This document shows, in pieces, positions 1 through 64,000 of a DNA stretch of 64,000 nucleotides. Position 1 is the stretch's first letter; the number at the start of each line of letters is the position of its first letter. The position numbers and the translations under genes are program-made. This stretch comes from a virus. The notes under the pieces are model-generated. The model was not told where the DNA came from and did no database searches. It worked only from the letters and a program-made list of their open reading frames with translations. Where the stretch lies: IMG/VR virus record IMGVR_UViG_3300018080_006015, positions 1 through 64,000 of that record; one strand, written 5' to 3'.

Positions 1-117
1 GAAATTACTACTGTTTTAGAACATTTTGAAAAAAAACTAATTAATATTTTATCGTTTGCAGATAAAGAATTGGCAAAAAGACTAGCAAATGCAGTAGATC
101 AGGAAGGATCTGATTAG
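1..117 (+). CDS. C-terminal end of an unidentified protein (partial)
   Basis: An open frame runs from the window edge to TAG at 115-117 and gives 38 residues ending in DQEGSD. The segment is helical and charged (EHFEKKL, ADKELAKRL), with no motif I recognise. It lies directly upstream of the gp25-like baseplate gene on the same strand, so it is probably another tail or baseplate component, but this is only positional inference. The start lies outside the window. Confidence 0.5.
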   Translation, partial: EITTVLEHFEKKLINILSFADKELAKRLANAVDQEGSD

Positions 118-192
118 TGTTTAGGTGGTTAAATGAACTAATAATTTGCCTTATTAGTGAGGAATGTTAATTATTTACAAAAAAACAGAATA

Positions 193-636
193 ATGTCGTT
201 TGATTTTAAAATATTAGATGGTGATTTTGTACTTGGCTCTAATGGGGATTTGGAGCGAGTGGAGAATACTGAGAAGTTAGTTCAAGATATTTTGAAAATA
301 TGTATTACTCCGTTAGGATCTAATGTTTTTTTTCCGTGGTATGGCTCACCAATTGGCAAGAGTCTAATAGGTAATGCTCTAGACATGGAGTTTATGTCTA
401 CTATGGCATCTAGTCAATTAACCAGCGCTTTAGAAGCCTTACAAGCCAATCAACAGGAGCAAGCAAAGGGGCAAAGAGTTACTCCATTTGAGCATATGGC
501 GGCAATTAGTCAGGTTCGTATAGAGCGAAACGATATAGATCCTCGATACTTTTCTGTGTTAGTTCGTGTGCTGACAAGAGCGCTAACTGAGGCCTCTACA
601 GAGTTTACAGTTAAACCTATACAAGGTAGTCTGTAA
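193..636 (+). CDS. gp25-like baseplate wedge protein
   Basis: The 147-residue product has the size and pattern of the T4 gp25 / phage W family (lysozyme-like fold), a core part of contractile-tail baseplates. The N-terminal half shows the family pattern DFVLGSNGDLERVENTEKL, then a stretch like LKICITPLGSNVFFPWYGSP; T4 gp25 relatives have similar text around the wedge contact. The next gene is J-like, the usual partner order in contractile tails. I prefer ATG 193; a GTG at 157 in the same frame would add 12 atypical residues. No clear Shine-Dalgarno separates the two starts. Confidence 0.85.
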   Translation: MSFDFKILDGDFVLGSNGDLERVENTEKLVQDILKICITPLGSNVFFPWYGSPIGKSLIGNALDMEFMSTMASSQLTSALEALQANQQEQAKGQRVTPFEHMAAISQVRIERNDIDPRYFSVLVRVLTRALTEASTEFTVKPIQGSL

Positions 637-702
637 ATTAGCAATTTTTCAGCATATAATTGATATATATTCTTAACGTAAAGGTTATGATAGGATACAA
701 GT

Positions 703-3700
703 ATGGTACGCATACGCACAGCTAATGAAGTAATTTTAGGGCTGATAGATTTTTATAGAGCAGCTCAGCCATTAATGGATACAAAACCAGGGTCTGCCGC
801 CCGAGATGTCTTTGTGGACGGTTTAGGTACACAAATAGCTAGATTGTACGAAGAATTGAATGCGGTTTCCAATTTGCAGTCATTAAGATTGTCTATTGGG
901 TCAGATTTAGATAGAATTGCGCAGAATTTCGGTGCAGTTAGGCAGAGAGGAAGTAAATCTACTGGCCCGGCGTTATTAACATTTCAAGGTTTAGATGTAG
1001 ATATTGGGATAAATCAAGGAGATATAATTTACACTAAGAGTGGAATTAGTTTTTCTGTGTTAAATAGTGCTGTTATTAGTACTGTAAATGCCAATGCATA
1101 TAGGGCTACAGCGTCAAAATATCGGTCTGATTTAGATTATGTCGGTATAAGTGATGAATATGCTGCGGAAGTATTGGTAGAGGCTACGTCGTCAGGAATT
1201 CAGGGAAACATAGCAAAATATACATTAAATTCTACTAACATACCAGGTATTCATGGTGTTACAAATGCATTTCCTTTTGGTGGCGGTAGGGATGTTGAGG
1301 ATGATGCAACTTTTCGCAATAGAGTTTTTGCTATATTTGGCGGAGCTAATACAGGTACATCATTAGGATATCGTAATGCAGCATTAACTGACCCATCTGT
1401 TCTTGATGCTATTGTTATTGAGGCCGGAGATCCTTTAATGACAAGGGATGGTACTCAGGTAAGTGTTGCGGCTGATGGTACTAGAACGATTATATCCGAA
1501 GGGACTGGTGGAAAAGTAGATATCATAATTTTCGGGACAAGAATTCAAGAGGTTGTAGATAGTTATGTTTATCAGGATTTAAGTAATACAGGTGATCCTA
1601 CAGATTCCGATAATGATTATGTTTTAGGTCAAATTGAGGGCGATGAATCAAAAACTGTGACCAGAAAACGTTTAGAAAACATTGCCGATGAAGTTTTGCC
1701 CAATCAACCTGCATTTAATATTATTGAGGTGCGAGGGTCATTGAGCGGTGCAAATTTTGTAGAAAAGGATGTTGACGGATTAGGTCGAATCACTGGTAAT
1801 TATGAGTTAATTGATGATTTTGGAGTGTATGGTGGGAGTCCATGGGGCTTTGATAGATTGCACTGGATATCTGATAGAATTAGTGACTTTCCTGAAGATA
1901 AAACCAAAACATTATTTAATGGCCAGGATCCTTTAACATTTACTGATTTATTAGAAGTCACTGAAATTAAACAAGATATTTCTGTGGTAAATGAAAATAG
2001 TGCGGTAGATAGATCTAATAGAAATTACATACAATTATCACATAGCCCTATAAAAAATGTTACTAGAGTATTTAATGTAACAACTGGGGAACGATATGTT
2101 GTTGACGATCAGGCCCCAGATGATGATGGTTCCCTCAATATTTCTGGTAGGATCTTAATTAGTGGTCAAAGTCTCCCATCTGTTTCTGATACACTACAAG
2201 TAGATTATACTTGGGTTTTTAGTTATGATCCGTATTTTGATTTTGATAATAGAACATTAGGAACGAATCCAAGAGATGTACAGGATAGTATTGATTGGGG
2301 ATTTTCAAATGCTGTTCGTAGACAGCGTGTGACATTAATAGCTGCCGGTTCATTTTTAACAGCTACAGTTACACATCCTATTAGTTCTGTAGTTACAGTA
2401 AACGTATTTTCAGAACACTCAACCGATATAACCATAGCATCTCAACGCTTGGCAGTTGTTGTTCCAGTTGATGTGACTAATGTTGTTAGCATTGTGCGTG
2501 ACTCAGATGGTGCTGAACTATGGAATACAAGTCGTGCTGATGGTTCTTTTAGCGCTAAAACAATATATTTACCAACGGATACTGTTGGTGCATTTGGCGA
2601 AGATGTAACAATCGTATATAATGCAGATGATGTTTATAATGCTGATACTCAGGGTAATTTTAGTGGTAATGTAATTAGCATTGTTCCATCGGGAGTAGCC
2701 ACTGCTGGGCGAATTGTTGAGTGTACTTATATTGCAAATATAAACCAATTATTGCCATCAACATTATTGTCATCTCTTCCGGCAATAAGAGATGGAAATT
2801 CATTTGATACTGGCGCCACAAATAATGTCGGTACGCAACCAACCACGCATGTTTTTGATAGTGAAGGCTTAATTGTTAGTAATCTAAGACAAGCCCCCTC
2901 AAATTTGGGGCTGACAATTTCTGGACCTATTTCTTCTGGCACTATTACCGTATCTGGCACTACCATAACTGCTGTTTTTGATGAGGTATTTACCGTAGCG
3001 AATGATGGGCTTAAACATAATTTATCATCAGCGATAAAATCATTTTTGGAATTAAGCTCTGTATCATCCATTCCTTCTAATATTAGAGTTGCAAGGCTTA
3101 TAAGTTTTGAAAAGGTTTCGACATCTATAAATAATGATGTATTAAGTGTTTTGCATGCTTACGATATTAAAGGCTATCATTTAAGAGATAATAGTTTCGT
3201 CAAGGACGAATGTGTTGCTGATGCGACTTTGACGGCAACAGAAGTAACATTACCGTCTACATTTGACAATGATGATAATGCACCAGTTGTCGGTGATAAG
3301 GTAAGGGTACGCTTTTATATTGTAACAACAGAGGATACTGAAAATGTATCATTTAGTAAAAGTGGAACATTATATACTAACAATAGATATGCACTTGTAG
3401 ACACTGTGTCAATATCCAGTGGGTTTACATCTACAGCCTCCTCATCTGCCACTTTAGAAATTACAAATCTAAATCAGCCGATAACCAGAACAAGATACAA
3501 GTCATATTATGATTATTTAGCTCCAAAAGCAAATGAAAGAATTACAATAAAATATAATTACGACAGGTTAATTACTGATACAACATTTTCTGTGGAGGAT
3601 GCGAGACCAGTAAATGCGGACGTACTAGTAAAGGCTGCCATCCCCATTTTGGTAGATGTTACCATGTATATTGTTGTGACCACGTCTTTTGAGAATACAC

Positions 3701-3942
3701 CACAGATTGTTAGACAAAACGTTCAAGATGCCATAACTGCAGAGCTTAACGCGCAAGCATTGGGTACGACAATTGACTCTAGCGATCTAATTAATGCCGC
3801 GTATCAAGTAAACGGTGTGGATCGTGCAAGAATTATATTTTTTAATAAGGCAAATGAAGCAGCATCTGTATTAAGCATTACGGCTCAAAAGAACGAATAT
3901 ATTGTAGCAAACAATGTTGAAATAGAGACGGAAACAAGATAG
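703..3942 (+). CDS. Baseplate J-like protein, enlarged
   Basis: A 1079-residue protein whose N-terminus (helical RTANEVILGLIDFYRAAQP, then SAARDVFVDGLG and a IGSDLDRIAQNFG segment) matches the baseplate J family (P2 gpJ / T4 gp6-like wedge proteins). Residues about 190-350 keep the J core pattern (FPFGGGRDVEDDATFRNRV). It is much longer than P2 J, with beta-rich inserts between about residues 400 and 950 before a J-like C-terminal end. AGGAT stands 7 bases before the ATG at 703. It follows the gp25-like gene and precedes giant tail proteins, as in a baseplate operon. The role of the inserts is unknown. Confidence 0.85.
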   Translation: MVRIRTANEVILGLIDFYRAAQPLMDTKPGSAARDVFVDGLGTQIARLYEELNAVSNLQSLRLSIGSDLDRIAQNFGAVRQRGSKSTGPALLTFQGLDVDIGINQGDIIYTKSGISFSVLNSAVISTVNANAYRATASKYRSDLDYVGISDEYAAEVLVEATSSGIQGNIAKYTLNSTNIPGIHGVTNAFPFGGGRDVEDDATFRNRVFAIFGGANTGTSLGYRNAALTDPSVLDAIVIEAGDPLMTRDGTQVSVAADGTRTIISEGTGGKVDIIIFGTRIQEVVDSYVYQDLSNTGDPTDSDNDYVLGQIEGDESKTVTRKRLENIADEVLPNQPAFNIIEVRGSLSGANFVEKDVDGLGRITGNYELIDDFGVYGGSPWGFDRLHWISDRISDFPEDKTKTLFNGQDPLTFTDLLEVTEIKQDISVVNENSAVDRSNRNYIQLSHSPIKNVTRVFNVTTGERYVVDDQAPDDDGSLNISGRILISGQSLPSVSDTLQVDYTWVFSYDPYFDFDNRTLGTNPRDVQDSIDWGFSNAVRRQRVTLIAAGSFLTATVTHPISSVVTVNVFSEHSTDITIASQRLAVVVPVDVTNVVSIVRDSDGAELWNTSRADGSFSAKTIYLPTDTVGAFGEDVTIVYNADDVYNADTQGNFSGNVISIVPSGVATAGRIVECTYIANINQLLPSTLLSSLPAIRDGNSFDTGATNNVGTQPTTHVFDSEGLIVSNLRQAPSNLGLTISGPISSGTITVSGTTITAVFDEVFTVANDGLKHNLSSAIKSFLELSSVSSIPSNIRVARLISFEKVSTSINNDVLSVLHAYDIKGYHLRDNSFVKDECVADATLTATEVTLPSTFDNDDNAPVVGDKVRVRFYIVTTEDTENVSFSKSGTLYTNNRYALVDTVSISSGFTSTASSSATLEITNLNQPITRTRYKSYYDYLAPKANERITIKYNYDRLITDTTFSVEDARPVNADVLVKAAIPILVDVTMYIVVTTSFENTPQIVRQNVQDAITAELNAQALGTTIDSSDLINAAYQVNGVDRARIIFFNKANEAASVLSITAQKNEYIVANNVEIETETR

Positions 3943-3946
3943 TATT

Positions 3947-6900
3947 ATGGCAAATCTGCGACTATTAAAAATAAAAGTTATAGATAGCACTACCATTCGT
4001 GCTAGATTTACGGACGATCTTGATCCGCTTATTAACACCGCTAACGTTGTGGTAACTCCGAATATACCAAGCGTACCTGAGCCAACAGTGTTAGAGGTAG
4101 AAATTTCTAGTGCCGATATAATAATAACTACACGACCTATGACACCGTATGCGGCTTATTTTGTGGAGTTCCGGTCAACATTGTCAACAAAATTTAAGTC
4201 AAAAGATGGGTCTTCATTTTTATTAGAAGACGGAACTACAAATGTACCATTGGTAATTGGTCCTGAAGATCCGGCAGATCCTATCAGGACATATTTAATT
4301 CATTTATTAAAAGATAATGTTTATAACTTGCAAACCGGAACTATAATTCGTGACGCTATAAATAGTCAATCTAAGGTACTTACTAGGGCGTTGTATGATA
4401 TTAGACAAGCTAAAAATGATAATTATTTGACGGATATTGTGTATGACGAATTAAAAGTTCGCGGTGGTGGTCCTTATGATAGACTACAAGAAGAGGGTGC
4501 ATATGAAATTATTCGTGTAGGCAGACAGCAGGCAGGATCTACGGCATCTACTAGTTTTAGCTTTACAAGTTTTCCACGAGGACCAGTTACACTACTTGCA
4601 ACACCAATAACAAATGAAAGATTAACTATTGGTAGCGGCCCTGGGACATTTGATAAATTAATATTGACGGTTAATAAATTTCCGGTAACTAAATTGAATT
4701 CTGTTGTATTTGAGTATGCGTCTGGCGCTAGAGCAGAATATGATATATCGCAACTAGGGTATCGTATACAGGATTCGCGCTATGATGAAAGTTACGCCTC
4801 AACACTACTAACGCTTGATACTGATCAATTTAAGTTAAGTTCGTCAATTTTAGATGGTGGATATGATATTCCAGCTGCGGGTGATACAATTGTTGTAAGT
4901 TATGAGTATAAGTCTGAGGGTCGAGTAGTTGATGAGGAATCAGTAACAGTGTCTCAAGTCCTAAATGCAACAAGGGAAACGGCACCGGCAATTATTACAG
5001 AGTTTACTACAGATTATTTTCCTATCGTAACTGCTACAGATAAGATTTCAGGGTTTGGTGGTATTGAGTTTTTAGATCCAGAATCTAATCCACCATTTTT
5101 CAGCACTCATCCCGCATTTATAAAGGAACTTCCATTTAAATATGATGGATTACCGGCAAACCCAGGTGAATATACGGTAGATTATGAAACAGGTAGGATA
5201 TTTGTATATGGTGCCGTAACTAGTGACGGTACTGGCAATTATCCACCTGTAATGAACTATAAGTATAGAAACACATTTGACTCAAGGCTTGATTATACAT
5301 ACGATCCTGATACTTCTGATTTGGCGGCAAGTCCGTTAAGAGATTTAACGGGCCAAACCGCAAAGATATCTTTCGATTATGAGCAAGCATTGACACCAGA
5401 AATAGATTACGTCCCTCAAGTTCATGCCGAAGTTTTAGATGAGAGAATAGAAAATCGTATTAACGCATCAAATGCTGTGCGCGTAGCTCATGGGCCAATT
5501 ACAAATGTGTTTCGCATTTATAATGAGACAAGTGGAGAAATTTATAAGGTAACTAGATGGAGTGATGATACGGTCTATTATTCGTATACGGTGTCGCCAA
5601 GAATTATAGACGTTAACCGAGAGCGAGCGGAATTTACAGATATATTAAATGAGACATTAATTGTTGATAATGAGGTTACAAATTCTATAGGCGTAAGAAT
5701 ATTTGTAATAGATCTTAAATATAACAGAATATTTTCTACATCGGAAGATGTTATTGGTTCTAGTTTCAATAGTAGTGTGTCTTTTAGTCGTTCTGATATT
5801 TTCAAAAAAGAACTTTATTTTGATTCACAAATTCTATCTGTATCAGACAATATAGACCGGCTGAAAGTTGGAAGATATCAAGTGGATTATGTTAATGGCG
5901 TTGTATATTTGGGTGTAACGGCAATACAAGACTTTGATTTAGGAACAATAAATTATAAGAATTATAACATTAAACCTCAAAATCCTCATTTAATTAGTGT
6001 GTCAGAAATTTATCATCAGATTAGTGAGATTTCAGTAATAGACAAAAAAATTAATTATACAATATTTGGTGATGATTTTATTACTCCGTCAACATTTGAT
6101 CGATCCGATGAGAGGTTTTTAAATGGTGATACTACATTGCCATATTTTGTAACTGCTGGAACTATCACTGTTTCTGATGATATAAAAAACATTCGTAATA
6201 TTTATGACGTATATGATTTAAATAACAATGAAAATCCCACAAATTTTGCAGAAGGAGCGACATTTTCGGCTAATGTAATCACCTTAGATGCTGATGGTAT
6301 ATTATCTAAGGTTTCTTCTGTTATTGATCCTGGTTTAACAATAGATGTGCCATTTGTATCTGCTGGTGTTGAAATTGCTAGTGTTACTAGTGTGGTAAGA
6401 ATTAGTGATGGTCAAGAGCTATATGATGCTGGTGGTTCGTTTTCCGGGTATACAATAACATTATCTGGAGCTGTAGGCGCTCCAGTTCCCGGACAAGCCG
6501 TGTTTATAACGTATCATTTAAGAATGAATGGTGGTGCGACACCCGTTGTTGATTATAATCGTGGTGATTATTATATTGATTATACTTATTTGGCAGATGA
6601 GATTCTTGTAAGCTACGAATATGGGGATAATGTTTTAGATTTTAGAAATAGTGGCGCATTAGATGAGGGGGACCAATATTTTGTTTCTTATAAAGTTGGG
6701 GCGTTGCGAAGTGGGTTGTTGAAGAACTTTGGTAGTTTGGTGGACGTTCCTGTTCTAAATAATTTTGATACGACATTGCCAAGAGAAAGATATAGAGATG
6801 CGTTAAAAGCGGCATTGCAATCATTTACAAGAGGTCCAACAATTCCATCTATTACAGATATGGTTGCTCATATAACGCATATTGATCCGGAAATTGTCGA

Positions 6901-9900
6901 AGGAGTGTTTGAGGCGTGGTCATTAGGTATAAGCAATTTATATTTGAATGCAATTGATTATACGGAGGGTATATCTTTATTACCCGCAAAGTTTGATTTA
7001 GGTGTACTAATTGATGATGATGGAGAAACAATAACATTTCCGACATCTAGCAATCTTAGATTAGAAGAGGGAACTCTGGAAATGTGGGTAATTCCAGAGT
7101 GGAACGGTCTTGATAATGATGCCACATTAACATTTGAAGTATTTAAAAAAGATGGCACACACGTAGCTGCTGACGATATTTATATTGGTGCGAGCAGTTA
7201 TCATCCAACAATGGATTTAAATAATAGATTTGTTGTAAATCGGAAGGATGTTCCAAGTCCTATTGGGTTGCCTTCTGCTATATTTAATCAGGTTGGATTT
7301 TTCATTTATTACGACGAATATGCCAAGAGATGGAATGTTTTGGCCCGAGCATATGTGGGAAATAAAGCATATGATGGGTATCACATTATGGGTGGGGCAG
7401 TATATTATGGTACTATAGAATCATCCGGCGAAGTATATGATGCAAAATGGATACCGGGCCTTGGTGAAATTGATGACGTTTTGCGCAGTGGAATGGAAAA
7501 AATAGAATTCAAATTCAATTTAGATGGCTATGACGTTTTAAGTCCAGATGGCTATAAAGATGGATACAATGATGGGTATGTGCCCGGATATTCGTTTGAT
7601 GGCATTACATTTATGGCTGATAATGAGCACTATTTGTTTGATTTTGGTAAAACAGAATCAACCAACAGGTTTTCATTATATAAAGACGGCCGTGGTTATT
7701 TAAATTTTAGGGTGTTTGATAATGGTAACGCTGTTACTAATAGAAAAAACCAATTCAAAGTTAGTGCGGATATTTCAGATTGGCTAGCTGGCCAAAAACA
7801 TCATGTAGCCGTATCGTGGAAGCTTAATACATCTGATAGGCAAGATGAAATGCATTTATTTATAGATGGTTTTGAGATGCCTAATATTATGAGATATGGT
7901 GGTAGGCCAGTTGCTACGTCGTCGGATAGATTTAGAACAGTCAAACCAGAAATTGTGGCTGGTGTAGTTCCACTTAATGTCGTAACCAACAATGACATGC
8001 ATACGGTTGCCGGATCAAATATGGTTTATTCCGATAGTGTTAATTTTACATCAGAGGGGATTGTAGTCGGAAATACCATTCACATTTTGGAGCCAGGATT
8101 TACCACTTACAATATACTTGCTGTTATTGGAAATACCTTACAATTAGATTCGGCCATGCCATCCACATTTGATGATGCAAGATTTTCTGTAAACGAATAT
8201 TCTGTAGTTGTGTCAAGTGAAATAAATTTGTTTAACAATATTGCCGTTTCTATTATTAGTGGTGGCGTTGAAACAGAGATTCCAGGCCTTAGAGCTGATA
8301 TTCCAAGTTATTCTATTAGTAAAAATGTTTATAACGAAGATGTGTTGTCTTTATTGGGAAGTGCTAAGGCGGGAGATCAAATTGCAATAAGAACTCTTGG
8401 ATTAAACCATAGGCGAGCAAGGGCCAGACAATATGTTTGGGGCAATACTAGTAGTGTTATAAAAACACAATTGCCACCACCAATTTATTTGGATGAGGCA
8501 AAAATTTATCCTGTATTATACCCTATCGAGTCAATTGGGCCTCATAATTCTGTTCTTATTGGTGGAAGATTTTTTGCTGCTGGATTAACTACAAGTCAGC
8601 CATCAAATGATACGGAAGGAAGGACATTGGCTGTAAGAATGACGGGAGGTAATGTTAATTTTTCAACGCCTCCTGTTGTAACTATTTTTGGAGTAACGCC
8701 ATCGGGCCCATTAGCAGAGGTTTTAACATTTAACTCTCCCTCCATTCAAAATACCACAAATAAGTTTTTGACAGTTGCATCCATCAATATTGAGGCAACC
8801 CCAATAGTTACGACACAAAACAGTGTCTCTGTAGAAATAAAAGAGGCATTTCCAATAACATTTTCTGAAGGAAATTTAATATTCCCTGTATTGAGGTTTA
8901 GTTATAAGACACAGATGGGTAAAACGCTTGAGGGCACAGGAAGCAATGTTGTTACAGATCATGGCGGGTATTTTGTAGATTCTAATGTTGGTCAGAAATT
9001 AGTTATAAACTCTCCGGCCGCGGTTGCCGGAACTTACACAATAACAGGGCGTATAGATACCACAAATATTACTATAACGCCCGCTCCGCCAATAGCATTC
9101 AGTAATGGAAACTATAGTGTGTTTAATGTTACTTTGGGCAGAAGCGGTTTCCAAAATGGATTTTTTACATTTGAGGTTGCTGGAGCTACAAATGAGCCAT
9201 TTCCACTAAAACAAGGGTGGTATGAATTTGATTATTCTGCTCATTTAGAGATTCCGATGGATCCGGTAAATAATATAGAGTCTCATATTGGATCTGATAT
9301 GAATAGTCACAAGCCGGCAAATGCTATTATTGATGAATTTAGAATTTTATCTACACAATTAACAGATGTTCGTGTGGGCGAGTCATTGGCGGAAAACGAA
9401 GATTCTATAACTACAGATTATACCGCATTAAGAGAATTTATTGCAAATAGTGACACTTTAATGTTGTTGCATTTTAATGAACTTCCATTGTCTAATGATG
9501 CAGATTTTTGGGTAACATCTACCAGAGATTATTTGCAGTCTGGCAGTAGCGTTAATAGTAATTTTGATAAAAGTTTAATTGTGGCGGATAAGCCTTTGGT
9601 TTACGATAATAGCGGAAGATTACAAACATTATCTGAAGGTTCTATTGAGTTCTGGGTTAGTCCTAAGTTTGATACGTACAATGATCCTAATTTTAGGTTT
9701 TATTTTGATGCGAGTGGATCATTAGAGGAGGAAACCACAAGTTTAACTAATGGCACTGTACAGTTATCAAGAAGTGCCGCTAGTATTTTCAGTGTAAGAT
9801 TGCAAACAGACGTTGATAATGATGGTGTCGATTATTTTGCTGGTGGTAGGTTATTGTCAGATTTTCAAACAATTAATTTGGGAAAGGCATTGCCAGCCCA

Positions 9901-10645
9901 ACAGACTCCGGTAAAAATAAACTATATACCAAGCGGATTGTCTGGTGATCGCATTTCTATATATAAAGATCAAGAAGGATTTATAACATTTAATGTTAGG
10001 GCCGTTGGCATAGATTATCAGGTGCGACATCCAGTATTTTGGTCACGAGATTCTTGGCATCGTGTTAGAGCCACATATAAATTTAACCGCGCAGATAATC
10101 AGGATGAAATTCGCTTGTTTATAGACGGTGAGGAAAGGGGAGCGGTAAGGTTTGGAGCCGATTTATTATTTGGACAGGGGCTTATTTTCGGTCAAGGATT
10201 TGCTGGAGTTGATAATTCAGTATTAATAGATGATATCAATTTTTCCGATCCAATCAATGAATTTTTTATAGGTTCTGATTATTTAAGAGCCAATACAGCC
10301 CAGGCAAGAATTGATAACTTGAGACTGAGTAATGTTTCTAGAGATCCTTTAGTTATTGCTGGTCAATCTACGGATGTTAACTTTAGTCAAAATTTGAACA
10401 TTGTGTATCCGGTAATTGAAGATGCATTTACTACGTTTTTAATGAATTTTGACACAGTAAAGTTTAAAGCAGATGATTTTGCACTGCTTAAAGATGATGT
10501 CTATGGTATATTTAATTTTACTATAAATATCATAGATTCCTTTAATATAGTTTCTAGCGACGCAAAAGTGCAACAGGTTTTAGAGAGTCTAATAAATGCA
10601 CTAAAGCCGGCGCAAAGCAAAGTAACACTCAATTATATCAGATAG
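3947..10645 (+). CDS. Giant tail/baseplate protein with LamG-like domains
   Basis: A 2232-residue protein starting 4 bases after the J-like gene. Residues 1-95 look like an immunoglobulin/fibronectin-type beta domain. Residues about 105-165 are helical (IRDAINSQSKVLTRALYDIR). A long beta-rich middle repeats phrases such as ISFDYE, VSYEYKSEG and VSYEYGDN. Two LamG/concanavalin-like jelly rolls are visible: residues about 1035-1320 (LEEGTLEMWVIPEW to EMHLFIDGFEM) and about 1895-2120 (SEGSIEFWVSPKFD to EIRLFIDGEERG). The LFIDG strand is typical of LamG_3 domains, which often bind sugars. DGY triplets cluster near residue 1200. It probably sits at the tail tip or baseplate edge and contacts the host glycan surface; that role is inferred. 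Confidence 0.75.
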   Translation: MANLRLLKIKVIDSTTIRARFTDDLDPLINTANVVVTPNIPSVPEPTVLEVEISSADIIITTRPMTPYAAYFVEFRSTLSTKFKSKDGSSFLLEDGTTNVPLVIGPEDPADPIRTYLIHLLKDNVYNLQTGTIIRDAINSQSKVLTRALYDIRQAKNDNYLTDIVYDELKVRGGGPYDRLQEEGAYEIIRVGRQQAGSTASTSFSFTSFPRGPVTLLATPITNERLTIGSGPGTFDKLILTVNKFPVTKLNSVVFEYASGARAEYDISQLGYRIQDSRYDESYASTLLTLDTDQFKLSSSILDGGYDIPAAGDTIVVSYEYKSEGRVVDEESVTVSQVLNATRETAPAIITEFTTDYFPIVTATDKISGFGGIEFLDPESNPPFFSTHPAFIKELPFKYDGLPANPGEYTVDYETGRIFVYGAVTSDGTGNYPPVMNYKYRNTFDSRLDYTYDPDTSDLAASPLRDLTGQTAKISFDYEQALTPEIDYVPQVHAEVLDERIENRINASNAVRVAHGPITNVFRIYNETSGEIYKVTRWSDDTVYYSYTVSPRIIDVNRERAEFTDILNETLIVDNEVTNSIGVRIFVIDLKYNRIFSTSEDVIGSSFNSSVSFSRSDIFKKELYFDSQILSVSDNIDRLKVGRYQVDYVNGVVYLGVTAIQDFDLGTINYKNYNIKPQNPHLISVSEIYHQISEISVIDKKINYTIFGDDFITPSTFDRSDERFLNGDTTLPYFVTAGTITVSDDIKNIRNIYDVYDLNNNENPTNFAEGATFSANVITLDADGILSKVSSVIDPGLTIDVPFVSAGVEIASVTSVVRISDGQELYDAGGSFSGYTITLSGAVGAPVPGQAVFITYHLRMNGGATPVVDYNRGDYYIDYTYLADEILVSYEYGDNVLDFRNSGALDEGDQYFVSYKVGALRSGLLKNFGSLVDVPVLNNFDTTLPRERYRDALKAALQSFTRGPTIPSITDMVAHITHIDPEIVEGVFEAWSLGISNLYLNAIDYTEGISLLPAKFDLGVLIDDDGETITFPTSSNLRLEEGTLEMWVIPEWNGLDNDATLTFEVFKKDGTHVAADDIYIGASSYHPTMDLNNRFVVNRKDVPSPIGLPSAIFNQVGFFIYYDEYAKRWNVLARAYVGNKAYDGYHIMGGAVYYGTIESSGEVYDAKWIPGLGEIDDVLRSGMEKIEFKFNLDGYDVLSPDGYKDGYNDGYVPGYSFDGITFMADNEHYLFDFGKTESTNRFSLYKDGRGYLNFRVFDNGNAVTNRKNQFKVSADISDWLAGQKHHVAVSWKLNTSDRQDEMHLFIDGFEMPNIMRYGGRPVATSSDRFRTVKPEIVAGVVPLNVVTNNDMHTVAGSNMVYSDSVNFTSEGIVVGNTIHILEPGFTTYNILAVIGNTLQLDSAMPSTFDDARFSVNEYSVVVSSEINLFNNIAVSIISGGVETEIPGLRADIPSYSISKNVYNEDVLSLLGSAKAGDQIAIRTLGLNHRRARARQYVWGNTSSVIKTQLPPPIYLDEAKIYPVLYPIESIGPHNSVLIGGRFFAAGLTTSQPSNDTEGRTLAVRMTGGNVNFSTPPVVTIFGVTPSGPLAEVLTFNSPSIQNTTNKFLTVASINIEATPIVTTQNSVSVEIKEAFPITFSEGNLIFPVLRFSYKTQMGKTLEGTGSNVVTDHGGYFVDSNVGQKLVINSPAAVAGTYTITGRIDTTNITITPAPPIAFSNGNYSVFNVTLGRSGFQNGFFTFEVAGATNEPFPLKQGWYEFDYSAHLEIPMDPVNNIESHIGSDMNSHKPANAIIDEFRILSTQLTDVRVGESLAENEDSITTDYTALREFIANSDTLMLLHFNELPLSNDADFWVTSTRDYLQSGSSVNSNFDKSLIVADKPLVYDNSGRLQTLSEGSIEFWVSPKFDTYNDPNFRFYFDASGSLEEETTSLTNGTVQLSRSAASIFSVRLQTDVDNDGVDYFAGGRLLSDFQTINLGKALPAQQTPVKINYIPSGLSGDRISIYKDQEGFITFNVRAVGIDYQVRHPVFWSRDSWHRVRATYKFNRADNQDEIRLFIDGEERGAVRFGADLLFGQGLIFGQGFAGVDNSVLIDDINFSDPINEFFIGSDYLRANTAQARIDNLRLSNVSRDPLVIAGQSTDVNFSQNLNIVYPVIEDAFTTFLMNFDTVKFKADDFALLKDDVYGIFNFTINIIDSFNIVSSDAKVQQVLESLINALKPAQSKVTLNYIR

Positions 10646-10652
10646 GTAAACC

Positions 10653-13625
10653 ATGACGATTCGTAAAGATGTATCCATAATTCAAAACAGATGGCATGAT
10701 GCTCAAAGAGTAGATCGTACCGACATGGATGTAGAACAAGAGAAAAACACCCAAACAGAGGGATCAATTATTCAAAATCATTTTGGTTCTGGTGTATTGT
10801 TAGCTACACGAGAGCAAAGGGTTTTATTTGATTCTGATATGCCTGATGCTGAACAGGCTTCGTTTATTGCTGCTCATACATTTGATGGTCGTGGAATTCA
10901 TGTGCATCAACAACCATCTGATATAAACCTTGGAAATCAAATAGAAATAGAATTATCTGGTTCTAATGTTTTCGGTAGATTAAGTGTTAAAGTTGCTATT
11001 GTTGGTTTGGCTTTTGATGGAACGTTACAGCAAGATAAGTTTTATTTTTATAAGAATGGTTCTCAGGTTACTTCTAAACATTATATTCGTATTTTAGCGA
11101 TGTTTTTCAATGATTTTAAGGGTAATAACCAATGCTCTAGGACGAATGGTGGGCGCATTGTAGTTCGAGAAACAGCGTCATTTCAATTGTCTCGTGATGC
11201 TATTATGGTTGCTCAGGACGTAGAACCTGATTTGTTTTGGCGTGATTTTAAGGTAGCAGATCCTACTGTAGCACCCCCTAACCCGACAGTCATATTGTAT
11301 AATATGATTCAGGAAGCTATCGGATCCGAATATAGTGCAAATTCACTTGATATAACTACAACCGGACGGCAACCGGATCGAGAACTTGTACCTGGTGATG
11401 TTACTTCTCAAATTGGGCAAAAATTCCAAGCCACAACTGATAATATACAAAAGATTACATTATTATTGGGAATTAGAAAAGATGAAAACGCTACAGTTGA
11501 GCATTGGTTTGATTGGACTGGAGATTTGGTTATTAGCATTTATCCATTACAAACTACGGTTCAATGTCCAACGGCGATAGTTCCCGAATTGGCTATAGAT
11601 TTTGATCCCGATAGTGAGCCGTTAGTACAACTCACTTATGATAAAGAGGCGTTAGAAGATATTGGATATGTATTAACTGACGTATTACAACCTGTGGATT
11701 TTGTTTTTAGCGCTACGCAGGTGGGGTCAGGAGATACTAGCGAGGTTGTTCCTGGCAATTTTTACGCCATAACAGTGCGTAGAGCAGGTGCAGCTAATGA
11801 TGGCACGGTATTTATTGGCGTAGGTAATGACAGACTAGATGATGCTAGAACAACCGTATTTAGTGGTGTGTGGGTTGATGTGCCAGAAGAAGACATGTGG
11901 TTTCAAGTATGGACAGATGCGGCCAAAATTGCTGATGGTATGGGATATGATTTTGGAAATGGTATTCAATATTCTAAAACAGTTATAGATCCAGAAACTG
12001 GCGCAACTATTGATAATCAGATTAAGAACAAGTCAATGGCAGATACTGGTGAAAATGTTCTTAATATAGGTGTGTTACAGGCAATTACCGAAGAGAGCTT
12101 AACAATACAAAATGAACGCACTGGAAATGATGTTTTTTCTAGGAAACAATTTGTGCCTTCTTTTAGTTTTGTTGATGACGATGGATTAGCAGAACTTACG
12201 GATGTGTCAGAGCCATTGATTATAGGTTGTATGCGCGACACAAATCCAAAACAAAACCCAGAAATTACAGGAGAGTTGATTTTGCCGGGTCTTGTTAAGG
12301 GTGACACTTTCTGTGTTGTTAATCCGGGGCCCGATTTATTGTCAAATAATTTAATAGGTAGTAAATTATTGCCAAATTATCCATGTACAGAACCATATCG
12401 TATATTTAAGGTTGAATATTGTGTTGATGGTTATGGTGACGTTAATGGTGATGGGTATATTACAGAAGCAGATATAGCAGCAGCTGCGTCTTTAATTGGT
12501 GAGAGCATATATTCTAATTCTACCCAGCAAAAAATTATCGATGGATATTTTACAACATTAGAGGTTTTGCGAGCTGATGTTGACGGTGATGGATATATTA
12601 CAGCTCATGATGTTGATTTAATTACCCAATATGTTAATAAAGCGATAAATTCATTTCCTGTTGGAAGTACGTTTAATCACATGTGCTTTACAGTGCAACA
12701 AAGCGTTGGCCGTTATGATGGCTATTTTGATTGTGATGGGTATGTAAGACTAGATGGTTATTATGGAATTAATATAGTATCACCTGATTCATTAAGCCCA
12801 TATGAGTTAGTATATGATGGGTATTTAATGAGTCCGGTAATTGATATTGATCCTGTATTTTCCGCCGTCCCATTTATGGGGGTTACATACAAGGTTATTC
12901 CACAGCCATTTTGGCAAAAATATTTATTGACGCTTAGTAGTAATTCCAGACTTGTGCCGGCAGCTTTCACGGAGTCTGAATCTGTTACAAAATATTCTTG
13001 CGATAATCCGGCGGACTTTTTATGTGAAGAGAGGCCGAGTGCATTGCCAGTATGCGATCCGGGACGCAATGATTTCTTTGTTCCAGGTCATTTAATTATC
13101 GGTGACGGTCAAATATTAAAGCCCGATGGTAGTTTTCATAAGCAAGATATAGAAATAGGCACAATCATATTACAATTACCAGACAGTCCGTTGGAAGAGG
13201 TGTCATTAAATGTTTTTGAAAAATTTGTAGCTGATAGTAATAATACGGGATTTACTGTTGCTGGATATCCCGCAATGAAATATTCTGATTGCTCTACTGT
13301 ACAGCCAGAAGATTTGTTTTTAAACAAAGTTAAATTCAATGTAGCTATTCAAGCTATGGTTCCGGCCATTGATGGATATGACGACGGATATAGTGATGGA
13401 TATAGTGATGGATATGGTATAATTATTGACGATATTATTGGTGTTTATATGGACCATTCTACTGGAATATTAAAACTTACCGCAAAAGACATGTATGTAG
13501 ATAAGGTTTATAAATCGTTAGTAACAAAGATAGAAATAACTGTATATTTAAAGAAAGCTGGGTGGATTACTGGTAACTTTGTATTAGTTGAGCCAAGTGA
13601 AATAATTGGGCTATTATCAACTTAG
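10653..13625 (+). CDS. Tail/baseplate-associated protein with dockerin-like calcium repeats
   Basis: A 990-residue protein, 7 bases after the giant tail gene. The N-terminal third (IQNRWHDAQRVDRTDMDVEQ) has the look of a phage structural protein, and the middle is beta-rich. Residues about 590-665 hold two EF-hand-like loops, DVNGDGYITEAD and DVDGDGYITAHD, each followed by a helix, about 45 residues apart. This is the layout of a type I dockerin. Further DGY triplets follow, ending in a tandem block near residues 907-922. By position it is a tail or baseplate component. The dockerin loops probably bind calcium, but no cohesin partner is visible in the window. Confidence 0.65.
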   Translation: MTIRKDVSIIQNRWHDAQRVDRTDMDVEQEKNTQTEGSIIQNHFGSGVLLATREQRVLFDSDMPDAEQASFIAAHTFDGRGIHVHQQPSDINLGNQIEIELSGSNVFGRLSVKVAIVGLAFDGTLQQDKFYFYKNGSQVTSKHYIRILAMFFNDFKGNNQCSRTNGGRIVVRETASFQLSRDAIMVAQDVEPDLFWRDFKVADPTVAPPNPTVILYNMIQEAIGSEYSANSLDITTTGRQPDRELVPGDVTSQIGQKFQATTDNIQKITLLLGIRKDENATVEHWFDWTGDLVISIYPLQTTVQCPTAIVPELAIDFDPDSEPLVQLTYDKEALEDIGYVLTDVLQPVDFVFSATQVGSGDTSEVVPGNFYAITVRRAGAANDGTVFIGVGNDRLDDARTTVFSGVWVDVPEEDMWFQVWTDAAKIADGMGYDFGNGIQYSKTVIDPETGATIDNQIKNKSMADTGENVLNIGVLQAITEESLTIQNERTGNDVFSRKQFVPSFSFVDDDGLAELTDVSEPLIIGCMRDTNPKQNPEITGELILPGLVKGDTFCVVNPGPDLLSNNLIGSKLLPNYPCTEPYRIFKVEYCVDGYGDVNGDGYITEADIAAAASLIGESIYSNSTQQKIIDGYFTTLEVLRADVDGDGYITAHDVDLITQYVNKAINSFPVGSTFNHMCFTVQQSVGRYDGYFDCDGYVRLDGYYGINIVSPDSLSPYELVYDGYLMSPVIDIDPVFSAVPFMGVTYKVIPQPFWQKYLLTLSSNSRLVPAAFTESESVTKYSCDNPADFLCEERPSALPVCDPGRNDFFVPGHLIIGDGQILKPDGSFHKQDIEIGTIILQLPDSPLEEVSLNVFEKFVADSNNTGFTVAGYPAMKYSDCSTVQPEDLFLNKVKFNVAIQAMVPAIDGYDDGYSDGYSDGYGIIIDDIIGVYMDHSTGILKLTAKDMYVDKVYKSLVTKIEITVYLKKAGWITGNFVLVEPSEIIGLLST
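13371..13416 (+). repeat. Tandem DGY-coding repeat
   Basis: Near-identical 12-base units (gatggatatagt and variants) encode DGYDDGYSDGYSDGYG within the preceding structural gene. The two central units are identical, which suggests expansion by slippage. Similar DGY clusters occur around 7521-7590 in the gene before it. Confidence 0.7.
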
Positions 13626-13644
13626 CGCTGTTATATAATAAAAT

Positions 13645-14073
13645 ATGCAGGTGAAAGAATTTCAAGACTACTTGTATGCATTATATACTTTTTCTGTTGA
13701 TGAGTGTCATGTTGAAGTGTATTATATCGGTCAGTGTTTTTGGGAAAGGCGCGCTGAGCTAACGCCCCGACAAGTCATTGATATTATTAATATTTTGTGG
13801 CCCTCAGATGGTGTAGACATCTTTCAATATGATATTCCGTTATGGCTCACGTATGCAAAGTCATTAAATATTGATGATGTATGTGTTAGGGAAGATTTAT
13901 ATTCGAAGTTGTATCGTTATTCTGAGAGATATGTTATTGAAGAGGCGCAAGAGTTAATAGAACTTGCTGATCAGTTTGGTGATAATAATGTGTGTTTTGA
14001 CCGTTTAAAACAAGCGGTTTATGAGTATAATACTGCTTGTGGCAATTTTAACTCGATTAGAGATAGGAAGTAA
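13645..14073 (+). CDS. Hypothetical protein, 142 residues
   Basis: I do not recognise this protein. It is predicted mainly helical and acidic, with a C-terminal stretch rich in Glu and Leu (EEAQELIELADQFG) and four scattered cysteines. There is no signal peptide or membrane segment. It lies 19 bases after the dockerin-like structural gene and 2 bases before the thioredoxin-like lipoprotein gene, so it is probably co-transcribed with the tail module. A small accessory tail or assembly protein is possible but not shown. Confidence 0.6.
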   Translation: MQVKEFQDYLYALYTFSVDECHVEVYYIGQCFWERRAELTPRQVIDIINILWPSDGVDIFQYDIPLWLTYAKSLNIDDVCVREDLYSKLYRYSERYVIEEAQELIELADQFGDNNVCFDRLKQAVYEYNTACGNFNSIRDRK

Positions 14074-14075
14074 TT

Positions 14076-14597
14076 ATGAAAAAACTTATATTTGTAATAT
14101 TGTTGGCATTATTTTGTTTTTCGTTTGGTTGTGTAAATACAGAAAATCAAAGTGTTAATGTGCAAAAACAAGAGGCCGAACAAGTTAACTGGTATCAGTT
14201 AAGTGATACGCGATTGTGGCTAGCGAAACAAGAAAAGAAATGTGTATTTATATATTTTCATTATCAAAGTTGTGCTGGGTGTGCCTTGTTTAAACATACC
14301 GTGTTAAAAGATCCGAAAATTGTCAAAAAGATCAACAGTAATTTTATGCCAGTTATGGTGAGTAGTTTGGATTCTAATTTTTCATATGCTGTTAAAAAGT
14401 TTGACGTGCATATTGTTCCAAGGTTTGTTATATTAGACTATACTCATGGTAATGAAATTATGCGGGGCGGTTTTCTTGAGGTGGAGCAATTGTCTGTTGC
14501 ATTAGATCTTGCCGTATTAATTAGTAATCTAATAAACACATCACATACGTTGCAAAATAGCGGTGATTCAGTAATAAATCCATTTGTCAAACCATGA
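14076..14597 (+). CDS. Thioredoxin-fold lipoprotein
   Basis: A 173-residue protein with a lipoprotein signal: MKK, a hydrophobic core, then FSFGC with the lipidated Cys at residue 19. After a short linker comes a thioredoxin-like domain with CAGC at residues 66-69, and later IVPRFVILD, which supplies the cis-proline that faces the active site. This resembles the Thioredoxin_7 type. It would sit on the outer face of a host membrane and could reduce, form or shuffle disulfides there. A lipoprotein of this type between tail genes and a glycan island is unusual. It ends in an ATGA overlap with the next gene, implying translational coupling. The partner is unknown. Confidence 0.75.
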   Translation: MKKLIFVILLALFCFSFGCVNTENQSVNVQKQEAEQVNWYQLSDTRLWLAKQEKKCVFIYFHYQSCAGCALFKHTVLKDPKIVKKINSNFMPVMVSSLDSNFSYAVKKFDVHIVPRFVILDYTHGNEIMRGGFLEVEQLSVALDLAVLISNLINTSHTLQNSGDSVINPFVKP

Positions 14598-15700
14598 AGA
14601 TAAAGATACAACAATTTTTGTTTGGTGGAACCCTTTTTAGCTGGGCTATTGTTGGCCAAAATATTGGTCGTGCTTTATTAGAAAAGGGTCATGAGGTTCA
14701 TTTTGTTTCTACGGATGGTGTGAATAAAAAATATGTGCCAAAAGATTTAGAGTCACACGTTAAGCCAAGACCGATGTGTCAGTATGATTGTCAGATATCT
14801 TATACGGCTATGCATAATTTTCCGCATTATTTGGCGGCAGGCCCAAGAAACAGGTTTGGAATTTGGAATTATGATGGTACTATTATTCCGCCAAATATGA
14901 TCAAATATCATACAGCATGTACTACTCTATGTCCATCATCTGATTTTTCCAAGGAAATATTCATGAAGAATAACATACCACATAAAAAGATTGTGGTTAT
15001 TCCTCATGGAATAAATCTAAATGATTTTACTGTCAAAAGCAAACATCCATTAAAAACAAAAAAGAAGCGCAAAATATTATTGAATTTTGCAACTCCACAT
15101 TTGCGCAAAAACATAAAAAAGACATTGTTTGCATTTGGTGAGGCCTTTACAAAAGATGACGATGTTTGTTTGGTTATAAAGGTCAGTATACCAAAGAAGA
15201 AAGATAGTGAAAGACGCAAAGGTTTTGATATTAATTTTTTTGAAATACTAAATGACTTTAAAAAGAAGTATAAAAACCACGCGGAAATAGAAGTAATCCG
15301 TGATTTTGTTCCAAGTTTAGTGGAATTATACAACGCTTGCGATATTGTTTTTATGATGAGTCATATGGAAATGTGGTGGTTGCCAGGTACAGAGGCTTTT
15401 GCTGCTGGGAAGTTGGTTGTGGCTAGTAATTATGGTGGTCAGTTACATTATTTAAACGAAAATAATTCATTATTAATTGATGGTAAGGTGGTAAGAATGC
15501 CAAAGCATTATCAATATTGGAATCCAAGCGTATATGCTGAAATGTTTGAACCAAGCGTTGAAGATGGTGCGGCCAAATTAAAACAAGCTGTGGACAATTA
15601 CGACGAATTAATTAAAAAATTCGAGCCAAAGATGCAAGAAGCAGTAAAAGAGTTTACTTGGTCTAATGTGGCTGATAAAATATTGTCTATGGTGAGATAG
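14594..15700 (+). CDS. Glycosyltransferase, GT-B fold (GT4-like)
   Basis: A 368-residue protein with the two-domain GT-B layout. The N-terminal domain begins KIQQFLFGGTLFSWAIVGQN and contains GRALLEKGHEVHFVSTDG. The C-terminal domain has a core like GT4 enzymes: VVIPHGINLNDF at about residues 134-145, RKILLNFATPHLRKNI, then LYNACDIVFMMSHMEMWWLP and TEAFAAGKLVVASNYGG. The pattern of E in a helix before a conserved G-x-P/V-V strand is that of the donor-sugar nucleotide site. The start overlaps the previous stop (ATGA). It opens the run of sugar-transfer genes; donor and acceptor cannot be read from the sequence. Confidence 0.85.
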   Translation: MKIKIQQFLFGGTLFSWAIVGQNIGRALLEKGHEVHFVSTDGVNKKYVPKDLESHVKPRPMCQYDCQISYTAMHNFPHYLAAGPRNRFGIWNYDGTIIPPNMIKYHTACTTLCPSSDFSKEIFMKNNIPHKKIVVIPHGINLNDFTVKSKHPLKTKKKRKILLNFATPHLRKNIKKTLFAFGEAFTKDDDVCLVIKVSIPKKKDSERRKGFDINFFEILNDFKKKYKNHAEIEVIRDFVPSLVELYNACDIVFMMSHMEMWWLPGTEAFAAGKLVVASNYGGQLHYLNENNSLLIDGKVVRMPKHYQYWNPSVYAEMFEPSVEDGAAKLKQAVDNYDELIKKFEPKMQEAVKEFTWSNVADKILSMVR

Positions 15701-15702
15701 TT

Positions 15703-16452
15703 ATGTCTGATATTGAATTAAGCATTGTAATACCTGTGCACAATAATGCAAATTTTACTAAATCTGCTTTAAAAGATTTGATGAAATTACCTGGAGATCA
15801 CGAAATTATTGTTGTTAATAATGGTAGCGATGATGATACAGAAATGGTTGTTTTAGAGGCTCAAAGCAAATGCACTTGTGATACCCCTCATGTAGGTTAT
15901 ATTAAATTTGAAAAAAATAGGGGATTTGGAGGGGCTAACAACGCTGGGTATATGGAATCCCTTGGAAATAATGTATTATTTCTTAATAATGATATTAGAG
16001 TAAAGAGTAATTATCGGTTATGGACATTTGATCTTATTTCGTATGCTAAAAAGGGTTATATTGTAGGCACTCAAGGCGGTCTTTTGGATGATGAGTTAAA
16101 TTTTGTAACAGAGGGCATGGGTTTGCCTCAGACTAATTTGTGGTATATGAGTGGTTGGTGTATGTGTGGCTCTAAGGAAACGTTTGATAAACTAAAATTA
16201 AATCATTATAGGGACTTTTCTACGGGGAAAATGTGTAATGGTATGTCTTTAGGTCCGTGGAATGAGTTGTTTTTTGCATATTTTGAAGATGATGATTTGT
16301 CTTTTAGGGCAAAAAAACTTGGAATAAAATTTAAAGAGGTCAAGATTCCAGTTCATCATTTTGGTCGAATGACAGGTAGACAATTAGATTTACAAAAAAT
16401 GTATATTGAATCTAGAGAACTATTTAGACAAGAATGGTTGGGAAAGATATGA
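15703..16452 (+). CDS. Family 2 glycosyltransferase (GT-A fold)
   Basis: A 249-residue GT2-type enzyme. ELSIVIPVHNNANFT opens the nucleotide-binding domain, IIVVNNGSDDDTE follows, NRGFGGANNAGY is the usual GT2 turn, and LFLNNDIRV holds the metal-binding NND equivalent of DxD (about residues 96-98). A late FEDDDLSFRAKKLG motif supplies the acidic catalytic region seen in rhamnosyl- and related transferases. It sits 2 bases after the GT4-like gene and overlaps the small membrane protein gene downstream by ATGA. Specificity is unknown. Confidence 0.85.
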   Translation: MSDIELSIVIPVHNNANFTKSALKDLMKLPGDHEIIVVNNGSDDDTEMVVLEAQSKCTCDTPHVGYIKFEKNRGFGGANNAGYMESLGNNVLFLNNDIRVKSNYRLWTFDLISYAKKGYIVGTQGGLLDDELNFVTEGMGLPQTNLWYMSGWCMCGSKETFDKLKLNHYRDFSTGKMCNGMSLGPWNELFFAYFEDDDLSFRAKKLGIKFKEVKIPVHHFGRMTGRQLDLQKMYIESRELFRQEWLGKI

Positions 16453-16682
16453 AAAATAACGAAAAAAACCCATTTATTGAAGAAATTAAAACGCTTGTAA
16501 TGATTGGCGGAATACCATGTGTCATTTTTTTGCTTAGCTGGTTGTTTACAAAGGCGTTTTTTTCCACAGATTCTGTTACCGGTTTATATTTTATTGGTTT
16601 TTGTGTGGGCGCTGCAACTCTTTATGCTATTTATTTGGTGATTTGTAGAATGATTGAGATTTATAGGAATATGAAAAGATGA
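16449..16682 (+). CDS. Small membrane protein, two predicted segments
   Basis: A 77-residue protein with two hydrophobic stretches, about residues 19-38 (TLVMIGGIPCVIFLLSWLF) and 46-68 (TGLYFIGFCVGAATLYAIYL), separated by a short loop; the N-terminus is charged. I prefer ATG 16449, whose ATGA overlaps the upstream stop, over an in-frame start 15 bases earlier. The next GT2 gene also starts by ATGA overlap, so all three are translationally coupled. It might anchor or scaffold neighbouring glycosyltransferases at the inner membrane, but no family is recognised. Confidence 0.7.
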   Translation: MKNNEKNPFIEEIKTLVMIGGIPCVIFLLSWLFTKAFFSTDSVTGLYFIGFCVGAATLYAIYLVICRMIEIYRNMKR

Positions 16683-17479
16683 TTAGGGTTTTAACATTAT
16701 CTTGGAATGGATTAGGTTTTTTAAACAAGCTTAGGGATGGATTGTTTCGTAATTTGGATAAAACAGGTTGTCCATATGAGTGGTATATTCGCTCAAATGG
16801 CTGTACTGATGGAACTCCCGACGAGGCGATTCGGTGGGAAAATACAAAAGTTCTGGCAAAAAATCATAATCGAGATAGTTTTTCAAAAGGTGTAAATTCT
16901 TTGTTCGATTTGGCGTCTCCCGATGATTCTGATATCATTTTGCTTTTAAATAATGATATCGAATTTATATCGGATAATAATATAAAAATGATGATATCTT
17001 TATTAAAAGATAATGCCGCTGGTATGATTGGTAGTAAATTATATAATGAAGATAAAACAATTTCACATTATGGCATTGTAATTTCACACAAATATGGTAA
17101 TTTACCATGGAATTTTAAATCTGGACAGAAATCTACAAAATATGATTCTTATGACAGAAAATTTCAAGCTGTGACGGCAGCTTGTTGCGTACTAACATCA
17201 AAAATATTTAAAAAAGTTAATAAGTTAAATGAGGATTATAACTGGTGTTTTGAAGATGTAGATTTGTGTTTAAAAATTTCTATTAATGAAAATATGCCAA
17301 TTTTTTGTTGTGGAAATACAAATATAATACATCAAACATCTGCATCTCTTAAAAAAAATCCGGTTAACAAGTTATTTATGTCACACAATGTAAATGTTTT
17401 TAAAAGAAATTGGGGGAATAAATGTATTATAGACCACCAATTGTATTTAAACAATCCAAAATATGGACTTGCAATATAA
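16679..17479 (+). CDS. Family 2 glycosyltransferase
   Basis: A 266-residue GT2-type protein. The opening RVLTLSWNGLGFLNKL is the first strand and loop of a GT-A domain. YIRSNGCTDGTPDEA matches the second nucleotide contact, ILLLNNDIEFIS provides the NND metal site, and NEDYNWCFEDVDLCLKI gives the late acidic motif. The nearby IIHQTSASLKKNP segment is typical of this subgroup. The start overlaps the previous gene by ATGA. Downstream is a 129-base stretch with a zinc-finger remnant on the opposite strand. Donor and acceptor are unknown. Confidence 0.85.
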   Translation: MIRVLTLSWNGLGFLNKLRDGLFRNLDKTGCPYEWYIRSNGCTDGTPDEAIRWENTKVLAKNHNRDSFSKGVNSLFDLASPDDSDIILLLNNDIEFISDNNIKMMISLLKDNAAGMIGSKLYNEDKTISHYGIVISHKYGNLPWNFKSGQKSTKYDSYDRKFQAVTAACCVLTSKIFKKVNKLNEDYNWCFEDVDLCLKISINENMPIFCCGNTNIIHQTSASLKKNPVNKLFMSHNVNVFKRNWGNKCIIDHQLYLNNPKYGLAI

Positions 17480-17492
17480 TATTTATTTTATA

Positions 17493-17603
17493 TTATTTTT
17501 TTCTATATTTATTAGCACAGATTGGACACCAAGTTCCATTTTTTATAGAGTTTGGCGTTGCAGACCAAATCTCCAATAGACATGTAAGAGTGTTGGTATA
17601 AAG
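17493..17603 (-). pseudogene. Remnant of a zinc-finger endonuclease-associated domain
   Basis: On the minus strand, in the frame that ends at TAA 17493-17495, the bases read ...SATPNSIKNGTWCPICANK. That is the classic end of a treble-clef or zinc-ribbon unit found repeatedly in phage and giant-virus mobile-endonuclease proteins. The upstream part (TNTLTCLLEIW) keeps one Cys but has lost the usual glycine-histidine of the finger, and the frame is stopped at 17604-17606. The stretch is too short to be a gene and lies between two glycosyltransferase-type genes, so it is best read as a decayed mobile domain. The 17480-17608 gap holds nothing else that I can see. Confidence 0.5.
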
Positions 17604-17608
17604 TTATA

Positions 17609-18583
17609 ATGAGGTCAAGATTTAGTACTAAATATTTTCCCTTTTCGCCTGGTATTCCTTGGACAATAAAATATTCCAAATATATTGTTCCGGAAGTGCC
17701 AGGATCTATTGTGTTGTCTAATTTAAAAGATAAAAACATCATTGTTGCTGCTTATAGTGGTTTTTTGGAATCATTTTTTTCATTGGTGTTGTGTGAGATG
17801 ATGAATTACATGCTGCCAAGTTCTAAGTTATTATGGGCCGGGGATGACAGGTTTGGCTCATTGATTAAAATTAATGGTTTGGCAAAATTATATAATGGAG
17901 ATGTAGATCAGTCTGTTTTAGATCGTTATCCTGTGCCTTTGTTTTTTGACAAGGAAAATAATGCATATTTTAACTGTTTGAATAATTATATTGATGTAAA
18001 AACTTATTATACGACTCATGGATATTTTGATTCTAGGGCGGCTGTAAAACAAATAATTGAAAAATCTTTATTTGATTGGGATATCAGATACATGCCTAAG
18101 TTGCGTAATTTGTATAGAGATCACAGCAAGTTGCGCTCTAAACTTGACGTGTCTAAAATTTCAGAGGAGCGGCCATTTGTGTTGTTGTTACCAGATACGG
18201 ATTGGTCTGTACATAATGAGGATTGTTTAGGTTGGACCCCCACACAAATAAAGTCATTTGGTGCATTATTGTCTCAAGAAAATATTCCTTTAATTGTTTT
18301 AACAAAAAATCCTTCTAAATATTTTTATAGTTTTGTTACTGTTTTGCCAATGGAGATGGAATTATTATTGTATTTAATAATGAAGGCTAAATATATTTTA
18401 TCAAGTACGATAGATTTCTTATTAGTTGGAGGGGCTATTTCGGATGCAACTATAATTTCCCGTCCAGTTAGTGGGGAATTCAAACTATCTAAAAATATAA
18501 GGTATTTGGAGGGGAAAAATGTTATATATACAATAGAGGAAATTTTTCCAACGAAAGTGTATTCTTATATTTCAGGAAATTAA
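17609..18583 (+). CDS. Hypothetical protein, possibly a GT-B-like glycosyltransferase
   Basis: A 324-residue protein without a firmly recognised domain. The C-terminal half alternates strands and helices (FVLLLPDTDWSVH, IPLIVLTKNP, LLLYLIMKAKYILSSTIDF), which is reminiscent of the C-terminal Rossmann half of GT9/GT-B enzymes. The N-terminal half includes IIVAAYSGFLESFFSLVLCE. Its place between two GT2 genes supports a sugar-related role. No Shine-Dalgarno is evident before ATG 17609, and the first codons lie beside a decayed element, so the start is uncertain. Function is unassigned. Confidence 0.55.
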   Translation: MRSRFSTKYFPFSPGIPWTIKYSKYIVPEVPGSIVLSNLKDKNIIVAAYSGFLESFFSLVLCEMMNYMLPSSKLLWAGDDRFGSLIKINGLAKLYNGDVDQSVLDRYPVPLFFDKENNAYFNCLNNYIDVKTYYTTHGYFDSRAAVKQIIEKSLFDWDIRYMPKLRNLYRDHSKLRSKLDVSKISEERPFVLLLPDTDWSVHNEDCLGWTPTQIKSFGALLSQENIPLIVLTKNPSKYFYSFVTVLPMEMELLLYLIMKAKYILSSTIDFLLVGGAISDATIISRPVSGEFKLSKNIRYLEGKNVIYTIEEIFPTKVYSYISGN

Positions 18584-18584
18584 T

Positions 18585-19340
18585 ATGATAGACTGCGTAG
18601 ATATAATGATTGTTACACACAATCGTTTAAAACTAACAAAAGATACATTACAATGTATTTTTGATAATACTGAATTTCCATATAATTTAATATTTGTGGA
18701 TAATGGCTCAGAGGATGGAACTACTGATTATTTAAAACAAATATGTCAAGAAAAAATAAAAAAAATATCCCAATTTAATAATTTTACAATTAAGGAAAAC
18801 GAAAAGAACAGAGGAATAGCCATTGGTAGAAATCAAGCTCTTTCTTTATCTACCAGTAATTGGTTAGCAACTTTAGATAATGATGTCTGGGTTCCAAGAG
18901 GGTGGCTGTCAGAATGTGTATCTATACTTAAGGCGAATAAGCAGTATGCATCTATAGGGGTAAATATGGAACCAAAGCCATATCCATTAGTGACATTAAA
19001 TGGGAAAACATTTCAGGATAAGCCACGTGGTAATCTCGGAACTGCTTGTATGGTATTTAACAGATCTTTGCATAAAATGCTTGGATGGTTTAATCATTTG
19101 GACTATGGGACTTATGGAGAGGAAGATGCGGACTGGGGGATGAGAATTCGAGTTATTGGTTTGCGTTTAGGTTATATTAAAGAGCAGGGCAAACATATGG
19201 GGGAAGGAGAGTACGATATTGGCGCTTATCGCGATTTTAAAACAGAATCGCACACGAAAAACCTACCCAAATTTAACGAGAATTGCCGAGCTTATGCTGC
19301 CCGCAAAAAATCATTGTTTATACCCTTTAATGATGAGTAG
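18585..19340 (+). CDS. Family 2 glycosyltransferase
   Basis: A 251-residue GT2-type enzyme: VDIMIVTHNRLKLTKDTL, then LIFVDNGSEDGTTDYL, KNRGIAIGRNQAL and WLATLDNDVWVPRGW with the DND metal site. GEEDADWGMRIRVIGL is the late acidic catalytic helix. All the expected GT-A elements are in order and the length is normal for a single-domain GT2. It begins 1 base after the previous stop and is followed after 3 bases by a large GT-containing protein. Sugar specificity is unknown. Confidence 0.85.
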   Translation: MIDCVDIMIVTHNRLKLTKDTLQCIFDNTEFPYNLIFVDNGSEDGTTDYLKQICQEKIKKISQFNNFTIKENEKNRGIAIGRNQALSLSTSNWLATLDNDVWVPRGWLSECVSILKANKQYASIGVNMEPKPYPLVTLNGKTFQDKPRGNLGTACMVFNRSLHKMLGWFNHLDYGTYGEEDADWGMRIRVIGLRLGYIKEQGKHMGEGEYDIGAYRDFKTESHTKNLPKFNENCRAYAARKKSLFIPFNDE

Positions 19341-19343
19341 ATT

Positions 19344-21518
19344 ATGGTTGAAATTAGCGCAAAAGAGCTTGGTGCTTATATAGAAAATAAAAGAAGCTGT
19401 AGGATTTCTGAGTTTGGCTGTAGATTGCAGGCCCGTCATGGAATGCTTGTGTTAAATCTGTCTGATTTTGGGGATGTAATATCATATAAGATATGTGCAA
19501 GGCGATGTTCTGGTAATGGTGCGATATCTGTTAGTGGTTCTAAAGATGAAGTTATTGTAGCTTCAAAGGTATCACAATTAATAGATGTTGATGTGGATCA
19601 AAATAGTCGGATACACCTTGTAAGACCAAAAACATCAACCGGAGATATAGATATATATGGTGTTGTATTAGATATAGAAGACGAAACAGATATTAAAGGC
19701 GAAAATGTGATTAATAAGTGGAAATTATTAATATCTAAGTGTAGCAAGCATAACGGTTTGAGATTGGCCAGAGAAAAATTGTTTGCATCGGAAGGTGCTT
19801 TTATAGATTACAATGGTGTTATTGCATTAAAAACAAAGCCAGAAAATTCATATATTGTTGAAAACAATCGTGTTCGATTTATAGGTCCTTGTGAGATTAG
19901 AGATATTATATTTAAAGACAGTGCAAAAAGACCTCCTGTTACTAAGCAGCAAAATGTACCAATGTTTGCGGCTAGAAATGTACCAGCCCCAGCTGCGATA
20001 CCAGAGGCAAATGATTCTACGGCAGCAGATCTTGCCAGATATGATATAACAAAATATAAGGCTGAAATTCCAATAACAATAGATTCAGCACAGTCAGATT
20101 TGGCACAATATGTATCTTATGATTCCGATGCTGTTGGAGGGTTTGATAAATTTAAGGCCAGTCGCACAAAAATGGTAAAGCATATTCATAGCAATGGAAA
20201 AGACTATGTTTTACTTAAAAGTGGAAGTTCTTGCACTATACCATTATCACCACTTGAAGCCGATACAAGTTATATTTGCATTGTAAATTCTAAAAAAATA
20301 GGGGGCAATGGCAAGATCTTTTTTGGTTTTGTTGCAGATGAGGCAACTCCAAAAGAAATTAAAAATATAATAGCAGATGATCGACTATCTGATAAATACA
20401 TATCTATAAAAACCGGCAAAAAAGCATTTAATAAGCCACATAAACTTTATATATCCATGCCAAAAGAACATTGCTCTGGTGATGTTCTTATTGGTCGTGT
20501 ATTAATTGTTAAGGATATTCATAAAGAAAAAATAGATCCAAGAAAACCAATATCTATTATTGATTCTAGTGGTATATGTGGCCTTCCTCCTGTATATAGC
20601 ATAACTGAAGATTTAGAGATTAATGATAACGCATATAAACTTTCCAAAATGTATTCTAGATATCCATTTACTGCATCTGTAAATGAGAAATACGAAGATA
20701 TCAGCGGGAACATTTCGGCAACAACAGTTTCTGGAATGCGGTGGATTAGTAAAATAGGTGGATTTTTCCCAAACTTAAAAATTATAGATAGTAGAAATGA
20801 TTTTATTAATAACAAGCTTTTAATTTGTAAGGCCGGAGCTGTTAGACCCGCAGATCGAGTGTGGATAGACGTTTTTGATGAAGATAGCTTTTCAGATGAT
20901 GATGTGAAAATTTTAAAAGAATGTAAAATGATTTTTAGCCCATCATTATCGAATGTGCAATTTTTAGAAAATGCGTGTCCAAATGTAACTGTTCATTTAT
21001 CACACCGACCATTACCGGCCGTTCCATTTAGAAAGTCTGCATTTTTTACTAACAAAAATTTCGCATTGACATTTAATAGGAATGATAAAATTACCAAAAT
21101 GTTAATAGATGTGTGGGATCAAAACTGGCCACAACTGGCTGTTGTTGGTGCTCGCGGCATGTATCCTGAAAATGTTATTGCCATAAACGAGTATTTGCCA
21201 TATGAAGAATTGTTATTTATATTTTCAAAGGCAAAATTTATTATTGATATACCTTTAGAACATGATTATCATTCATCATTTTTAAGTTTTGCGTGTATTA
21301 TGGGAGTGCCTGTAGTTAGTTCTAATTGGTTTGTGATGGATAAGAAAAATTGCGAGTATATGTTGCGCGATGGTAATGTGGATAATATTAAGGTTCCATC
21401 AGCAGATACTATTAAATCTGGTATAAATTCAATATTGCGCGTGAAAAGTAATTGTAAAGTTGATTATAAGTTAAACCAAGATATGAAAAAATGTATCAGC
21501 GCCTTCTATTCTGCCTGA
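19344..21518 (+). CDS. Multidomain protein with C-terminal GT-B-like domain
   Basis: A 724-residue protein. Residues 1-205 are beta-rich. About 205-240 is a low-complexity Ala/Pro linker (NVPAPAAIPEAND), and about 245-400 is a second beta-rich domain that could bind carbohydrate. From about residue 437 the text resembles a GT-B transferase: ISATTVSGMRWI, LSHRPLPAVPFR, AVVGARGMYPENV, YLPYEELLFIFSKAKFIIDI and SFACIMGVPVVSS, the last being the usual donor-site region. Its 3' end overlaps by 13 bases the convergent GT10-type gene, with no terminator between. The transferase call is moderate; the binding role of the N-terminal domains is inferred. Confidence 0.6.
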   Translation: MVEISAKELGAYIENKRSCRISEFGCRLQARHGMLVLNLSDFGDVISYKICARRCSGNGAISVSGSKDEVIVASKVSQLIDVDVDQNSRIHLVRPKTSTGDIDIYGVVLDIEDETDIKGENVINKWKLLISKCSKHNGLRLAREKLFASEGAFIDYNGVIALKTKPENSYIVENNRVRFIGPCEIRDIIFKDSAKRPPVTKQQNVPMFAARNVPAPAAIPEANDSTAADLARYDITKYKAEIPITIDSAQSDLAQYVSYDSDAVGGFDKFKASRTKMVKHIHSNGKDYVLLKSGSSCTIPLSPLEADTSYICIVNSKKIGGNGKIFFGFVADEATPKEIKNIIADDRLSDKYISIKTGKKAFNKPHKLYISMPKEHCSGDVLIGRVLIVKDIHKEKIDPRKPISIIDSSGICGLPPVYSITEDLEINDNAYKLSKMYSRYPFTASVNEKYEDISGNISATTVSGMRWISKIGGFFPNLKIIDSRNDFINNKLLICKAGAVRPADRVWIDVFDEDSFSDDDVKILKECKMIFSPSLSNVQFLENACPNVTVHLSHRPLPAVPFRKSAFFTNKNFALTFNRNDKITKMLIDVWDQNWPQLAVVGARGMYPENVIAINEYLPYEELLFIFSKAKFIIDIPLEHDYHSSFLSFACIMGVPVVSSNWFVMDKKNCEYMLRDGNVDNIKVPSADTIKSGINSILRVKSNCKVDYKLNQDMKKCISAFYSA

Positions 21519-22456
21519 CCCCTATAAAACGTATTGATCATTGTTCTCCACATTCTTTTATATGATATGTGATGATATAATGCTTGTGGTATCATTATTT
21601 TATTTTTTAATTTTTGTAAATAACGTTCATATTCATTTTCTGAATATGATTTGATACGTTCCATTAACTTTGGGCCCAAAATATTATATTCTTTTCCATC
21701 TCTTTTTGTGAAATTTCGCAGATCTATATAAGATTGACTTGGGAAGCTAAAAGCATCTATATTGTAGCATCCCATATAGAGTGGAACAGCTCCGCCCTTC
21801 CATACTTCCGGTAATTTTTCTGTAAAATAGTTGAACGAATATGCTGGGTGATAACAATTTTCAGTACATATAGAGAATTTTACTTGACGCAAAATGTCAT
21901 GTTTTGATCTTATGGGGCCTTTGTAATATGGTCTTTTTAATTTAAAATGGCCATACCATGATATTTTATATTTTGATTGTTGTTTGCTTAGAAAGTCAGC
22001 CAATTGTAATCTTAATGAATATAGTTCTGAATTGTGTGTAGATGATTTGTTATTTGCGATAAATACGATTTCGTTTTTTCTTTGCTTCCAAGGAACCCAC
22101 CCTTTGCCAACCTTTTCCCGTTCGATTCCTAAACAGCTTGGGTGGTTTATTTCTATGACGCGCTTTTTTATTCTGTGATTAGTTATGGCTTTAGTAGCCC
22201 AAGTAAAAATATATTTAAATCTTTTTAGAAATGGAATATTGTAATCTTTGGGCAATACGCAAAATGGTTCTAATACTAAAATGTTATCTCCTGGCTTTGG
22301 ATCTCTAATCGAATACCAACCCATTCCAATATTGATTTTTTGTGGATGCTTTTTTTTGCTGTGCCAGATTTCTCCATGTTCGTTTTCAAATATTTTGCGA
22401 TCTGGCCCTGGTTGGGGGGCATATACTATATTTAGATTTACTCGGTTATTTACCAT
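21506..22456 (-). CDS. GT10-family alpha-1,3/4-fucosyltransferase
   Basis: A 316-residue protein (from ATG 22456) with the hallmark GT10 block: FSICTEN followed by YFTEKLPEVWKGGAVPLYMG and the IDLRNF segment. In this family these bind GDP-fucose and shape the catalytic cleft. The upstream ISWYGH segment matches the acceptor-side half. GGAAA stands close before ATG 22456; a TTG at 22522 would add 22 atypical residues. It runs against its neighbours, convergent with the large GT gene and divergent from a GT2 gene 82 bases away. It would transfer L-fucose from GDP-fucose, which gmd and fcl in the same island can supply. Confidence 0.85.
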   Translation of the reverse strand: MVNNRVNLNIVYAPQPGPDRKIFENEHGEIWHSKKKHPQKINIGMGWYSIRDPKPGDNILVLEPFCVLPKDYNIPFLKRFKYIFTWATKAITNHRIKKRVIEINHPSCLGIEREKVGKGWVPWKQRKNEIVFIANNKSSTHNSELYSLRLQLADFLSKQQSKYKISWYGHFKLKRPYYKGPIRSKHDILRQVKFSICTENCYHPAYSFNYFTEKLPEVWKGGAVPLYMGCYNIDAFSFPSQSYIDLRNFTKRDGKEYNILGPKLMERIKSYSENEYERYLQKLKNKIMIPQALYHHISYKRMWRTMINTFYRGQAE

Positions 22457-22538
22457 ATTTTCCGTATATATATTTAATAGTATTCGAGTGATTTTTTGTT
22501 CGTATATTCTGATATATAACAAATAAAAAGAGGGTTAT

Positions 22539-23273
22539 ATGAAGAAATTTGTTATAGTCATTCCAAGTTATAAAAATAGTTGTTGGTACAAGAGAAATTT
22601 ATCTTCTGTTTTATCTCAAAATTATGATAAATTTAGGGCCATTTATGTAGATGACAAGTCTCCGGATAATACGGGAAATTTAGTAGAAGAATTTTTATCT
22701 GCGCAAGATAAAAAAGGTTTGTTTAAATTAATTAAGAACCAAACTAGAGTTGGTGCGATGAAAAATCTGTATGATATGATTCATTCGTGTGATGATGATG
22801 AAATAATTGTAACATTAGATGGTGATGATTGGTTGGCGCACCCAAATGTATTAAATAAATTAAATAAAGTATATTCTGACGAAGATGTTTGGATGACATA
22901 TGGTTCGTATCAAGATCATCCAAACAATTCTAGGGGCTGTTGTAGACCATTTGAACCGATGGTGGTACAACAGAATGTATTTCGTAGGGCGCAATGGAGA
23001 GCATCACATTTAAGGACGTTTTATAAATGGCTATTTGCAAAGATTCGGCAGGAAGATTTTTATGATCCAGATGGTAAATGGTTAGACATGGCTTGGGATT
23101 TAAGTTTTATGATCCCAATGCTTGAAATGTCTGGTCCACATTATCGTTATATACATGATATTCTTTACATTTACAATAATGAGAATCCTATTTCAGATTA
23201 TAAAGTCAATATAAAACGACAAGGGTTTCTAGATCATTTTATAAGAACAAAACCTACCTATAAAAGGCTATAA
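22539..23273 (+). CDS. Family 2 glycosyltransferase
   Basis: A 244-residue GT2-type enzyme. FVIVIPSYKNSCWYKRNL opens the GT-A fold, RAIYVDDKSPDNTGNLV is the second motif, NQTRVGAMKNLYDMI the turn, and IIVTLDGDDWLAHP carries the DGDD metal-binding site, a very typical GT2 signature. Later MAWDLSFMIPMLEM takes the place of the acidic catalytic helix. AGAGGG lies before ATG 22539. It is divergent from the GT10-type gene and followed by the GT11-type gene, so all three may act on one fucosylated product. Specificity is unknown. Confidence 0.85.
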   Translation: MKKFVIVIPSYKNSCWYKRNLSSVLSQNYDKFRAIYVDDKSPDNTGNLVEEFLSAQDKKGLFKLIKNQTRVGAMKNLYDMIHSCDDDEIIVTLDGDDWLAHPNVLNKLNKVYSDEDVWMTYGSYQDHPNNSRGCCRPFEPMVVQQNVFRRAQWRASHLRTFYKWLFAKIRQEDFYDPDGKWLDMAWDLSFMIPMLEMSGPHYRYIHDILYIYNNENPISDYKVNIKRQGFLDHFIRTKPTYKRL

Positions 23274-23310
23274 TAATATCAGCCATAAGCATATGTGTTT
23301 GGAGTAGTGA

Positions 23311-24051
23311 ATGTCTATAACTTTTTTGCAATTAGGAAATTATGGTCGAATTGGAAATTCATTATTTCAAGCCGCAACAACTATTTCTCATGCTTTATCT
23401 AACAATACCGATTATATATTTCCAAAATGTCCATTATTAGAATGTTTTGTAAATATTCCAAGAAATAAATTTGTTGATATAAATGAAATTTGTAGTTCTT
23501 TTACGTATGAAGAGCCTCATTTTCATTATTCTAAAATACCATTTAAATCTAATATGAATTTACATGGGTATTTTCAAAGTGAGAAGTATTTTAAAGATTA
23601 TACAGATTTAATTAGAGAAACATTATGTCCAAGATATGATGGGCGAATCAAACCTGGTGTTGCAAGTATACATGTAAGGCGAGGGGATTATATTCAGCCA
23701 CATCTTAGTGGGTGTTATAATATATTGGGAATGGATTATTACACAAAAGCTATGGAGATTATAAAGGCACGAAAATATTTGGTTTTTTCTGATGATATTA
23801 TGTGGTGTAAAAAGAATTTTGTTGGAGATAAGTTTACTTTTGTAGAGAATGATAAAGATTATATAGATTTATATATTATGAGCAAATGCGAAAATAATAT
23901 AATAGCAAATTCTTCTTTTTCTTGGTGGGCAGCCTGGTTAAATAAAAACCCAAGTAAGACGGTAATAGCTCCAAAGAAATGGTTTGGTCCAAAATTATCG
24001 CCAACACATAATACGTCTGATTTAATTCCTAAAGGGTGGGTATTGTTATAG
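23311..24051 (+). CDS. GT11-family alpha-1,2-fucosyltransferase
   Basis: A 246-residue protein with the GT11 signature: HVRRGDY at residues 121-127, the GDP-fucose-contact motif of alpha-1,2 and alpha-1,6 fucosyltransferases, and NSSFSWWAAWLN from about residue 200, the second diagnostic block. The N-terminal LGNYGRIGNSLFQAA is the usual GT11 opening and LHGYFQSEKYF follows in the expected place. Length is close to, though slightly shorter than, bacterial GT11 enzymes. It would add fucose in alpha-1,2 linkage, probably onto galactose; the acceptor is inferred from family knowledge only. A homing endonuclease gene follows. Confidence 0.9.
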   Translation: MSITFLQLGNYGRIGNSLFQAATTISHALSNNTDYIFPKCPLLECFVNIPRNKFVDINEICSSFTYEEPHFHYSKIPFKSNMNLHGYFQSEKYFKDYTDLIRETLCPRYDGRIKPGVASIHVRRGDYIQPHLSGCYNILGMDYYTKAMEIIKARKYLVFSDDIMWCKKNFVGDKFTFVENDKDYIDLYIMSKCENNIIANSSFSWWAAWLNKNPSKTVIAPKKWFGPKLSPTHNTSDLIPKGWVLL

Positions 24052-24090
24052 TGTTTTCTGGTAAAATATGGAATACAACCACATTAAGAT

Positions 24091-25170
24091 ATGGGAAAAA
24101 AGAGAATAGATAGAGATTTAGTAGTAAAAACATATAAAAAGCTTGGCAGGGTGAAATTAACTGCAGAACACCTATCAATAAGTGTACGTAGTGTTTCAAA
24201 TATATTAAAAGAGCGAAATATTCCATCAGTACCAAGAAATTTACGAAATAAAAAATATGAAATAAACTGTAATTTTTTCAAAAATATAGACACACAAGAA
24301 AAGGCGTATATTTTAGGATTTTTATATGGTGATGGTTGTATAATTCAACATAAAAGTAAAAAATATTCTATGTCATTGGAAATAAAATCGGAAGATGCAT
24401 ATATTTTAGACGAAATGAAAAAACATATGGAAAGCACACATCCATTATATTACAGAAAGCGAAATAAAAAATGGAGTGAAACGGCAACGCTTGTAATAAC
24501 TAATCAAAAAATGTGTAATGATCTAATTAAGCATGGCATGCATGTTAGAAAGAGTTTTGACCTGGAATTTCCACATAAGATGAACCAGCTTTTATATTCA
24601 CATTTTATAAGAGGATTGTCAGATAGTGATGCTTATATAGGTATTGATAAAAAAAATAGAGCTACCTGGAATTTTATAGGAACGTCAGAAATTTGTCATT
24701 CTATTAAAACAATTTTATTAGAACAAAATATTTCGACACGCTTAAAAGTTGTAAATCGTTATTCTAGACCATTAATGAGGGTGGTTTGTACGCGAAAAAG
24801 TGACATAATAAAGTTATATAAATTTTTGTATAATGAATCTACAATACATTTAACAAGGAAATATGATATATTTTCTAATGTAAAATATAAACCAAGACCA
24901 GATATGTCAGGAAAAAATAATCCGTTTTATGGGCGTAAACATACAATGGAGGCAAAATTAAAAAACCGCTTAGCTCATCTTGGTAAAATATATAAAAAAT
25001 CTAATGTTGATGTAACTGGAGAAAATAATCCCAATTCAAAACTTACAAAAGAACAAGTAATATATATAAGAAATAATAATATAGACACAAAAGAACTTGT
25101 GGGATTGTTTGGGGTCAATGCAAGCACTATAAACAGAGTTAAAAATGGCTCAACTTGGTGTTGTATATAG
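24091..25170 (+). CDS. Free-standing LAGLIDADG homing endonuclease
   Basis: A 359-residue protein. Residues 1-50 look like a helix-turn-helix (HLSISVRSVSNILKERNI). The first LAGLIDADG motif is AYILGFLYGDGCI (about residues 70-82), and the second is the weaker HFIRGLSDSDAYI (about 170-182). The C-terminus adds a NUMOD3-like repeat (GKNNPFYGRKHTMEAK) and a second DNA-binding module (NPNSKLTKEQVIYIR), the usual DNA-contact tail of homing endonucleases. It would cut an allele lacking the gene and spread by repair. Flanking genes look intact, so it sits between genes and not inside one. The unusual second motif may mean reduced activity. Confidence 0.85.
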   Translation: MGKKRIDRDLVVKTYKKLGRVKLTAEHLSISVRSVSNILKERNIPSVPRNLRNKKYEINCNFFKNIDTQEKAYILGFLYGDGCIIQHKSKKYSMSLEIKSEDAYILDEMKKHMESTHPLYYRKRNKKWSETATLVITNQKMCNDLIKHGMHVRKSFDLEFPHKMNQLLYSHFIRGLSDSDAYIGIDKKNRATWNFIGTSEICHSIKTILLEQNISTRLKVVNRYSRPLMRVVCTRKSDIIKLYKFLYNESTIHLTRKYDIFSNVKYKPRPDMSGKNNPFYGRKHTMEAKLKNRLAHLGKIYKKSNVDVTGENNPNSKLTKEQVIYIRNNNIDTKELVGLFGVNASTINRVKNGSTWCCI

Positions 25171-25206
25171 GCGAAATTATTGATATTTTAGCGTTATAGA
25201 GAAATT

Positions 25207-26199
25207 ATGATAAAAGTTTTATTCTTACCTCTTAATTATGGCGAAGTGATTCAACGTGGCGTTTATGATGCTTTCGAACAGGCCGGGTGTGAATTGCAAG
25301 TATTTGATTATTTTGCTGTTTATCATAATCGCAGAAAAAACATAAGGGCTACCAGAAGTGAGTTAATTAAAAGGGCATCAGAGTTTAGGCCAGATTTAAT
25401 ACATATGCAAATTCAGCATACAACAATTATTGATGCCGGAACTATACGTGAGCTGAAGAGATTATTGCCGAATTCTATTGTTACAAATTGGACAGGCGAT
25501 GTTAGAAATTACGTGCCAAAATCTTTTAAAAATATTGCTCAAATTGCTGATTATAATTTAATATCATCTACTGGCCAACTGGAAATGTTCAAAAAACAAA
25601 TAAAAGGAAGACATGTTGGTTATTGGCAAATTGGGTATGATCCTAAATTGTATCATCCGTCATATGAACCGCCTTTAAATTTTGATTATGATATAGTTTT
25701 TATTGCCAATAATAATGTAAAAGAGGGTTATCCGGGGCGACCAGAGAGAGAGAAAGTTTGTCGATTATTGAGAAAAGCATTTGACAGACGATTTGGATTG
25801 TTTGGATCTGGTTGGCCCCGAAATTTTCGTTCAAGCGGAAGTGTAGATCAGAAAAGGGTAGCAAAATTTTATCATAAAAGTTGCTGTCTTTTAAGTGTAA
25901 GTCATTATAATAACTTGTCACATTATTTTTCTGATCGTCTTTTGATGTGTCTTGCGAGTGGTAGGCCGACAATATCTTTAAAATTTCCTAATTGGCAATC
26001 TTATTTTACAAACAACTGTGATTTGGTTATAGCAAATTCTATCGAGGACATAGTAACAAAAACAAAACACATGTTACAGAATCCAGATTTGGCAAATTAT
26101 ATTGGCAAATCGGGTGCAGAAAAAGTATTTGCGGAACATACTTATTTGAGTAGGATCAAAGAATTACTAGATATGGTTGGTTTGTCAGGTAGAATATAG
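25207..26199 (+). CDS. CgeB-like glycosyltransferase (GT-B)
   Basis: A 330-residue protein like the CgeB/Glyco_trans_1_2 family. The N-terminal half has IKVLFLPLNYGEVIQRGVYDAF and PDLIHMQIQH; the C-terminal half has DYDIVFIANNN, RFGLFGSGWPRNF, YHKSCCLLSVSHYNNLSHYFSDRL and MCLASGRPTISLKF. The FSDRLLMCLASGRP phrase is the donor-site helix and loop of this family. It is followed after 8 bases by a sulfotransferase gene. This group includes polysaccharide and spore-coat enzymes, so sugar transfer is likely; substrate unknown. Confidence 0.8.
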   Translation: MIKVLFLPLNYGEVIQRGVYDAFEQAGCELQVFDYFAVYHNRRKNIRATRSELIKRASEFRPDLIHMQIQHTTIIDAGTIRELKRLLPNSIVTNWTGDVRNYVPKSFKNIAQIADYNLISSTGQLEMFKKQIKGRHVGYWQIGYDPKLYHPSYEPPLNFDYDIVFIANNNVKEGYPGRPEREKVCRLLRKAFDRRFGLFGSGWPRNFRSSGSVDQKRVAKFYHKSCCLLSVSHYNNLSHYFSDRLLMCLASGRPTISLKFPNWQSYFTNNCDLVIANSIEDIVTKTKHMLQNPDLANYIGKSGAEKVFAEHTYLSRIKELLDMVGLSGRI

Positions 26200-26207
26200 G
26201 TAATTTT

Positions 26208-26951
26208 ATGATTATAGGTGAAAATTTTGTTTTTATTCATAACCCACATACCGGCGGGGCGTTTATTAGATCTGCGTTTCGTGAGGCGTTGCCATCTGCA
26301 TTTTCTATGAAGTTGGAGGATTGGCATAAGCCTATAGATAGCTTACAGATAAAATATAGGGATAAGATAAAGTTTGGTATGGTTCGAAATCCTTGGGCCT
26401 GGTATGTTTCTTTTTATTTGCACCAACAGCCAAACGGTCAGTTTCTTAGATTATTTTTGGACGGAAAAAGCAATGAATTTTCTAGATTTTTGAGCAATAT
26501 GCTATCTACAAATTTTATAAAAAAGCGAATTGATAGCAAGTTTCATCCTGTGGGAAATCCTTATTTGCCGGTAGGGGTTCCAAAATTTAAGTATATGCAT
26601 AGCTTAGATGTTGGATTTTTCAGTTATCGGTATATTTATATGTTTTGTTTTAATTATAAAGAAATATTTAACGAAGAAAACAAAACAAATATTATAAGAA
26701 ATCATGATAAGTGGTTATCTTTGGATGTTGTTGGAAAAACAGAAAATCTTGTTGCTGATTTGTCTAATTTTTGTATTAAATACAAATTACCGGTTAATAA
26801 AAAACATATGAGTAAATGGCATAAAAGGCCAAAAGAAAATAGTTATACGAAAAAGCCTTATACAAAATATTATAACTCTGATTTGATTAGGCTTGTGGAA
26901 CAAAAAGATAGAATGATAATAAAAAAATATGGGTACAAATATGGCTCATAA
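26208..26951 (+). CDS. Sulfotransferase family protein
   Basis: A 247-residue protein with a PAPS-binding pattern: FVFIHNPHTGGAFIRSAF at residues 8-25 corresponds to the 5'-phosphosulfate loop, and FGMVRNPWAWYVSFY corresponds to the 3'-phosphate contact, RNPW being typical of carbohydrate sulfotransferases. KWHKRPKENSYTKKPYTKYY near the end resembles the close of Sulfotransfer_2-type proteins. It would move sulfate from PAPS to a hydroxyl of a glycan. The loop reads HTGGA where others have KTGGT or KCGST, so activity is likely but unproved. It overlaps the next gene by up to 23 bases. Confidence 0.75.
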   Translation: MIIGENFVFIHNPHTGGAFIRSAFREALPSAFSMKLEDWHKPIDSLQIKYRDKIKFGMVRNPWAWYVSFYLHQQPNGQFLRLFLDGKSNEFSRFLSNMLSTNFIKKRIDSKFHPVGNPYLPVGVPKFKYMHSLDVGFFSYRYIYMFCFNYKEIFNEENKTNIIRNHDKWLSLDVVGKTENLVADLSNFCIKYKLPVNKKHMSKWHKRPKENSYTKKPYTKYYNSDLIRLVEQKDRMIIKKYGYKYGS

Positions 26952-27918
26952 TGTTCACAAAAACAAATTAGTACCACCTGGTCAATCTTACAAATTACCC
27001 ACCCTTTTAGTTTCGTCTGTACATCGATCTTCTAAGCAGTCGCAGGCTCATGGTGGTGTTTATTTGGTGAATTTGAATACTGGTAAGTATAAAAATTTGT
27101 TTTTAGCTAAGCATGATGTTAGTTTACATGGGCGTGGTGGTGAGCGTGGTTTTCGTGGAATAGCATTTTGGAAAGGTAAAACATATTTGGGATTGCATGA
27201 CGGTGTTCAAATATATAATCAAAAGTTTAAGCATATAGATACAATTAGACAGGATAATTATCTGGGAAGTGTTCATGAAATTTGTATTTTTCAGGGAACA
27301 TTATATGTGGTTTCTACAAATTACGATTCGATTATTGCATTTAATTTACAAAACAATAAAATGATTAATTGTATGACAATAAAACATAAAAATAAGAATC
27401 AGTTTTTTTTATGTAAAAAAAATAATCCACCGATAAAAGCTGATTCACTACATATAAACAATGTATATGCAGATAATCGTGGGGTATTTTGCTCTGGTAC
27501 TAATTTTTCGTCACTTTTGCAAATAAAAAACAATGTACTTAAAGTGTTTTCTAGGGTTTTACCAGGAACACATAATTGTCGTCCTTATATGAATGATAAA
27601 ATTATTTGTAATGATACTCAAAGAGGGCGTTTAGCTATTCTTTCGATTGGTGGACGTTGTGATAAATATGTAAATGTTAGACGAATAGGCCATAACCAAA
27701 TGGTTGGTGCAGATCGTTCTGAGAAAATAGCCAGACAACCATTTGCAAGGGGATTAACATTTGATGATCGGGTAATTATTGGAGGATCTTCGCCGGATAT
27801 GATTTCTGTATATAATAAAAATGATTTATCTCATATTAAAACAATAAATTTGTCCATGAATATTACACATTGTATTCATGGATTAGAGATTTATCCATAT
27901 CAGCAAGACGTGGTGTAA
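26929..27918 (+). CDS. Predicted beta-propeller protein, TIGR03032/DUF4915-like
   Basis: A 329-residue protein made of short beta repeats: GGVYLVNLNTGKYKNLF, GIAFWKGKTYLGLHDGVQI, HEICIFQGTLYVVST, ARGLTFDDRVIIGGSSP and HCIHGLEIYP. The rhythm and phrases such as HINNVYADNRGVFC are like the propeller proteins (TIGR03032/DUF4915 style) that occur in glycan clusters beside sulfotransferases. Biochemical role is unknown. The start is ATG 26929 or, in the same frame, 26941, which overlaps the sulfotransferase stop. A second sulfotransferase gene follows after 1 base, so the three are probably one unit. Confidence 0.55.
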   Translation: MGTNMAHNVHKNKLVPPGQSYKLPTLLVSSVHRSSKQSQAHGGVYLVNLNTGKYKNLFLAKHDVSLHGRGGERGFRGIAFWKGKTYLGLHDGVQIYNQKFKHIDTIRQDNYLGSVHEICIFQGTLYVVSTNYDSIIAFNLQNNKMINCMTIKHKNKNQFFLCKKNNPPIKADSLHINNVYADNRGVFCSGTNFSSLLQIKNNVLKVFSRVLPGTHNCRPYMNDKIICNDTQRGRLAILSIGGRCDKYVNVRRIGHNQMVGADRSEKIARQPFARGLTFDDRVIIGGSSPDMISVYNKNDLSHIKTINLSMNITHCIHGLEIYPYQQDVV

Positions 27919-27919
27919 T

Positions 27920-28717
27920 ATGAGTAAGATTTCCAGATTATTTTTCTGTATAAATTCTGGTCGTTCTGGATCACATTATCTTCAAAAGTTGTTAAGCACT
28001 TCTCCAGAAATAGCATCTTTTGGTGAACAAGCGCCAACAATGAGCGGAAAATATTTACATGCAGTTAATAAATATCCTTATTCTGTCTCTTATGATGATA
28101 GAAAAATAAAAACAGATAAGATAGAAAACATTATTACAAACCTACCCAAATCAAAACTTGTTTATAGTGAAACAAATCATATGTTTATAAAAACGTTTTT
28201 TGATGTGGTTATTGACCATTTTGGACCAAAAGTAGAAGTTATTATTTTACGAAGGAATTTAGCAAATACATTAAAAAGCTTTATAGAGCTAGATTATTTG
28301 GGAAAAAATCACGTGTCTTATGATTGGATGGTTAACACAGATTCTCCCACGGCGGCTACAAGGGCTTTGGGTAAATTCAAGCAGATGAGTCATTATAATC
28401 GTTGTATTGCTTATTTGTTAGATATTGAGGCTAGAGCGTTGCGTTTCCAAAAAGATTATCCTAACATAAAAACACACGAAGTAAGAGTTGAAAATCTTAA
28501 CGACGTTAAAAATGTTAAAATATTTTTTAAACAATTAGGCATCTCATACACAAAGGAAACACAATCTGTATTAGGAAACGCCGTTAATACAAGACAAAGT
28601 AGAAAAAAACATTTTAATAACATAACAACAGTAGATCTTTGTGCGAAAAAATGCAGACAATATATTAATCGCGCTAAAGTTGCTGGAATTGATGTTCCAA
28701 ATGTTAAGATTATTTAA
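27920..28717 (+). CDS. Sulfotransferase family protein
   Basis: A 265-residue protein with LFFCINSGRSGSHYLQKLL near the N-terminus; the GRSGSHYL loop is a clear 5'-phosphosulfate-binding motif. VEVIILRRNLANTLKSFIEL supplies the 3'-phosphate-binding region with its Arg and Ser. A Glu-rich helix and YTKETQSVLGN complete a single-domain sulfotransferase. It would use host-made PAPS, since no APS kinase or ATP sulfurylase is visible. It belongs to a different subgroup from its neighbours, which argues for a different acceptor position. A 92-base gap follows with no feature I can support. Confidence 0.8.
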   Translation: MSKISRLFFCINSGRSGSHYLQKLLSTSPEIASFGEQAPTMSGKYLHAVNKYPYSVSYDDRKIKTDKIENIITNLPKSKLVYSETNHMFIKTFFDVVIDHFGPKVEVIILRRNLANTLKSFIELDYLGKNHVSYDWMVNTDSPTAATRALGKFKQMSHYNRCIAYLLDIEARALRFQKDYPNIKTHEVRVENLNDVKNVKIFFKQLGISYTKETQSVLGNAVNTRQSRKKHFNNITTVDLCAKKCRQYINRAKVAGIDVPNVKII

Positions 28718-28809
28718 TTGTAGGGACATTATATTATCTGATCAATTTTTGGTTGAGTAATTGTTGTTGTAATATTAAAATGTAAAAGAATTTAATATAA
28801 GGCTTTATA

Positions 28810-29847
28810 ATGATTAATTTTTTGGCAAATAAAAAGTTAGATTATGCAAGAATACAAGATATTTTGTCTGTTTCAGAATCAAAAAACCATTATACAAACG
28901 ATGGTCCCGTAAAACGATTATTAGAAAAAAAATTAGAAGAAATATTAGAAATAGACGAAGACAAATGTGTTGTTTGCGTGAGTAATGGAACTACAGCGCT
29001 ACATACATTGATGTTTTTATGTGAAGAATATTTGGATGTAAATTCTTGGGTTGTGCCTGCATTTACTTTTCCATCACCTGTTGTTGGAACTGGGTGCAAT
29101 GTTTCAATTTTAGATATCGAATATGATACATATACATTAGATTTTGACCAAAATAAATTACACAAATTTGATGGGATAGTATTAACAAATCTTTTTGGCT
29201 CATATGTCGACTTGTATAAGTGGCAAGCATATTGCGATGCAACTGGTAAAATACTAATTTTTGATAACGCTAGTTCTCCATTATCTAAGTGTAACGGGGT
29301 AAATATATGTAATTTTGGCGATTGTTCTTTTGGAAGTTTGCATCACACTAAATATTTGGGTTGCGGCGAGGGAGGTTTTGTTGTTGTTCCAAAGCAGTAT
29401 TATGATAAGGTGTTATCCATTGTAAATTTTGGTTTTTATTTTGATCGTAAGCATAAAAAATTATCTTCTAACTTTAAAATGTCTGACGTATCGGCGGCAT
29501 TTATATTGTGTCATATAGAAAACTATAACATAGATAAACATAAAGAAGTACAAAACAAATTAGTTAATATGATTAAAAGTATTGATGGTGTTAATTTGTT
29601 TAATTACAAGCCAGGAACAGTATATAATAATTTTCCGGTATTGTTCGATCAGCCTATAGGTACAGAAGCATTTGATAATAGTGGAATTGTAGTGCATAAA
29701 TATTATGAGCCGCTGAAGTCTTTGCCATTTTCGAATATGTTATTTGACCATATTATTAATTTCCCATTAAATAATGAGTTTGATGATAATAATATAGATT
29801 GCATAATAGATGCAATTGATGGTATTGTGGTGGGTGATAATGTATGA
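28810..29847 (+). CDS. DegT/DnrJ/EryC1-type sugar aminotransferase
   Basis: A 345-residue PLP enzyme of the family that aminates keto-sugar nucleotides. CVVCVSNGTTALHTLM is the PLP phosphate-binding segment, SWVVPAFTFPSPV the following strand, ILIFDNASSPLSK the site whose Asp contacts the PLP nitrogen, and SLHHTKYLGCGEGGFVV contains the Schiff-base Lys within HTK. It is a little short for the family but complete in motifs. It would convert a 4-keto (or 3-keto) sugar nucleotide, perhaps one made by the RmlB- or Gmd-like dehydratase here, to an amino sugar. The next gene overlaps it by 8 bases. Confidence 0.85.
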   Translation: MINFLANKKLDYARIQDILSVSESKNHYTNDGPVKRLLEKKLEEILEIDEDKCVVCVSNGTTALHTLMFLCEEYLDVNSWVVPAFTFPSPVVGTGCNVSILDIEYDTYTLDFDQNKLHKFDGIVLTNLFGSYVDLYKWQAYCDATGKILIFDNASSPLSKCNGVNICNFGDCSFGSLHHTKYLGCGEGGFVVVPKQYYDKVLSIVNFGFYFDRKHKKLSSNFKMSDVSAAFILCHIENYNIDKHKEVQNKLVNMIKSIDGVNLFNYKPGTVYNNFPVLFDQPIGTEAFDNSGIVVHKYYEPLKSLPFSNMLFDHIINFPLNNEFDDNNIDCIIDAIDGIVVGDNV

Positions 29848-30547
29848 GTTTAACCGGAAGCATAAAGGTGGTTTTAATAAAATATTTGGTATAGGAGAAA
29901 ATAAAACTGGAACTACATCTTTAGGAGTTGCTTTAAATGTTCTTGGGTGTGGACAAATGGCTGCGTGGCCACAGTCTAAGCATATTATTAATGGATTTAG
30001 ATCTAGTTATACGGATATGTTTTCGCAAATGAATGTTGTTTGTAGAATGTATCGTCATTTTAATGATTTTCCTTGGAATATATTAGATTTGTACCAAATG
30101 TTAGATAAAAGGTTTATTAATAGTAAGTTTATATTAACCGTTAGAGATCCTGAATGTTGGTTTAAATCATTAAAAAATTGGTGCACTGTCCCAAGTGGAA
30201 ATTATACTGATTTAATGTGGAGAATTCATAAAAATTTCAGACGAGACAGGCGTTATAGAAGAGTGATAGGATTATTTGAGAAATGTTTTGAGCAGAAATA
30301 TGGAATTAAGTCAAATAATGGTGTATTTCGGGTGAGCGAATATAAGGATAAGTATATAAAAGGATATATTAATCGTAATAAGATGATTAAAAAATATTTT
30401 GAACGTAGACCAAATGATTTATTGGTTGTCAATTGGGAAGATGGTGATGGATGGGAAGAATTGTGTAATTTTTTAAATAGAAAAATACCATCTCGTCGTT
30501 TTCCACATGCATTGAAAAGAAAATTTAATAACAAATATTATGGGTAA
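29840..30547 (+). CDS. Sulfotransferase, Sulfotransfer_4-like
   Basis: A 235-residue protein. FGIGENKTGTTSLGVALNVL is the PAPS 5'-phosphosulfate loop, SKFILTVRDPECWFKSLKNW the 3'-phosphate region, and DLLVVNWEDGDGWEELCNFL a phrase diagnostic of this sulfotransferase subgroup. The close at RRFPHAL is also typical. I prefer ATG 29840, inside the end of the DegT gene and after GGTGGG, over an in-frame start 30 bases upstream. It is closely related in text to the minus-strand gene at 33886-34473. It would sulfate a hydroxyl of an unknown acceptor. Confidence 0.85.
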   Translation: MYEFNRKHKGGFNKIFGIGENKTGTTSLGVALNVLGCGQMAAWPQSKHIINGFRSSYTDMFSQMNVVCRMYRHFNDFPWNILDLYQMLDKRFINSKFILTVRDPECWFKSLKNWCTVPSGNYTDLMWRIHKNFRRDRRYRRVIGLFEKCFEQKYGIKSNNGVFRVSEYKDKYIKGYINRNKMIKKYFERRPNDLLVVNWEDGDGWEELCNFLNRKIPSRRFPHALKRKFNNKYYG

Positions 30548-31190
30548 AACAATGTCAAATCAAAAAAAGCCGGGCGTACAAGGTAAGTTTCCTTTTGGTA
30601 AAGAAATTATTCATAAAGGTTACAAATTAAAGGGTTGGCCGTTAAAAAATGCTTGCTTAAATAAATATCGCAAGATTTTATCTGGAATAAAAAACGGTAA
30701 AATTGTGGAGGTTGGCGTATATGGAGGGGCAAGCATTTTAAGTGTAATAGATATTTGTATAGCAAATAATAATGTAATTTTTGGGATAGATCCTTGGGAG
30801 CGAATTAGCCGAACAAATGGGCAAATACCAGACAAAGATTTTTTAATTGAATGTCAAAAACAAATGAAATCAGCCAGAAAAAACCTAGAAAAAATCGTTA
30901 CTGATTTAAAATATGATAAATATATTAAATTAATTCAGGGTTTTTCTCCGGCAAAAGCTAGTTTATTTGATAATAATAGTTTAGATATGGTTTATATAGA
31001 TGGAGAACATTCATATAATGCCGTATTTTCTGATATGACGGCGTGGCTTCCTAAAATTAAGAAAAATGGCACTCTATGGGGAGATGATTTTGTTTGGAAG
31101 AGTGTTAGTATGGCAGTTAAAAAGTTTTGTAAAGATAATAAATTGAAATTTACAAGCACCGGTAGAAGCTGGTTTGTTCATGTGGTATAA
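30540..31190 (+). CDS. Class I SAM-dependent methyltransferase (Methyltransf_24-like)
   Basis: A 216-residue protein with the SAM-binding motif GKIVEVGVYGGASILSVI at about residues 53-70, a following acidic position at VIFGIDPWERI, and LDMVYIDGEHSYNAVFSDM, the motif of class I methyltransferases in glycan clusters. The length is normal for a single domain. It overlaps the sulfotransferase gene by 8 bases. A likely task is O-methylation of a sugar; the acceptor is not shown. The start could also be ATG 30552. Confidence 0.75.
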   Translation: MGKTMSNQKKPGVQGKFPFGKEIIHKGYKLKGWPLKNACLNKYRKILSGIKNGKIVEVGVYGGASILSVIDICIANNNVIFGIDPWERISRTNGQIPDKDFLIECQKQMKSARKNLEKIVTDLKYDKYIKLIQGFSPAKASLFDNNSLDMVYIDGEHSYNAVFSDMTAWLPKIKKNGTLWGDDFVWKSVSMAVKKFCKDNKLKFTSTGRSWFVHVV

Positions 31191-31193
31191 AAT

Positions 31194-31880
31194 ATGCGTT
31201 TGGCAATAATGCAACCGTATTTTTTTCCATATATTGGCTATTTTCAATTAATAGCGGCTGCGGATAAATTTGTGTTTTATGATGATGTAAATTACATTAA
31301 AAGAGGGTGGGTTAGTCGTAATCGTATAAATATTCATGGCAAACCATCATATTTTGGCGTACAAACCAGCAAAGCAAGTCAATTTTCTAAAATACGTGAT
31401 ATCAAATTAAATAGTGATTATAAGTGGCGCAAAAAGCTATTAAAGTCTTTAGAGCTTAATTATAAAAAATCAATTAATTTTGATAAAGTATATGATATCG
31501 TAAAAAATGTGGTTATGTTTGAAACTAATAACCTATCAGAAATGAACAAAAAAAGTATAGTTCATTTTTGTAAGTATCTTGGTATTGACACCGAAATAGT
31601 TGATAGCTCTGTTATATTTGACAATTCGGAACTACATGGTCAAGAAAGAATATTAGATATATGCGTACAATGCAATGCAAGCGTGTATATAAACGCTATA
31701 AATGGAAAGGAATTATATTCAGTTAATGATTTTGATAACAAAAATATTAGTTTGAAGTTTATAGAGATGAACAGATCGGCTATAGATTATGATAATATAT
31801 ATTTATCTATTATAGATTTGGTTATGAATACTTCTATGTCGGATTTGTCCGAGATGCTTAATTGTTATACTTTAGTATAG
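31194..31880 (+). CDS. WbqC-family protein
   Basis: A 228-residue protein with the family opening MRLAIMQPYFFPYIGYFQL followed by DKFVFYDDVNYIKRGWVSRN. WbqC proteins are found in O-antigen and other glycan loci next to DegT aminotransferases and are thought to act on nucleotide-activated amino sugars, sometimes as acyl- or peptidyl-type modifiers. The exact reaction is not settled for the family. It lies after the DegT, sulfotransferase and methyltransferase genes, which fits. It ends against the opposite-strand methyltransferase with no gap, so transcription from either side would collide here. Confidence 0.85.
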   Translation: MRLAIMQPYFFPYIGYFQLIAAADKFVFYDDVNYIKRGWVSRNRINIHGKPSYFGVQTSKASQFSKIRDIKLNSDYKWRKKLLKSLELNYKKSINFDKVYDIVKNVVMFETNNLSEMNKKSIVHFCKYLGIDTEIVDSSVIFDNSELHGQERILDICVQCNASVYINAINGKELYSVNDFDNKNISLKFIEMNRSAIDYDNIYLSIIDLVMNTSMSDLSEMLNCYTLV

Positions 31881-32942
31881 TTATTTCTTGCTTTTTCGCG
31901 CGGTGCAGATATAATAGAATTGGTATATTTGATCTACTTGAATTTCTTCAATGTTTTTAGGAAGAAATTCAATTGGACAATGATGAATAACATTATGATT
32001 TGATAATACGAATTTAAAGTAAAGCTTTTCAATAAAAGATGCAGAATTGTATAATTGTTCGTCTAGGAACAGAATCTTACCACCTTTTTTTGTAACTCTT
32101 ACCATTTCCTCTAAAGCAACTTTTGTATTAGCACAACTATTAATTGCGCCATAATTTGTAACGATATCAAATGTTTCAGACTCAAAAGGGAGCTTATGGG
32201 CGTCAGCTAACAAAAGGGTTACAGGAACATGTTGTTGATTCATGATTTTTTGTCCCTTAGTTAACATTTGTTTAGAAAGATCAACTCCTGTATATTCTGC
32301 ATTCAAATTCATCCATCCATGACGAAACAGTGAATTACATGTACCTGTTGCGATGTCTAGCATTTTAAGCTTTGTTGTGGAATTTTGATATTCTTTTTGA
32401 AATTCTGAGTGTATTTGTGTAAATGTTTTGGTTGGTTTGTATTGGTGTTTGAATAGTGATATTTTGGTTGGAATAGCTAAAACTAATAAGTAAAATATGT
32501 ATTTGTGTTTATATAAAATGTATGATGTGCTTATTAATAATATTCCTACAAAAATATCTGTTATAGATACGCAATGTTGTGAATAAACAAGCCAACAAAT
32601 TGAATATCCAACTACAAGCATCAAATATAATACAATAAAAAAATATGCTAACCAGTATTTAATTGATATTTTAATTGGTCTGACCGGAAGGCTTAAAAAT
32701 GGCATGAAAAAATTATAAAATCTTCCAAAAAGATTGTTATAAAAAGAATCCATAAGATGTTTATCGTCATTTCTTATTTTCGATTTAATTGAAAAATCTG
32801 GAATTCCATTTGTACAAACATATTGTTGTTTACAGTGTTTACATTCCCAATATGTTTTGTGTTTTAAGAATTTTGGGTTTTTACATGTTAAGCATATTAT
32901 CGGTGATGTTTTGTTTGTGTTTTTATTGTTATTTTTCGTCAT
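31881..32942 (-). CDS. Membrane-anchored SAM methyltransferase with Trm112-like zinc ribbon
   Basis: A 353-residue protein. Residues 17-37 hold CLTC and CKHC, a Trm112-like zinc ribbon. About residues 95-160 are two or three hydrophobic segments (FFIVLYLMLVVGYSICWLV; FVGILLISTSYILY). From about residue 190 a methyltransferase domain follows, with LDIATGTCNS as the SAM loop, YTGVDLSKQML as the acidic strand and DIVTNYGAINSC and RVTKKGGKILFL downstream. Zinc ribbon plus methyltransferase is known in isolation; membrane helices between them are uncommon. It begins the minus-strand block. The acceptor could be a lipid-linked sugar, which would fit the membrane anchor, but that is inferred. Confidence 0.75.
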   Translation of the reverse strand: MTKNNNKNTNKTSPIICLTCKNPKFLKHKTYWECKHCKQQYVCTNGIPDFSIKSKIRNDDKHLMDSFYNNLFGRFYNFFMPFLSLPVRPIKISIKYWLAYFFIVLYLMLVVGYSICWLVYSQHCVSITDIFVGILLISTSYILYKHKYIFYLLVLAIPTKISLFKHQYKPTKTFTQIHSEFQKEYQNSTTKLKMLDIATGTCNSLFRHGWMNLNAEYTGVDLSKQMLTKGQKIMNQQHVPVTLLLADAHKLPFESETFDIVTNYGAINSCANTKVALEEMVRVTKKGGKILFLDEQLYNSASFIEKLYFKFVLSNHNVIHHCPIEFLPKNIEEIQVDQIYQFYYICTARKSKK

Positions 32943-32971
32943 TTTTCTTACCAGTCTAATTTATATAATTA

Positions 32972-33901
32972 TTATTTTGAAATCGCATAACCAAAACCAG
33001 ATTGTCCAAAACCGTTTCCATTATAAAACATATATTTTAGACCATTATATGAAATTACATATGGATATGCCATCATTGAAGAATCCCAATTAGCATCAGA
33101 AACAGAAAAATTAATTTGATCGTCTTTTCTAATCCATTTTTTTCCATTGATAGATTCTGCATAGCCAATTTTATAGCTGTTTTGTAATGTGCTACGATAA
33201 TGTGTGATATTGCGAAAAGAATACCACATTTTATATAATTTATTTTCTTTGATTATTGAGGCGCGAACAATGCCCCCTTCTTTATTGGATTTATAATCAA
33301 TTGCAACGTTGTTATTGCGTTGCCAGTTTATTCCATCATTTGATTCTGCGTATTTTATGTGATAATATGGTTCTGGTTTATTGTTTATCATTTTCCATTT
33401 TGTACATGACATATACCAGTTTTTCCATACATCATTCTCAATCATTACCCATGATGTTCCAGTAAAATGAGGCTCGGTGTGTGTTGTTCCAAATATTGGG
33501 CCATTAGAATATCTTTCGAAGGATTTTCCGCCGTTATAGCTTATGGCCAATCCTATAGAGTTATGATATGGTACTGTTTTTCTTGTTGTCCACCCGGTAT
33601 AATATAGGTATTTTTTGTTTCCATTAGATATTACGCATGATGGCATAACGCCACTGTCATCAAACGTTCCTAATTCGCCAAGATCCAGTACCGGTTTGTG
33701 ATGTTCATATAGTATATTTTGTGGATTTCCGGCTTCTACATCTATAAAGCTTATTCTGCTTTTACCTAAGGCATCTCTTGTAGAAAAATATATTCTCCAA
33801 CGATTTTTTGATATACTATCTATTGTAGGTAGCTGTGCATGTGTCTGATTCCATCGATATTTACCAGATACATTATATATATGGTCTATTTTTTGCCACA
33901 T
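32972..33901 (-). CDS. Five-bladed beta-propeller, GH43/GH32-like
   Basis: A 309-residue protein with repeated blade phrases: WRIYFSTRDALGKSRISFI, KKYLYYTGWTTRKTVPYHN, IGLAISYNGGKSFERYS, KIKYAESNDGINWQRNN-type segments and YMFYNGNGFGQSGFGYAIS. These match the five-bladed propeller of GH43/GH32-like proteins often placed in O-antigen clusters. LGTFDDSGVMPS provides an early Asp and TEPHFTG a Glu, possible active-site residues. Many such cluster members are of unproved activity, so hydrolase is not certain. Its first codons overlap the upstream minus-strand sulfotransferase by 16 bases. Confidence 0.65.
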   Translation of the reverse strand: MWQKIDHIYNVSGKYRWNQTHAQLPTIDSISKNRWRIYFSTRDALGKSRISFIDVEAGNPQNILYEHHKPVLDLGELGTFDDSGVMPSCVISNGNKKYLYYTGWTTRKTVPYHNSIGLAISYNGGKSFERYSNGPIFGTTHTEPHFTGTSWVMIENDVWKNWYMSCTKWKMINNKPEPYYHIKYAESNDGINWQRNNNVAIDYKSNKEGGIVRASIIKENKLYKMWYSFRNITHYRSTLQNSYKIGYAESINGKKWIRKDDQINFSVSDANWDSSMMAYPYVISYNGLKYMFYNGNGFGQSGFGYAISK

Positions 33902-34473
33902 TGTTTAGATTTGTTTTTATGTGGAAATGGATTTTTTGTTGGAACTTCTTTGTTTAAGAAATGATAAAAATCAATCCATGAATTATCTTTGCTTACGTCT
34001 AATATAAAAAAATTGTGATGATTTTCAAAATATTGGATTATCATATTATTTCTACATTTGTAAATTTCGGTATAATATGAATCATTTTTAGGAAAATAGT
34101 TATGACCAAAAATTTTATTATGAAATAAAAAGTAACCAGTATGTATTTTAGGCTTTAATACATTAATTACCATTTTTTTTAATGATAATAACCAATCATT
34201 TTGATCGCGAATGGTTAGTATAAATTTGCTATTTGGAAATTCTTTATTAAGATGGATAAAAAAATCATTTGCCGCCCATGGAATATCTTCGAATGATTGG
34301 TATTGGTTGGCAATTTTGAATAGTTTGTCATATTGATTATTAATCCAATATGGCATTAGTTTATTGGAGTTTTTCCAATGACCTTTTAGGTGTTTATATC
34401 CTAAGTTTTTAAGGGCAAATCCTAAAGAAGATGTTCCTGTTTTTGGCCACCCTATTCCAAATATTTTTTTCAT
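33886..34473 (-). CDS. Sulfotransferase, Sulfotransfer_4-like
   Basis: A 195-residue protein with KIFGIGWPKTGTSSLGFALK as the 5'-phosphosulfate loop and SKFILTIRDQNDWLLSLKK as the 3'-phosphate region, then FILDVSKDNSWIDFYHFLN and FPHKN at the end. It is close in text to the + strand gene at 29840-30547 and a little shorter. This pair looks like paralogues on opposite strands about 3.3 kb apart. It would sulfate an unknown acceptor and stands between the propeller and the acyltransferase genes. Confidence 0.8.
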   Translation of the reverse strand: MKKIFGIGWPKTGTSSLGFALKNLGYKHLKGHWKNSNKLMPYWINNQYDKLFKIANQYQSFEDIPWAANDFFIHLNKEFPNSKFILTIRDQNDWLLSLKKMVINVLKPKIHTGYFLFHNKIFGHNYFPKNDSYYTEIYKCRNNMIIQYFENHHNFFILDVSKDNSWIDFYHFLNKEVPTKNPFPHKNKSKQCGKK

Positions 34474-34488
34474 AATTATATATAAATA

Positions 34489-35166
34489 TTAGAAATCAAT
34501 ATCTTTGCTCAATAAAGGCTCATCATTTTTATTCGTGGCATGTTTTGCTGGCGCACCTTTGTATATGTGCCATGGGTTTGTGTCTTTGGTAATTAATGCC
34601 CCCATAGCAATAAGCGATCCTTCTCCAATTTTTGCGCCATCTCTAATTGTTGCGTTTACTCCGAAAAATGAGTTTGCACCTACGTCACAATGTCCAGAAA
34701 GTACAACATGAGATGTGAAGAATACATTGTGGTCAATTTTGCTGTGGTGACCAATATGATTTCCGCTCCAAAAAACACAATTATTGCCAATTTCTACAAA
34801 TGGTTGTATTGTATTGTCTTCAAGGATAAAATTGTTGTCGCCTATTTTGTCGGTTAGAACTGTGGCGTGAGAACTGATATAATTAACAAACGTATATCCC
34901 TTATTTTTGCCCTGGTCGTAAATTGATTCTCGCAAACGATTTATTGATCTATGTGATAATGGTGCGAACAGACAATATTCGTCCGTACTGTAATGTTTTT
35001 CTATATCTTCGAATGGCACAACAGGTAAGCCTTCAAATACCGCATTGTCTGGCATGTACTCTTTAGACACTGTAAATGCAACGACCTCATGTTTGCTATC
35101 GGTTCTTAAATAATAATGAGCCAAAGATGCAAAATCTAAAACTCCAAAAATTATAACTTTAGCCAT
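34489..35166 (-). CDS. NeuD-like sugar O-acyltransferase (left-handed beta-helix)
   Basis: A 225-residue protein. AKVIIFGVLDFASLAHYYL is the N-terminal nucleotide-like fold used by NeuD/PglD-type enzymes, then hexapeptide repeats build a left-handed beta-helix: ILEDNTIQPFVEIGNNCVF, HHSKIDHNVFF, GHCDVGANSFFGVNATI and AKIGEGSLIAMGALI, ending NPWHIYKGAPAKH. The His in GNHIGHHSKI is well placed to be catalytic. It would transfer an acetyl or other acyl group to a sugar hydroxyl or amine. The methyltransferase gene precedes it in the same minus-strand block. Confidence 0.85.
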   Translation of the reverse strand: MAKVIIFGVLDFASLAHYYLRTDSKHEVVAFTVSKEYMPDNAVFEGLPVVPFEDIEKHYSTDEYCLFAPLSHRSINRLRESIYDQGKNKGYTFVNYISSHATVLTDKIGDNNFILEDNTIQPFVEIGNNCVFWSGNHIGHHSKIDHNVFFTSHVVLSGHCDVGANSFFGVNATIRDGAKIGEGSLIAMGALITKDTNPWHIYKGAPAKHATNKNDEPLLSKDIDF

Positions 35167-35181
35167 ATTTAATAGTCTCCA

Positions 35182-35805
35182 TTATTTGTAAATATATGTT
35201 GTATATTCATATAACCCATAGTCTTGTCTAAATGTGAAATTTTTCGATATATTATTTCTCAAAAAATTCGCCAATTTATCAAACGGCAAATGGAAAAGAT
35301 CTTCTCTAGTCCAATCAACATGATGAGACATGAAATTTACGGATAATCCAATTTTGGAATGATTAAATATTTTATTAATCATATTTTTCGTATAATCAAA
35401 CATTTCGGTGAAGGTTAGGTTTTGTTTTTCTGTAAATACCCCATTTGCGATAATGTAATCAAATTTTGGCAGTTGCAATTTGTTTTTCAAGATATCGTAG
35501 CAATAATATGTGTTTTGTGGGTATTTTTGTTTTGATTTGTTGATGAATTTTCTCGAAATATCTAGTCCAGAATATTTTATATTTCGATATTTTTGGACTT
35601 TTATGTAATCATACAAATGAGACAGTCCGCATCCAAAATCCAATAACGTTAAATTATCATTTTTATTTTTAATAACGTCTAGCATAATGCTATGTCTTAT
35701 TTGTGCATCATCAGCATTTGGCCAGTCAACACCTTTTGGTGAATCTCCGTATTTTTCAAAGCAAGCTTCATAGTGTGATACTATATTTAAATATTTTTTC
35801 GTCAT
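35182..35805 (-). CDS. Class I SAM-dependent methyltransferase
   Basis: A 207-residue protein with LTLLDFGCGLSHLYDYI as the SAM loop, KYSGLDISRKFINKSKQKY as the following strand with its acidic residue, and FDYIIANGVFTEK as the post-motif-II strand. It is the first gene of the minus-strand block. A divergent + strand gene starts within about 110 bases, or 10 bases if the longer form of that gene is used. The likely task is methylation of a sugar in the same pathway; the acceptor is unknown. Confidence 0.75.
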   Translation of the reverse strand: MTKKYLNIVSHYEACFEKYGDSPKGVDWPNADDAQIRHSIMLDVIKNKNDNLTLLDFGCGLSHLYDYIKVQKYRNIKYSGLDISRKFINKSKQKYPQNTYYCYDILKNKLQLPKFDYIIANGVFTEKQNLTFTEMFDYTKNMINKIFNHSKIGLSVNFMSHHVDWTREDLFHLPFDKLANFLRNNISKNFTFRQDYGLYEYTTYIYK

Positions 35806-35916
35806 TTTAAATATATGTATTTAACCGCGAAAGTCTCGACAAAGATTATTTTTGCTTGTTGTCTTGTGTTATTATTGCATTTAAAGAGGGACTATAAAGC
35901 CGAACTTGGTAACAAT

Positions 35917-36849
35917 ATGACAAAATCAAATAACATACAGAAAGTTCCTATTGCCAAAGGTTCTGGGCTTATGGTGTATAATCCCTCTATTGAGTACTTT
36001 ATAGAAAAAATAGCGGGACGTAAATATTTTTCTTTTGTTAGATTTCAGGTTGAATTTTGGTGTACAGCAAGGATAGCATTACAATTTATGGGGTATCGAG
36101 GTTGGGCATATCCAAATTCTATTGATATCACACCGGAATTTATTAAAACATGGTCTCAAAACATGATTCGAGCATGGGAGGAAAAGCAAAGTTATAAGCG
36201 CCCATGGGTATTTAAGTCAGAAATATTTGAAGAACAATTAAATATGATTGTTAATCCAAAGCCAAATAATTTTAAATTGGCGGTAAGTGATCGGGCATGG
36301 TTTTTTGGTAAATTCCCACCACCACCAGGAAATTGGCCGTGGTCTCCCAGAATGGTAAAGAAAATGATACCGAGTGGTGAAATACCATTTAATGCGATAT
36401 GTTGGAGGCGCTGGGGCTATTTTGGAGAGATTCAAAAATTTTTTAATACTTTCAAAGATAAACGTATTGTGATAGTTGGCCCTTATTATTTTGATAATTT
36501 TGGTGAAAAACTTGGTTTGAAAAATTATACACATATTAAGATAAGTCATACAAACGCAAGTGAGTATGTGTACGATTACTTAGAGGAAATAAAGAAGTTT
36601 CATAATAGCATATCGCCAAGTGATGATGTTATATATTTTTTTAGTGGAGGATCTCCTGGTATATGGTTAATACAACAACTACATAATAAATTGCATAACG
36701 CTTTTATGATTGATATTGGTCGGGCATTTGATGTTTATTATTTTTACGACACAATAAGAAAGGGCGATGCTGCGTGGAAATGGGGTTGTTGGTTGGAGAG
36801 AAATCCTCCTAAATGGATTAAGAACAAACTTAGTAATGTAATAAGATAA
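35917..36849 (+). CDS. Possible GT-D-type glycosyltransferase
   Basis: A 310-residue protein (from ATG 35917). The C-terminal part has KRIVIVGPYYFDNFGEKLG, VYDYLEEIKKFH, DDVIYFFSGGSPGIWLIQQL and NAFMIDIGRAFDVYY. The order of a VGP strand, a helix, a GGSP-like loop and an IDIGR-like strand resembles the GT-D (DUF1792) fold first seen in streptococcal glycosylation. An earlier ATG at 35815 would add a hydrophobic 34-residue extension and fill the divergent gap, so I prefer the later start. The fold call is tentative. It lies at the junction where the island returns to + strand genes. Confidence 0.5.
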   Translation: MTKSNNIQKVPIAKGSGLMVYNPSIEYFIEKIAGRKYFSFVRFQVEFWCTARIALQFMGYRGWAYPNSIDITPEFIKTWSQNMIRAWEEKQSYKRPWVFKSEIFEEQLNMIVNPKPNNFKLAVSDRAWFFGKFPPPPGNWPWSPRMVKKMIPSGEIPFNAICWRRWGYFGEIQKFFNTFKDKRIVIVGPYYFDNFGEKLGLKNYTHIKISHTNASEYVYDYLEEIKKFHNSISPSDDVIYFFSGGSPGIWLIQQLHNKLHNAFMIDIGRAFDVYYFYDTIRKGDAAWKWGCWLERNPPKWIKNKLSNVIR

Positions 36850-36861
36850 TTATAGGTAAAT

Positions 36862-37611
36862 ATGGACTTTATTGTATTGACATATGACGACAGGCTGTCT
36901 TTTACGGAATTAATGATAAGATCGTATTTGGATTTTTTTCCGAAATTTGATATTACATTTAATATTCCATACAATAATGACGAAACATTAAGAAAAATAA
37001 AATTATTGCCAGGAAATATTACCCCAATAAAATGTAAAAAAGAGATGAAACCCACCATGTCTGCTTTATTGGGTAGTATACCAGATAATAAATTTGTTTA
37101 TTGGTGTAGTGATGATCGTTATGTGGCAAGTTTTAAAGATGCACAGCGTTTTCGAAAAATCTCTAAAACATTATCTAACAATGCGTCGGTCAATTTAGAC
37201 GCAGTAAGAACGCTAACTATTCCGGCGCAACACAGGCGAAATGTTAAGATTAAATTAGATAAAAACTTAGTATTGTTTAAGTTTTCAGATTCTGTTGTTC
37301 ATGGGTTTTGGAATCATCACTTTATTAGATGTAAGTGGCTGAAAGATATTTTTATTAATAATAATTTGCCTGAAAATTATGAGTTAAGGGATTTACATAA
37401 GTTGATGGGTAACAGAAATAAACAATATAATCATAGAATATATACTGTTGGATCTTCAATATGTGTGTTTGGTGAAACTACATATCATGACAAAATGACA
37501 ATAAATTGTAGAAAAGCAATGAACAAATATGGCATACAGATACCAGAATATCCTTCAGATAATATAAAAATCTTTTTTGATGGAAGACCTAGACTTACTC
37601 GTGTAAAATGA
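36862..37611 (+). CDS. Probable GT-A-type glycosyltransferase
   Basis: A 249-residue protein beginning MDFIVLTYDDRLSFTELMI, a GT-A-like first strand. KFVYWCSDDRYVASF carries a DD pair where DxD is expected. HGFWNHHFIRCKWLKDIF and HDKMTINCRKAMNKYG are later landmarks. The arrangement suggests a nucleotide-sugar transferase, but the family is not one I can name. It sits 12 bases after the GT-D-like gene and precedes a sulfotransferase gene. Substrate unknown. Confidence 0.55.
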   Translation: MDFIVLTYDDRLSFTELMIRSYLDFFPKFDITFNIPYNNDETLRKIKLLPGNITPIKCKKEMKPTMSALLGSIPDNKFVYWCSDDRYVASFKDAQRFRKISKTLSNNASVNLDAVRTLTIPAQHRRNVKIKLDKNLVLFKFSDSVVHGFWNHHFIRCKWLKDIFINNNLPENYELRDLHKLMGNRNKQYNHRIYTVGSSICVFGETTYHDKMTINCRKAMNKYGIQIPEYPSDNIKIFFDGRPRLTRVK

Positions 37612-37659
37612 TTGGAAATGATGTCAAAAAAAATATTTAAGCAGATATATTAGAAAGAT

Positions 37660-38316
37660 ATGAACTCATCTTATGATCCGCGAATGGAACAATATCCCTT
37701 ATTAATTAGTTATCCGCGAAGCGGTAGTAATTGGCTTAATTGCACCTTAGAACTTTACTATAATAAACCTCGTTTAAGGGGTGATGGTCCTGTTACATTT
37801 TTGAAAAATCGAAGAAAAAGAACGGATTATATGTGGTTTCATGACCATGATATTTTTTCGGACCTTAAAGTTGGTCATGATAACATATTATATTTGTATA
37901 GAAACCCAGATGATGTTATTTATTCGCTTTTAATGGCGGAAAATGGGCACACTACTCAGAAATTAGTAGACGATCAAATATTTAGGTTGAAAAAACATTT
38001 TAGAAAGTATATTTTGAACGGAGTCGCTACGGAATGTGTTAGATATGAGTCTTTAAAAAATATGAAATATAAAGAGTTTGATAAAATAATAAAGTTTTTT
38101 AATAAAATCGATGTTTTGAATAAAGGTAAACTAAATAGTGCTATTAAAATAGTAAAAAAGGGACAAATAATTAATAAGGAAGTTGATAAAAGATATTTTA
38201 ATAAAAACATGCTGTCGAGTTCATATGAGGTTGGCCGTAAAAAATTTAAGGATCAATATTCATCATATATCTATGCAAATTTAATTACAAAAGAGTTGAG
38301 TGATTATTTTGTATAA
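37660..38316 (+). CDS. Sulfotransferase family protein
   Basis: A 218-residue protein with YPLLISYPRSGSNWLNCTL near the N-terminus; YPRSGSNW is the strict 5'-phosphosulfate loop of classical sulfotransferases. NILYLYRNPDDVIYSLLMA provides the 3'-phosphate site with RNP and Ser. The C-terminus is rich in Lys and short for the family. It would move sulfate from PAPS. Its sequence is closer to the gene at 39107 than to the Sulfotransfer_4-like pair. Genes for two GT-A-like proteins flank it. Confidence 0.85.
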   Translation: MNSSYDPRMEQYPLLISYPRSGSNWLNCTLELYYNKPRLRGDGPVTFLKNRRKRTDYMWFHDHDIFSDLKVGHDNILYLYRNPDDVIYSLLMAENGHTTQKLVDDQIFRLKKHFRKYILNGVATECVRYESLKNMKYKEFDKIIKFFNKIDVLNKGKLNSAIKIVKKGQIINKEVDKRYFNKNMLSSSYEVGRKKFKDQYSSYIYANLITKELSDYFV

Positions 38317-38334
38317 TTCTTAATATTTATTAGT

Positions 38335-39102
38335 ATGGATAAAAAACAAATTGTTACAATTTTTCAAACTTATGGAAGTATAAGTATAGTAAAGCAAACT
38401 CTTCCATCGGTTATTGAAGAAACTAAAAAAAATGATGCGGCGTTGATTGTTTTTGATTCTACCGAAATTAAAGATGGCAGAAAAGAGAAATGGCAATATT
38501 TGCAAAATTTAAATGTAAATGACGATTTTTTCTTAATATTATCTTCAAATTTGTCAGTTGCAGATTCTAGAAACACTTGTATGTTTTTAGCGCAGAAGTT
38601 ATATGTTCCAGATTATATTTGTATAATGGATGATGATCATGGTTTTAAGTCGGGTTTCATAGCAAAATTAATAGATGCTATGCAGAAATATTATGGAAAA
38701 ATTGCCCCAAATGGTCTTCGTTTTGGTTTGTTTACCGGATGTGGCGAACATAGGCACGGCCCAAGATTAAATATGAAAGATGGACATACATGTCCAGATC
38801 CTACATGTAAGCCAGGCGCTCTTGGTGGAACAAATGGTTGTTTCAGATGTGCTCCAACTTCCCATTGGAACAATGTGTTAAATGGATATGAATCAGACGA
38901 ATATTTAATATCATATTATCAAACAAGTAGTATAAGTAGAAGAAATTACCACAAAGGATTTACCACTTTAATTGTAAAAAATGGTAGTAAAATGTTTTGT
39001 ATTAATTATTCTGGCAGAGGTGGCTCCGCACCTAAGGGCAAAATGTTGTGGGATGATAAATATACCGCTAGTGATAGGCGCTCAAAATATAGGAAACGTT
39101 AA
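38335..39102 (+). CDS. Probable GT-A-type glycosyltransferase
   Basis: A 255-residue protein with KQIVTIFQTYGSISIVKQT at the start and YICIMDDDHGFKSGFIAKL in the middle, where DDD fits a metal-binding DxD. LSVADSRNTCMFLAQKL precedes it, as in GT2-like enzymes. A Cys-rich stretch (CPDPTCKPG and CFRCAP) at about residues 155-180 could hold a metal ion; that is unusual for GT2. Conservation outside the core is low, so family and acceptor are unknown. A sulfotransferase gene starts 4 bases after the stop. Confidence 0.6.
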   Translation: MDKKQIVTIFQTYGSISIVKQTLPSVIEETKKNDAALIVFDSTEIKDGRKEKWQYLQNLNVNDDFFLILSSNLSVADSRNTCMFLAQKLYVPDYICIMDDDHGFKSGFIAKLIDAMQKYYGKIAPNGLRFGLFTGCGEHRHGPRLNMKDGHTCPDPTCKPGALGGTNGCFRCAPTSHWNNVLNGYESDEYLISYYQTSSISRRNYHKGFTTLIVKNGSKMFCINYSGRGGSAPKGKMLWDDKYTASDRRSKYRKR

Positions 39103-39106
39103 ATTT

Positions 39107-39775
39107 ATGATGAAAAAAAAGAAACAAAAAATAAGAGAAAGGAAAACTTATTTATTGTCGTTTCCCAGATCGGGAAATACGTGGGTACGATATTGTATTG
39201 CGCATATTATTAATCCAATAGTAGCTGGTTCGCGCCAAAAAACTGTAGATTTAAGTGGTAGTGATAAGGTTTTATTAAAGGTTCATCATATAAATAATGA
39301 TAGGGCTCAAAAAACTAAAAAATCTCATAAATTGATACTGCTGGTTAGAAATCCGTATGAAGCTATTGTTAGAACTATGAATAAAAAGAATATAGGACTA
39401 ACAAAAAGACGTTCCCGCAAATATTTTAATTGTTTGGAAATGTATAATGACTGGGAGGCTGATAAAATATTAATATATTATGAAGACTTAATTTTGAATC
39501 CTAAAAAAACTTTAAAAAAAATATTGAAATTTCTAAACATATCTTCTAGAAATTTGGATGATTTTATATCTTCGTATGAGTTTCATCAAAAAAGAAGCCT
39601 CAAATATTACCACAAAGTAGCTGAACGTGGCCGTACAGAGGGTGACGCAAACAAACTAAATTATCATAGTAAACTAACACACAAAGATAATTTATCTGAA
39701 GTGAAAAGATTAGTAAATTGTGAATATAAAGATTTGTCCATAAAGTACTTAAAGCGATATATGAATAGTGTCTAA
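39107..39775 (+). CDS. Sulfotransferase family protein
   Basis: A 222-residue protein. KTYLLSFPRSGNTWVRYCIA carries the 5'-phosphosulfate loop FPRSGNTW in its standard form. LILLVRNPYEAIVRTM is the 3'-phosphate region and ILIYYEDLILNPKKTLKKIL the conserved acidic-DL motif near the acceptor cleft. The C-terminus ends in YKDLSIKYL. I place the start at ATG 39107 (or ATG 39110), right after the upstream stop; an in-frame start at 38981 would run through the previous gene. It closely follows a GT-A-type gene and precedes an FkbM methyltransferase gene. Confidence 0.85.
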   Translation: MMKKKKQKIRERKTYLLSFPRSGNTWVRYCIAHIINPIVAGSRQKTVDLSGSDKVLLKVHHINNDRAQKTKKSHKLILLVRNPYEAIVRTMNKKNIGLTKRRSRKYFNCLEMYNDWEADKILIYYEDLILNPKKTLKKILKFLNISSRNLDDFISSYEFHQKRSLKYYHKVAERGRTEGDANKLNYHSKLTHKDNLSEVKRLVNCEYKDLSIKYLKRYMNSV

Positions 39776-39784
39776 GGCAAATAA

Positions 39785-40444
39785 ATGCCAAAAAATAACA
39801 ATATAATGATTAATATATACGACATACTTAAAGATATTGTGTTTGAAAATCCAATTGTGTTTGAGATTGGTGTGCACAAAGGTCAAGATACCAAAAAATT
39901 ATTGGATGTATTTAAAAATGTAAATTATTATGGTTTTGAGTGTGATCCGCGCAATATAGCAAATATTAAAACAAATTCGGTATACGATAAGATTACTCTA
40001 GTAGAATTCGCCGTTAGCAATAAGAATGGTGTTGCAGATTTCTATATGTCTAATGGTACTCCACAAACGCATTCCATAAATAATACGGCTTCGTCTTCTT
40101 TACATGAGCCAACTGGACATTTAGAACGATGGAAGTGGGTTACATTTGAAAGGCCAATACAAGTAAACACATGTACATTAGATACGTTTTGTCAAGAAAA
40201 TAACATAGACCATATTGATTTTATTTGGGCAGACGTACAGGGTGGTGAATATAATATGATCCTGGGTGCTCAAAATATTTTAAAATTTACACGATATTTG
40301 TATACAGAATATTCAAATGTTGAGCTTTATAAAGATCAAAAACCATTAAATGATTTGTTGAAAATATTGCCTGGGAATTGGAGCGTTGTTAAAGATTTTA
40401 GGTCAGATGTGTTTTTGAAAAATATTGACCTATACTGCAAGTGA
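39785..40444 (+). CDS. FkbM-family methyltransferase
   Basis: A 219-residue protein with VFEIGVHKGQDTKKLLDVF as the SAM loop, YYGFECDPRNIANIK as the acidic strand, and ITLVEFAVSNKNGVADFYM, the FkbM hallmark phrase. TLDTFCQENNIDHIDFIWADVQGGEYNM is the family's late motif with its Asp. FkbM enzymes O-methylate sugars and secondary metabolites and are common in glycan loci. AAGG stands before the ATG. It is followed by a 154-base gap containing a promoter-like sequence. Confidence 0.85.
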   Translation: MPKNNNIMINIYDILKDIVFENPIVFEIGVHKGQDTKKLLDVFKNVNYYGFECDPRNIANIKTNSVYDKITLVEFAVSNKNGVADFYMSNGTPQTHSINNTASSSLHEPTGHLERWKWVTFERPIQVNTCTLDTFCQENNIDHIDFIWADVQGGEYNMILGAQNILKFTRYLYTEYSNVELYKDQKPLNDLLKILPGNWSVVKDFRSDVFLKNIDLYCK

Positions 40445-40554
40445 TAAATGAGCAAAATATAGAAAAAAAATAAGTGGGCCGATGGTTAACATATATGATG
40501 TTACAGATAATTGCATTCTTATAAGTTTTTTTGTGTTATATTTATTGGTGTGTT

Positions 40555-40584
40555 TTGACTTTGTGGGGTTATTTGTTTTATAAT
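40555..40584 (+). promoter_or_regulatory. Possible sigma70-type promoter
   Basis: In the 154-base gap after the FkbM gene, TTGACT at 40555-40560 is followed after 18 bases by TATAAT at 40579-40584, near-perfect -35 and -10 boxes. The predicted transcript start lies only a few bases before the ATG at 40599, leaving almost no room for a Shine-Dalgarno. It could drive a near-leaderless transcript into the sulfotransferase, gmd and fcl genes. The rest of the gap shows nothing that I can support. Confidence 0.35.
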
Positions 40585-40598
40585 TTGGTGGTGTTTTT

Positions 40599-41354
40599 AT
40601 GAAAAAATTTATTATTATGTCACCTGTGCGGTCAGGATCTTCATTGTTGAGAAAAATGTGTCATGAGCCGCCATATAGTCACTTTTTGTTTCAGCCATTT
40701 AATTTGAACCAGCTGAGAAAGTTAGGTATTAATAAGTCACTTAAAGTAGTGCAAAACAGAATGGATAATCCATCCAGATTTTTAAATTTTCTATTTTCTA
40801 AATATCATAACGAGTCTGTTGGGGCAAAAGTTATCATTACCAGTAAGGCAAACCATACGTTGGAAAATATATGTAGAAACAAAAACTTTAAAATTATTTT
40901 ATTATATAGAAAAAATTTAAGCGAATCATTTGTTTCTAGAGAATTAGCAAGAACAACTGGACGATGGGGATTACAATCTGGTGATCCTCTACCTAAAATA
41001 AAAAACACATTGCATTTTAATTATCAGGGCATTGAGAAATTTTCCAACAAAGTGTTTAGAAAATTGTCCGCATGTAAGCGCATTTTAGATGACAGATTTA
41101 CAGATGATTATTTGGTTTTATCGTATGAGGATCTCGTAGACAAGAATTTAAAAATTGATATGAAAAATATAAATATTGTTAGGGAATTTGTGGGAATTTC
41201 TAAATTAAGACAATATAATCCGACATCGCAAAAACAAAATGATGAAAAAACTTATTCTATGATTGAGAATAGGCAAGAATTAGATGAAAAATGTGGCAAG
41301 ATGTATGGGTATTTAGGACAAAGATCTGAACCATTAATTTGGAAAGATTTTTAA
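40599..41354 (+). CDS. Sulfotransferase family protein
   Basis: A 251-residue protein. KFIIMSPVRSGSSLLRKMCH carries the 5'-phosphosulfate loop in the form PVRSGSSLL, and FKIILLYRKNLSESFVSREL the 3'-phosphate region with its Arg and Ser. DDYLVLSYEDLVDK is the conserved acidic-DL motif. It is the last of the seven sulfotransferase genes and stands 12 bases before gmd, so it may act on a fucose-containing acceptor; that is inference from position. A promoter-like pair of boxes lies just upstream. Confidence 0.8.
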   Translation: MKKFIIMSPVRSGSSLLRKMCHEPPYSHFLFQPFNLNQLRKLGINKSLKVVQNRMDNPSRFLNFLFSKYHNESVGAKVIITSKANHTLENICRNKNFKIILLYRKNLSESFVSRELARTTGRWGLQSGDPLPKIKNTLHFNYQGIEKFSNKVFRKLSACKRILDDRFTDDYLVLSYEDLVDKNLKIDMKNINIVREFVGISKLRQYNPTSQKQNDEKTYSMIENRQELDEKCGKMYGYLGQRSEPLIWKDF

Positions 41355-41366
41355 AGGAGAAAACAA

Positions 41367-42371
41367 ATGAAAACAGCGTGTATTACAGGGATAACTGGTC
41401 AAACTGGATCTTATTTGGCGGAACTATTATTAAACAAAGGATATAAAGTATATGGTCTTAATAGGAGAACGAGTACATTTAACACCAGTAGAATAGATCA
41501 TATTTATAAAGATCCTCATATATCAAAACAGTTGGAGTTAGTATATGGGGATATGTCTGATTATTCTTCGTTGGCAAGTTTTGTTGGAGATGCAAAGCCT
41601 GATATTTTCTTTAATCTTGCGGCCCAATCTCACGTGAGAGTTAGTTTTGATATTCCTGAATATACGATGGATATAGTTGCTACAGGTGCTTTGAGGTGTT
41701 TAGAGGCCATACGGAAAAATAGTCCAACAACAAGGTTTTTAAATGCCTCAACATCTGAATTGTTTGGAGATCAACCAGCTCCTCAGAATGAAAAAACACC
41801 GTTTAAATCACGATCACCTTATGCGTGTGCTAAATTGGCAGCTCATAGCGTGACGGTTAATTATAGAGAGGCTTATAATTTATTTGCGGTAAATAGCATA
41901 TCATTCAATCATGAATCTCCAAGAAGAACAGAGAATTTTGTTACACGCAAAATAACCAGGGCCGCAACAAGAATATATTTGGGATTACAAGAAAAGTTAT
42001 ACTTAGGTAATTTAGACTCGAAACGAGATTGGTCTGATGCGCGTGATGTTGTTAGGGGAATGTATAAAATTATTACCGCAAATGAACCCGATGATTTTTG
42101 TATAGCAACTGGTGAAACCCGTTCTGTTAAAGAATTTTTAGAAACGGTATTTTCTAAGCTTAATATGGATTGGAAGGATTATGTTGAGTTTGATCCAAGA
42201 TATTTGCGCCCAACAGAAGTTCCTGAACTATGTGGAGACGCATCAAAAATTAAGGAAACACTTGGGTGGCAACCGGAATATTCTTTTGATGATTTGGTAC
42301 AATCCATGATAGATCACGATCTTGATTTGGCATATAAAGAGCGAGTTACCGGGGAGGAAATAAAAATATGA
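41367..42371 (+). CDS. gmd: GDP-mannose 4,6-dehydratase
   Basis: A 334-residue short-chain-dehydrogenase-type enzyme. [18 protein letters not shown] is the NADP-binding GxxGxxG loop, [17 protein letters not shown] the family segment, [11 protein letters not shown] the catalytic Ser/Thr and Glu region, and YACAKLAAH the YxxxK pair. [18 protein letters not shown] is a GMD signature that sets it apart from RmlB. It converts GDP-D-mannose to GDP-4-keto-6-deoxy-D-mannose, the first step to GDP-L-fucose. AAAGGAG precedes the ATG, and its stop overlaps the next ATG (ATGA). The GDP-mannose must come from the host, because no enzyme making it is visible here. Confidence 0.95.
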
Positions 42372-42586
42372 AAATAAAAATAATTAGTGACGGAACAATA
42401 GAGGGCACAAAAGTCGTCAGCGCTAAAACTGGCGAAGAAATAGAGTCTGTTACTAAAATAGGTTGGATGGCTGAGTCCGGTGAAATATATTCAAGAGCTA
42501 TAATAGAAATAATAAATGTGCCTGTCGAGATAGAATCAGATGCAGAATTACAAATAAACGTTCCAATAAATGTGTCTGGAGAATAG
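42368..42586 (+). CDS. Small hypothetical beta-rich protein
   Basis: A 72-residue protein of alternating strand-like segments ([40 protein letters not shown]). There is no signal peptide. The second half resembles part of the following 147-residue protein, where LIINVIPNKVDIKGDATI stands in the same role. It starts by ATGA overlap with gmd and ends 2 bases before that next gene. The function is not known; co-transcription with gmd and fcl is likely, though such small proteins may be phage structural or regulatory passengers. Confidence 0.55.
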
Positions 42587-42588
42587 AT

Positions 42589-43032
42589 ATGGTAAATCCA
42601 AGCGAAAATATTAACTTATTAGATGTTATTGAAAATCGCGTTATTATGCCTGATGGAAATAGTATAAGCGGAATTAGTTTTTTGGAATTAGAGGTAAGTT
42701 CGGACGAATTATTACCATCATTAATAATAAATGTTATACCAAATAAGGTAGATATTAAGGGTGATGCTACGATAAAGCTTTTAGAATGGTCGGAAAAGGA
42801 TGAAAGATTCGAATTTCGTGGAAAAGAAAAGCAAACTAAAGTACACATATATAATGACAGTTTTAACGCTTCTAAAAGAGTTCCATCGTCTGCTGGTTAT
42901 ATTATAGAGGATATAGATAATGATGAAGTTATAGGGGCGTGTCAAAGAGTTAGAATAGAACAAACCTCTACATCAAAATGGATTGAAATCGAACAAATAG
43001 ATTTGAGTTCTTGTCCAGAGGAGCGAAAATGA
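42589..43032 (+). CDS. Hypothetical protein between gmd and fcl
   Basis: A 147-residue acidic, beta-rich protein without a recognised domain. Residues about 15-65 (NRVIMPDGNSISGISFLELE to INVIPNKVDIKGDATIKLL) look like a longer version of the preceding 72-residue protein. It ends with an ATGA overlap to fcl, whose GAGGAG site lies within this gene's last codons. It separates two enzymes of one pathway, which is odd. Function unknown. Confidence 0.55.
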   Translation: MVNPSENINLLDVIENRVIMPDGNSISGISFLELEVSSDELLPSLIINVIPNKVDIKGDATIKLLEWSEKDERFEFRGKEKQTKVHIYNDSFNASKRVPSSAGYIIEDIDNDEVIGACQRVRIEQTSTSKWIEIEQIDLSSCPEERK

Positions 43033-43979
43033 TCAGTGTTTTGTGTACAGGGGCAACTGGGTTTTTAGGAAAGCATGTTCAAGATACCTTTGAGCCATAT
43101 ATTGTAAATAATGATTATTTCGTTGCGTTTTTAGGCTCTAATGGTGGTCGTGGTGATTTGGCAAGTCCGGCGTTGGCTTATGATGTTTTTTCTCGTTATG
43201 AACCAGATGTGGTTGTTCATATGGCTGCTGTTTGTGGTGGTATTTTAGCTAATAAAAATGCCCCCGCTAAATTTCTATCTACCAATTTACAAATGGGTTT
43301 AAACATTTTTGAGCTGGCAGTACAGTTTAAAGTAAAATATGTGTATACGCTTGGTAGCGTGTGTAGTTATCCGAAATATTGTCCAGTACCATTTAAAGAA
43401 GATGATATTTGGAATGGTTATCCAGAAGAAACAAATGCCCCATATGGATTTGCTAAAAAGGGTTTGTTGATGCTGGGTAACACATATCGTGAGCAGTATG
43501 GGGTTAGAGGCGCGCATCTTATACCTGTTAATTTATATGGACCTTATGATCATTTTGATTTAGTAAACAGTCACGTAATTCCCGCTCTTATTAATAAGTT
43601 TACAGATGCAATACAAAATAATAAAGATACGGTATATTGTTGGGGTACCGGGGCTGCGTCTAGAGAATTTTTATATGCAGGAGATGCTGCCAAGGCTATT
43701 GTTCAGGCTGTTACAACAGGGCTTGATACAGAATTGCCAATTAATATTGGAACGGGTGATGAGATAACAATTAAAGATTTGGCATATTTAATTGCTAAAC
43801 TTACAGGATTTGAGGGTAATATAGAGTTTACTGGTGAGGTTTCAGATGGCCAGCCAAAACGCAGATTGGATGTGTCTCGCGCAAAAGAGATTATGGGATT
43901 TGAAGCTAAAACAAAATTATTAGAGGGGTTGGTAAGGACAATCTCTTGGTACCAGGATAATTTGGAGAAAACAAAATGA
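43029..43979 (+). CDS. fcl: GDP-L-fucose synthase
   Basis: A 316-residue epimerase-reductase. CTGATGFLGKHV is the NADP loop, VVVHMAAVCGGILANKNAPA the family segment, LGSVCSYPKYCPVPFKED the catalytic Ser/Cys region and APYGFAKKGLLML the YxxxK motif, all as in GDP-fucose synthase (Fcl/WcaG). It epimerises C3 and C5 of GDP-4-keto-6-deoxymannose and reduces it to GDP-L-fucose. I place the start at ATG 43029, seven bases after GAGGAG and overlapping the upstream stop by ATGA; a TTG at 43011 is less likely. Product and substrate connect it directly to gmd and to the GT10/GT11 genes. Confidence 0.95.
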   Translation: MISVLCTGATGFLGKHVQDTFEPYIVNNDYFVAFLGSNGGRGDLASPALAYDVFSRYEPDVVVHMAAVCGGILANKNAPAKFLSTNLQMGLNIFELAVQFKVKYVYTLGSVCSYPKYCPVPFKEDDIWNGYPEETNAPYGFAKKGLLMLGNTYREQYGVRGAHLIPVNLYGPYDHFDLVNSHVIPALINKFTDAIQNNKDTVYCWGTGAASREFLYAGDAAKAIVQAVTTGLDTELPINIGTGDEITIKDLAYLIAKLTGFEGNIEFTGEVSDGQPKRRLDVSRAKEIMGFEAKTKLLEGLVRTISWYQDNLEKTK

Positions 43980-44950
43980 CTAATAATAAAAAGAAAGACA
44001 ACAATAAAAAAACATCAGATTATACACAAAAAGAAAAAGATACTAAACTAGAAGTGGTAGAAGATGTTATGCGCGACCCTGAAAAAATTCAGGAACAAAT
44101 TGAAGCTTTGCAGAAGATTGGTCAGGATTATACTGATGAAATTTTAAGTGGTAAGGTTATTGAAAGTACAGAAGACGTAGTTACACATCCGGTAGAATAT
44201 AAAGATCCGAAAGATTCTAAAAAGCTTGAGCAACCATTAGGCGTAGCAATAGATTTAGCTATTGAAATGCGAAATAAAAATATGTTGGATGATGATGCAT
44301 TTATTAGTCAAATAAAGGAAATAAGAAGATGGGATGATGATTTGATTTCTGGGTTTCGTAATAATATAATGAGTGATGATGCTTTTATAGATAACACTTC
44401 TAATTCCGATGATACTGATGTTGTGCCCCCTGTTAGTTCTAGTAAATTATCTGAGGCCAACGCATTAATGATTGGTTTTGATAAGAAATACGCAATGTCT
44501 AAGGCGAATTATATTTATTCTAGAACAGTAATGAAACAATACGAAAAAGACTTGCGCAGTAAGGGTGAGTTTAGCATGAAAGAACAATATTATAAAGCCA
44601 CTTGTGAGTTTTTGGCGGCAGAGCGTAATTATAAGATTTATGATAAAGTATATAATATTGTTGTAAAAAACTTAGATGAATTGTCGATTAATTTAGAAGA
44701 CGTTACTCTGCTAATAGAGAAAAACAATCAGGATCCTGATTTGTCGCCTGAGACATTATCTGCATTATTTGCACACTTAATGCCAACAGAAGAGCAGTTA
44801 AAAAAAGAAAAAGAGCGTCGTAATAGAGTTGTCGTAACTGATGACTTATTTGTAAGATATGAAAAGGAAAAACAAAAAAGTAAAAAAGCAATAGAAAAAG
44901 ACACTGATGTTTCAAGCGCTTTTAATAAAACATGCTCACAGAAAGAATAA
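43976..44950 (+). CDS. Hypothetical charged protein, 324 residues
   Basis: A very polar protein: a Lys/Asn-rich N-terminus (NNKKKDNNKKTSDYTQKEKD), an acidic middle (DDDAFISQIKEIRRWDDD; SDDTDVVPP), and a helical C-terminal half with YKATCEFLAAERNYKIYDKV. There is no signal, membrane segment or known motif. It overlaps the end of fcl by ATGA and precedes the RmlB-like gene. Low complexity and charge suggest a structural or scaffold-type phage protein, but nothing in the sequence proves it. Confidence 0.55.
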   Translation: MTNNKKKDNNKKTSDYTQKEKDTKLEVVEDVMRDPEKIQEQIEALQKIGQDYTDEILSGKVIESTEDVVTHPVEYKDPKDSKKLEQPLGVAIDLAIEMRNKNMLDDDAFISQIKEIRRWDDDLISGFRNNIMSDDAFIDNTSNSDDTDVVPPVSSSKLSEANALMIGFDKKYAMSKANYIYSRTVMKQYEKDLRSKGEFSMKEQYYKATCEFLAAERNYKIYDKVYNIVVKNLDELSINLEDVTLLIEKNNQDPDLSPETLSALFAHLMPTEEQLKKEKERRNRVVVTDDLFVRYEKEKQKSKKAIEKDTDVSSAFNKTCSQKE

Positions 44951-44953
44951 AAT

Positions 44954-45916
44954 ATGAGTAAAAAGAAAATATTAGTAACAGGATCTTGCGGATTTATATT
45001 TTCAAATTTCGTAAGACATGTCTTATATCATCAAAAAGAGTATGATATTGCCAGTATAGATAAGGTTGTTGCTCCAAATAGCCTTCACAATATTTACGCT
45101 AACAAGGGTCACATTTTTTATGTTGGAGATGTGGCTGATCCTCATTTTATAGATGTTGTATTTCAAATAGAGCGTCCAGATATTGTTGTGCATGGTGCGG
45201 CAGAGACCCATGTAGACAATTCAATTAGTGGTGCGGTTCCTTTTATTAAGTCAAATGTTTTAGGAACTCAAGTTATTGTTGATGCATGTGTCAAATATAA
45301 TGTAGAGCGTTTGATTTATATTTCAACTGACGAAATTTATGGGCAGTTATCTAGTGAGTCAGATAAGGCATGGTCTGAAACTTCTCCACTAGATCCAAGA
45401 AACCCATATTCTGCCTCAAAAGCAGCGGGAGAGCTTATTGTACAAGCTGCAAATAAAACCCATAACTTGCAATATAATATTACAAGATGTTGTAATAATT
45501 TTGGACCACGACAATCTGCAGATAAGTTAATGCCAAAGATAATTAACAACATCATACACGGGGAAAAGGTGCCAATATATGGTCAGGGAAAGCAGTTAAG
45601 AGAGTGGATTCACGTTTTCGATAATTGTGAGGCCATTATGACAATTTTGCGCTCCTCTCCACCAAATGAAATATACAACATATCGTCTGGGTATGAGTTT
45701 TCTAATGTGGAAGTGTTCCAAGAGATTTGTAATGTTATGGAAAAGGGTTATGATTTGTTAAACTTTATTAAAGATCCCAGACCAGGACATGATTTTAGAT
45801 ATTCCGTGGACTCTTCTAAGATAAGAAGTCTGGGGTGGAAACCAAAATTTAGGTTTCGAGAAGGGTTAAAACAGTGTGCGGCCTGGTATATAAATAATCA
45901 GTGGATTTTAAGGTAA
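44954..45916 (+). CDS. NDP-sugar 4,6-dehydratase, RmlB-like
   Basis: A 320-residue SDR enzyme: KKILVTGSCGFIFSNFVRHV is the NAD loop (the third Gly of the usual GxxGxxG is Ser here), HGAAETHVDNSI is typical of RmlB, YISTDEIYGQLSSES carries the Thr-Asp-Glu catalytic set, and PYSASKAAGELIV gives YxxxK. RYSVDSSKIRSLGWKP is the close of this family. It removes water from an NDP-hexose (dTDP-glucose in RmlB itself) to give a 4-keto-6-deoxy sugar, which the DegT enzyme could aminate. The exact nucleotide is not certain. Confidence 0.85.
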   Translation: MSKKKILVTGSCGFIFSNFVRHVLYHQKEYDIASIDKVVAPNSLHNIYANKGHIFYVGDVADPHFIDVVFQIERPDIVVHGAAETHVDNSISGAVPFIKSNVLGTQVIVDACVKYNVERLIYISTDEIYGQLSSESDKAWSETSPLDPRNPYSASKAAGELIVQAANKTHNLQYNITRCCNNFGPRQSADKLMPKIINNIIHGEKVPIYGQGKQLREWIHVFDNCEAIMTILRSSPPNEIYNISSGYEFSNVEVFQEICNVMEKGYDLLNFIKDPRPGHDFRYSVDSSKIRSLGWKPKFRFREGLKQCAAWYINNQWILR

Positions 45917-46007
45917 TATTGTCAAAATCATTGCATAAAATAACATATATGTAATGCAAAATGATATAGTGTAAGTTTTTGTAATTATTTAGAAAATAGG
46001 AAGAATC

Positions 46008-47372
46008 ATGTCAGTGAAAACAGATGTAGTTGAAGGTAAAAAAGAAGAAATTATAGATGATATTTCTGAGCATGTAGTTACGTCTGCGCCGGAGGTGGAT
46101 GATGATAAATTACAGGCTTTAAAAGAACAATTTGCATCTAAGAATAAGGAACAGGATAAGATGCCCCCTAGAATATTAGAAGAAAAGACAAGAAGTATAA
46201 AGTTTGGTATAATCGGTAGCGGGCAGGCTGGATCGCGTATTGCTGAAACGTTTCATTCATTGGGTTATGAAGCAATTGCAATAAATACCGCCACACAAGA
46301 TTTAGAGCATATAAACATTCCCCAGTCGAATAAGTTGCTTCTGGATTATGGTCTTGGTGGTGCGAGTAAAGATAGAAGTTTAGGAAATGAGGCGGCAGAA
46401 ACACATAAAGACGCAATTTATGCGTTGATTAAAGATAAGTTAGCTGATACTCAAGTGTATGTATTTTGTACGTCTTTGGGGGGCGGTAGCGGTAGTGGTT
46501 CTGTAAATACCATTATCGATATTTTAGCTTCTATTGGAAATCCTATTGTTGTTATTACTGTATTGCCAATGACCAATGAAGATGCGCAAACAAAAAGTAA
46601 CGCACTTGAGTCTTTGTCAGAGCTTGCTGTTAAAGCTAAAGAAAAAATTATTCATAACCTAATTGTTGCCGACAATGCAAAGATTGAATCAATTTTTAGT
46701 GATGTTGGCCAAATGGATTTTTATAATGTTAGCAATAAGGCTATTGTTGAACCATTAGATGTGTTTAATACGTATTCCTCTCAGCCCTCCTCAATTAAAG
46801 GTTTGGATCCAATGGAATTTTTGAAGGTTTTGATTGATGGCGGTGGTTTGAGTTTATATGGCTGTATGAATGTGGCTAATTATGAGGCAGATACAGCTAT
46901 AGCTGAAGCTATAATTACTAATTTGGATTCAGGATTACTTGCCAGCGGGTTTGATCTAAAACAGACTCGTTATGTTGGGGCCATGGTTTTGGCAAACAAG
47001 GATGTTTGGAATAAAATCCCGAGTTCTAGTATAAATTATGCCATGAGTATGGTGCAAGATACCGCTGGAACTCCACTTGGTGTGTTTAGAGGAATTTATA
47101 CGGCAGATATCGAGGAAGATGTTGTGAAGGTTTATTCGTTTTTTAGTGGTTTAGCACTTCCCGAGCCTCGAATCGAAGAGCTTAAAAAGGAAGTTTCATT
47201 ACATCGAACGACTCTTAAAACAAAAGATGTTTCTAGAGATTTAAAGCTTAATATAGATACTGGCGAAAGTGAAACTGTGTCTGCTGTCGAAAAAATTAAA
47301 CAAAAGATTGAAAAGAAAAAGTCAAAATTTGGTCAGTTTACACAAAAGCTAGTAGATAAACGTAATAAATAA
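46008..47372 (+). CDS. FtsZ/tubulin-like GTPase
   Basis: A 454-residue protein. Residues 1-60 are an acidic extension. KFGIIGSGQAGSRIAETF (about 65-82) is the first Rossmann loop of the FtsZ/tubulin fold, AIAINTATQDLEHI follows as in FtsZ, and LGGGSGSG at residues 157-164 is the tubulin signature loop that binds the GTP phosphates. The C-terminal tail is Lys-rich and coiled-coil-like (EKIKQKIEKKKSKFGQFTQK). Phage relatives (PhuZ, TubZ) form filaments that position virions or DNA. The T7 loop that triggers hydrolysis in FtsZ is not obvious here. AGGAAG precedes the ATG. Function as a filament is inferred. Confidence 0.8.
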   Translation: MSVKTDVVEGKKEEIIDDISEHVVTSAPEVDDDKLQALKEQFASKNKEQDKMPPRILEEKTRSIKFGIIGSGQAGSRIAETFHSLGYEAIAINTATQDLEHINIPQSNKLLLDYGLGGASKDRSLGNEAAETHKDAIYALIKDKLADTQVYVFCTSLGGGSGSGSVNTIIDILASIGNPIVVITVLPMTNEDAQTKSNALESLSELAVKAKEKIIHNLIVADNAKIESIFSDVGQMDFYNVSNKAIVEPLDVFNTYSSQPSSIKGLDPMEFLKVLIDGGGLSLYGCMNVANYEADTAIAEAIITNLDSGLLASGFDLKQTRYVGAMVLANKDVWNKIPSSSINYAMSMVQDTAGTPLGVFRGIYTADIEEDVVKVYSFFSGLALPEPRIEELKKEVSLHRTTLKTKDVSRDLKLNIDTGESETVSAVEKIKQKIEKKKSKFGQFTQKLVDKRNK

Positions 47373-48847
47373 TGGCTAAAATTGTAGTAAAAGACAATAT
47401 CTGTTACATAAAAGAAGAAACAGATATTAATTTTGTGCGCATATTAGATGATGAATTGTCCTTTAGAGTGCAGGGGGCGGAACATACCCGAGCATATAAA
47501 GGCTATTATGTTGGTGGTCAATTTATTCGATGGGATGGAGTTCATCGTATCTTGTCGAATAATTTAACTTTTCCGTATGGATTATTATCTAGAGTTTGTG
47601 AATTATATGAGCGATATGGTAAAGAGATAACAATTCATGAAGAGGAGCTTGAAAGAACTCCAATAAACTCAATAGAAATACTTGGCGCATTAAAGAGAAT
47701 TAATAAATATCCATATCCATATCAGCTAGAAGTTTTAGATACCGTAAAAGAAAGTTATAATGGCATTATACGTATGGCAACCGGATCAGGAAAGTCGATC
47801 ATTGCCGCTTTAATTACCGCATATTTTGGAAAAAAGTCTGTTATTTACGTTATTGGAAAAGATCTTTTGCATCAAACTAAAAGATTTTTTGACGAAATAT
47901 TTGATGATCCCGTGGGCATTATTGGTGATGGCTTATGCGATATTCATGATATTAATATTGCTAGCATATGGACAGTTGGACAGGCATTAGGGCTTAAAAG
48001 CAACAAAATTATTGATGATGTATCAGATGGTGAAAAGAAACTTGATGAGACGAAATATAAATACATCAGAGATATGATGAAAACAAGCAAGGTGCATATT
48101 TTTGACGAGTGTCATTTGGCCGCTTGTGATACAATACAAGAAATATCAAGAAACATAAATCCCGAAAATGTTTATGGAATGAGTGCATCACCATGGAGAG
48201 ATGATGGGGCTGACCTATTAATTGAATGTGTGTTTGGTGGAAAGATTGTAGATATTTCTGCTTCTTATTTGATAAGAAACGGATATTTAGTTAAACCGAT
48301 AATAAAGTTTTTAGAAGTTCCAAAATATCATGAATCATTAAAGAAAAGCTATCCAACAATCTATAAGCATTATGTAATAGAGAATGATATACGTAATAGA
48401 AAAGTCATAATGGGAGCTATTAAACTTGTCGAGCAAGGATATTCTCCATTAGTGTCATATACTCGCATATCACATGGCAAGAAATTATATAAAGAAATTT
48501 CTAAACATATTCCTTGTGTATTATTAAGTGGTAAAGATTCTTCTGATACTAGAATAAGAGCCAAAGATGATTTAGAGAGTGGTAAAATTAAATGTATTTT
48601 AGCATCAACAATATTTGATATAGGTGTTGATTTGCCTTCTTTATCTGGCTTGGTTATTGCCGGTGGTGGAAAATCATCTGTGAGGTCATTGCAGAGAATT
48701 GGAAGGGTGATCCGAAAATTTCCCGGCAAAACACAATCGGCAATTATTGATTTTTTGGATAATGCGCATTTTTTGAGAAAACATTCTCTTGCTAGAAAGA
48801 AAATTTATTCCATTGAAGATGAATTTCATATTATATGGCCGAAATAA
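47372..48847 (+). CDS. UvsW-like superfamily 2 DNA helicase
   Basis: A 491-residue helicase. Walker A RMATGSGKSII lies at about residues 133-143, the DEAH-type box IFDECHLAA near 245, motif III GMSASPWRDD, and motif VI RIGRVIRKFPGK near the end. The N-terminal 110 residues are a UvsW-like DNA-binding part ending in YPYPYQLEVLDTV, the Q-motif. T4 UvsW unwinds R-loops and remodels recombination forks. The ATG shares its A with the stop of the tubulin gene (TAATG). It opens a run of replication-type genes. Confidence 0.85.
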   Translation: MAKIVVKDNICYIKEETDINFVRILDDELSFRVQGAEHTRAYKGYYVGGQFIRWDGVHRILSNNLTFPYGLLSRVCELYERYGKEITIHEEELERTPINSIEILGALKRINKYPYPYQLEVLDTVKESYNGIIRMATGSGKSIIAALITAYFGKKSVIYVIGKDLLHQTKRFFDEIFDDPVGIIGDGLCDIHDINIASIWTVGQALGLKSNKIIDDVSDGEKKLDETKYKYIRDMMKTSKVHIFDECHLAACDTIQEISRNINPENVYGMSASPWRDDGADLLIECVFGGKIVDISASYLIRNGYLVKPIIKFLEVPKYHESLKKSYPTIYKHYVIENDIRNRKVIMGAIKLVEQGYSPLVSYTRISHGKKLYKEISKHIPCVLLSGKDSSDTRIRAKDDLESGKIKCILASTIFDIGVDLPSLSGLVIAGGGKSSVRSLQRIGRVIRKFPGKTQSAIIDFLDNAHFLRKHSLARKKIYSIEDEFHIIWPK

Positions 48848-48860
48848 CGGAGAAATTATT

Positions 48861-49466
48861 ATGATTGATTTGAACGAACAAAGGCGAGAGGCTATTCGCT
48901 TTCTTTCTAAACCCTGGCAAAGATTTTTTAATAGATTCGAAGAGATAGAATCATTAAAAGTTTCTCAGTGGAAACCAATTCATTTGTTGGGATATTTTGA
49001 TAAGAGATATCGTGAACATTATAATAAAAATTTTGCATATAGTTGTAAAAAGGCACCAATGAAATGTACTGAGATAGTTTTAATTAAAAAGATGTGTGCT
49101 ATGTTGGCTACCACGAATATGAGAACTGTCAAAGATTATATTGATTGGGTTTTTGATTGTAAAATTATTCCGCAAAAAATGAAAATAAGAACTTTAGCTT
49201 TTTTTGGTACTCCAGGGTTGGGGAATGAATTCTATGAATATAAATCTGAGCATGATAAAATAAAGCGTACGACAGATTTACCAAAAAAGTTTAAAGACAT
49301 AGGTAATAAATTGGGTTTTCCAATTAATACTTTTGGTGATTTGGCGTTTGCAAAAATGGCACTTGATAAGTATGATAATGATGAGATTCGTGCTCCATAT
49401 AAGGCGCTTTTTGACCAATTGTATTCGGTTGGATTTGAGTTTGAGATGATAAAGGACTTAAAATGA
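48861..49466 (+). CDS. Hypothetical protein, 201 residues
   Basis: A mainly helical, basic protein. FLSKPWQRFFNRFEEIESL opens it, followed by CTEIVLIKKMCAMLAT and VKDYIDWVFDCKIIPQ; no domain is recognised. The start is ATG 48861, preceded by GGAGA; an in-frame start at 48789 would overlap the helicase gene. It ends by ATGA overlap with the zinc-ribbon protein gene. By context it could assist replication or recombination, but that is only its neighbourhood. Confidence 0.6.
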   Translation: MIDLNEQRREAIRFLSKPWQRFFNRFEEIESLKVSQWKPIHLLGYFDKRYREHYNKNFAYSCKKAPMKCTEIVLIKKMCAMLATTNMRTVKDYIDWVFDCKIIPQKMKIRTLAFFGTPGLGNEFYEYKSEHDKIKRTTDLPKKFKDIGNKLGFPINTFGDLAFAKMALDKYDNDEIRAPYKALFDQLYSVGFEFEMIKDLK

Positions 49467-49741
49467 TCGATCCTAAGCTGTTTGATGATGATATAGATAT
49501 GTGGGACCAATTTGATTTTGATGACGATGATATAGACATATTAGATAGATTGTTTGAAGAAATGATCGATGAAGATGAAGATGATTCAAATACATCATCA
49601 TCGGCTAGAAAAAAAGTTATACCAAAAGGAAAGTTTAAAGATGGTATGATTTGCGCTAAATGCAAAGAATATTACCCATATGCAGTGCCGAATCAGAATG
49701 ATGGGTCAATGGTATGTTATAAGTGTAGGAATAACCTATGA
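49463..49741 (+). CDS. Small acidic zinc-ribbon protein
   Basis: A 92-residue protein. Residues 1-50 are extremely acidic (DDDIDMWDQFDFDDDDIDIL). The C-terminal 30 residues hold a zinc ribbon: CAKC and, after about 17 residues, CYKC. The acidic tail plus ribbon suggests a nucleic-acid-mimicking or adaptor role, which is inference. It overlaps the genes on both sides by 4 bases, so its translation is coupled to theirs. Confidence 0.65.
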   Translation: MIDPKLFDDDIDMWDQFDFDDDDIDILDRLFEEMIDEDEDDSNTSSSARKKVIPKGKFKDGMICAKCKEYYPYAVPNQNDGSMVCYKCRNNL

Positions 49742-50127
49742 ATTCTATTATAGGAAAAAAGGCTAGAATAACATTTCAAAATGGAACTACAGCAGAGGGT
49801 GTTATTATTGATTGGTCGGATGAACAGTCAATATTGAAGTCCGAAGGTGGCGAAGATTTGTTGATAATAAATAATACACGAAATAATGTTGTGTTTATTC
49901 ATGTGTTCTTTGATAGTCATAATGTGTTTGGCGTCGATGGGGTTATAGAGCCAGATCCTCCTGTATTAGATCATAATGAAACAAATTGGTCCAAACGCAC
50001 CAATAAATTATCTCAAGCAAAAGCTAGGCAAGTACAAGATCTTAAAAGACAGGTGGCCATGCATTTAAAGCGTGGTCCTAGGGCAATAACGGGTAATAAT
50101 TATGTCTTTCCGAATTTCCAGAAGTGA
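49738..50127 (+). CDS. Hypothetical protein with small beta-barrel-like N-terminus
   Basis: A 129-residue protein. Residues 3-60 alternate strands (GKKARITFQNGTTAEGVIID; EDLLIINNTRNNVVFIHVFF) as in Sm/SH3-like barrels, while the C-terminal part is basic and helical (SQAKARQVQDLKRQVAMHL). A nucleic-acid or protein contact is possible; the family is not known. Its 3' end overlaps the loader gene by 26 bases and its start overlaps the zinc-ribbon gene by ATGA. Confidence 0.55.
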   Translation: MNSIIGKKARITFQNGTTAEGVIIDWSDEQSILKSEGGEDLLIINNTRNNVVFIHVFFDSHNVFGVDGVIEPDPPVLDHNETNWSKRTNKLSQAKARQVQDLKRQVAMHLKRGPRAITGNNYVFPNFQK

Positions 50128-50833
50128 TTCATTAATAACTATTCCTCAAAGAAAAGTCGTTGAAGCTCTTGGCAACACATTAAAAGATTGTCCAACATGT
50201 AGTGAGGCCAACGCGCAGCTCGATACGGCTTGTGAAAAATGTAGATTTATCAATACTGCTTTGCAACGATATGCCGCGAGTAATATTCCTATTAGATATT
50301 GGTCTTTAGATATGAACCGAGATTTTAAGGGTAACAAGGCATTATTAGATAAATACAATGAAATTGTTGATGATTTGGAGGGGGCATATAGTCGCGGAAT
50401 TTGTTTGTGTTTTGCAGGCTCACATGGGGTTGGAAAAACACTAATAACAACTAACATTTTAAAAAGAGCGTGCGAAAAAGGTTATAATTGCTTGTATGTT
50501 ACTCTTACAGATATTGTTGAAACAGCAATAGCTAGCCAGTATTCAGATAAAAACATTATTCGCAGAGAATTATTAATGGTTGATTTTTTGGTAATTGATG
50601 AGTTTGATCCTCGATATATGGCAACTGATTCTGCGTCTGATTTGTTTGGAAGAACTTTAGAAAATATATTTCGCACAAGATCACAGAATTGTTTGCCTGT
50701 TTTTATGTGTACAAATTCTCCAAATGTTATTGATTCTTTTGTGGGTTCGATTAAGCTTAGTATTGAGAGTTTGATGAATTATGTGGACATCGTTCCTGTG
50801 GTTGGTTCGGATTTTAGAAAGCATATGAAGTAA
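50102..50833 (+). CDS. DnaC/IstB-like helicase-loader ATPase
   Basis: A 243-residue AAA+ protein. Residues 30-47 hold a CPTC...CEKC zinc finger. GSHGVGKTLITTNIL at about 106-120 is Walker A, and DFLVIDEFDPRYM near 160-173 Walker B. MCTNSPNVIDSF is a sensor-I-like stretch (TNS). The length and order fit DnaC/DnaI/IstB loaders. It would open the replicative helicase ring and place it on DNA; the DnaB-like gene follows after 11 bases, which supports the role. An N-terminal zinc finger is also known in DnaI-like loaders. Confidence 0.85.
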   Translation: MSFRISRSDSLITIPQRKVVEALGNTLKDCPTCSEANAQLDTACEKCRFINTALQRYAASNIPIRYWSLDMNRDFKGNKALLDKYNEIVDDLEGAYSRGICLCFAGSHGVGKTLITTNILKRACEKGYNCLYVTLTDIVETAIASQYSDKNIIRRELLMVDFLVIDEFDPRYMATDSASDLFGRTLENIFRTRSQNCLPVFMCTNSPNVIDSFVGSIKLSIESLMNYVDIVPVVGSDFRKHMK

Positions 50834-50844
50834 GTATGGTGTAA

Positions 50845-52380
50845 ATGATGACTGATATGCATGATATTGCTAGTTTTGATGTTGAAGCTTCAGAAGATGA
50901 TGATATTCGCGTAGAAAGGCAGGATCTTAGACTGCTAAAAGCAATTGTTACAGATAAAACGGTAGCTAGAGAGTTCGTCAGTACATTTGATTATACTTTA
51001 TTTATGTATGATGCCAAGCCATTTGCTAAGTTGGCTATGGATCATATAAAAGCATATAAATCGCCACCAACTAGACGTACAATGCTAGAGTCTGCCTCGG
51101 GCCCTAATGAGCTAAAGGAAAAATTAAATCTTATTTGGGATCAATTAGATGAGGCTGAGTTTAATAGAGATGAATTCGAATATGATCTTGAAAAAGTAAA
51201 ATCTAGATATACAAAAACAGAAATATTAAGCCTTAAAGATAGTTTAGATAATTTTGATTTTGATAACGCCAATCATGAGCGCATTATCAGACAAATACGC
51301 AATAAAGTAGACCTGGCAGATACTGTAAGGCGGGGTCAAAGGCAAGTATATGTTCAAAAAACTATGAAGGATTATATGCCCGAGTTTTTTGAAGAATATA
51401 AGAGAAAGGCTGAGGATCCTGACATTGATGCGGGTATTAATACTGGTTATTCATATTTAGACTATGCTACTGGTGGTTTGCGAAACGCTCAAATGTTGAT
51501 AATTGCAGCAGAATCAAGCGCTGGAAAATCAATGTTACTGAATAATATGGCTATTCAGATTTGGATGCAGAAAAACACCGTATATACAAACAAAGAACAT
51601 TTTGGTAAGGGCTATAATATATTGTATTTTTCTTTAGAGATGCCATTCAAAGCCTGTGTAAGAAGATCTATTGCTAGATTGTCTGAACTTCCGATTTATG
51701 GCATTAGAGATTGTAATATTAAATCAGAATATATTAAAAACTTAAATCGCGCAGTTAATTTTATTAATCAATATCCGTATCATTTTGAGGTTGTTGATAT
51801 TCCTCGCGGTGTTACTGTTGAGCAAATTGAGGCGCGATATGACGAAGCTGTTTCCAATGGTCGTAAGCCTGATGTTGTGGTTGTAGATTATTTGGGATTA
51901 ATGGAGTGTAATGATATAGATGGCGATGATTGGCTTAGATTAGGATATATTTCTGCAAAGTTACATGAATTTGCTCGTGCTTATGATACAATTGTTTTAA
52001 CGGCGGTGCAGCTAAATAGACCCGGAAAAACAATTAAAGACTCTGCCGATCTTATTGGTATGCATAGAATTGGGCGCTCCTCATTAATTATTCATCATGC
52101 GGATATTGGTATACAGATTGAATCGAGAAAAGGTGAAAAAAACTTTCCAGACATGGTGTATCATATTATTAAAAATAGAGACGGTGAGCTTGGAAAACAT
52201 GTATTAAGTAAAAAGTTTTATATGGCTACTATTAAAGATATGGATGAGCCGTATAAACCACCAGAAGGCGATGGTATAGGCTCTTTTATTACAGCTAATG
52301 CCGAAGAAGATATTTCTACGGCACTTCAAAAATATGATTGGTATGGTAAAAAAGAGGATGACGATGGATCCGAAAAATAA
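50845..52380 (+). CDS. DnaB-like replicative DNA helicase
   Basis: A 511-residue protein of the RecA-fold SF4 helicases. The N-terminal 180 residues are helical (the loader- and primase-contact part). NTGYSYLDYATGGLRNAQM leads into Walker A AAESSAGKSMLLNNM at about residue 225, and VVVVDYLGLMECNDIDGDDW is Walker B, with the later RIGRSSLIIHHADIGIQIE strand as in DnaB. It drives fork unwinding 5' to 3'. It starts at ATG 50845 (or the next ATG, one codon on). A zinc finger is absent. The last codons overlap the next gene. Confidence 0.9.
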   Translation: MMTDMHDIASFDVEASEDDDIRVERQDLRLLKAIVTDKTVAREFVSTFDYTLFMYDAKPFAKLAMDHIKAYKSPPTRRTMLESASGPNELKEKLNLIWDQLDEAEFNRDEFEYDLEKVKSRYTKTEILSLKDSLDNFDFDNANHERIIRQIRNKVDLADTVRRGQRQVYVQKTMKDYMPEFFEEYKRKAEDPDIDAGINTGYSYLDYATGGLRNAQMLIIAAESSAGKSMLLNNMAIQIWMQKNTVYTNKEHFGKGYNILYFSLEMPFKACVRRSIARLSELPIYGIRDCNIKSEYIKNLNRAVNFINQYPYHFEVVDIPRGVTVEQIEARYDEAVSNGRKPDVVVVDYLGLMECNDIDGDDWLRLGYISAKLHEFARAYDTIVLTAVQLNRPGKTIKDSADLIGMHRIGRSSLIIHHADIGIQIESRKGEKNFPDMVYHIIKNRDGELGKHVLSKKFYMATIKDMDEPYKPPEGDGIGSFITANAEEDISTALQKYDWYGKKEDDDGSEK

Positions 52381-52564
52381 ATATAATGTTGTTGCGAAAG
52401 CCGTTAGAATAGAACATGTCCAACAAGAAGATCGTGTCTTTATTGTGTTTGAGGTTATTGATGAAAAATTTAAAAAACGCATAAAAGAAGATTGGACACA
52501 GGATATAGATCTAAAAGTAGTGGATAAGAAACTTGTCGAATTTACAGATGATACAGAGGAATAA
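52364..52564 (+). CDS. Small hypothetical protein
   Basis: A 66-residue protein with one beta-rich stretch (NVVAKAVRIEHVQQEDRVFI) and an acidic end. The start is ATG 52364 with GAGGA just before it, overlapping the helicase gene by 17 bases. It is followed after 2 bases by an FmdB-like gene. Nothing known is recognised in it; it is included because its position, Shine-Dalgarno and coupling are all those of a real gene. Confidence 0.6.
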   Translation: MDPKNKYNVVAKAVRIEHVQQEDRVFIVFEVIDEKFKKRIKEDWTQDIDLKVVDKKLVEFTDDTEE

Positions 52565-52566
52565 TT

Positions 52567-52887
52567 ATGCCCACATACGAACACATATGCACACACTGTA
52601 GTTATGAGTGGGAGGAATTTTATAGCATCAAGGCAGATCCTCCTACGGTATGTCCCAAGTGCAAAACAGAGGGAAAAGTAAAGCGTTTAATTTCTGGCGG
52701 ATCTGGAAAAGGTATAGTAACATTAACTGGGCATGAGCTTAATGCTAAAATTAAGTCTGATGCAAAGAAGCTAAAAAGAGCAGCCGGTAAAAACGAAAAA
52801 ATGCTTGCAAATTTAGTAGGCGAGGAAAGATATCATCAAAATAAATTATTGCAAAGCGAAATAAAGAAAGATTTGAAAAATAAATAA
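52567..52887 (+). CDS. FmdB-family zinc-ribbon protein
   Basis: A 106-residue protein opening MPTYEHICTHCSYEWEEFY, then VCPKCKTEGKVKRLISGG. This is the FmdB/CxxC_CxxC_SSSS zinc ribbon, whose cysteine pairs hold one zinc. The C-terminal 50 residues are Lys-rich and helical (IKSDAKKLKRAAGKNEKM). FmdB-like proteins are small and common in bacteria and phages; a regulatory role has been suggested for the family but is not proved. It sits in the replication and transcription cluster just before the sigma-like gene. Confidence 0.8.
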   Translation: MPTYEHICTHCSYEWEEFYSIKADPPTVCPKCKTEGKVKRLISGGSGKGIVTLTGHELNAKIKSDAKKLKRAAGKNEKMLANLVGEERYHQNKLLQSEIKKDLKNK

Positions 52888-52888
52888 T

Positions 52889-53038
52889 ATGGCCCAGCGA
52901 ATAACCATAGATTATTTAATTAGAATTTTGAAAGTATTATTAAAAATTGATAATATTGAAATATTGAAATTAACTATAGAATCTATTATCGAGGAATTAG
53001 AAGAAAAGAAAACAAATAATGGTTATCAAGACATTTAG
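52889..53038 (+). CDS. Short hypothetical protein, 49 residues
   Basis: A frame from ATG 52889 to TAG 53036-53038 that starts 1 base after the FmdB-like gene. It is a leucine- and isoleucine-rich amphipathic helix (RIMTIDYLIRILK-like) followed by a Glu-rich turn and a polar end, ELEEKKTNNGYQDI. It fills the space exactly between two genes with its stop 17 bases before the next ATG, which argues for a real gene. No Shine-Dalgarno is obvious and no function is assignable. Confidence 0.45.
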   Translation: MAQRITIDYLIRILKVLLKIDNIEILKLTIESIIEELEEKKTNNGYQDI

Positions 53039-53055
53039 TTTATGAAAGGATAACT

Positions 53056-53700
53056 ATGAAATGTTTAGTCAAGGAAGAACTAGATTCTTTGTCACATGAT
53101 TATATTTGCTTTAAGAGGGTTGTTGAAAAGTTTGATTCAAAAGAATTACGCAAAGTTTTTTTAACATATCAGAAGTCTTGTATTAAGAAATTGGAATATT
53201 TGGTTTTTATGAAAACTTATAAATATAAGTCATTTCCAAATTATTTTGATTTACGGCAAGAAGCTTTTGAGGCTCTTTTGTTGGCGTTTAATACATACGA
53301 TCCTAACAAGGGATCTTTTACGTGGTGGGCAAATCAGTATATTAAAACAAGGGTGTCGAGGGCAGCCAATGCGCACTCTACTATAAGGTTTCCGCTTCAC
53401 AAAACAAAGGAAATGACACCATATAAAACCAATAAAATGCCGATCATGGTCGATAAGCGGCCAGATCCTTTGCAATTAGCCGAATCTTCTGAAGATAGCC
53501 AAAACATACAAGAGGCAATAAAATCATTACCAGAAAAACATCAGGCTGTAGTTAATATGACGTTTGGTTGTAATAATGTTAGACAACAATCGATTAACAA
53601 TATACTTGGAATATTAGATTTGACAAGATCTCAATACATAAAAATATTAAAAGAATCAAAATATAAAATAAAAGAACACATTTTACACTTAGAGAGATAG
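53056..53700 (+). CDS. Sigma-70-type RNA polymerase sigma factor
   Basis: A 214-residue protein. Region 2-like text covers about residues 58-115: FPNYFDLRQEAFEALLLAF, then YDPNKGSFTWWANQYIKTRV, and RFPLHKTKEM, which contain the helices for core binding, -10 melting and -10 recognition. A region 4-like end follows: IKSLPEKHQAVVNMTFG. It is shorter than housekeeping sigmas, as expected of a phage or alternative factor. It would redirect host RNA polymerase to phage promoters. AGGA before ATG 53056 supports the start. The target promoter is not identified. Confidence 0.75.
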   Translation: MKCLVKEELDSLSHDYICFKRVVEKFDSKELRKVFLTYQKSCIKKLEYLVFMKTYKYKSFPNYFDLRQEAFEALLLAFNTYDPNKGSFTWWANQYIKTRVSRAANAHSTIRFPLHKTKEMTPYKTNKMPIMVDKRPDPLQLAESSEDSQNIQEAIKSLPEKHQAVVNMTFGCNNVRQQSINNILGILDLTRSQYIKILKESKYKIKEHILHLER

Positions 53701-53721
53701 ATAAGCTTAAGGATGATAAGA

Positions 53722-56700
53722 ATGGGAGATAAGACATATACGTACGACGAAGCTATGGCGCGTTCTACAGAATATTTTCATGGCGACTCTTTTGTTGCCA
53801 GTGTATTTGTTGATAAATATGCGCTAAAAGATAGTTATGATAATATTTATGAAATAAGTCCTGTTGATATGCATAAAAGACTCGCCACGGAGTTTGCAAG
53901 AATAGATTCGGATAAATACGGGTTAGATTTTAATGAAAGATATGAGGTATATTTTTCTGCATTAGATAAATTCGCGAGAATTGTTCCAAGTGGTGGTGTA
54001 ATGTCTGCCGTTGGTAATAATTTTCAGTATATGTCTGCTTCCAATTGCGTTGTTGTTGAGCCTCCTAAGGACAGTATTGGTGGAATTTTTGATACTGCCA
54101 AAGCGCTTGCGCAATTATATAAGAGACGTGCAGGGGTCGGAACTGATTTATCTACACTAAGACCTGAAAAAGCTGCAGTAACTAATGCTGCTAAAACGTC
54201 TAGTGGTGCATGGTCTTTTGCTGATTTGTATTCAAGTGTTACTGGAATGATCTGCCAGTCAGGTCGCAGAGGAGCGCTTCTATTATCATTAGATGTTCAT
54301 CATCCTGATGTTTTACAATTTGCACGTATGAAATCTGATCGAACCAAAGTTACAAATGCTAATGTTTCTGTGCGTTTAAGTAATGAGTTTTTAAATGCTG
54401 TAGAAAAAAACATCGAATACGAACAACGCTGGCCGTGCGATGGAAAACCAAAAATATCTAAAATGGTAGATGCAAGAACAGTGTGGAAAGAAATTGCCAC
54501 GAGGGCAGCAGAAGATGGCGATCCTGGAATAATGTTTTGGGATAATGTCTGTGATTATCTACCAGCTCACTGTTATGAACAATTTCGCACAGTTAGCAGC
54601 AATCCCTGTGGTGAAATTAATTTAAGCAGTTATGATTCTTGTCGCTTAATATCAATTAATTTAACAGCTTATGTTAAAAATCCGTTTAAAGATAATGCAT
54701 CATTTGATTTTAAATCATTTTCCGAGGATGTAAAAATCGGAATGCAAATGATTGATAATTTGATTGATCTTGAGTTGGAATTAATTGATCGTATAAAAAC
54801 TATTTGTGACGAAGGGTTTGAAACCGAAATTTGGAATAAGCTTCAAAAATCTGGAGAATTGGGTCGTAGAACAGGCCTAGGAACTCATGGCTTGGCAGAT
54901 GCGCTGGTTCAACTTGGTATTAAATATGACTCAGATGAAGCTTTAAATGCTGTAGATAAAATTTATAAGGCATTAAGAGATAACGCATATCAGATGTCTG
55001 TAGATTTGGCAAAAGTTCGTGGTCCGTTTCCTATTTTTGACTGGGAAAAAGAAAAAAATAACAAATTTATTAAACGATTACCCAGGAAAATTCTTAAGGA
55101 TATGGAAAAATATGGTAGAAGAAATATTTCTTTATTGACGCAGGCGCCTACTGGATCTGTTGCTATAGTTAGTAAGCTTGGCGGATTTGATGCATATAAT
55201 ATTTCATCAGGAATTGAGCCAATATTTCAGATTTCCTATATAAGAAAACGAAAAGTAGATGCTACCAGTGATAATATTGATCATTATGATGAGCAGGGTA
55301 ATGCGTGGAAAAAATATAAAGTATTTCACTCTAATGCAAAGTGTTATTTGGACATGTTTGGTATAAAAGATGATGCTTTACCAGATTATTTTGTAACATC
55401 AGATAATATTGATTGGAAAAAACGTGTAGAAATTCAAGGTGTAGAACAAAAATACATTTGTCATAGTATTAGTTCATGTCTATCCGTTGGTAATCATTTG
55501 GTACATACATCGGATGGTCTATCTTATATAGAAGATATTGTAGGGAAAAGATCAGAGAAGGGGTTTTATAATTTAGCTGAAAGCACAAATACTATTAATC
55601 ACGAAAACCAGCAGGCTAATATTTCTGAGGGCTTTTATAATGGCAAAAGTTATTGTTATCAGATTTCTTTTACTGGTGGCAGGAAAATTATAGGAACTCC
55701 AAATCATAAATTACTTATATTAGGAAATAATCTTGGGACTTTTCGATGGGCTCAGTTGGAGGATATAAAGCCTGGCGATTTTGTAGTTGGAAGAATTGGC
55801 CTGGGTTGTTTTGGGAATAGTCAAAAACATTTTTCTACTACATTGGGGAATTTCAAATCTAGTATTTCTGGAGGAAATACAAAAAAGGTTAAATTACCCA
55901 ATAGAATGAGTAAAAAATTAGCTAGGTTACTTGGGTATTTGACTTCTGACGGATCTGTATCTGATAATGGTATTCGGTTATCACAGTTGCGTAATAATGT
56001 GGTGGATGATTTTATAAATATCATAAAAGATATATTTGGTATTGAATGTTATGTGTGTCCAGACAATCGTGTGGAAGGATTGGTTTCTGTTCAGGTTAAT
56101 AGTCGTATTGTTCGTGATTTTGTGCGTTACTTAGGAATAAACGGTAAAGCTCATGAAAAAACTGTTCCCAGATCTATTTTTAAATGCGCTGGTAGACAGC
56201 AAACAGCTGAATTTATTAAGGGATTAACGTTGGATGGATTTGTGTCATGTAAAAAATTAGGTATAATGACATCTTCTAGTAAGCAGTTGTGTGCGGAGAT
56301 TCAAATTATTTTAGATCAGTTTGGAATTGATTCTGGTATTGTCAAGGTAAATAAAGAAGGAACAATAAGAGAGTTTCCCGGTGGTAATAAATATGCTACA
56401 AAGGATGCGTGGACTGTTTATTGTGGCATGAATGAATCTCAAAAATTTATAGAAAAGATAGGCTTTGCTGAAGACCGAAAAATAGATGAGGCGACAAAAA
56501 AACTTAGAGGACCATCTAGGAAATCTTTGGTAGGTCATATTCCTGATTTGAATGTTAGAAATGTATTTAGAAAGAATATTCTTCCGTCAATAAAATCAAA
56601 CAAATTGTATGAAATGTTTTATTCAATGACATGTTATAATAAACAAGGTATGGATATTACAAGAGATACATTGTTAATGTTATGTGATATGGGTTTAGAT

Positions 56701-57525
56701 GTGTCAAAATATAAATCTGAAATATTTGATGAGACTTTTGTTTTTAGAAAAGTTGTTAGCTCTGATTTTGTGTGGGAAAAAGATACGTATGATTTATCAG
56801 TTGAACATGGCCGCTCTTATGTTGTTAATAATTTTGTATCTCATAATACAATAAATTTGCCGAGAAACACAAAACCACAGGTAATTGCTGATATTTATTG
56901 GTATGCGTGGAAAAATAATTTAAAAGGAATTACCGTGTATGTAGAGGGAACAAAAGATGGTGTTCTTGTTCCAGATGTTGATGAATGTGGAAGGCCATTG
57001 AAGATTATTCCCTCAAATGCTCCTAAAAGGCCCAAAGAGTTAAATTGTGAAATTCATTACGCAACAATTAAGGGAACAAAATGGGCAATTTTGATAGGAT
57101 TACTGCATAATTACCCATATGAGATGTTCATGGGGAAAGCGGAAAAATTCGATATTCCCAATAAATTCAAGGAAGCAAAAATTGTAAAAATTAAAAAGGG
57201 AGTATATAATTTATTAACAAATAGCAATGAATTGTTGGTAGGTGATATAGTTAAAACATCTGACAATGATGATGGAGCATGGACATCTAGAGTTATGTCC
57301 ATGGCATTAAGACATGGTATTCCTGTTGATTATTTGGCAGATCAATTATCAAAGGATGGTAGTGTTGTAGATATAAATAATGTATTAGCCAGGCTTTTAA
57401 GAAGATATATAAAGGTAAGAGATAAGAGTCGCCAGGAAACATGTCCGCAATGTGGTAGTCCTGAACTTATTTATTCCGAAGGTTGTAAAAAGTGTGGTGG
57501 TTGTGGTTGGACAGGATGTGGCTAA
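53722..57525 (+). CDS. nrdJ: Class II (B12-dependent) ribonucleotide reductase with intein
   Basis: A 1267-residue precursor; about 810 remain after removal of the intein (residues 586-1042). NPCGEINL at 294-301 supplies the active-site Asn, Cys and Glu; NCVVVEP has the early redox Cys, and QAPTGSVAIVS the substrate-phosphate loop. After the intein, SSTINLPRNT resumes and the C-terminus ends in a double CxxC ribbon (CPQC, CKKCGGC), a NrdJ feature. The enzyme makes deoxynucleotides with adenosylcobalamin and without oxygen or a small subunit. I choose ATG 53722, 8 bases after AAGGA; ATG 53713 is in frame but lies against that site. Cobalamin must come from the host. Confidence 0.9.
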   Translation: MGDKTYTYDEAMARSTEYFHGDSFVASVFVDKYALKDSYDNIYEISPVDMHKRLATEFARIDSDKYGLDFNERYEVYFSALDKFARIVPSGGVMSAVGNNFQYMSASNCVVVEPPKDSIGGIFDTAKALAQLYKRRAGVGTDLSTLRPEKAAVTNAAKTSSGAWSFADLYSSVTGMICQSGRRGALLLSLDVHHPDVLQFARMKSDRTKVTNANVSVRLSNEFLNAVEKNIEYEQRWPCDGKPKISKMVDARTVWKEIATRAAEDGDPGIMFWDNVCDYLPAHCYEQFRTVSSNPCGEINLSSYDSCRLISINLTAYVKNPFKDNASFDFKSFSEDVKIGMQMIDNLIDLELELIDRIKTICDEGFETEIWNKLQKSGELGRRTGLGTHGLADALVQLGIKYDSDEALNAVDKIYKALRDNAYQMSVDLAKVRGPFPIFDWEKEKNNKFIKRLPRKILKDMEKYGRRNISLLTQAPTGSVAIVSKLGGFDAYNISSGIEPIFQISYIRKRKVDATSDNIDHYDEQGNAWKKYKVFHSNAKCYLDMFGIKDDALPDYFVTSDNIDWKKRVEIQGVEQKYICHSISSCLSVGNHLVHTSDGLSYIEDIVGKRSEKGFYNLAESTNTINHENQQANISEGFYNGKSYCYQISFTGGRKIIGTPNHKLLILGNNLGTFRWAQLEDIKPGDFVVGRIGLGCFGNSQKHFSTTLGNFKSSISGGNTKKVKLPNRMSKKLARLLGYLTSDGSVSDNGIRLSQLRNNVVDDFINIIKDIFGIECYVCPDNRVEGLVSVQVNSRIVRDFVRYLGINGKAHEKTVPRSIFKCAGRQQTAEFIKGLTLDGFVSCKKLGIMTSSSKQLCAEIQIILDQFGIDSGIVKVNKEGTIREFPGGNKYATKDAWTVYCGMNESQKFIEKIGFAEDRKIDEATKKLRGPSRKSLVGHIPDLNVRNVFRKNILPSIKSNKLYEMFYSMTCYNKQGMDITRDTLLMLCDMGLDVSKYKSEIFDETFVFRKVVSSDFVWEKDTYDLSVEHGRSYVVNNFVSHNTINLPRNTKPQVIADIYWYAWKNNLKGITVYVEGTKDGVLVPDVDECGRPLKIIPSNAPKRPKELNCEIHYATIKGTKWAILIGLLHNYPYEMFMGKAEKFDIPNKFKEAKIVKIKKGVYNLLTNSNELLVGDIVKTSDNDDGAWTSRVMSMALRHGIPVDYLADQLSKDGSVVDINNVLARLLRRYIKVRDKSRQETCPQCGSPELIYSEGCKKCGGCGWTGCG
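55477..56847 (+). mobile_element. Intein with LAGLIDADG endonuclease domain in nrdJ
   Basis: This 457-codon in-frame insertion lies between SISS and TINLP of the reductase. It starts with Cys (CLSVGNHLVHTSDG, block A), has block B GTPNHKLL, endonuclease motifs ARLLGYLTSDGSVSD and EFIKGLTLDGFVS, and block F/G YDLSVEHGRSYVVNNF followed by VSHN and the +1 Thr. The terminal His-Asn and the +1 nucleophile are the standard splicing residues, so it should splice itself out. Without it the host protein reads straight across. The DOD endonuclease would spread it to intein-free alleles. Confidence 0.9.
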
Positions 57526-57555
57526 TTTTTTTGTTAAATAAATAAAAAAAAGTTA

Positions 57556-57930
57556 ATGAAGAGTGTTATATTAGCTAACAGGGATACATGTCGTATTGTC
57601 GAAGAGGAGGCAAAATACGAATTTACCATACATATTTTAGAAAGTATGGGTATCCCTGAGGACGTGTTGGAAGAATGTTTTCCAGAAGGTGGTTTTAATG
57701 ATTTTTCTGTAAATCATAAAATTAAACTTAGAGATATATTAAGAAAATTTGATATAACTATATTGGGAAATGGTGATGGGGGATTTAAGATATACGTTGA
57801 TAAAGAGGTTGTGGCTGAATGGAAAAAAAGTATTTATTATCTAAAAAAAGATATGTCAAAACTTAAACCATCAGACCAATTGTATGTAGAAGTCCATGTC
57901 GAATATTGGACTATTTTTGAGGAGGAATAA
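57556..57930 (+). CDS. Hypothetical protein, 124 residues
   Basis: An acidic protein of unknown family. Residues 1-60 include EEEAKYEFTIHILESMGIPE and VLEECFPEGGFNDF; then IKLRDILRKFDITIL and GGFKIYVDKEVVAEWKKS form a small alpha-beta pattern. It starts at ATG 57556 after an A-rich leader without a clear Shine-Dalgarno. It ends just before the next small acidic gene, so both are probably one unit. Confidence 0.55.
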   Translation: MKSVILANRDTCRIVEEEAKYEFTIHILESMGIPEDVLEECFPEGGFNDFSVNHKIKLRDILRKFDITILGNGDGGFKIYVDKEVVAEWKKSIYYLKKDMSKLKPSDQLYVEVHVEYWTIFEEE

Positions 57931-57931
57931 T

Positions 57932-58237
57932 ATGGATAAAGATAATGTAACCGAAGAAACAAAAACAGAAGAGACCGAAACAGAAGCGGTTGTTGAAGAA
58001 AAAGCACGATTTGTGTCTAGCGAAGACCTTGAAAAGATTCGTAATGCTAGAGCAAATCTTGGATTTATGACAATGCAGCTTGAAAAGGTAACTACCGATA
58101 AGCGTAGCGCTGAATTGGTATACGAGAACCTTATGCTTCGTGTTTATATGAAGTATGGTCTTGGAGAGATGCATTTTGTGAATGAGGAAACTGGTGAAAT
58201 TCAGGTGCGTAAAGTAGTAGAGGATCAAACGGGATAA
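57932..58237 (+). CDS. Small acidic protein with helical core
   Basis: A 101-residue protein with a Glu/Thr-rich N-terminus (KDNVTEETKTEETETEAVVE) and a coiled-coil-like helix (SSEDLEKIRNARANLGFM). GAGGAGG precedes ATG 57932, a strong Shine-Dalgarno, which decides this start over the in-frame ATG at 57896. The C-terminus is beta-like with GEMHFVNEETGEIQVRKV. The function is not known. Confidence 0.6.
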   Translation: MDKDNVTEETKTEETETEAVVEEKARFVSSEDLEKIRNARANLGFMTMQLEKVTTDKRSAELVYENLMLRVYMKYGLGEMHFVNEETGEIQVRKVVEDQTG

Positions 58238-58243
58238 TCAATT

Positions 58244-58522
58244 ATGAAGCACACTATAAATGATTTGGCTGATATGGTAGTAGTACGTAATCATTTGCAA
58301 TTATTGGCAAATGGGCCTCGTGGTGGTCCCGTAAGTAGAGATGAAGAAAAGGCTATTCGGGAATTTATAGAAAAACTAGATCGCAATATAATTAATTGCG
58401 CACTTAGTGATAAGTGTCTTTGTGGCGGATCTGGTTGTTGTAAAAAGTCAGCAAAAAAGAAAACAACAAAGAAAACGACTACAAAAGTTGTTAGGAAAAG
58501 CCAAGATAACGCCGATGAATAA
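58244..58522 (+). CDS. Small Cys- and Lys-rich protein
   Basis: A 92-residue protein with a helical first half (NDLADMVVVRNHLQLL; REFIEKLDRNI), a Cys cluster CLCGGSGCC, and a Lys/Thr tail (KKSAKKKTTKKTTTKVV) as in small DNA-binding phage proteins. The cluster could hold a metal ion. Its last eight bases overlap the methionine aminopeptidase gene. A DNA- or ribosome-associated role is suggested by charge alone. Confidence 0.55.
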   Translation: MKHTINDLADMVVVRNHLQLLANGPRGGPVSRDEEKAIREFIEKLDRNIINCALSDKCLCGGSGCCKKSAKKKTTKKTTTKVVRKSQDNADE

Positions 58523-59306
58523 AGACAGATTTGCTGAGAACCAATTTATTGTATTAAAAGACGATAAGTGGTTAGAAAGACAGCGATATGCCGGCTCGGT
58601 TGTGGCGAAGTGTTTATATCAAGCAAGACAAATGATAGAGCAAAAAACTCCTAATTTGTCATTAAAAGATATTGAGCATGAGTGTGTTAAAATAATAAAA
58701 GACAAAGATTGTTATCCTACCTTCTTGAATTATAAGGGGTTTCCCGGGGCTATATGTGCGTCTGTTAACAAGCAATTAGTCCACGGGATTCCCTCTAATT
58801 ATAAATTAAAAAATGGTGATATTGTAAAAATTGATATTGGCGCTACTTTTGAAGGTGCTATAGGAGATGCTGCAATAACTGTTATTTATGGCGATCCCAT
58901 TTTATCTAAACATACAGAAATGATTGAAGTTTGTAAAAAATCATTATATTTGGCAATATCATCTATTGAAGTTGGAAAAAGGTTGGGCATAATCGGCGAA
59001 ACTATAGATAAATATGTAAAATCATCGGGTTTTAAGCTGATAGCCTCATATGGTGGTCATGGAATTTCATACAATACCCCACATGCGCAACCTTTTGTAT
59101 CGAATCGTGCAAATAAAGATAGTGGCGTTAGAATACAGCCGGGAATGTCTATTACTATAGAACCAATGGTAACTATTGGTAGTGACAAGACAAAAGTAGA
59201 ACGAGATGGTTGGACAGTTACTACAAAAGATGTATCCTCACATTTTGAGCACTCTTTATTTATACGTGAAGATTCAGTAGAAATTCTTACTAAATTGGAA
59301 AATTAA
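58515..59306 (+). CDS. map: Methionine aminopeptidase, type I
   Basis: A 263-residue enzyme. VHGIPSNYKLKNGDIVKIDI precedes the metal-binding Asp residues in KIDIGATFEGAIGDAAITV; SYGGHGIS gives the metal-binding His, SITIEPM the Glu and FEHSLFI the last Glu, all five ligands in order. It removes the initiator methionine from new proteins. ATG 58515 lies inside the previous gene's end; an in-frame start at 58407 would run through that gene. A Map encoded by a phage is uncommon and would give control over N-termini of phage proteins. The next gene is a 58-residue frame one base after it. Confidence 0.9.
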   Translation: MNKDRFAENQFIVLKDDKWLERQRYAGSVVAKCLYQARQMIEQKTPNLSLKDIEHECVKIIKDKDCYPTFLNYKGFPGAICASVNKQLVHGIPSNYKLKNGDIVKIDIGATFEGAIGDAAITVIYGDPILSKHTEMIEVCKKSLYLAISSIEVGKRLGIIGETIDKYVKSSGFKLIASYGGHGISYNTPHAQPFVSNRANKDSGVRIQPGMSITIEPMVTIGSDKTKVERDGWTVTTKDVSSHFEHSLFIREDSVEILTKLEN

Positions 59307-59307
59307 A

Positions 59308-59484
59308 ATGAGAATAGAATTCGATGAAAAAGGTAATAATTTTATTGAAATAAGGGAAGTGGGGGAGAATATCGCTGTAATATTATCTTCTCAAGACGGA
59401 AATAATATTTCAAAAACAATTGTAAATTCGGTATATTTAACAAAGGAGCAATTTTCGAATATTATTAAAGAGCTAGGGTTATAA
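59308..59484 (+). CDS. Short hypothetical protein, 58 residues
   Basis: A frame from ATG 59308 to TAA 59482-59484, starting one base after map. It shows a beta hairpin (MRIEFDEKGNNFIEIREV) and then a helix YLTKEQFSNIIKEL. It has the size and position of a small phage protein translated from the same message. No family recognised. Confidence 0.5.
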   Translation: MRIEFDEKGNNFIEIREVGENIAVILSSQDGNNISKTIVNSVYLTKEQFSNIIKELGL

Positions 59485-59499
59485 TCAGATTTTATCTAT

Positions 59500-59528
59500 T
59501 TGTCGAGTAGTAATGTTTAAGTTATATT
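59500..59528 (+). promoter_or_regulatory. Possible promoter
   Basis: TTGTCG (59500-59505), then 17 bases, then TATATT (59523-59528) resembles a sigma70-type promoter. It would drive the 59590 gene, whose mRNA would end at the strong terminator at about 59961-59992, giving a single-gene transcript. Two repeats of ATTATAGGAGAA/ATTGTAGGAGAA (59555-59566 and 59573-59584) carry two Shine-Dalgarno-like sites before the ATG. Confidence 0.35.
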
Positions 59529-59589
59529 GTGTTGTAATCGTGTAACTAGTACAAATTATAGGAGAAATTAAAATTGTAGGAGAATATTT

Positions 59590-59925
59590 ATGAAAGCCAG
59601 ACTAAATAAAGTAAAAGTTGATATTTTAGTTAATAGAATAAATAGGCGTAAGCTTACAAATAATACTCAGCGCGCATTGTTGTCATTGTTGATTCGTAAG
59701 GGACAATGGATGTCAAGAACTACGTTACGTATGCCAAATGTAGGTTCTCGTATTCGTGATCTGCGAAAATCAGAGTTTGGCGCCTTTAAAGTAGATTGTG
59801 TAAATGCAAATAAACTTAGTCGTAAGCGAGGAAGTAAGATTACGACACGTCCAACTTATTATAGGTTGGATCCTAAATCAATAACACTAAAGGCCTTAAA
59901 ACGAGCGTTTAAGGGGGTGATATAG
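59590..59925 (+). CDS. Small basic protein, possible winged-helix DNA-binder
   Basis: A 111-residue, Arg/Lys-rich protein. TQRALLSLLIRKGQWMSRTT followed by LRMPNVGSRIRDLRKSEFG and TTRPTYYRLDP fits a helix-turn-helix with a wing, as in small phage regulators. This is a fold impression without a named family. GTAGGAGAA before the ATG is a good Shine-Dalgarno. It stands between promoter-like boxes and a strong terminator, as expected of an independently expressed regulator. Confidence 0.55.
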   Translation: MKARLNKVKVDILVNRINRRKLTNNTQRALLSLLIRKGQWMSRTTLRMPNVGSRIRDLRKSEFGAFKVDCVNANKLSRKRGSKITTRPTYYRLDPKSITLKALKRAFKGVI

Positions 59926-59951
59926 AGACTAAAATTAATATTTAGCAGACC

Positions 59952-60007
59952 GTTGTGTATAAAACCCGGTGACGATTTCGTCACCGGGTTTTTTGTTTTT
60001 ACACAAC
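59952..60007 (+). terminator. Rho-independent terminator with an outer stem
   Basis: The core 59961-59992 is a perfect 15-base-pair inverted repeat (stem AAAACCCGGTGACGA) around a two-base loop, ending in TTTT and more T. A further 8-base inverted repeat (GTTGTGTA at 59952-59959, TACACAAC at 60000-60007) surrounds it, so the RNA could form a longer hairpin. Because the flanking A and T runs are symmetrical, it could act in both directions. It closes the 59590 gene. Confidence 0.9.
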
Positions 60008-60032
60008 CCGTGTTTCCATTATCTAATTATTT

Positions 60033-60082
60033 TTACAGGCATATTTGAGCATACTTGTGAGATCGTACAGAAATACCTGTAA
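60033..60082. repeat. Inverted repeat TTACAGG / CCTGTAA upstream of the tail-fibre genes
   Basis: TTACAGG at 60033-60039 and CCTGTAA at 60076-60082 are exact 7-base inverted copies 36 bases apart, in the 190-base gap between the terminator and the first tail-fibre gene. Such a pair could be a regulatory half-site pair. Seven bases in AT-rich DNA may be chance, so confidence is low. Nothing else beyond the terminator is apparent in this gap. Confidence 0.25.
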
Positions 60083-60116
60083 TATATGTTTTTTAACAAC
60101 AAAGTAAAGCTGAAAT

Positions 60117-60686
60117 ATGGGTTATAGTAGTTATCCAAATAAAGTAGATGGTTCAATTGAGCTTCCACCAACTGTTGACAATGTTACACCTGTTAAAGGC
60201 GAAGTTGTTAACAGATTAAGAGATGCCATTATTGCTATAGAATCTGAACTTGGTGTGTTGCCTAGTGGGACATATGGTACCGTTAGAGCCAGGTTAGATG
60301 CTATGGAGGCTCTATTAAGCTGGTTAATTAAAAAAGTTACCGGTGGTGGTACGGGTGCAGCTGGTGGAGTTCCAACACATAAAGATAAGGCGCTAAGTCC
60401 GTTTGTCACTGCTGGAGATGGTTCTTGGACCGGATTGTCATTAACAAAGACTCCTGCAAAAGCGACAAACGGAAATGCCTATGTAACCGTTACCATTAAT
60501 GGATTATCAAGTGTTGTTGGTAATGGTGCGATAAATAGAGAGTGTTATTTTTCCGGTGATGGTGGGGCTACGGCAAGAACTTATAAGCAATTACAAGCCG
60601 GAGATCGTTTATATTGGAATGGTATTATTGCTAATATGGAGCTGGATCCTAATGATACAGTAGATTTTCATTATGACGTTGTTTAA
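60117..60686 (+). CDS. Tail-fibre or tail-associated protein
   Basis: A 189-residue protein. The N-terminus YPNKVDGSIELPPTVDNVTP and then VVNRLRDAIIAIESELGV and GTYGTVRARLDAMEALL form the helical attachment segment often seen at the start of phage fibre proteins. A Gly-rich hinge leads into a beta domain (NAYVTVTINGLSSVVGNG; RLYWNGIIANMELDPND) ending FHYDVV. The same C-terminal domain reappears in the gene at 63346. It would be a short fibre or adaptor for longer fibres. Confidence 0.7.
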   Translation: MGYSSYPNKVDGSIELPPTVDNVTPVKGEVVNRLRDAIIAIESELGVLPSGTYGTVRARLDAMEALLSWLIKKVTGGGTGAAGGVPTHKDKALSPFVTAGDGSWTGLSLTKTPAKATNGNAYVTVTINGLSSVVGNGAINRECYFSGDGGATARTYKQLQAGDRLYWNGIIANMELDPNDTVDFHYDVV

Positions 60687-60701
60687 TTTAGTAGGGCAAA
60701 T

Positions 60702-63287
60702 ATGAGCGGCAAAGTAAATCTAAAACAACTATTTCAATCTGATGCGGTTGGAGGCGGAATTATCCATTATGATGGTGATAATTGGGCGTCTTTTAATTCA
60801 ATGTGCGTATTTGATCATATTGCCGGCCTCGGGGATGGTTATTGTGATTCAATTGTGTGGATATTTAATGATGATCAACAACCTGTATTAGGTCAGCTTG
60901 GGTCTCTAAGTGGTGATGGTTACGATTTTATTATTCAAGCACAACCAACTACAGCTCCTGGATCACGGGGTGGTCATTTGGTTTTATCTCCTGGTGTTGG
61001 GGATGCATCTAATGGAGAGGTTATTTTTGTAGTTGGAGCAATTGGTGGACCAGCAGCTGTTGATATGGCCGTTTTAGGTCGTGATGTTGATGGTCCATAT
61101 TTTGAATTTACAGAAGATGCTGATGTGTGGCTTGGTCATGGCATAAGAGAATCAGCTGGTAATGGAAGATTATTACATTTTGAAGCGCAAGAGTCTATTT
61201 CAGCTTTTTCACGTGGTGGAGAACTAAGGTTAAGTGGTGGTGTAGGTGAGGCAACCGCAAATTGGCACGGCCCTGTTACAATTTATAGTGGTTCAACTCA
61301 GGCGGCATCTTTTGATTATTATCATGCCGATATAGATGTTAGGGTTGAGATTGAGCCGGCAGGTCTTGTTGCTACTGGAGAAAGTGCGGTAGATGTAGAT
61401 TTAAACATTGCTGATGTTGATGATGTTTTTGCCGTAAGTGCCACATATACTCGTGGGACAACAATAAGTGGAGATAAATTATACGGATGTTACGCGGGTA
61501 CACCTGGTGATTATTCTGCGGCTGGCGGTGATAGCAGAGAGGTGAGAGTTGCTGCCTATACAGCTAAAACGCCATTTAATGCTCAGTCAGCTGCAACAAT
61601 ATCAGCATTTTATATTGTTGGAGATTCTTCTGGTACAAATACTTATGATTATGGATTGTTCTGTCGTGATGAAACTCTTAGAATTGGCACAGAAGCTATT
61701 AATGTAAATAACGGCCCTGATATTGAGATCATAGCGGGAGATGGAGAAGAAAGTGGAATTACTAATGGCGGTGATATTATTTTAATAGCCGGTGATGGTT
61801 ATGGAGGTGGAAATGATGGTGTTGTTTATATTCCTGGAAAGCTGACGGTTGACGGTGCTTTAGATCCTATTTCTGTAATTATTCAAGACAAGGTGGCCGG
61901 TGATAGTGCATATTTACAAAGTTATGATGGTTACGCTGTGTCATTCGTTAATCCCGGTGATAATTTTGGCCGAATAAGATACAATGATTTAACGCAGGAT
62001 TGGGAGTATTCAACGCCAAATACTGCTGGTTGGCTGTCTATAGGTACTGGTGGTGGTGCTGGAGAATGGACACAATCGGCTAATACTTTATATCCAACAA
62101 CTGCCACAGTAGATACGTGGCAATTCCAAGAAGATCCGGCTTTGGGTGGAGTATTAATAACTCAAGAAGACAACACTTTGAGTAGTGGTTCGGGAGAGAC
62201 TTTTACCATTAGGGCTCAGGCGGCTACTGGCGGTGGTGGTCGTGGTGGAACATTAGTGTTACAGCAGAGTGCTGGTGCATTTGTTGATGGCAGTGTAGAT
62301 GTTTGGGATGCGGCTACGCCTACACCAAATGTAATAATGAGATGGCTTGATGATGGCCCGTATTGTCATGTTCCAAAATTTGCATTTTTATCTAGCGTAG
62401 TTAATCCGACCATTATTCATGAAGCGATTGCTACTGCGGGGACCGATTTAACCATTCAGGCACAACCATCCGAAGACAATGCTGGTGGAGCATTAATTCT
62501 TAACGGTGGTGGTGGAAGTGTAGTTTCTGGCTCATTTGATGGCGGAAATGTTGAAATAAATGGTGGTGATGCAAATGGAACTGGTGGTAATGGTGGCGAT
62601 ATTCAGTTAACCCCAGGAGGAGGGGGATCGGCGAGTGGTGATGATGGTGAAGTAATAATGATTTTTGGCTCATCAATTGTAAATACAACCTTTACAACTG
62701 ACGTTACTGGATATGTTGGCAGTATAGGAATTGTATTTTCACAAGCATCTACTAATCCAATAATTACGCAAGATGGGGGTGGTTTAAGCGGCGATCCTGG
62801 AGATCCACTGACAATAAAGGCTCAAACAGGAGCTAGCGATGCACAAGGCGGAGAACTTAGGTTGTTTGGTGGAAATGGCACAACTACATTTGCTGGCGGT
62901 GATGTGGTAGTTCACGGCGGTACTTCTTCACTTGGTTCTGGGGGAGAGGTACAATTACAAAGCGCAGCAGGTGCGAGCAGAATAAGAGTAGATGATAGTC
63001 ATTCATATTTGGATGAAGATCTTGAGGTAACAGATGATTACGATATTTATCCCACCACTGATGGACAAGGTAGTGTTGGAACAAATGCCAATAGGTTTGG
63101 GCTTATACGTGGAGTTACTGTTACTTCTGGTGACCTGGCGTTTGACGATAGAAAATGCCCAGTGTGTAATCAAGAGTTTCAGGTAGATGACGAGTTAGCA
63201 TTAAAGGTTATCTGTGTTGAGGATGATGATGTAGGACACAGAATTACAAAGACCGTACCAATGCATCAAACATGTTGTAAATCATAA
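60702..63287 (+). CDS. Tail-fibre protein with Gly-rich beta repeats
   Basis: An 861-residue protein. Its N-terminus KVNLKQLFQSDAVGGGIIHY matches that of the gene at 63346. The body repeats a module with TI-x-AQ, a short Gly-rich loop and GG-x-L-x-L: IIQAQPTTAPGSRGGHLVL, FTIRAQAATGGGGRGGTLVL, LTIQAQPSEDNAGGALIL and LTIKAQTGASDAQGGELRL, about six copies. Such repeats suit an elongated beta-structure fibre shaft. The end has GSVGTNANRFGLIRG, a typical fibre-tip region, then CPVC and HQTCC, possibly metal-binding. It likely contacts the host receptor. Confidence 0.75.
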   Translation: MSGKVNLKQLFQSDAVGGGIIHYDGDNWASFNSMCVFDHIAGLGDGYCDSIVWIFNDDQQPVLGQLGSLSGDGYDFIIQAQPTTAPGSRGGHLVLSPGVGDASNGEVIFVVGAIGGPAAVDMAVLGRDVDGPYFEFTEDADVWLGHGIRESAGNGRLLHFEAQESISAFSRGGELRLSGGVGEATANWHGPVTIYSGSTQAASFDYYHADIDVRVEIEPAGLVATGESAVDVDLNIADVDDVFAVSATYTRGTTISGDKLYGCYAGTPGDYSAAGGDSREVRVAAYTAKTPFNAQSAATISAFYIVGDSSGTNTYDYGLFCRDETLRIGTEAINVNNGPDIEIIAGDGEESGITNGGDIILIAGDGYGGGNDGVVYIPGKLTVDGALDPISVIIQDKVAGDSAYLQSYDGYAVSFVNPGDNFGRIRYNDLTQDWEYSTPNTAGWLSIGTGGGAGEWTQSANTLYPTTATVDTWQFQEDPALGGVLITQEDNTLSSGSGETFTIRAQAATGGGGRGGTLVLQQSAGAFVDGSVDVWDAATPTPNVIMRWLDDGPYCHVPKFAFLSSVVNPTIIHEAIATAGTDLTIQAQPSEDNAGGALILNGGGGSVVSGSFDGGNVEINGGDANGTGGNGGDIQLTPGGGGSASGDDGEVIMIFGSSIVNTTFTTDVTGYVGSIGIVFSQASTNPIITQDGGGLSGDPGDPLTIKAQTGASDAQGGELRLFGGNGTTTFAGGDVVVHGGTSSLGSGGEVQLQSAAGASRIRVDDSHSYLDEDLEVTDDYDIYPTTDGQGSVGTNANRFGLIRGVTVTSGDLAFDDRKCPVCNQEFQVDDELALKVICVEDDDVGHRITKTVPMHQTCCKS

Positions 63288-63345
63288 ACAACAAAAACAA
63301 CCAACAAAATAGAGAGTCTGACAATAGAAATAACAGGTTAAAATC

Positions 63346-64000
63346 ATGACAAAGGTTGATCTAAAACAATTTGCTCAAAGTGGGGCCGTTGACCAAAACG
63401 TTATTCGGTATAATGCAACTACAGGTTTGTGGGAACCTGGTGTGGCAGCTTTTTCTGGTGGTGGTGGTGCCCCTACAGCAGAAGACAAAAACCTTATACC
63501 ATTTGCTACCGGACCTGGTAATGGACAAGATACCGGAATTGAAATTAGCGAAGAACCAATAGGAGATCGTTATGTTACGGTAATTGTTAATGGTATTTCT
63601 TCTAGTATAGGAGATGGATATACCTCGTTGGACTGTTATTTTTCTATAGATGGTGGTCTTACAGCTTTAAATCTGTCTGCGATCACTACTGGTGCTAGGT
63701 TATATTGGAATAGTACGATTGCTGGGTTTCAGTTGGCTCCCACGGATGTAGTTGATTTAGATTACGATGTGTTAGATGGTTACAGTCCGGGCCCAGGCCC
63801 TAGTGGCGATTGTGGTTGGACAGATGATGGCGCTGTGGTTCGTTTGACAACTATTACTGATTTTGTTGGTGTTGGTACTGTTGCCCCTAATTTGAAGTTT
63901 GATGTTGTTGGTGATATTGGCGTTTCTAGTTCTCTAGTTGTTGGTCCATTAGCCACCGCTGCAACTGTTGGTGAAATTCGATTAAATACTGATAACTGGG
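63346..64000 (+). CDS. Tail-fibre protein (partial, cut by window end)
   Basis: An open frame from ATG 63346 with no stop before the window ends (218 codons). Residues 1-35 (TKVDLKQFAQSGAVDQNVIR) copy the N-terminus of the previous gene. Residues about 45-145 copy the C-terminal domain of the 60117 gene (RYVTVIVNGISSSIGDGYTS; RLYWNSTIAGFQLAP). The part after that (LKFDVVGDIGVSSSLVVGP) resembles fibre shafts. It is thus a mosaic of its two neighbours. The C-terminus is not seen. Confidence 0.75.
   Translation, partial: MTKVDLKQFAQSGAVDQNVIRYNATTGLWEPGVAAFSGGGGAPTAEDKNLIPFATGPGNGQDTGIEISEEPIGDRYVTVIVNGISSSIGDGYTSLDCYFSIDGGLTALNLSAITTGARLYWNSTIAGFQLAPTDVVDLDYDVLDGYSPGPGPSGDCGWTDDGAVVRLTTITDFVGVGTVAPNLKFDVVGDIGVSSSLVVGPLATAATVGEIRLNTDNW

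Follow-up and report, generated by a model that had tools for sequence, protein, structure and literature searches.

The sequence analysed is IMG/VR record IMGVR_UViG_3300018080_006015 (here G000), a 119.6-kb linear fragment of an uncultured bacterial virus, of which the window is the first 64,000 nucleotides. Directly behind baseplate and tail genes lies a glycan island of around 31 kb with about 30 sugar-building genes, and within 26208-41354 are seven firm or probable sulfotransferases (STs), numbered ST1-ST7 by position. Comparison was made with a syntenic related phage of 321 kb, G002, in which orthologues were assigned by blastp at 1e-4. The genes are as follows (coordinates, strand, description).

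703-3942, +, baseplate J protein (Pfam Baseplate_J)
3947-10645, +, 2232-aa protein with lamin-G-like domain (Pfam Laminin_G_3)
10653-13625, +, 990-aa protein with dockerin (Pfam Dockerin_1)
14594-25170, + except GT10, glycosyltransferase block (Pfam; synteny with G002)
from 14594, +, GT4 (Pfam)
from 15703, 16679, 18585 and 22539, +, four GT2 (Pfam)
21506-22522, -, GT10 fucosyltransferase (Pfam)
from 23311, +, GT11 fucosyltransferase (Pfam)
from 24091, +, HNH/LAGLIDADG-like ORF (Pfam)
25207-26199, +, glycosyltransferase, Glyco_trans_1_2 (PF13524, E = 3.5e-24; 59% identical in G002)
26208-26951, +, ST1, Sulfotransfer_2 / Gal-3-O-sulfotransferase type; 5'-PSB FIHNPHTGGAFI, 3'-PB MVRNPWAWYVSFY
26929-27918, +, beta-propeller-like protein (37% identical in G002, 32-33% in LR756508.1)
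27920-28717, +, ST2, probable Sulfotransfer_3/Stf0-like ST; 5'-PSB CINSGRSGSHYL, 3'-PB LRRNLANTLKSF
28810-29847, +, DegT/DnrJ/EryC1 sugar aminotransferase (PF01041, E = 4.4e-30; 50% identical in G002)
29840-30547, +, ST3, Sulfotransfer_4 type; 5'-PSB GIGENKTGTTSL, 3'-PB TVRDPECWFKSL
from 30540, +, methyltransferase (Pfam Methyltransf_24)
from 31194, +, WbqC-like protein (Pfam WbqC, 1.5e-61)
31881-32942, -, methyltransferase (Pfam Methyltransf_11)
32972-33901, -, GH130-like five-bladed propeller protein (weak PF04041 match, E = 0.0026; 49% identical in G002)
33886-34473, -, ST4, Sulfotransfer_4 type; 5'-PSB GIGWPKTGTSSL, 3'-PB TIRDQNDWLLSL
34489-35166, -, hexapeptide-repeat acyltransferase (PF00132, 4.8e-17; orthologue in G002)
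35182-35805, -, methyltransferase (Methyltransf_12, 2.3e-9; orthologue in G002)
37660-38316, +, ST5, Sulfotransfer_1 type; 5'-PSB LISYPRSGSNWL, 3'-PB LYRNPDDVIYSLL
from 38335, +, GT2 glycosyltransferase (PF00535, 1.4e-6; variable slot with ST5-ST7)
39107-39775, +, ST6, Sulfotransfer_1 type; 5'-PSB LLSFPRSGNTWV, 3'-PB LVRNPYEAIVRTM
39785-40444, +, FkbM methyltransferase (PF05050, 2.1e-18; variable slot with ST5-ST7)
40599-41354, +, ST7, probable Stf0/NodH-like ST; 5'-PSB IMSPVRSGSSLL, 3'-PB LYRKNLSESFVSR
41367-45916, +, sugar-nucleotide genes (59-66% identical in G002)
from 41367, +, GDP-mannose 4,6-dehydratase (GMD; PF16363, 6e-122)
from 43011, +, GDP-L-fucose synthase (NF047922, 8.5e-71, under the NCBIfam cut-off)
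from 44954, +, dTDP-glucose 4,6-dehydratase-like (TIGR01181, 4.9e-107, under the NCBIfam cut-off)
46008, TubZ-like partition protein

Grouped behind the tail genes, then, are GDP-L-fucose genes, a dTDP-sugar dehydratase, an aminotransferase, an acyltransferase, several methyltransferases and the STs, along with at least nine glycosyltransferases that include two fucosyltransferase families. The beta-propeller-like protein is common to the glycan islands of many viruses, with a relative on 60 viral contigs. No Pfam match to an initiating transferase, flippase, polymerase or ligase was seen among the scanned island proteins, no ORF of the 119.6-kb record has three or more hydrophobic segments, and no Wzx/Wzy-type protein was found in G002, while control bacterial loci readily reveal such proteins. 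The missing export genes count against a complete surface cluster, not against one that borrows host export.

Assignment of the sulfotransferases

A first-pass annotation had claimed seven sulfotransferases in one phage locus, and intact ORFs are indeed present at all seven positions. As to identity, the claim holds firmly for five: ST3, ST4, ST5 and ST6 pass curated Pfam cut-offs and ST1 is placed by a PHROG profile. ST2 and ST7 are filed only as probable because their Sulfotransfer_3 scores (E = 0.0057 and 0.021, respectively) lie under the cut-off. Profile searches moved none of the seven convincingly to a non-sulfotransferase P-loop family, these two remaining probable; a search of NCBIfam profiles with the STs gave no matches. 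Both 5'-PSB and 3'-PB motifs are present in every case. A pattern requiring a 5'-PSB and then a 3'-PB 35-120 residues downstream retrieved exactly these seven when run over the record's 72 ORFs that are 150 aa or longer, the expectation from shuffled proteins being 0.01 matches; the pattern was composed after inspecting the seven, so that its clean points are the lack of other matches and the shuffle rate. Neither profiles nor pattern revealed an eighth ST across the record.

ST3 and ST4 match Sulfotransfer_4 (PF17784) with E = 2.4e-28 (99.9 bits) and 1.3e-26 (94.3 bits), the cut-off being 22.8 bits. They share 31-35% identity and are identical at K23TGT, R103D..S111 and D84, the conserved acidic residue after PW. 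Their profile matches the solved 9kf1, SgdX2 (8y9p) and SmSULT-OR (best E 1.8e-15), and is alignable along the whole length of 9kf1. ST3 likely starts at the internal ATG 29840 of ORF 29810-30547; ST4 starts at 34473, 33886 being its low end. ST5 and ST6 match Sulfotransfer_1 (PF00685; E = 7.6e-7, 29.2 bits and E = 2.1e-8, 34.3 bits; cut-off 22), the best start of ST6 being the internal ATG 39107 of ORF 38981-39775; the upstream glycosyltransferase ends at 39102. The PRSG loop and catalytic His are invariant in 13 relatives. The usual 3'-PB Ser is kept in ST5 and replaced in ST6 and most viral relatives by Arg, which may still bind phosphate.

ST1 has no match in Pfam but matches PHROG 3347 (Gal-3-O-sulfotransferase) with E = 1.7e-9. 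Its IHxPKTGG-type loop and RNPW.. 3'-PB are kept across a 15-member viral family alignment, in which the loop and RN..S are invariant and a His nearly so; a family member in LR756508.1 matches PF03567 (E = 1.5e-15). The ST7 family profile matches the LPS sulfotransferase NodH 9vki (E = 0.011), and its viral homologue L100 matches Stf0 (PF09037) with E = 3.6e-4, slightly under the cut-off. ST2 was aligned to the ST7 family by hhalign over 224 columns (E = 7e-5, probability 63). A match of ST2 to hyaluronate lyase among PDB sequences (E 6e-5) spans just residues 138-248, away from the PAPS loop; it is probably composition-driven and was set aside.

It is very unlikely, in our estimation, that there are fewer than seven STs, with 27920 and 40599 encoding other P-loop proteins and some STs being decaying passengers. 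The sub-threshold scores of these two would fit, as would the Arg of ST6 and the fact that AlphaFold2 single-sequence models of ST2 and ST7 (pLDDT 34.8 and 32.8) are unusable and lend ST2 no structural support. Yet all seven ORFs are intact with both PAPS motifs kept, the ST7 family reaches the NodH and Stf0 profiles, ST2 is alignable lengthwise with that family, and Arg is common at the ST6 position in its viral family.

Where at least three subgroups had been proposed, the seven split into at least four: Sulfotransfer_4 and Sulfotransfer_1 with two each, one Sulfotransfer_2-like and two Sulfotransfer_3/Stf0-like. Judged by sequence, most are for this reason not recent duplicates. Sequence comparison finds no match between STs beyond ST3/ST4, and the tree does not pair ST5 with ST6, ST5 clustering with an ST from virus record G006 and ST6 lying near a viral family that includes LR756508.1 317922; these observations argue that the STs were acquired separately. 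The ST3/ST4 tree has no resolved branching, and duplication and two gains are both compatible with it.

IMG/VR single-protein searches with ST2, ST3 and DnaB gave no relatives, and annotated phages gave no match to ST2, ST3 or ST7 and LR756508.1 as the sole match to ST1 and ST6. A plasmid search yielded nothing for ST2 and two hypothetical Paracoccus proteins for ST7. Among bacteria, Sulfotransfer_4 relatives have a scattered distribution that takes in Pseudomonadota, Bacteroidota, Cyanobacteriota and Planctomycetota. The baseplate J protein, closest to that of Bacillus phage G (32%), and the G002 terminase, 24-25% like those of Bacillus siphophages, are too remote from these for naming a host.

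A variable layer over a conserved backbone

The tail and baseplate genes adjoining the island (703-13625) are 54-61% identical and in the same order in G002, so that both genomes have tail genes immediately next to the island, and the order of the sugar and glycosyltransferase backbone is also kept. Syntenic orthologues were found there for 21 of 29 non-ST island genes (none for GT2 38335 or FkbM 39785) but for none of the seven STs (Fisher p = 8e-4), although G002 may hold ST orthologues whose divergence puts them beyond the reach of blastp at 1e-4. G002 has two ST-like genes of its own, different from the seven, in matching slots. The STs therefore form a variable layer over a conserved backbone, which suggests that they are the part of the island exchanged most between related phages. 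Another relative, G001, has a thymidylate synthase-like gene, as do many phages.

The first-pass annotation saw no PAPS-making enzyme. Searches for APS kinase and homomeric ATP sulfurylase found neither in the record, itself a fragment, nor in G002. APS kinase is present in 11 of 14 control genomes, making host supply plausible, and PAPS for the STs presumably comes from the host.

Comparison with known systems

Flagellin glycosylation islands hold DegT, acyltransferase, methyltransferase and glycosyltransferase genes and produce a cytosolic, protein-bound glycan, with flagellin as acceptor and no flippase or polymerase. The phage island shows the same enzyme classes, also without flippase or polymerase. 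Multi-ST islands recur in other viruses, and fucose genes together with several STs are found in L128 and in LR756508.1, an uncultured huge phage of 484 kb. One locus of the latter contains, like our island, GMD, GDP-fucose synthase, the beta-propeller gene and five or more STs, of ST1, ST6 and ST7 types; unlike the island, it has NeuB, a NeuA-like gene and GT29 sialyltransferase-like genes, lacks a Sulfotransfer_4 gene and differs in gene order. The huge-phage paper on LR756508.1 makes no mention of sulfotransferases, and its multi-ST trait is apparently unannotated and undescribed.

The 'LPS' sugar clusters of cyanophages (P-SSM2 type, PMC7824862) similarly combine epimerases/dehydratases with glycosyltransferases and vary between related phages; STs go unmentioned in that source, whereas the island has seven and a fucose module behind tail genes. 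In mycobacteriophages, glycosyltransferases are thought to act on virion proteins, again with no export genes (Freeman et al. 2023, via PMC12619734); the latter source places glycans at capsid and tail-tube C-termini and does not mention STs in describing them. Single Sulfotransfer_3-type genes occur in OM43 phages and Synechococcus phage S-SRM01, reported as one per genome, whereas 15 kb here hold seven from four or more groups; the 2023 paper reporting them called the role of phage sulfotransferases unclear (PMC10580990). The solved STs found by sequence-profile matches, namely those given above for ST3/ST4, Teg14, Teg12, StaL and SULTs for ST5/ST6 and NodH for ST7, share the PAPS-binding loop and 3'-PB motif with their phage kin. 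They act on small molecules, glycopeptides or LPS, and their acceptors are not transferable to the island STs.

Possible roles of the island

The reading that we favour, at slightly short of an even chance, is that the phage makes a fucosylated glycan and sulfates it combinatorially, probably on a virion protein. In the cytosol, it would draw on host sugar nucleotides to build an oligosaccharide carrying fucose, methyl and N-acyl groups, to which a set of STs differing in acceptor position would transfer sulfate from host PAPS; ST exchange would then alter the sulfate code with the backbone unchanged. The least certain step is the acceptor, which may be a tail or fibre protein because tail genes border the island in both genomes and because lipid-linked initiating transferase, flippase, polymerase and multi-pass membrane protein are missing. 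Lying next to tail genes does not in itself prove the acceptor. The heavy, regio-specific sulfation first proposed for the product is an inference. A variable, negatively charged coat could tune adsorption, shield the particle from being recognised by host or predator, or make it more stable.

The main rival, possible but with clearly less than an even chance, is that the island adds fucose, methyl and sulfate to LPS, capsule or S-layer glycan of the host, excluding rival phages during long residence, the varying STs giving different exclusion types. O-antigen loci commonly hold WbqC, DegT and FkbM genes, all present in the island; the ST7 family resembles NodH, named an LPS sulfotransferase, and a TubZ-like protein is encoded at 46008. 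A host-surface role is also the published reading for cyanophage sugar clusters and for pseudolysogenic jumbo phages bearing a tubulin (PMC7824862). Nevertheless, the island lacks an initiating phosphoglycosyltransferase, flippase, polymerase and ligase, the record holds no multi-pass membrane protein, and the island sits at tail genes rather than at a lysogeny module; a phage can borrow host export machinery, and a cell-surface product is compatible with the missing export genes.

A sulfated saccharide or saccharide-like metabolite, diffusible or at the surface, or a host signal modified much as Nod factors are by sulfation, seems unlikely to us. For a second cyanophage cluster, a jumbo-phage review suggests metabolites of this kind, and the closest solved STs act on small molecules (SgdX2, SmSULT-OR for ST3/ST4) or glycopeptides (Teg12/Teg14/StaL for ST5/ST6). 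The nearest solved structure is, however, a poor guide to acceptor, and at least nine glycosyltransferases, with no scaffold-making enzyme (NRPS, PKS, halogenase) seen, point to a glycan. Most improbable of all is that the glycosyl- and sulfotransferases decorate modified bases of the phage DNA: fucosyltransferases, DegT and WbqC are not known from base modification, and a search for PF00303 found no thymidylate-synthase-type hydroxymethylase in G000 or G002. In its favour, a survey cites phages whose bases are modified by glycosyl- and sulfotransferases (PMC10829341).

Phage biology has hardly considered sulfation. With its conserved backbone and seven STs from four or more groups, every one of them replaced in a related phage, the locus offers a concrete system for addressing the purpose of phage sulfation. 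If the glycan is on the particle, phages would diversify a charged coat through enzyme exchange; if on the cell, a new exclusion code would be at hand. Tentatively, and as less likely than not, we propose that phages make a conserved fucosylated glycan for the virion and use exchangeable ST sets to write a combinatorial 'sulfate code' on it. Such a code would have recurred in several viral lineages independently, as a bacterial-virus counterpart of sulfated fucan or glycosaminoglycan diversification. The STs also offer new enzymes for sulfated-sugar synthesis.

Seven sulfotransferase genes

The window covers the opening 64 kb of an IMG/VR virus record of 119,629 bases, and all seven sulfotransferase (ST) open reading frames that the first-pass annotation had reported are present at its positions. 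The open frames of ST3 and ST6 begin earlier, at 29810 and 38981, but their starts were placed at internal ATGs (29840 and 39107) because these fit the upstream gene ends.

Sulfotransferase genes and their profile matches
26208, plus strand: ST1; PHROG 3347 galactose-3-O-sulfotransferase, 1.7e-9; no match in the Pfam search
27920, plus strand: ST2; sub-threshold Pfam match to Sulfotransfer_3
29840, plus strand: ST3; Pfam Sulfotransfer_4, 2.4e-28, over the curated cut-off
33886-34473, minus strand: ST4; Pfam Sulfotransfer_4, 1.3e-26, over the curated cut-off
37660, plus strand: ST5; Pfam Sulfotransfer_1, 7.6e-7, over the curated cut-off
39107, plus strand: ST6; Pfam Sulfotransfer_1, 2.1e-8, over the curated cut-off
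40599, plus strand: ST7; sub-threshold Pfam match to Sulfotransfer_3

In every one of the seven proteins a 5'-PSB loop near the N-terminus is followed, 45-95 residues further on, by a 3'-PB motif. A two-motif pattern, written post hoc from reading these proteins, was run on all 72 ORFs of the record that reach 150 aa or more and matches exactly ST1-ST7; 0.01 matches would be expected from shuffled proteins. The 3'-PB motif of ST6 has arginine in place of the usual serine, as do most of its viral relatives. The ST genes have a G+C content of 26-31%, compared with 34% for the window.

The tally is five firm and two probable STs. ST2 and ST7 are graded only as probable since their profile matches are sub-threshold, their structure models (pLDDT 35 and 33) are unusable, and their assignment comes from family and hhalign matches. 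A profile built from ST7 and two proteins of the huge phage LR756508.1 matches the solved LPS sulfotransferase NodH (E = 0.011); a viral ST7 homologue, L100, matches Stf0 at 3.6e-4, slightly under the cut-off; and an hhalign alignment between ST2 and the ST7 family spans 224 columns (E = 7e-5, probability 63).

All-against-all BLAST of the STs gave a strong link only between ST3 and ST4, with weak links for ST5-ST6 and ST2-ST7, and in a phylogeny of Sulfotransfer_1 proteins from viruses, ST5 groups with a protein from a different virus record (99/99) and does not join ST6. These sparse links and the position of ST5 indicate that the set was mostly acquired piecemeal, not through recent duplication.

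The glycan island and its turnover

The STs lie in a block of glycan-building genes behind the tail genes.

The island and its surroundings
703: Baseplate J, ahead of the island
Between Baseplate J and the dockerin protein: 2232-aa protein with a lamin-G-like domain
10653-13625: 990-aa dockerin protein (type I dockerin, 6.6e-9), ahead of the island
14076-14597: thioredoxin-like lipoprotein (DUF255/Thioredoxin_7), at the island edge
14594-45916: glycan island, including GT4 and several GT2 glycosyltransferases, DegT aminotransferase, WbqC, hexapeptide acyltransferase and four methyltransferases
21506, minus strand: GT10 fucosyltransferase family
23311: GT11 fucosyltransferase family
25207: Glyco_trans_1_2 enzyme
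41367: GDP-mannose 4,6-dehydratase (GMD)
43011: GDP-fucose synthase
44954: dTDP-glucose dehydratase-like enzyme
46008-47372: TubZ/FtsZ-like protein (Tubulin 1.2e-16, TubZ-like_C 4.5e-9), 3' of the island
After the TubZ-like gene: helicases and ribonucleotide reductase (53713-57525, 1270 aa)

Two of the 60 viral loci found with the beta-propeller gene at 26929, L008 (record G001, 113 kb) and L009 (record G002, 321 kb), match each other almost exactly and show synteny with the window. Syntenic orthologues in G002 were found for 21 of the 29 non-ST island genes (27-66% identity) but for none of the seven STs (Fisher p = 8e-4, a gene-level test on one phage pair at a BLAST cut-off of 1e-4). Two other ST-like genes, with weak Pfam matches (0.0075 and 1.5e-4), are present in G002: one between GT4-like and methyltransferase genes and one immediately before GMD, the slots occupied in the window by ST1/ST2 and ST5-ST7. 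Since the methyltransferases at 30540, 31881 and 39785 and the GT2 at 38335 are likewise without an orthologue in G002, the variable layer is one of predicted decoration genes in general, STs above all.

Clustered sulfotransferases in other viruses

LR756508.1 (484 kb) resembles the window in that a single region carries GMD, GDP-fucose synthase, the beta-propeller and five or more STs; additionally it has NeuB (4.8e-68), a NeuA-like cytidylyltransferase (9e-7) and GT29-like genes. These additional genes lie at 322024-326845 and 308060-308701 of that record; a GT29 sialyltransferase-family protein is encoded at 324755 (7.8e-32), with two similar-looking ORFs nearby (322024 and 326096). They look like phage sialylation genes, lying next to clustered STs. 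Elsewhere, record G075 has six matches to one ST type; G070 has five, at least two of them within a single ORF; and G073 has three, plus one ST6-like and one further ST-like gene alongside GT11, GMD and GDP-fucose synthase genes. Clusters of predicted STs thus recur among viruses; seven is the top count among the records examined, a set that is no census.

Searching with the beta-propeller gene of the island (26929-27918), whose family is without a Pfam name, turned up 60 viral loci. Only a few of 50 such records searched, LR756508.1 included, matched the Sulfotransfer_1 or _3 profiles. The family is a possible marker for glycan islands in viruses.

Phage STs have been reported one at a time, their function being called unclear (PMC10580990). 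Sulfotransferases are not mentioned in the accessible portions of a jumbo-phage review (PMC7824862) or of the huge-phage paper, and the open literature yielded no account of a phage island with several STs, subscription papers and preprints lying outside that search. The locus belongs to an already known kind of phage glycan island.

Sulfate supply and acceptor

The observed enzymes, their neighbourhood and the turnover of the STs underlie a model in which a fucosylated glycan would be assembled in the cytosol and carry exchangeable sulfation. The proposal of the first-pass annotation, that the STs would serve a heavily and regio-specifically sulfated glycan or several acceptors, is plausible and is strengthened by the turnover. 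Neither the record nor 26 related ones yielded an APS kinase, and no homomeric ATP sulfurylase turned up in four records examined for it; the natural reading is that the host supplies PAPS.

No ORF with at least three hydrophobic segments occurs in the record, and no flippase- or polymerase-like ORF of this type in G002; such multi-segment membrane proteins were readily detected in control bacterial loci. Because of this, and because the island follows tail genes in both phages, we favour a virion protein as acceptor, at slightly under even chances. The main rival, at about one chance in three, is alteration of the host surface during long residence in the cell, since the phage could borrow host export machinery; the jumbo-phage review (PMC7824862) puts forward such a change for sugar clusters of cyanophages and for jumbo phages that carry tubulin. 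That the island enzymes modify DNA instead is unlikely.

Neighbouring genes

The TubZ-like protein, whose G002 counterpart is 52% identical, suggests plasmid-like partition or a long stay in the cell. The dockerin protein, with DVNGDGY...DVDGDGY repeats, is conserved in G002; its dockerin is a possible calcium-dependent docking site on the phage particle. The thioredoxin-like lipoprotein has no counterpart in G002, nor do the giant structural-looking ORFs past the window (64929-105282 of the record; 3245, 1648 and about 5300 aa), which have DGYDGY-rich stretches. The ribonucleotide reductase ORF seems to include an intein that has an endonuclease-like domain; its orthologue in G002 is similarly long, and that of LR756508.1 is shorter (851 aa).

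Follow-up and report, generated by a model that had tools for sequence, protein, structure and literature searches.

The gene at positions 46008 to 47372 of the window encodes a TubZ-like GTPase of the tubulin superfamily, and this tubulin belongs to the core components that an uncultured clade of huge tailed phages has inherited vertically. By the window we mean the whole 64,000-nucleotide stretch under analysis, i.e. positions 1 to 64,000 of an IMG/VR virus record whose length is 119,629 bp and whose remaining 55.6 kb were also taken in. We propose, with a probability of about one half, that the protein forms a GTP-dependent cytomotive filament of TubZ-like architecture, which would position the phage DNA or the replication site during lytic growth.

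The gene and the parts of its product are given below; conservation refers to an alignment of 51 members of the family, all of them non-truncated and intein-free.

46008..47372, + strand: gene of the TubZ-like tubulin-superfamily GTPase (ATG start, 454 aa; called on Pfam, fold and relatives)
46008..46193, + strand: N-terminal extension, residues 1-62 (present in 51/51 relatives, with 37-86 aa)
46215..46235, + strand: T1 loop GSGQAGS, residues 70-76, GTP phosphate binding (G70, G72 and G75 invariant, n=51)
46479..46499, + strand: T4 tubulin signature GGGSGSG, residues 158-164 (GGG[ST]G[SA]G in 51/51)
46671..46688, + strand: T6 base-binding loop DNAKIE, residues 222-227 (D222 and N223 invariant, n=51)
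46803..46817, + strand: T7 catalytic loop LDPME, residues 266-270 (D267 in 51/51; at residue 270, E occurs 43 times and D 8 times)
47280..47369, + strand: basic C-terminal tail, residues 425-454, with the peptide S-x-F-G-K ... D-[RK]-R (conserved, n=51)

In the 454-aa protein, the Pfam family Tubulin matches residues 68-229 (E=1.2e-16) and the family TubZ-like_C (PF22453) matches residues 261-393 (E=4.5e-9), both above the curated cut-off; among the aligned relatives the former is found in 51/51 and the latter in 45/51. These matches, together with the fold comparison reported below (Z 39.5), bear out a preliminary description made from the letters of the DNA, which had recognised a tubulin-superfamily protein by the motif LGGGSGSG (this is the T4 loop, 158-164) and by a "first Rossmann loop" (this is T1, G-S-G-Q-A-G, residues 70-75). 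In filaments of tubulin and FtsZ, a GTPase site becomes complete through the T7 loop of the adjacent subunit. All the GTP-binding motifs and both T7-loop acids are intact across the 51 members of the family. Of the polymerising surfaces whose loss that description had envisaged, the catalytic T7 acids are kept in 51/51. The gene is under purifying selection, with a dN/dS of 0.02-0.06 between those pairs of close relatives for which dS could be estimated.

We built an AF2 model of the monomer from 51 family sequences (pLDDT 75, pTM 0.70). It displays a complete tubulin fold with a long C-terminal helix (386-413), then a second helix (426-446) in a tail where confidence is low, while the N-terminal extension is disordered or helical. 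The preliminary description had spoken of a 60-residue acidic extension and of a basic coiled tail. As to the extension, 62 residues do precede the core, and an extension of 37-86 aa occurs in 51/51 members, but acidity is confined to residues 1-31 (family mean charge -5.7), and a helix predicted for residues 32-62 is basic (+4.9). As to the tail, it is basic indeed, with a net charge of +5 to +12 in 51/51 members and with S439, D450 and R452 invariant; the word "coiled" is weakly supported by the two helices of the model.

Among solved structures, the best fold match of the AF2 model is TubZ-Ba, with a Z of 39.5 and an rmsd of 2.5 over 343 residues, and the next ones are TubZ-Bt (Z 39.2), CetZ2 (36.0), c-st TubZ (32.6) and bacterial FtsZ (about 31-32). 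A profile search of the PDB gave TubZ-Ba at 2e-29, TubZ-Bt at 2e-19, FtsZ at 4e-18 and CetZ2 at 6e-18. The opinion that the sequence is closer to FtsZ must therefore be abandoned, TubZ-Ba coming before FtsZ by profile as well as by fold. The nearest known family is plasmid TubZ, by sequence and by fold, with weak support in the tree. In these comparisons, CetZ was represented by fold and profile only, and the TubZ of the clostridial phage c-st and of the Bacillus virulence plasmid by their solved structures only.

Relatives were collected by scanning the viral contigs of IMG/VR with a three-sequence alignment. They are encoded at no fewer than 108 places, and the best 80 of these at least 108 loci were used; over the best 80 aligned, identity is 38-65%. 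Contigs of more than 200 kb carry 20 of these best 80, the largest having 480,838 bp. The huge genome assumed in the preliminary description is thus seen in relatives, while the source record itself is a fragment of 119,629 bp. Among 50,697 phage records the sole match was gp138 of Bacillus phage G (26% identity over 76%). The entry A0A6J5RW92 (BFVD; uncultured Caudovirales phage) matches over its full length at 57% identity; its annotation, "FtsZ Cell division GTPase", was given by similarity only, and judging from its sequence it belongs to our family, as an uncharacterised database entry. Cellular genomes mostly returned FtsZ patterns, with one weak match (28%) among the matches listed. The best plasmid match is a TubZ-like protein of Pontibacillus sp. 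ALD_SL1 (L088), whose 898-kb plasmid NZ_CP062975 bears this protein and an FtsZ on the same element; there the TubZ-like gene adjoins ssb and clpX, and no TubR is adjacent. Each of the 13 clade records searched (13/13) has one tubulin gene. Terminase matches in 7/15 records (six clade records and phage G, several matches being below the cut-off) are in keeping with tailed phages; the T4-type major capsid family PF07068 matched in none of the 15 records and is hence uninformative. In the literature that we covered, which excludes a 2025 survey of chimallin/phuz phages, no published description of the family was found.

A tree was computed with FtsZ, PhuZ and plasmid TubZ as references, CetZ being absent from it. 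The family forms a single clade with a support of 98/98, or of 97/99 once two long rows were removed, and because of these values we regard it as a distinct branch, which the preliminary description had suggested as a possibility. FtsZ and PhuZ each form one clade as well (100/99 for FtsZ), and gp138 of phage G clusters with plasmid TubZ (100/99). The family joins TubZ at 91/70 in the first tree and at 85/86 after removal of the two long rows, the value 85/86 not being starred. In the AU test neither the grouping of the family with PhuZ (p=0.385) nor that with FtsZ (p=0.112) is rejected; its grouping with phage G alone is rejected (p=0.025). The analysis thus supports a distinct branch, which at its deepest level may be allied with TubZ, with PhuZ or with FtsZ.

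A recent copy of a host FtsZ had also been considered in the preliminary description. This origin is ruled out, because the family lies outside the clade that FtsZ forms (100/99).

The surroundings of the gene, with the frequency of each neighbour among the best 80 relatives, are the following.

44954..45916, + strand: NAD-dependent sugar-nucleotide epimerase/dehydratase (Pfam Epimerase 1.5e-57; upstream in 77 of the best 80)
45917..46007, + strand: gap of 91 bp before the tubulin gene (no TubR gene, no iteron array)
47372..48847, + strand: DNA helicase (PHROG_16, E=7e-67; 1-base overlap with the tubulin stop; downstream in 68 of the best 80)
48789..49466, + strand: conserved protein of no known function (59 of the best 80; no PHROG or Pfam match)
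50102..50833, + strand: DnaC-like helicase loader (PHROG_50, E=2e-18; 59 of the best 80)
50845..52380, + strand: DnaB-like replicative helicase (PHROG_19, E=1e-56; 57 of the best 80)

In the relatives, the tubulin start often falls within about 25 nt of the epimerase stop, and most of those loci of the best 80 which miss a neighbour are short contigs. The tubulin distances track those of DnaB (r=0.88), of the DnaC-like loader (r=0.92) and of the epimerase (r=0.87), with a Mantel p of 0.001. From the constant neighbourhood and the matching distances, we therefore concluded that the tubulin gene belongs to the core of the replication cluster and has been inherited vertically. The gene closest to it is that of a sugar-nucleotide enzyme, and a shared neighbourhood alone is no proof of joint function. 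Scans for promoters and terminators around the tubulin gene gave nothing better than shuffled sequences did.

Several other features of this DNA deserve mention. The epimerase ends a run of sugar-nucleotide genes (window 41367-45916: a GDP-mannose dehydratase and two epimerases); this run and the glycosyltransferases found elsewhere in the window point to a phage-coded sugar modification. Beside the replication cluster, at positions 64929-74666 and 83558-99517 of the record, lie two giant ORFs, one of 3245 aa and the other of 5319 aa. Near the baseplate genes, a 990-aa ORF (window 10653-13625) has a dockerin type I domain, which is unusual for the virion region of a phage.

In two relatives (L061:8366-11137 and L064:8330-11134), the tubulin gene is split by an intein, of 470 and 469 aa respectively. 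The two inteins are 49% identical and are inserted exactly after the GQAG of the T1 loop; in both, C comes first, HN last, and S is the next residue after the intein. The intein of L061 matches the family Intein_splicing and the endonuclease family LAGLIDADG. Inteins are often placed within essential motifs of important genes, and this is why their presence in the T1 loop fits a core role of the tubulin. Such alleles would make GTP binding, and probably polymerisation too, dependent on protein splicing. Another intein lies at about residues 605-1045 of the large-subunit ORF of a ribonucleotide reductase (window 53713-57525, 1270 aa; Intein_splicing 9e-13).

How might the protein act? GTP-bound subunits would stack head to tail, the GTP site of each being made complete by the T7 loop (D267, E270) of its neighbour, and the stacking would give a filament that is polar and dynamic; TubZ filaments have 2-4 strands, and those of PhuZ have 3 or 5. 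The basic C-terminal peptide, perhaps along with the N-terminal extension, would reach off the filament and bind a cargo, by analogy with the tails of TubZ, which bind partners and shape filaments (PMC5322520). As the tubulin gene lies in a cluster of replication helicases, we infer as the likeliest cargo either the phage DNA or the replication machinery, which the filament would position during lytic growth. The conserved end peptide, the T7 acids and the 51 aligned members offer a handle for testing what the filament carries.

A partition system of the TubRZ kind is defined by the TubR partner, a winged-helix adaptor encoded in the same operon, with tubC iterons near tubR. One could imagine that the tubulin is a partition motor of the TubZ type: the phage genome would persist like a plasmid, as a prophage (pseudolysogeny), and the TubR-like adaptor and the centromere would be either diverged or distant. 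In favour of this idea, TubZ comes closest to our family in sequence as well as in fold and is joined to it in the tree at the unstarred 85/86; moreover, the tails of TubZ are known to recruit TubR and other partners (PMC5322520, PMC3678025). However, no TubR-like gene lies beside the tubulin gene in the window or in the relatives. The search was made with a TubR profile drawn from the genes upstream of six plasmid TubZ (L089-L094), where a gene of 90-108 aa sits directly upstream, in some cases with weak winged-helix matches. Although phage G was excluded from the training, this profile finds its gp137 at 2.9e-6, yet it finds nothing adjoining the tubulin gene in the 13 clade records; two weak matches (0.003 and 0.05) appear in clade records some 37 kb (approximately) from the tubulin gene, inside longer frames. 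Neither the 91-bp gap nor the vicinity of the tubulin gene contains an iteron array or a centromere, the only repeats there being at chance level, and there is no tyrosine integrase in the 13 clade records (the bacterial controls were positive in 14/14), which is consistent with a lytic life. We consider such a partition motor unlikely.

TubZ and TubR belong to plasmid-like prophages, and PhuZ to nucleus-forming phages, which typically have chimallin and a multisubunit RNA polymerase. A PhuZ-like spindle would centre a proteinaceous phage nucleus and carry capsids, the shell protein having diverged too much to be recognised; it would agree with the common superfamily, with the huge tailed phages, with the single copy of the gene and with the AU test (p=0.385 for PhuZ with the family). 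However, chimallin was found in none of the 13 clade records, either with the Pfam family or with a profile of 5 rows, while phiKZ was positive and Kodama was positive even though it is outside the profile. This test is of limited sensitivity, because the profile also missed the PhuZ phages Aphrodite1 and Miami. No multisubunit RNA polymerase was found in the 13 records either, a protein which is weakly detected in phiKZ itself (7e-4, below the cut-off). The C-terminal domain of PhuZ, PF22334 (TubZ_C_2), is recognised in phiKZ gp39 at 1.7e-37 and has no match in the window protein at E<=10, nor in any of the 51 relatives at E<=0.001. Moreover the tail end is basic, against the acidic knuckle of PhuZ (PMC3678025). 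Such a spindle is thus quite improbable, and the link to PhuZ and the phage nucleus drawn in the preliminary description is not supported, PhuZ being distant. A host-takeover protein which would poison or replace the FtsZ ring, and so block division, seems to us very improbable: the fold is FtsZ-like (Z about 31) and the extensions at both ends might serve to bind division proteins, but identity to FtsZ is about 20%, the gene is located in the replication cluster, and the full GTPase site is strongly constrained, which is not what one would expect of a decoy. We thus retain the cytomotive filament as our main reading.

The known system which comes closest is the TubZ of Bacillus plasmids (TubZ-Ba/RepX, 4ei7; TubZ-Bt, 2xka and 3m89), which serves type III plasmid partition. 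The match extends over the entire core, with the long C-terminal helix (H11 in TubZ) included; the T2 motif NT-x-x-QD and the T6 motif DNAK are those of TubZ-Ba (DNAKL in TubZ-Ba), and there is a TubZ-type C-terminal domain, with the long helix 386-413 and a tail beyond it. Unlike plasmid TubZ, to which identity is about 23%, the family adds the 62-aa N-terminal extension and the D-[RK]-R end peptide, and it sits in huge-phage replication clusters with no adjoining TubR or iterons. Because no TubR adjoins it, with a profile that does find gp137, and because iterons are missing, we do not file it as a member of TubRZC: the tubulin works like TubZ at most in part. Bacillus phage G (498 kb) likewise has a single tubulin, gp138, but this one has no N-terminal extension and has the TubR-like gp137 directly upstream. 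In phage G itself, gp137 (L003:14692-14988) and gp138 make up an unannotated partition pair of the TubRZ type.

With the PhuZ of Chimalliviridae (phiKZ gp39, 201phi2-1 gp59) the family shares its occurrence as a phage tubulin in large tailed phages, the GTPase fold and a C-terminal helix, but it is far from it in sequence (201phi2-1 PhuZ, E=0.006), and phiKZ PhuZ has an acidic knuckle and no significant N-terminal extension (PMC3678025). With FtsZ and CetZ it has in common the tubulin/FtsZ fold and a similarity mostly limited to the GTPase domain; from bacterial FtsZ it differs by an identity of about 20%, a fold Z of about 31-32 and a separate clade. Phage tubulins have been divided into two groups, TubZ and PhuZ (PMC3678025, PMC7950403), and tubulin homologues of the PhuZ type, without further classes, have been reported in huge phages (PMC7162821). 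We assign our family to neither known phage-tubulin system, TubRZ or PhuZ. It may tentatively be seen as a third class of phage cytoskeleton, i.e. a replication-cluster tubulin which would organise DNA without a chimallin shell and without TubR and a centromere, the N-terminal extension and the D-[RK]-R peptide serving as a cargo hook. The existence of a large clade of huge phages whose tubulin fits neither of the two groups and is fixed in the replication cluster suggests that the control of phage DNA by a cytoskeleton extends beyond the case of the phage nucleus.
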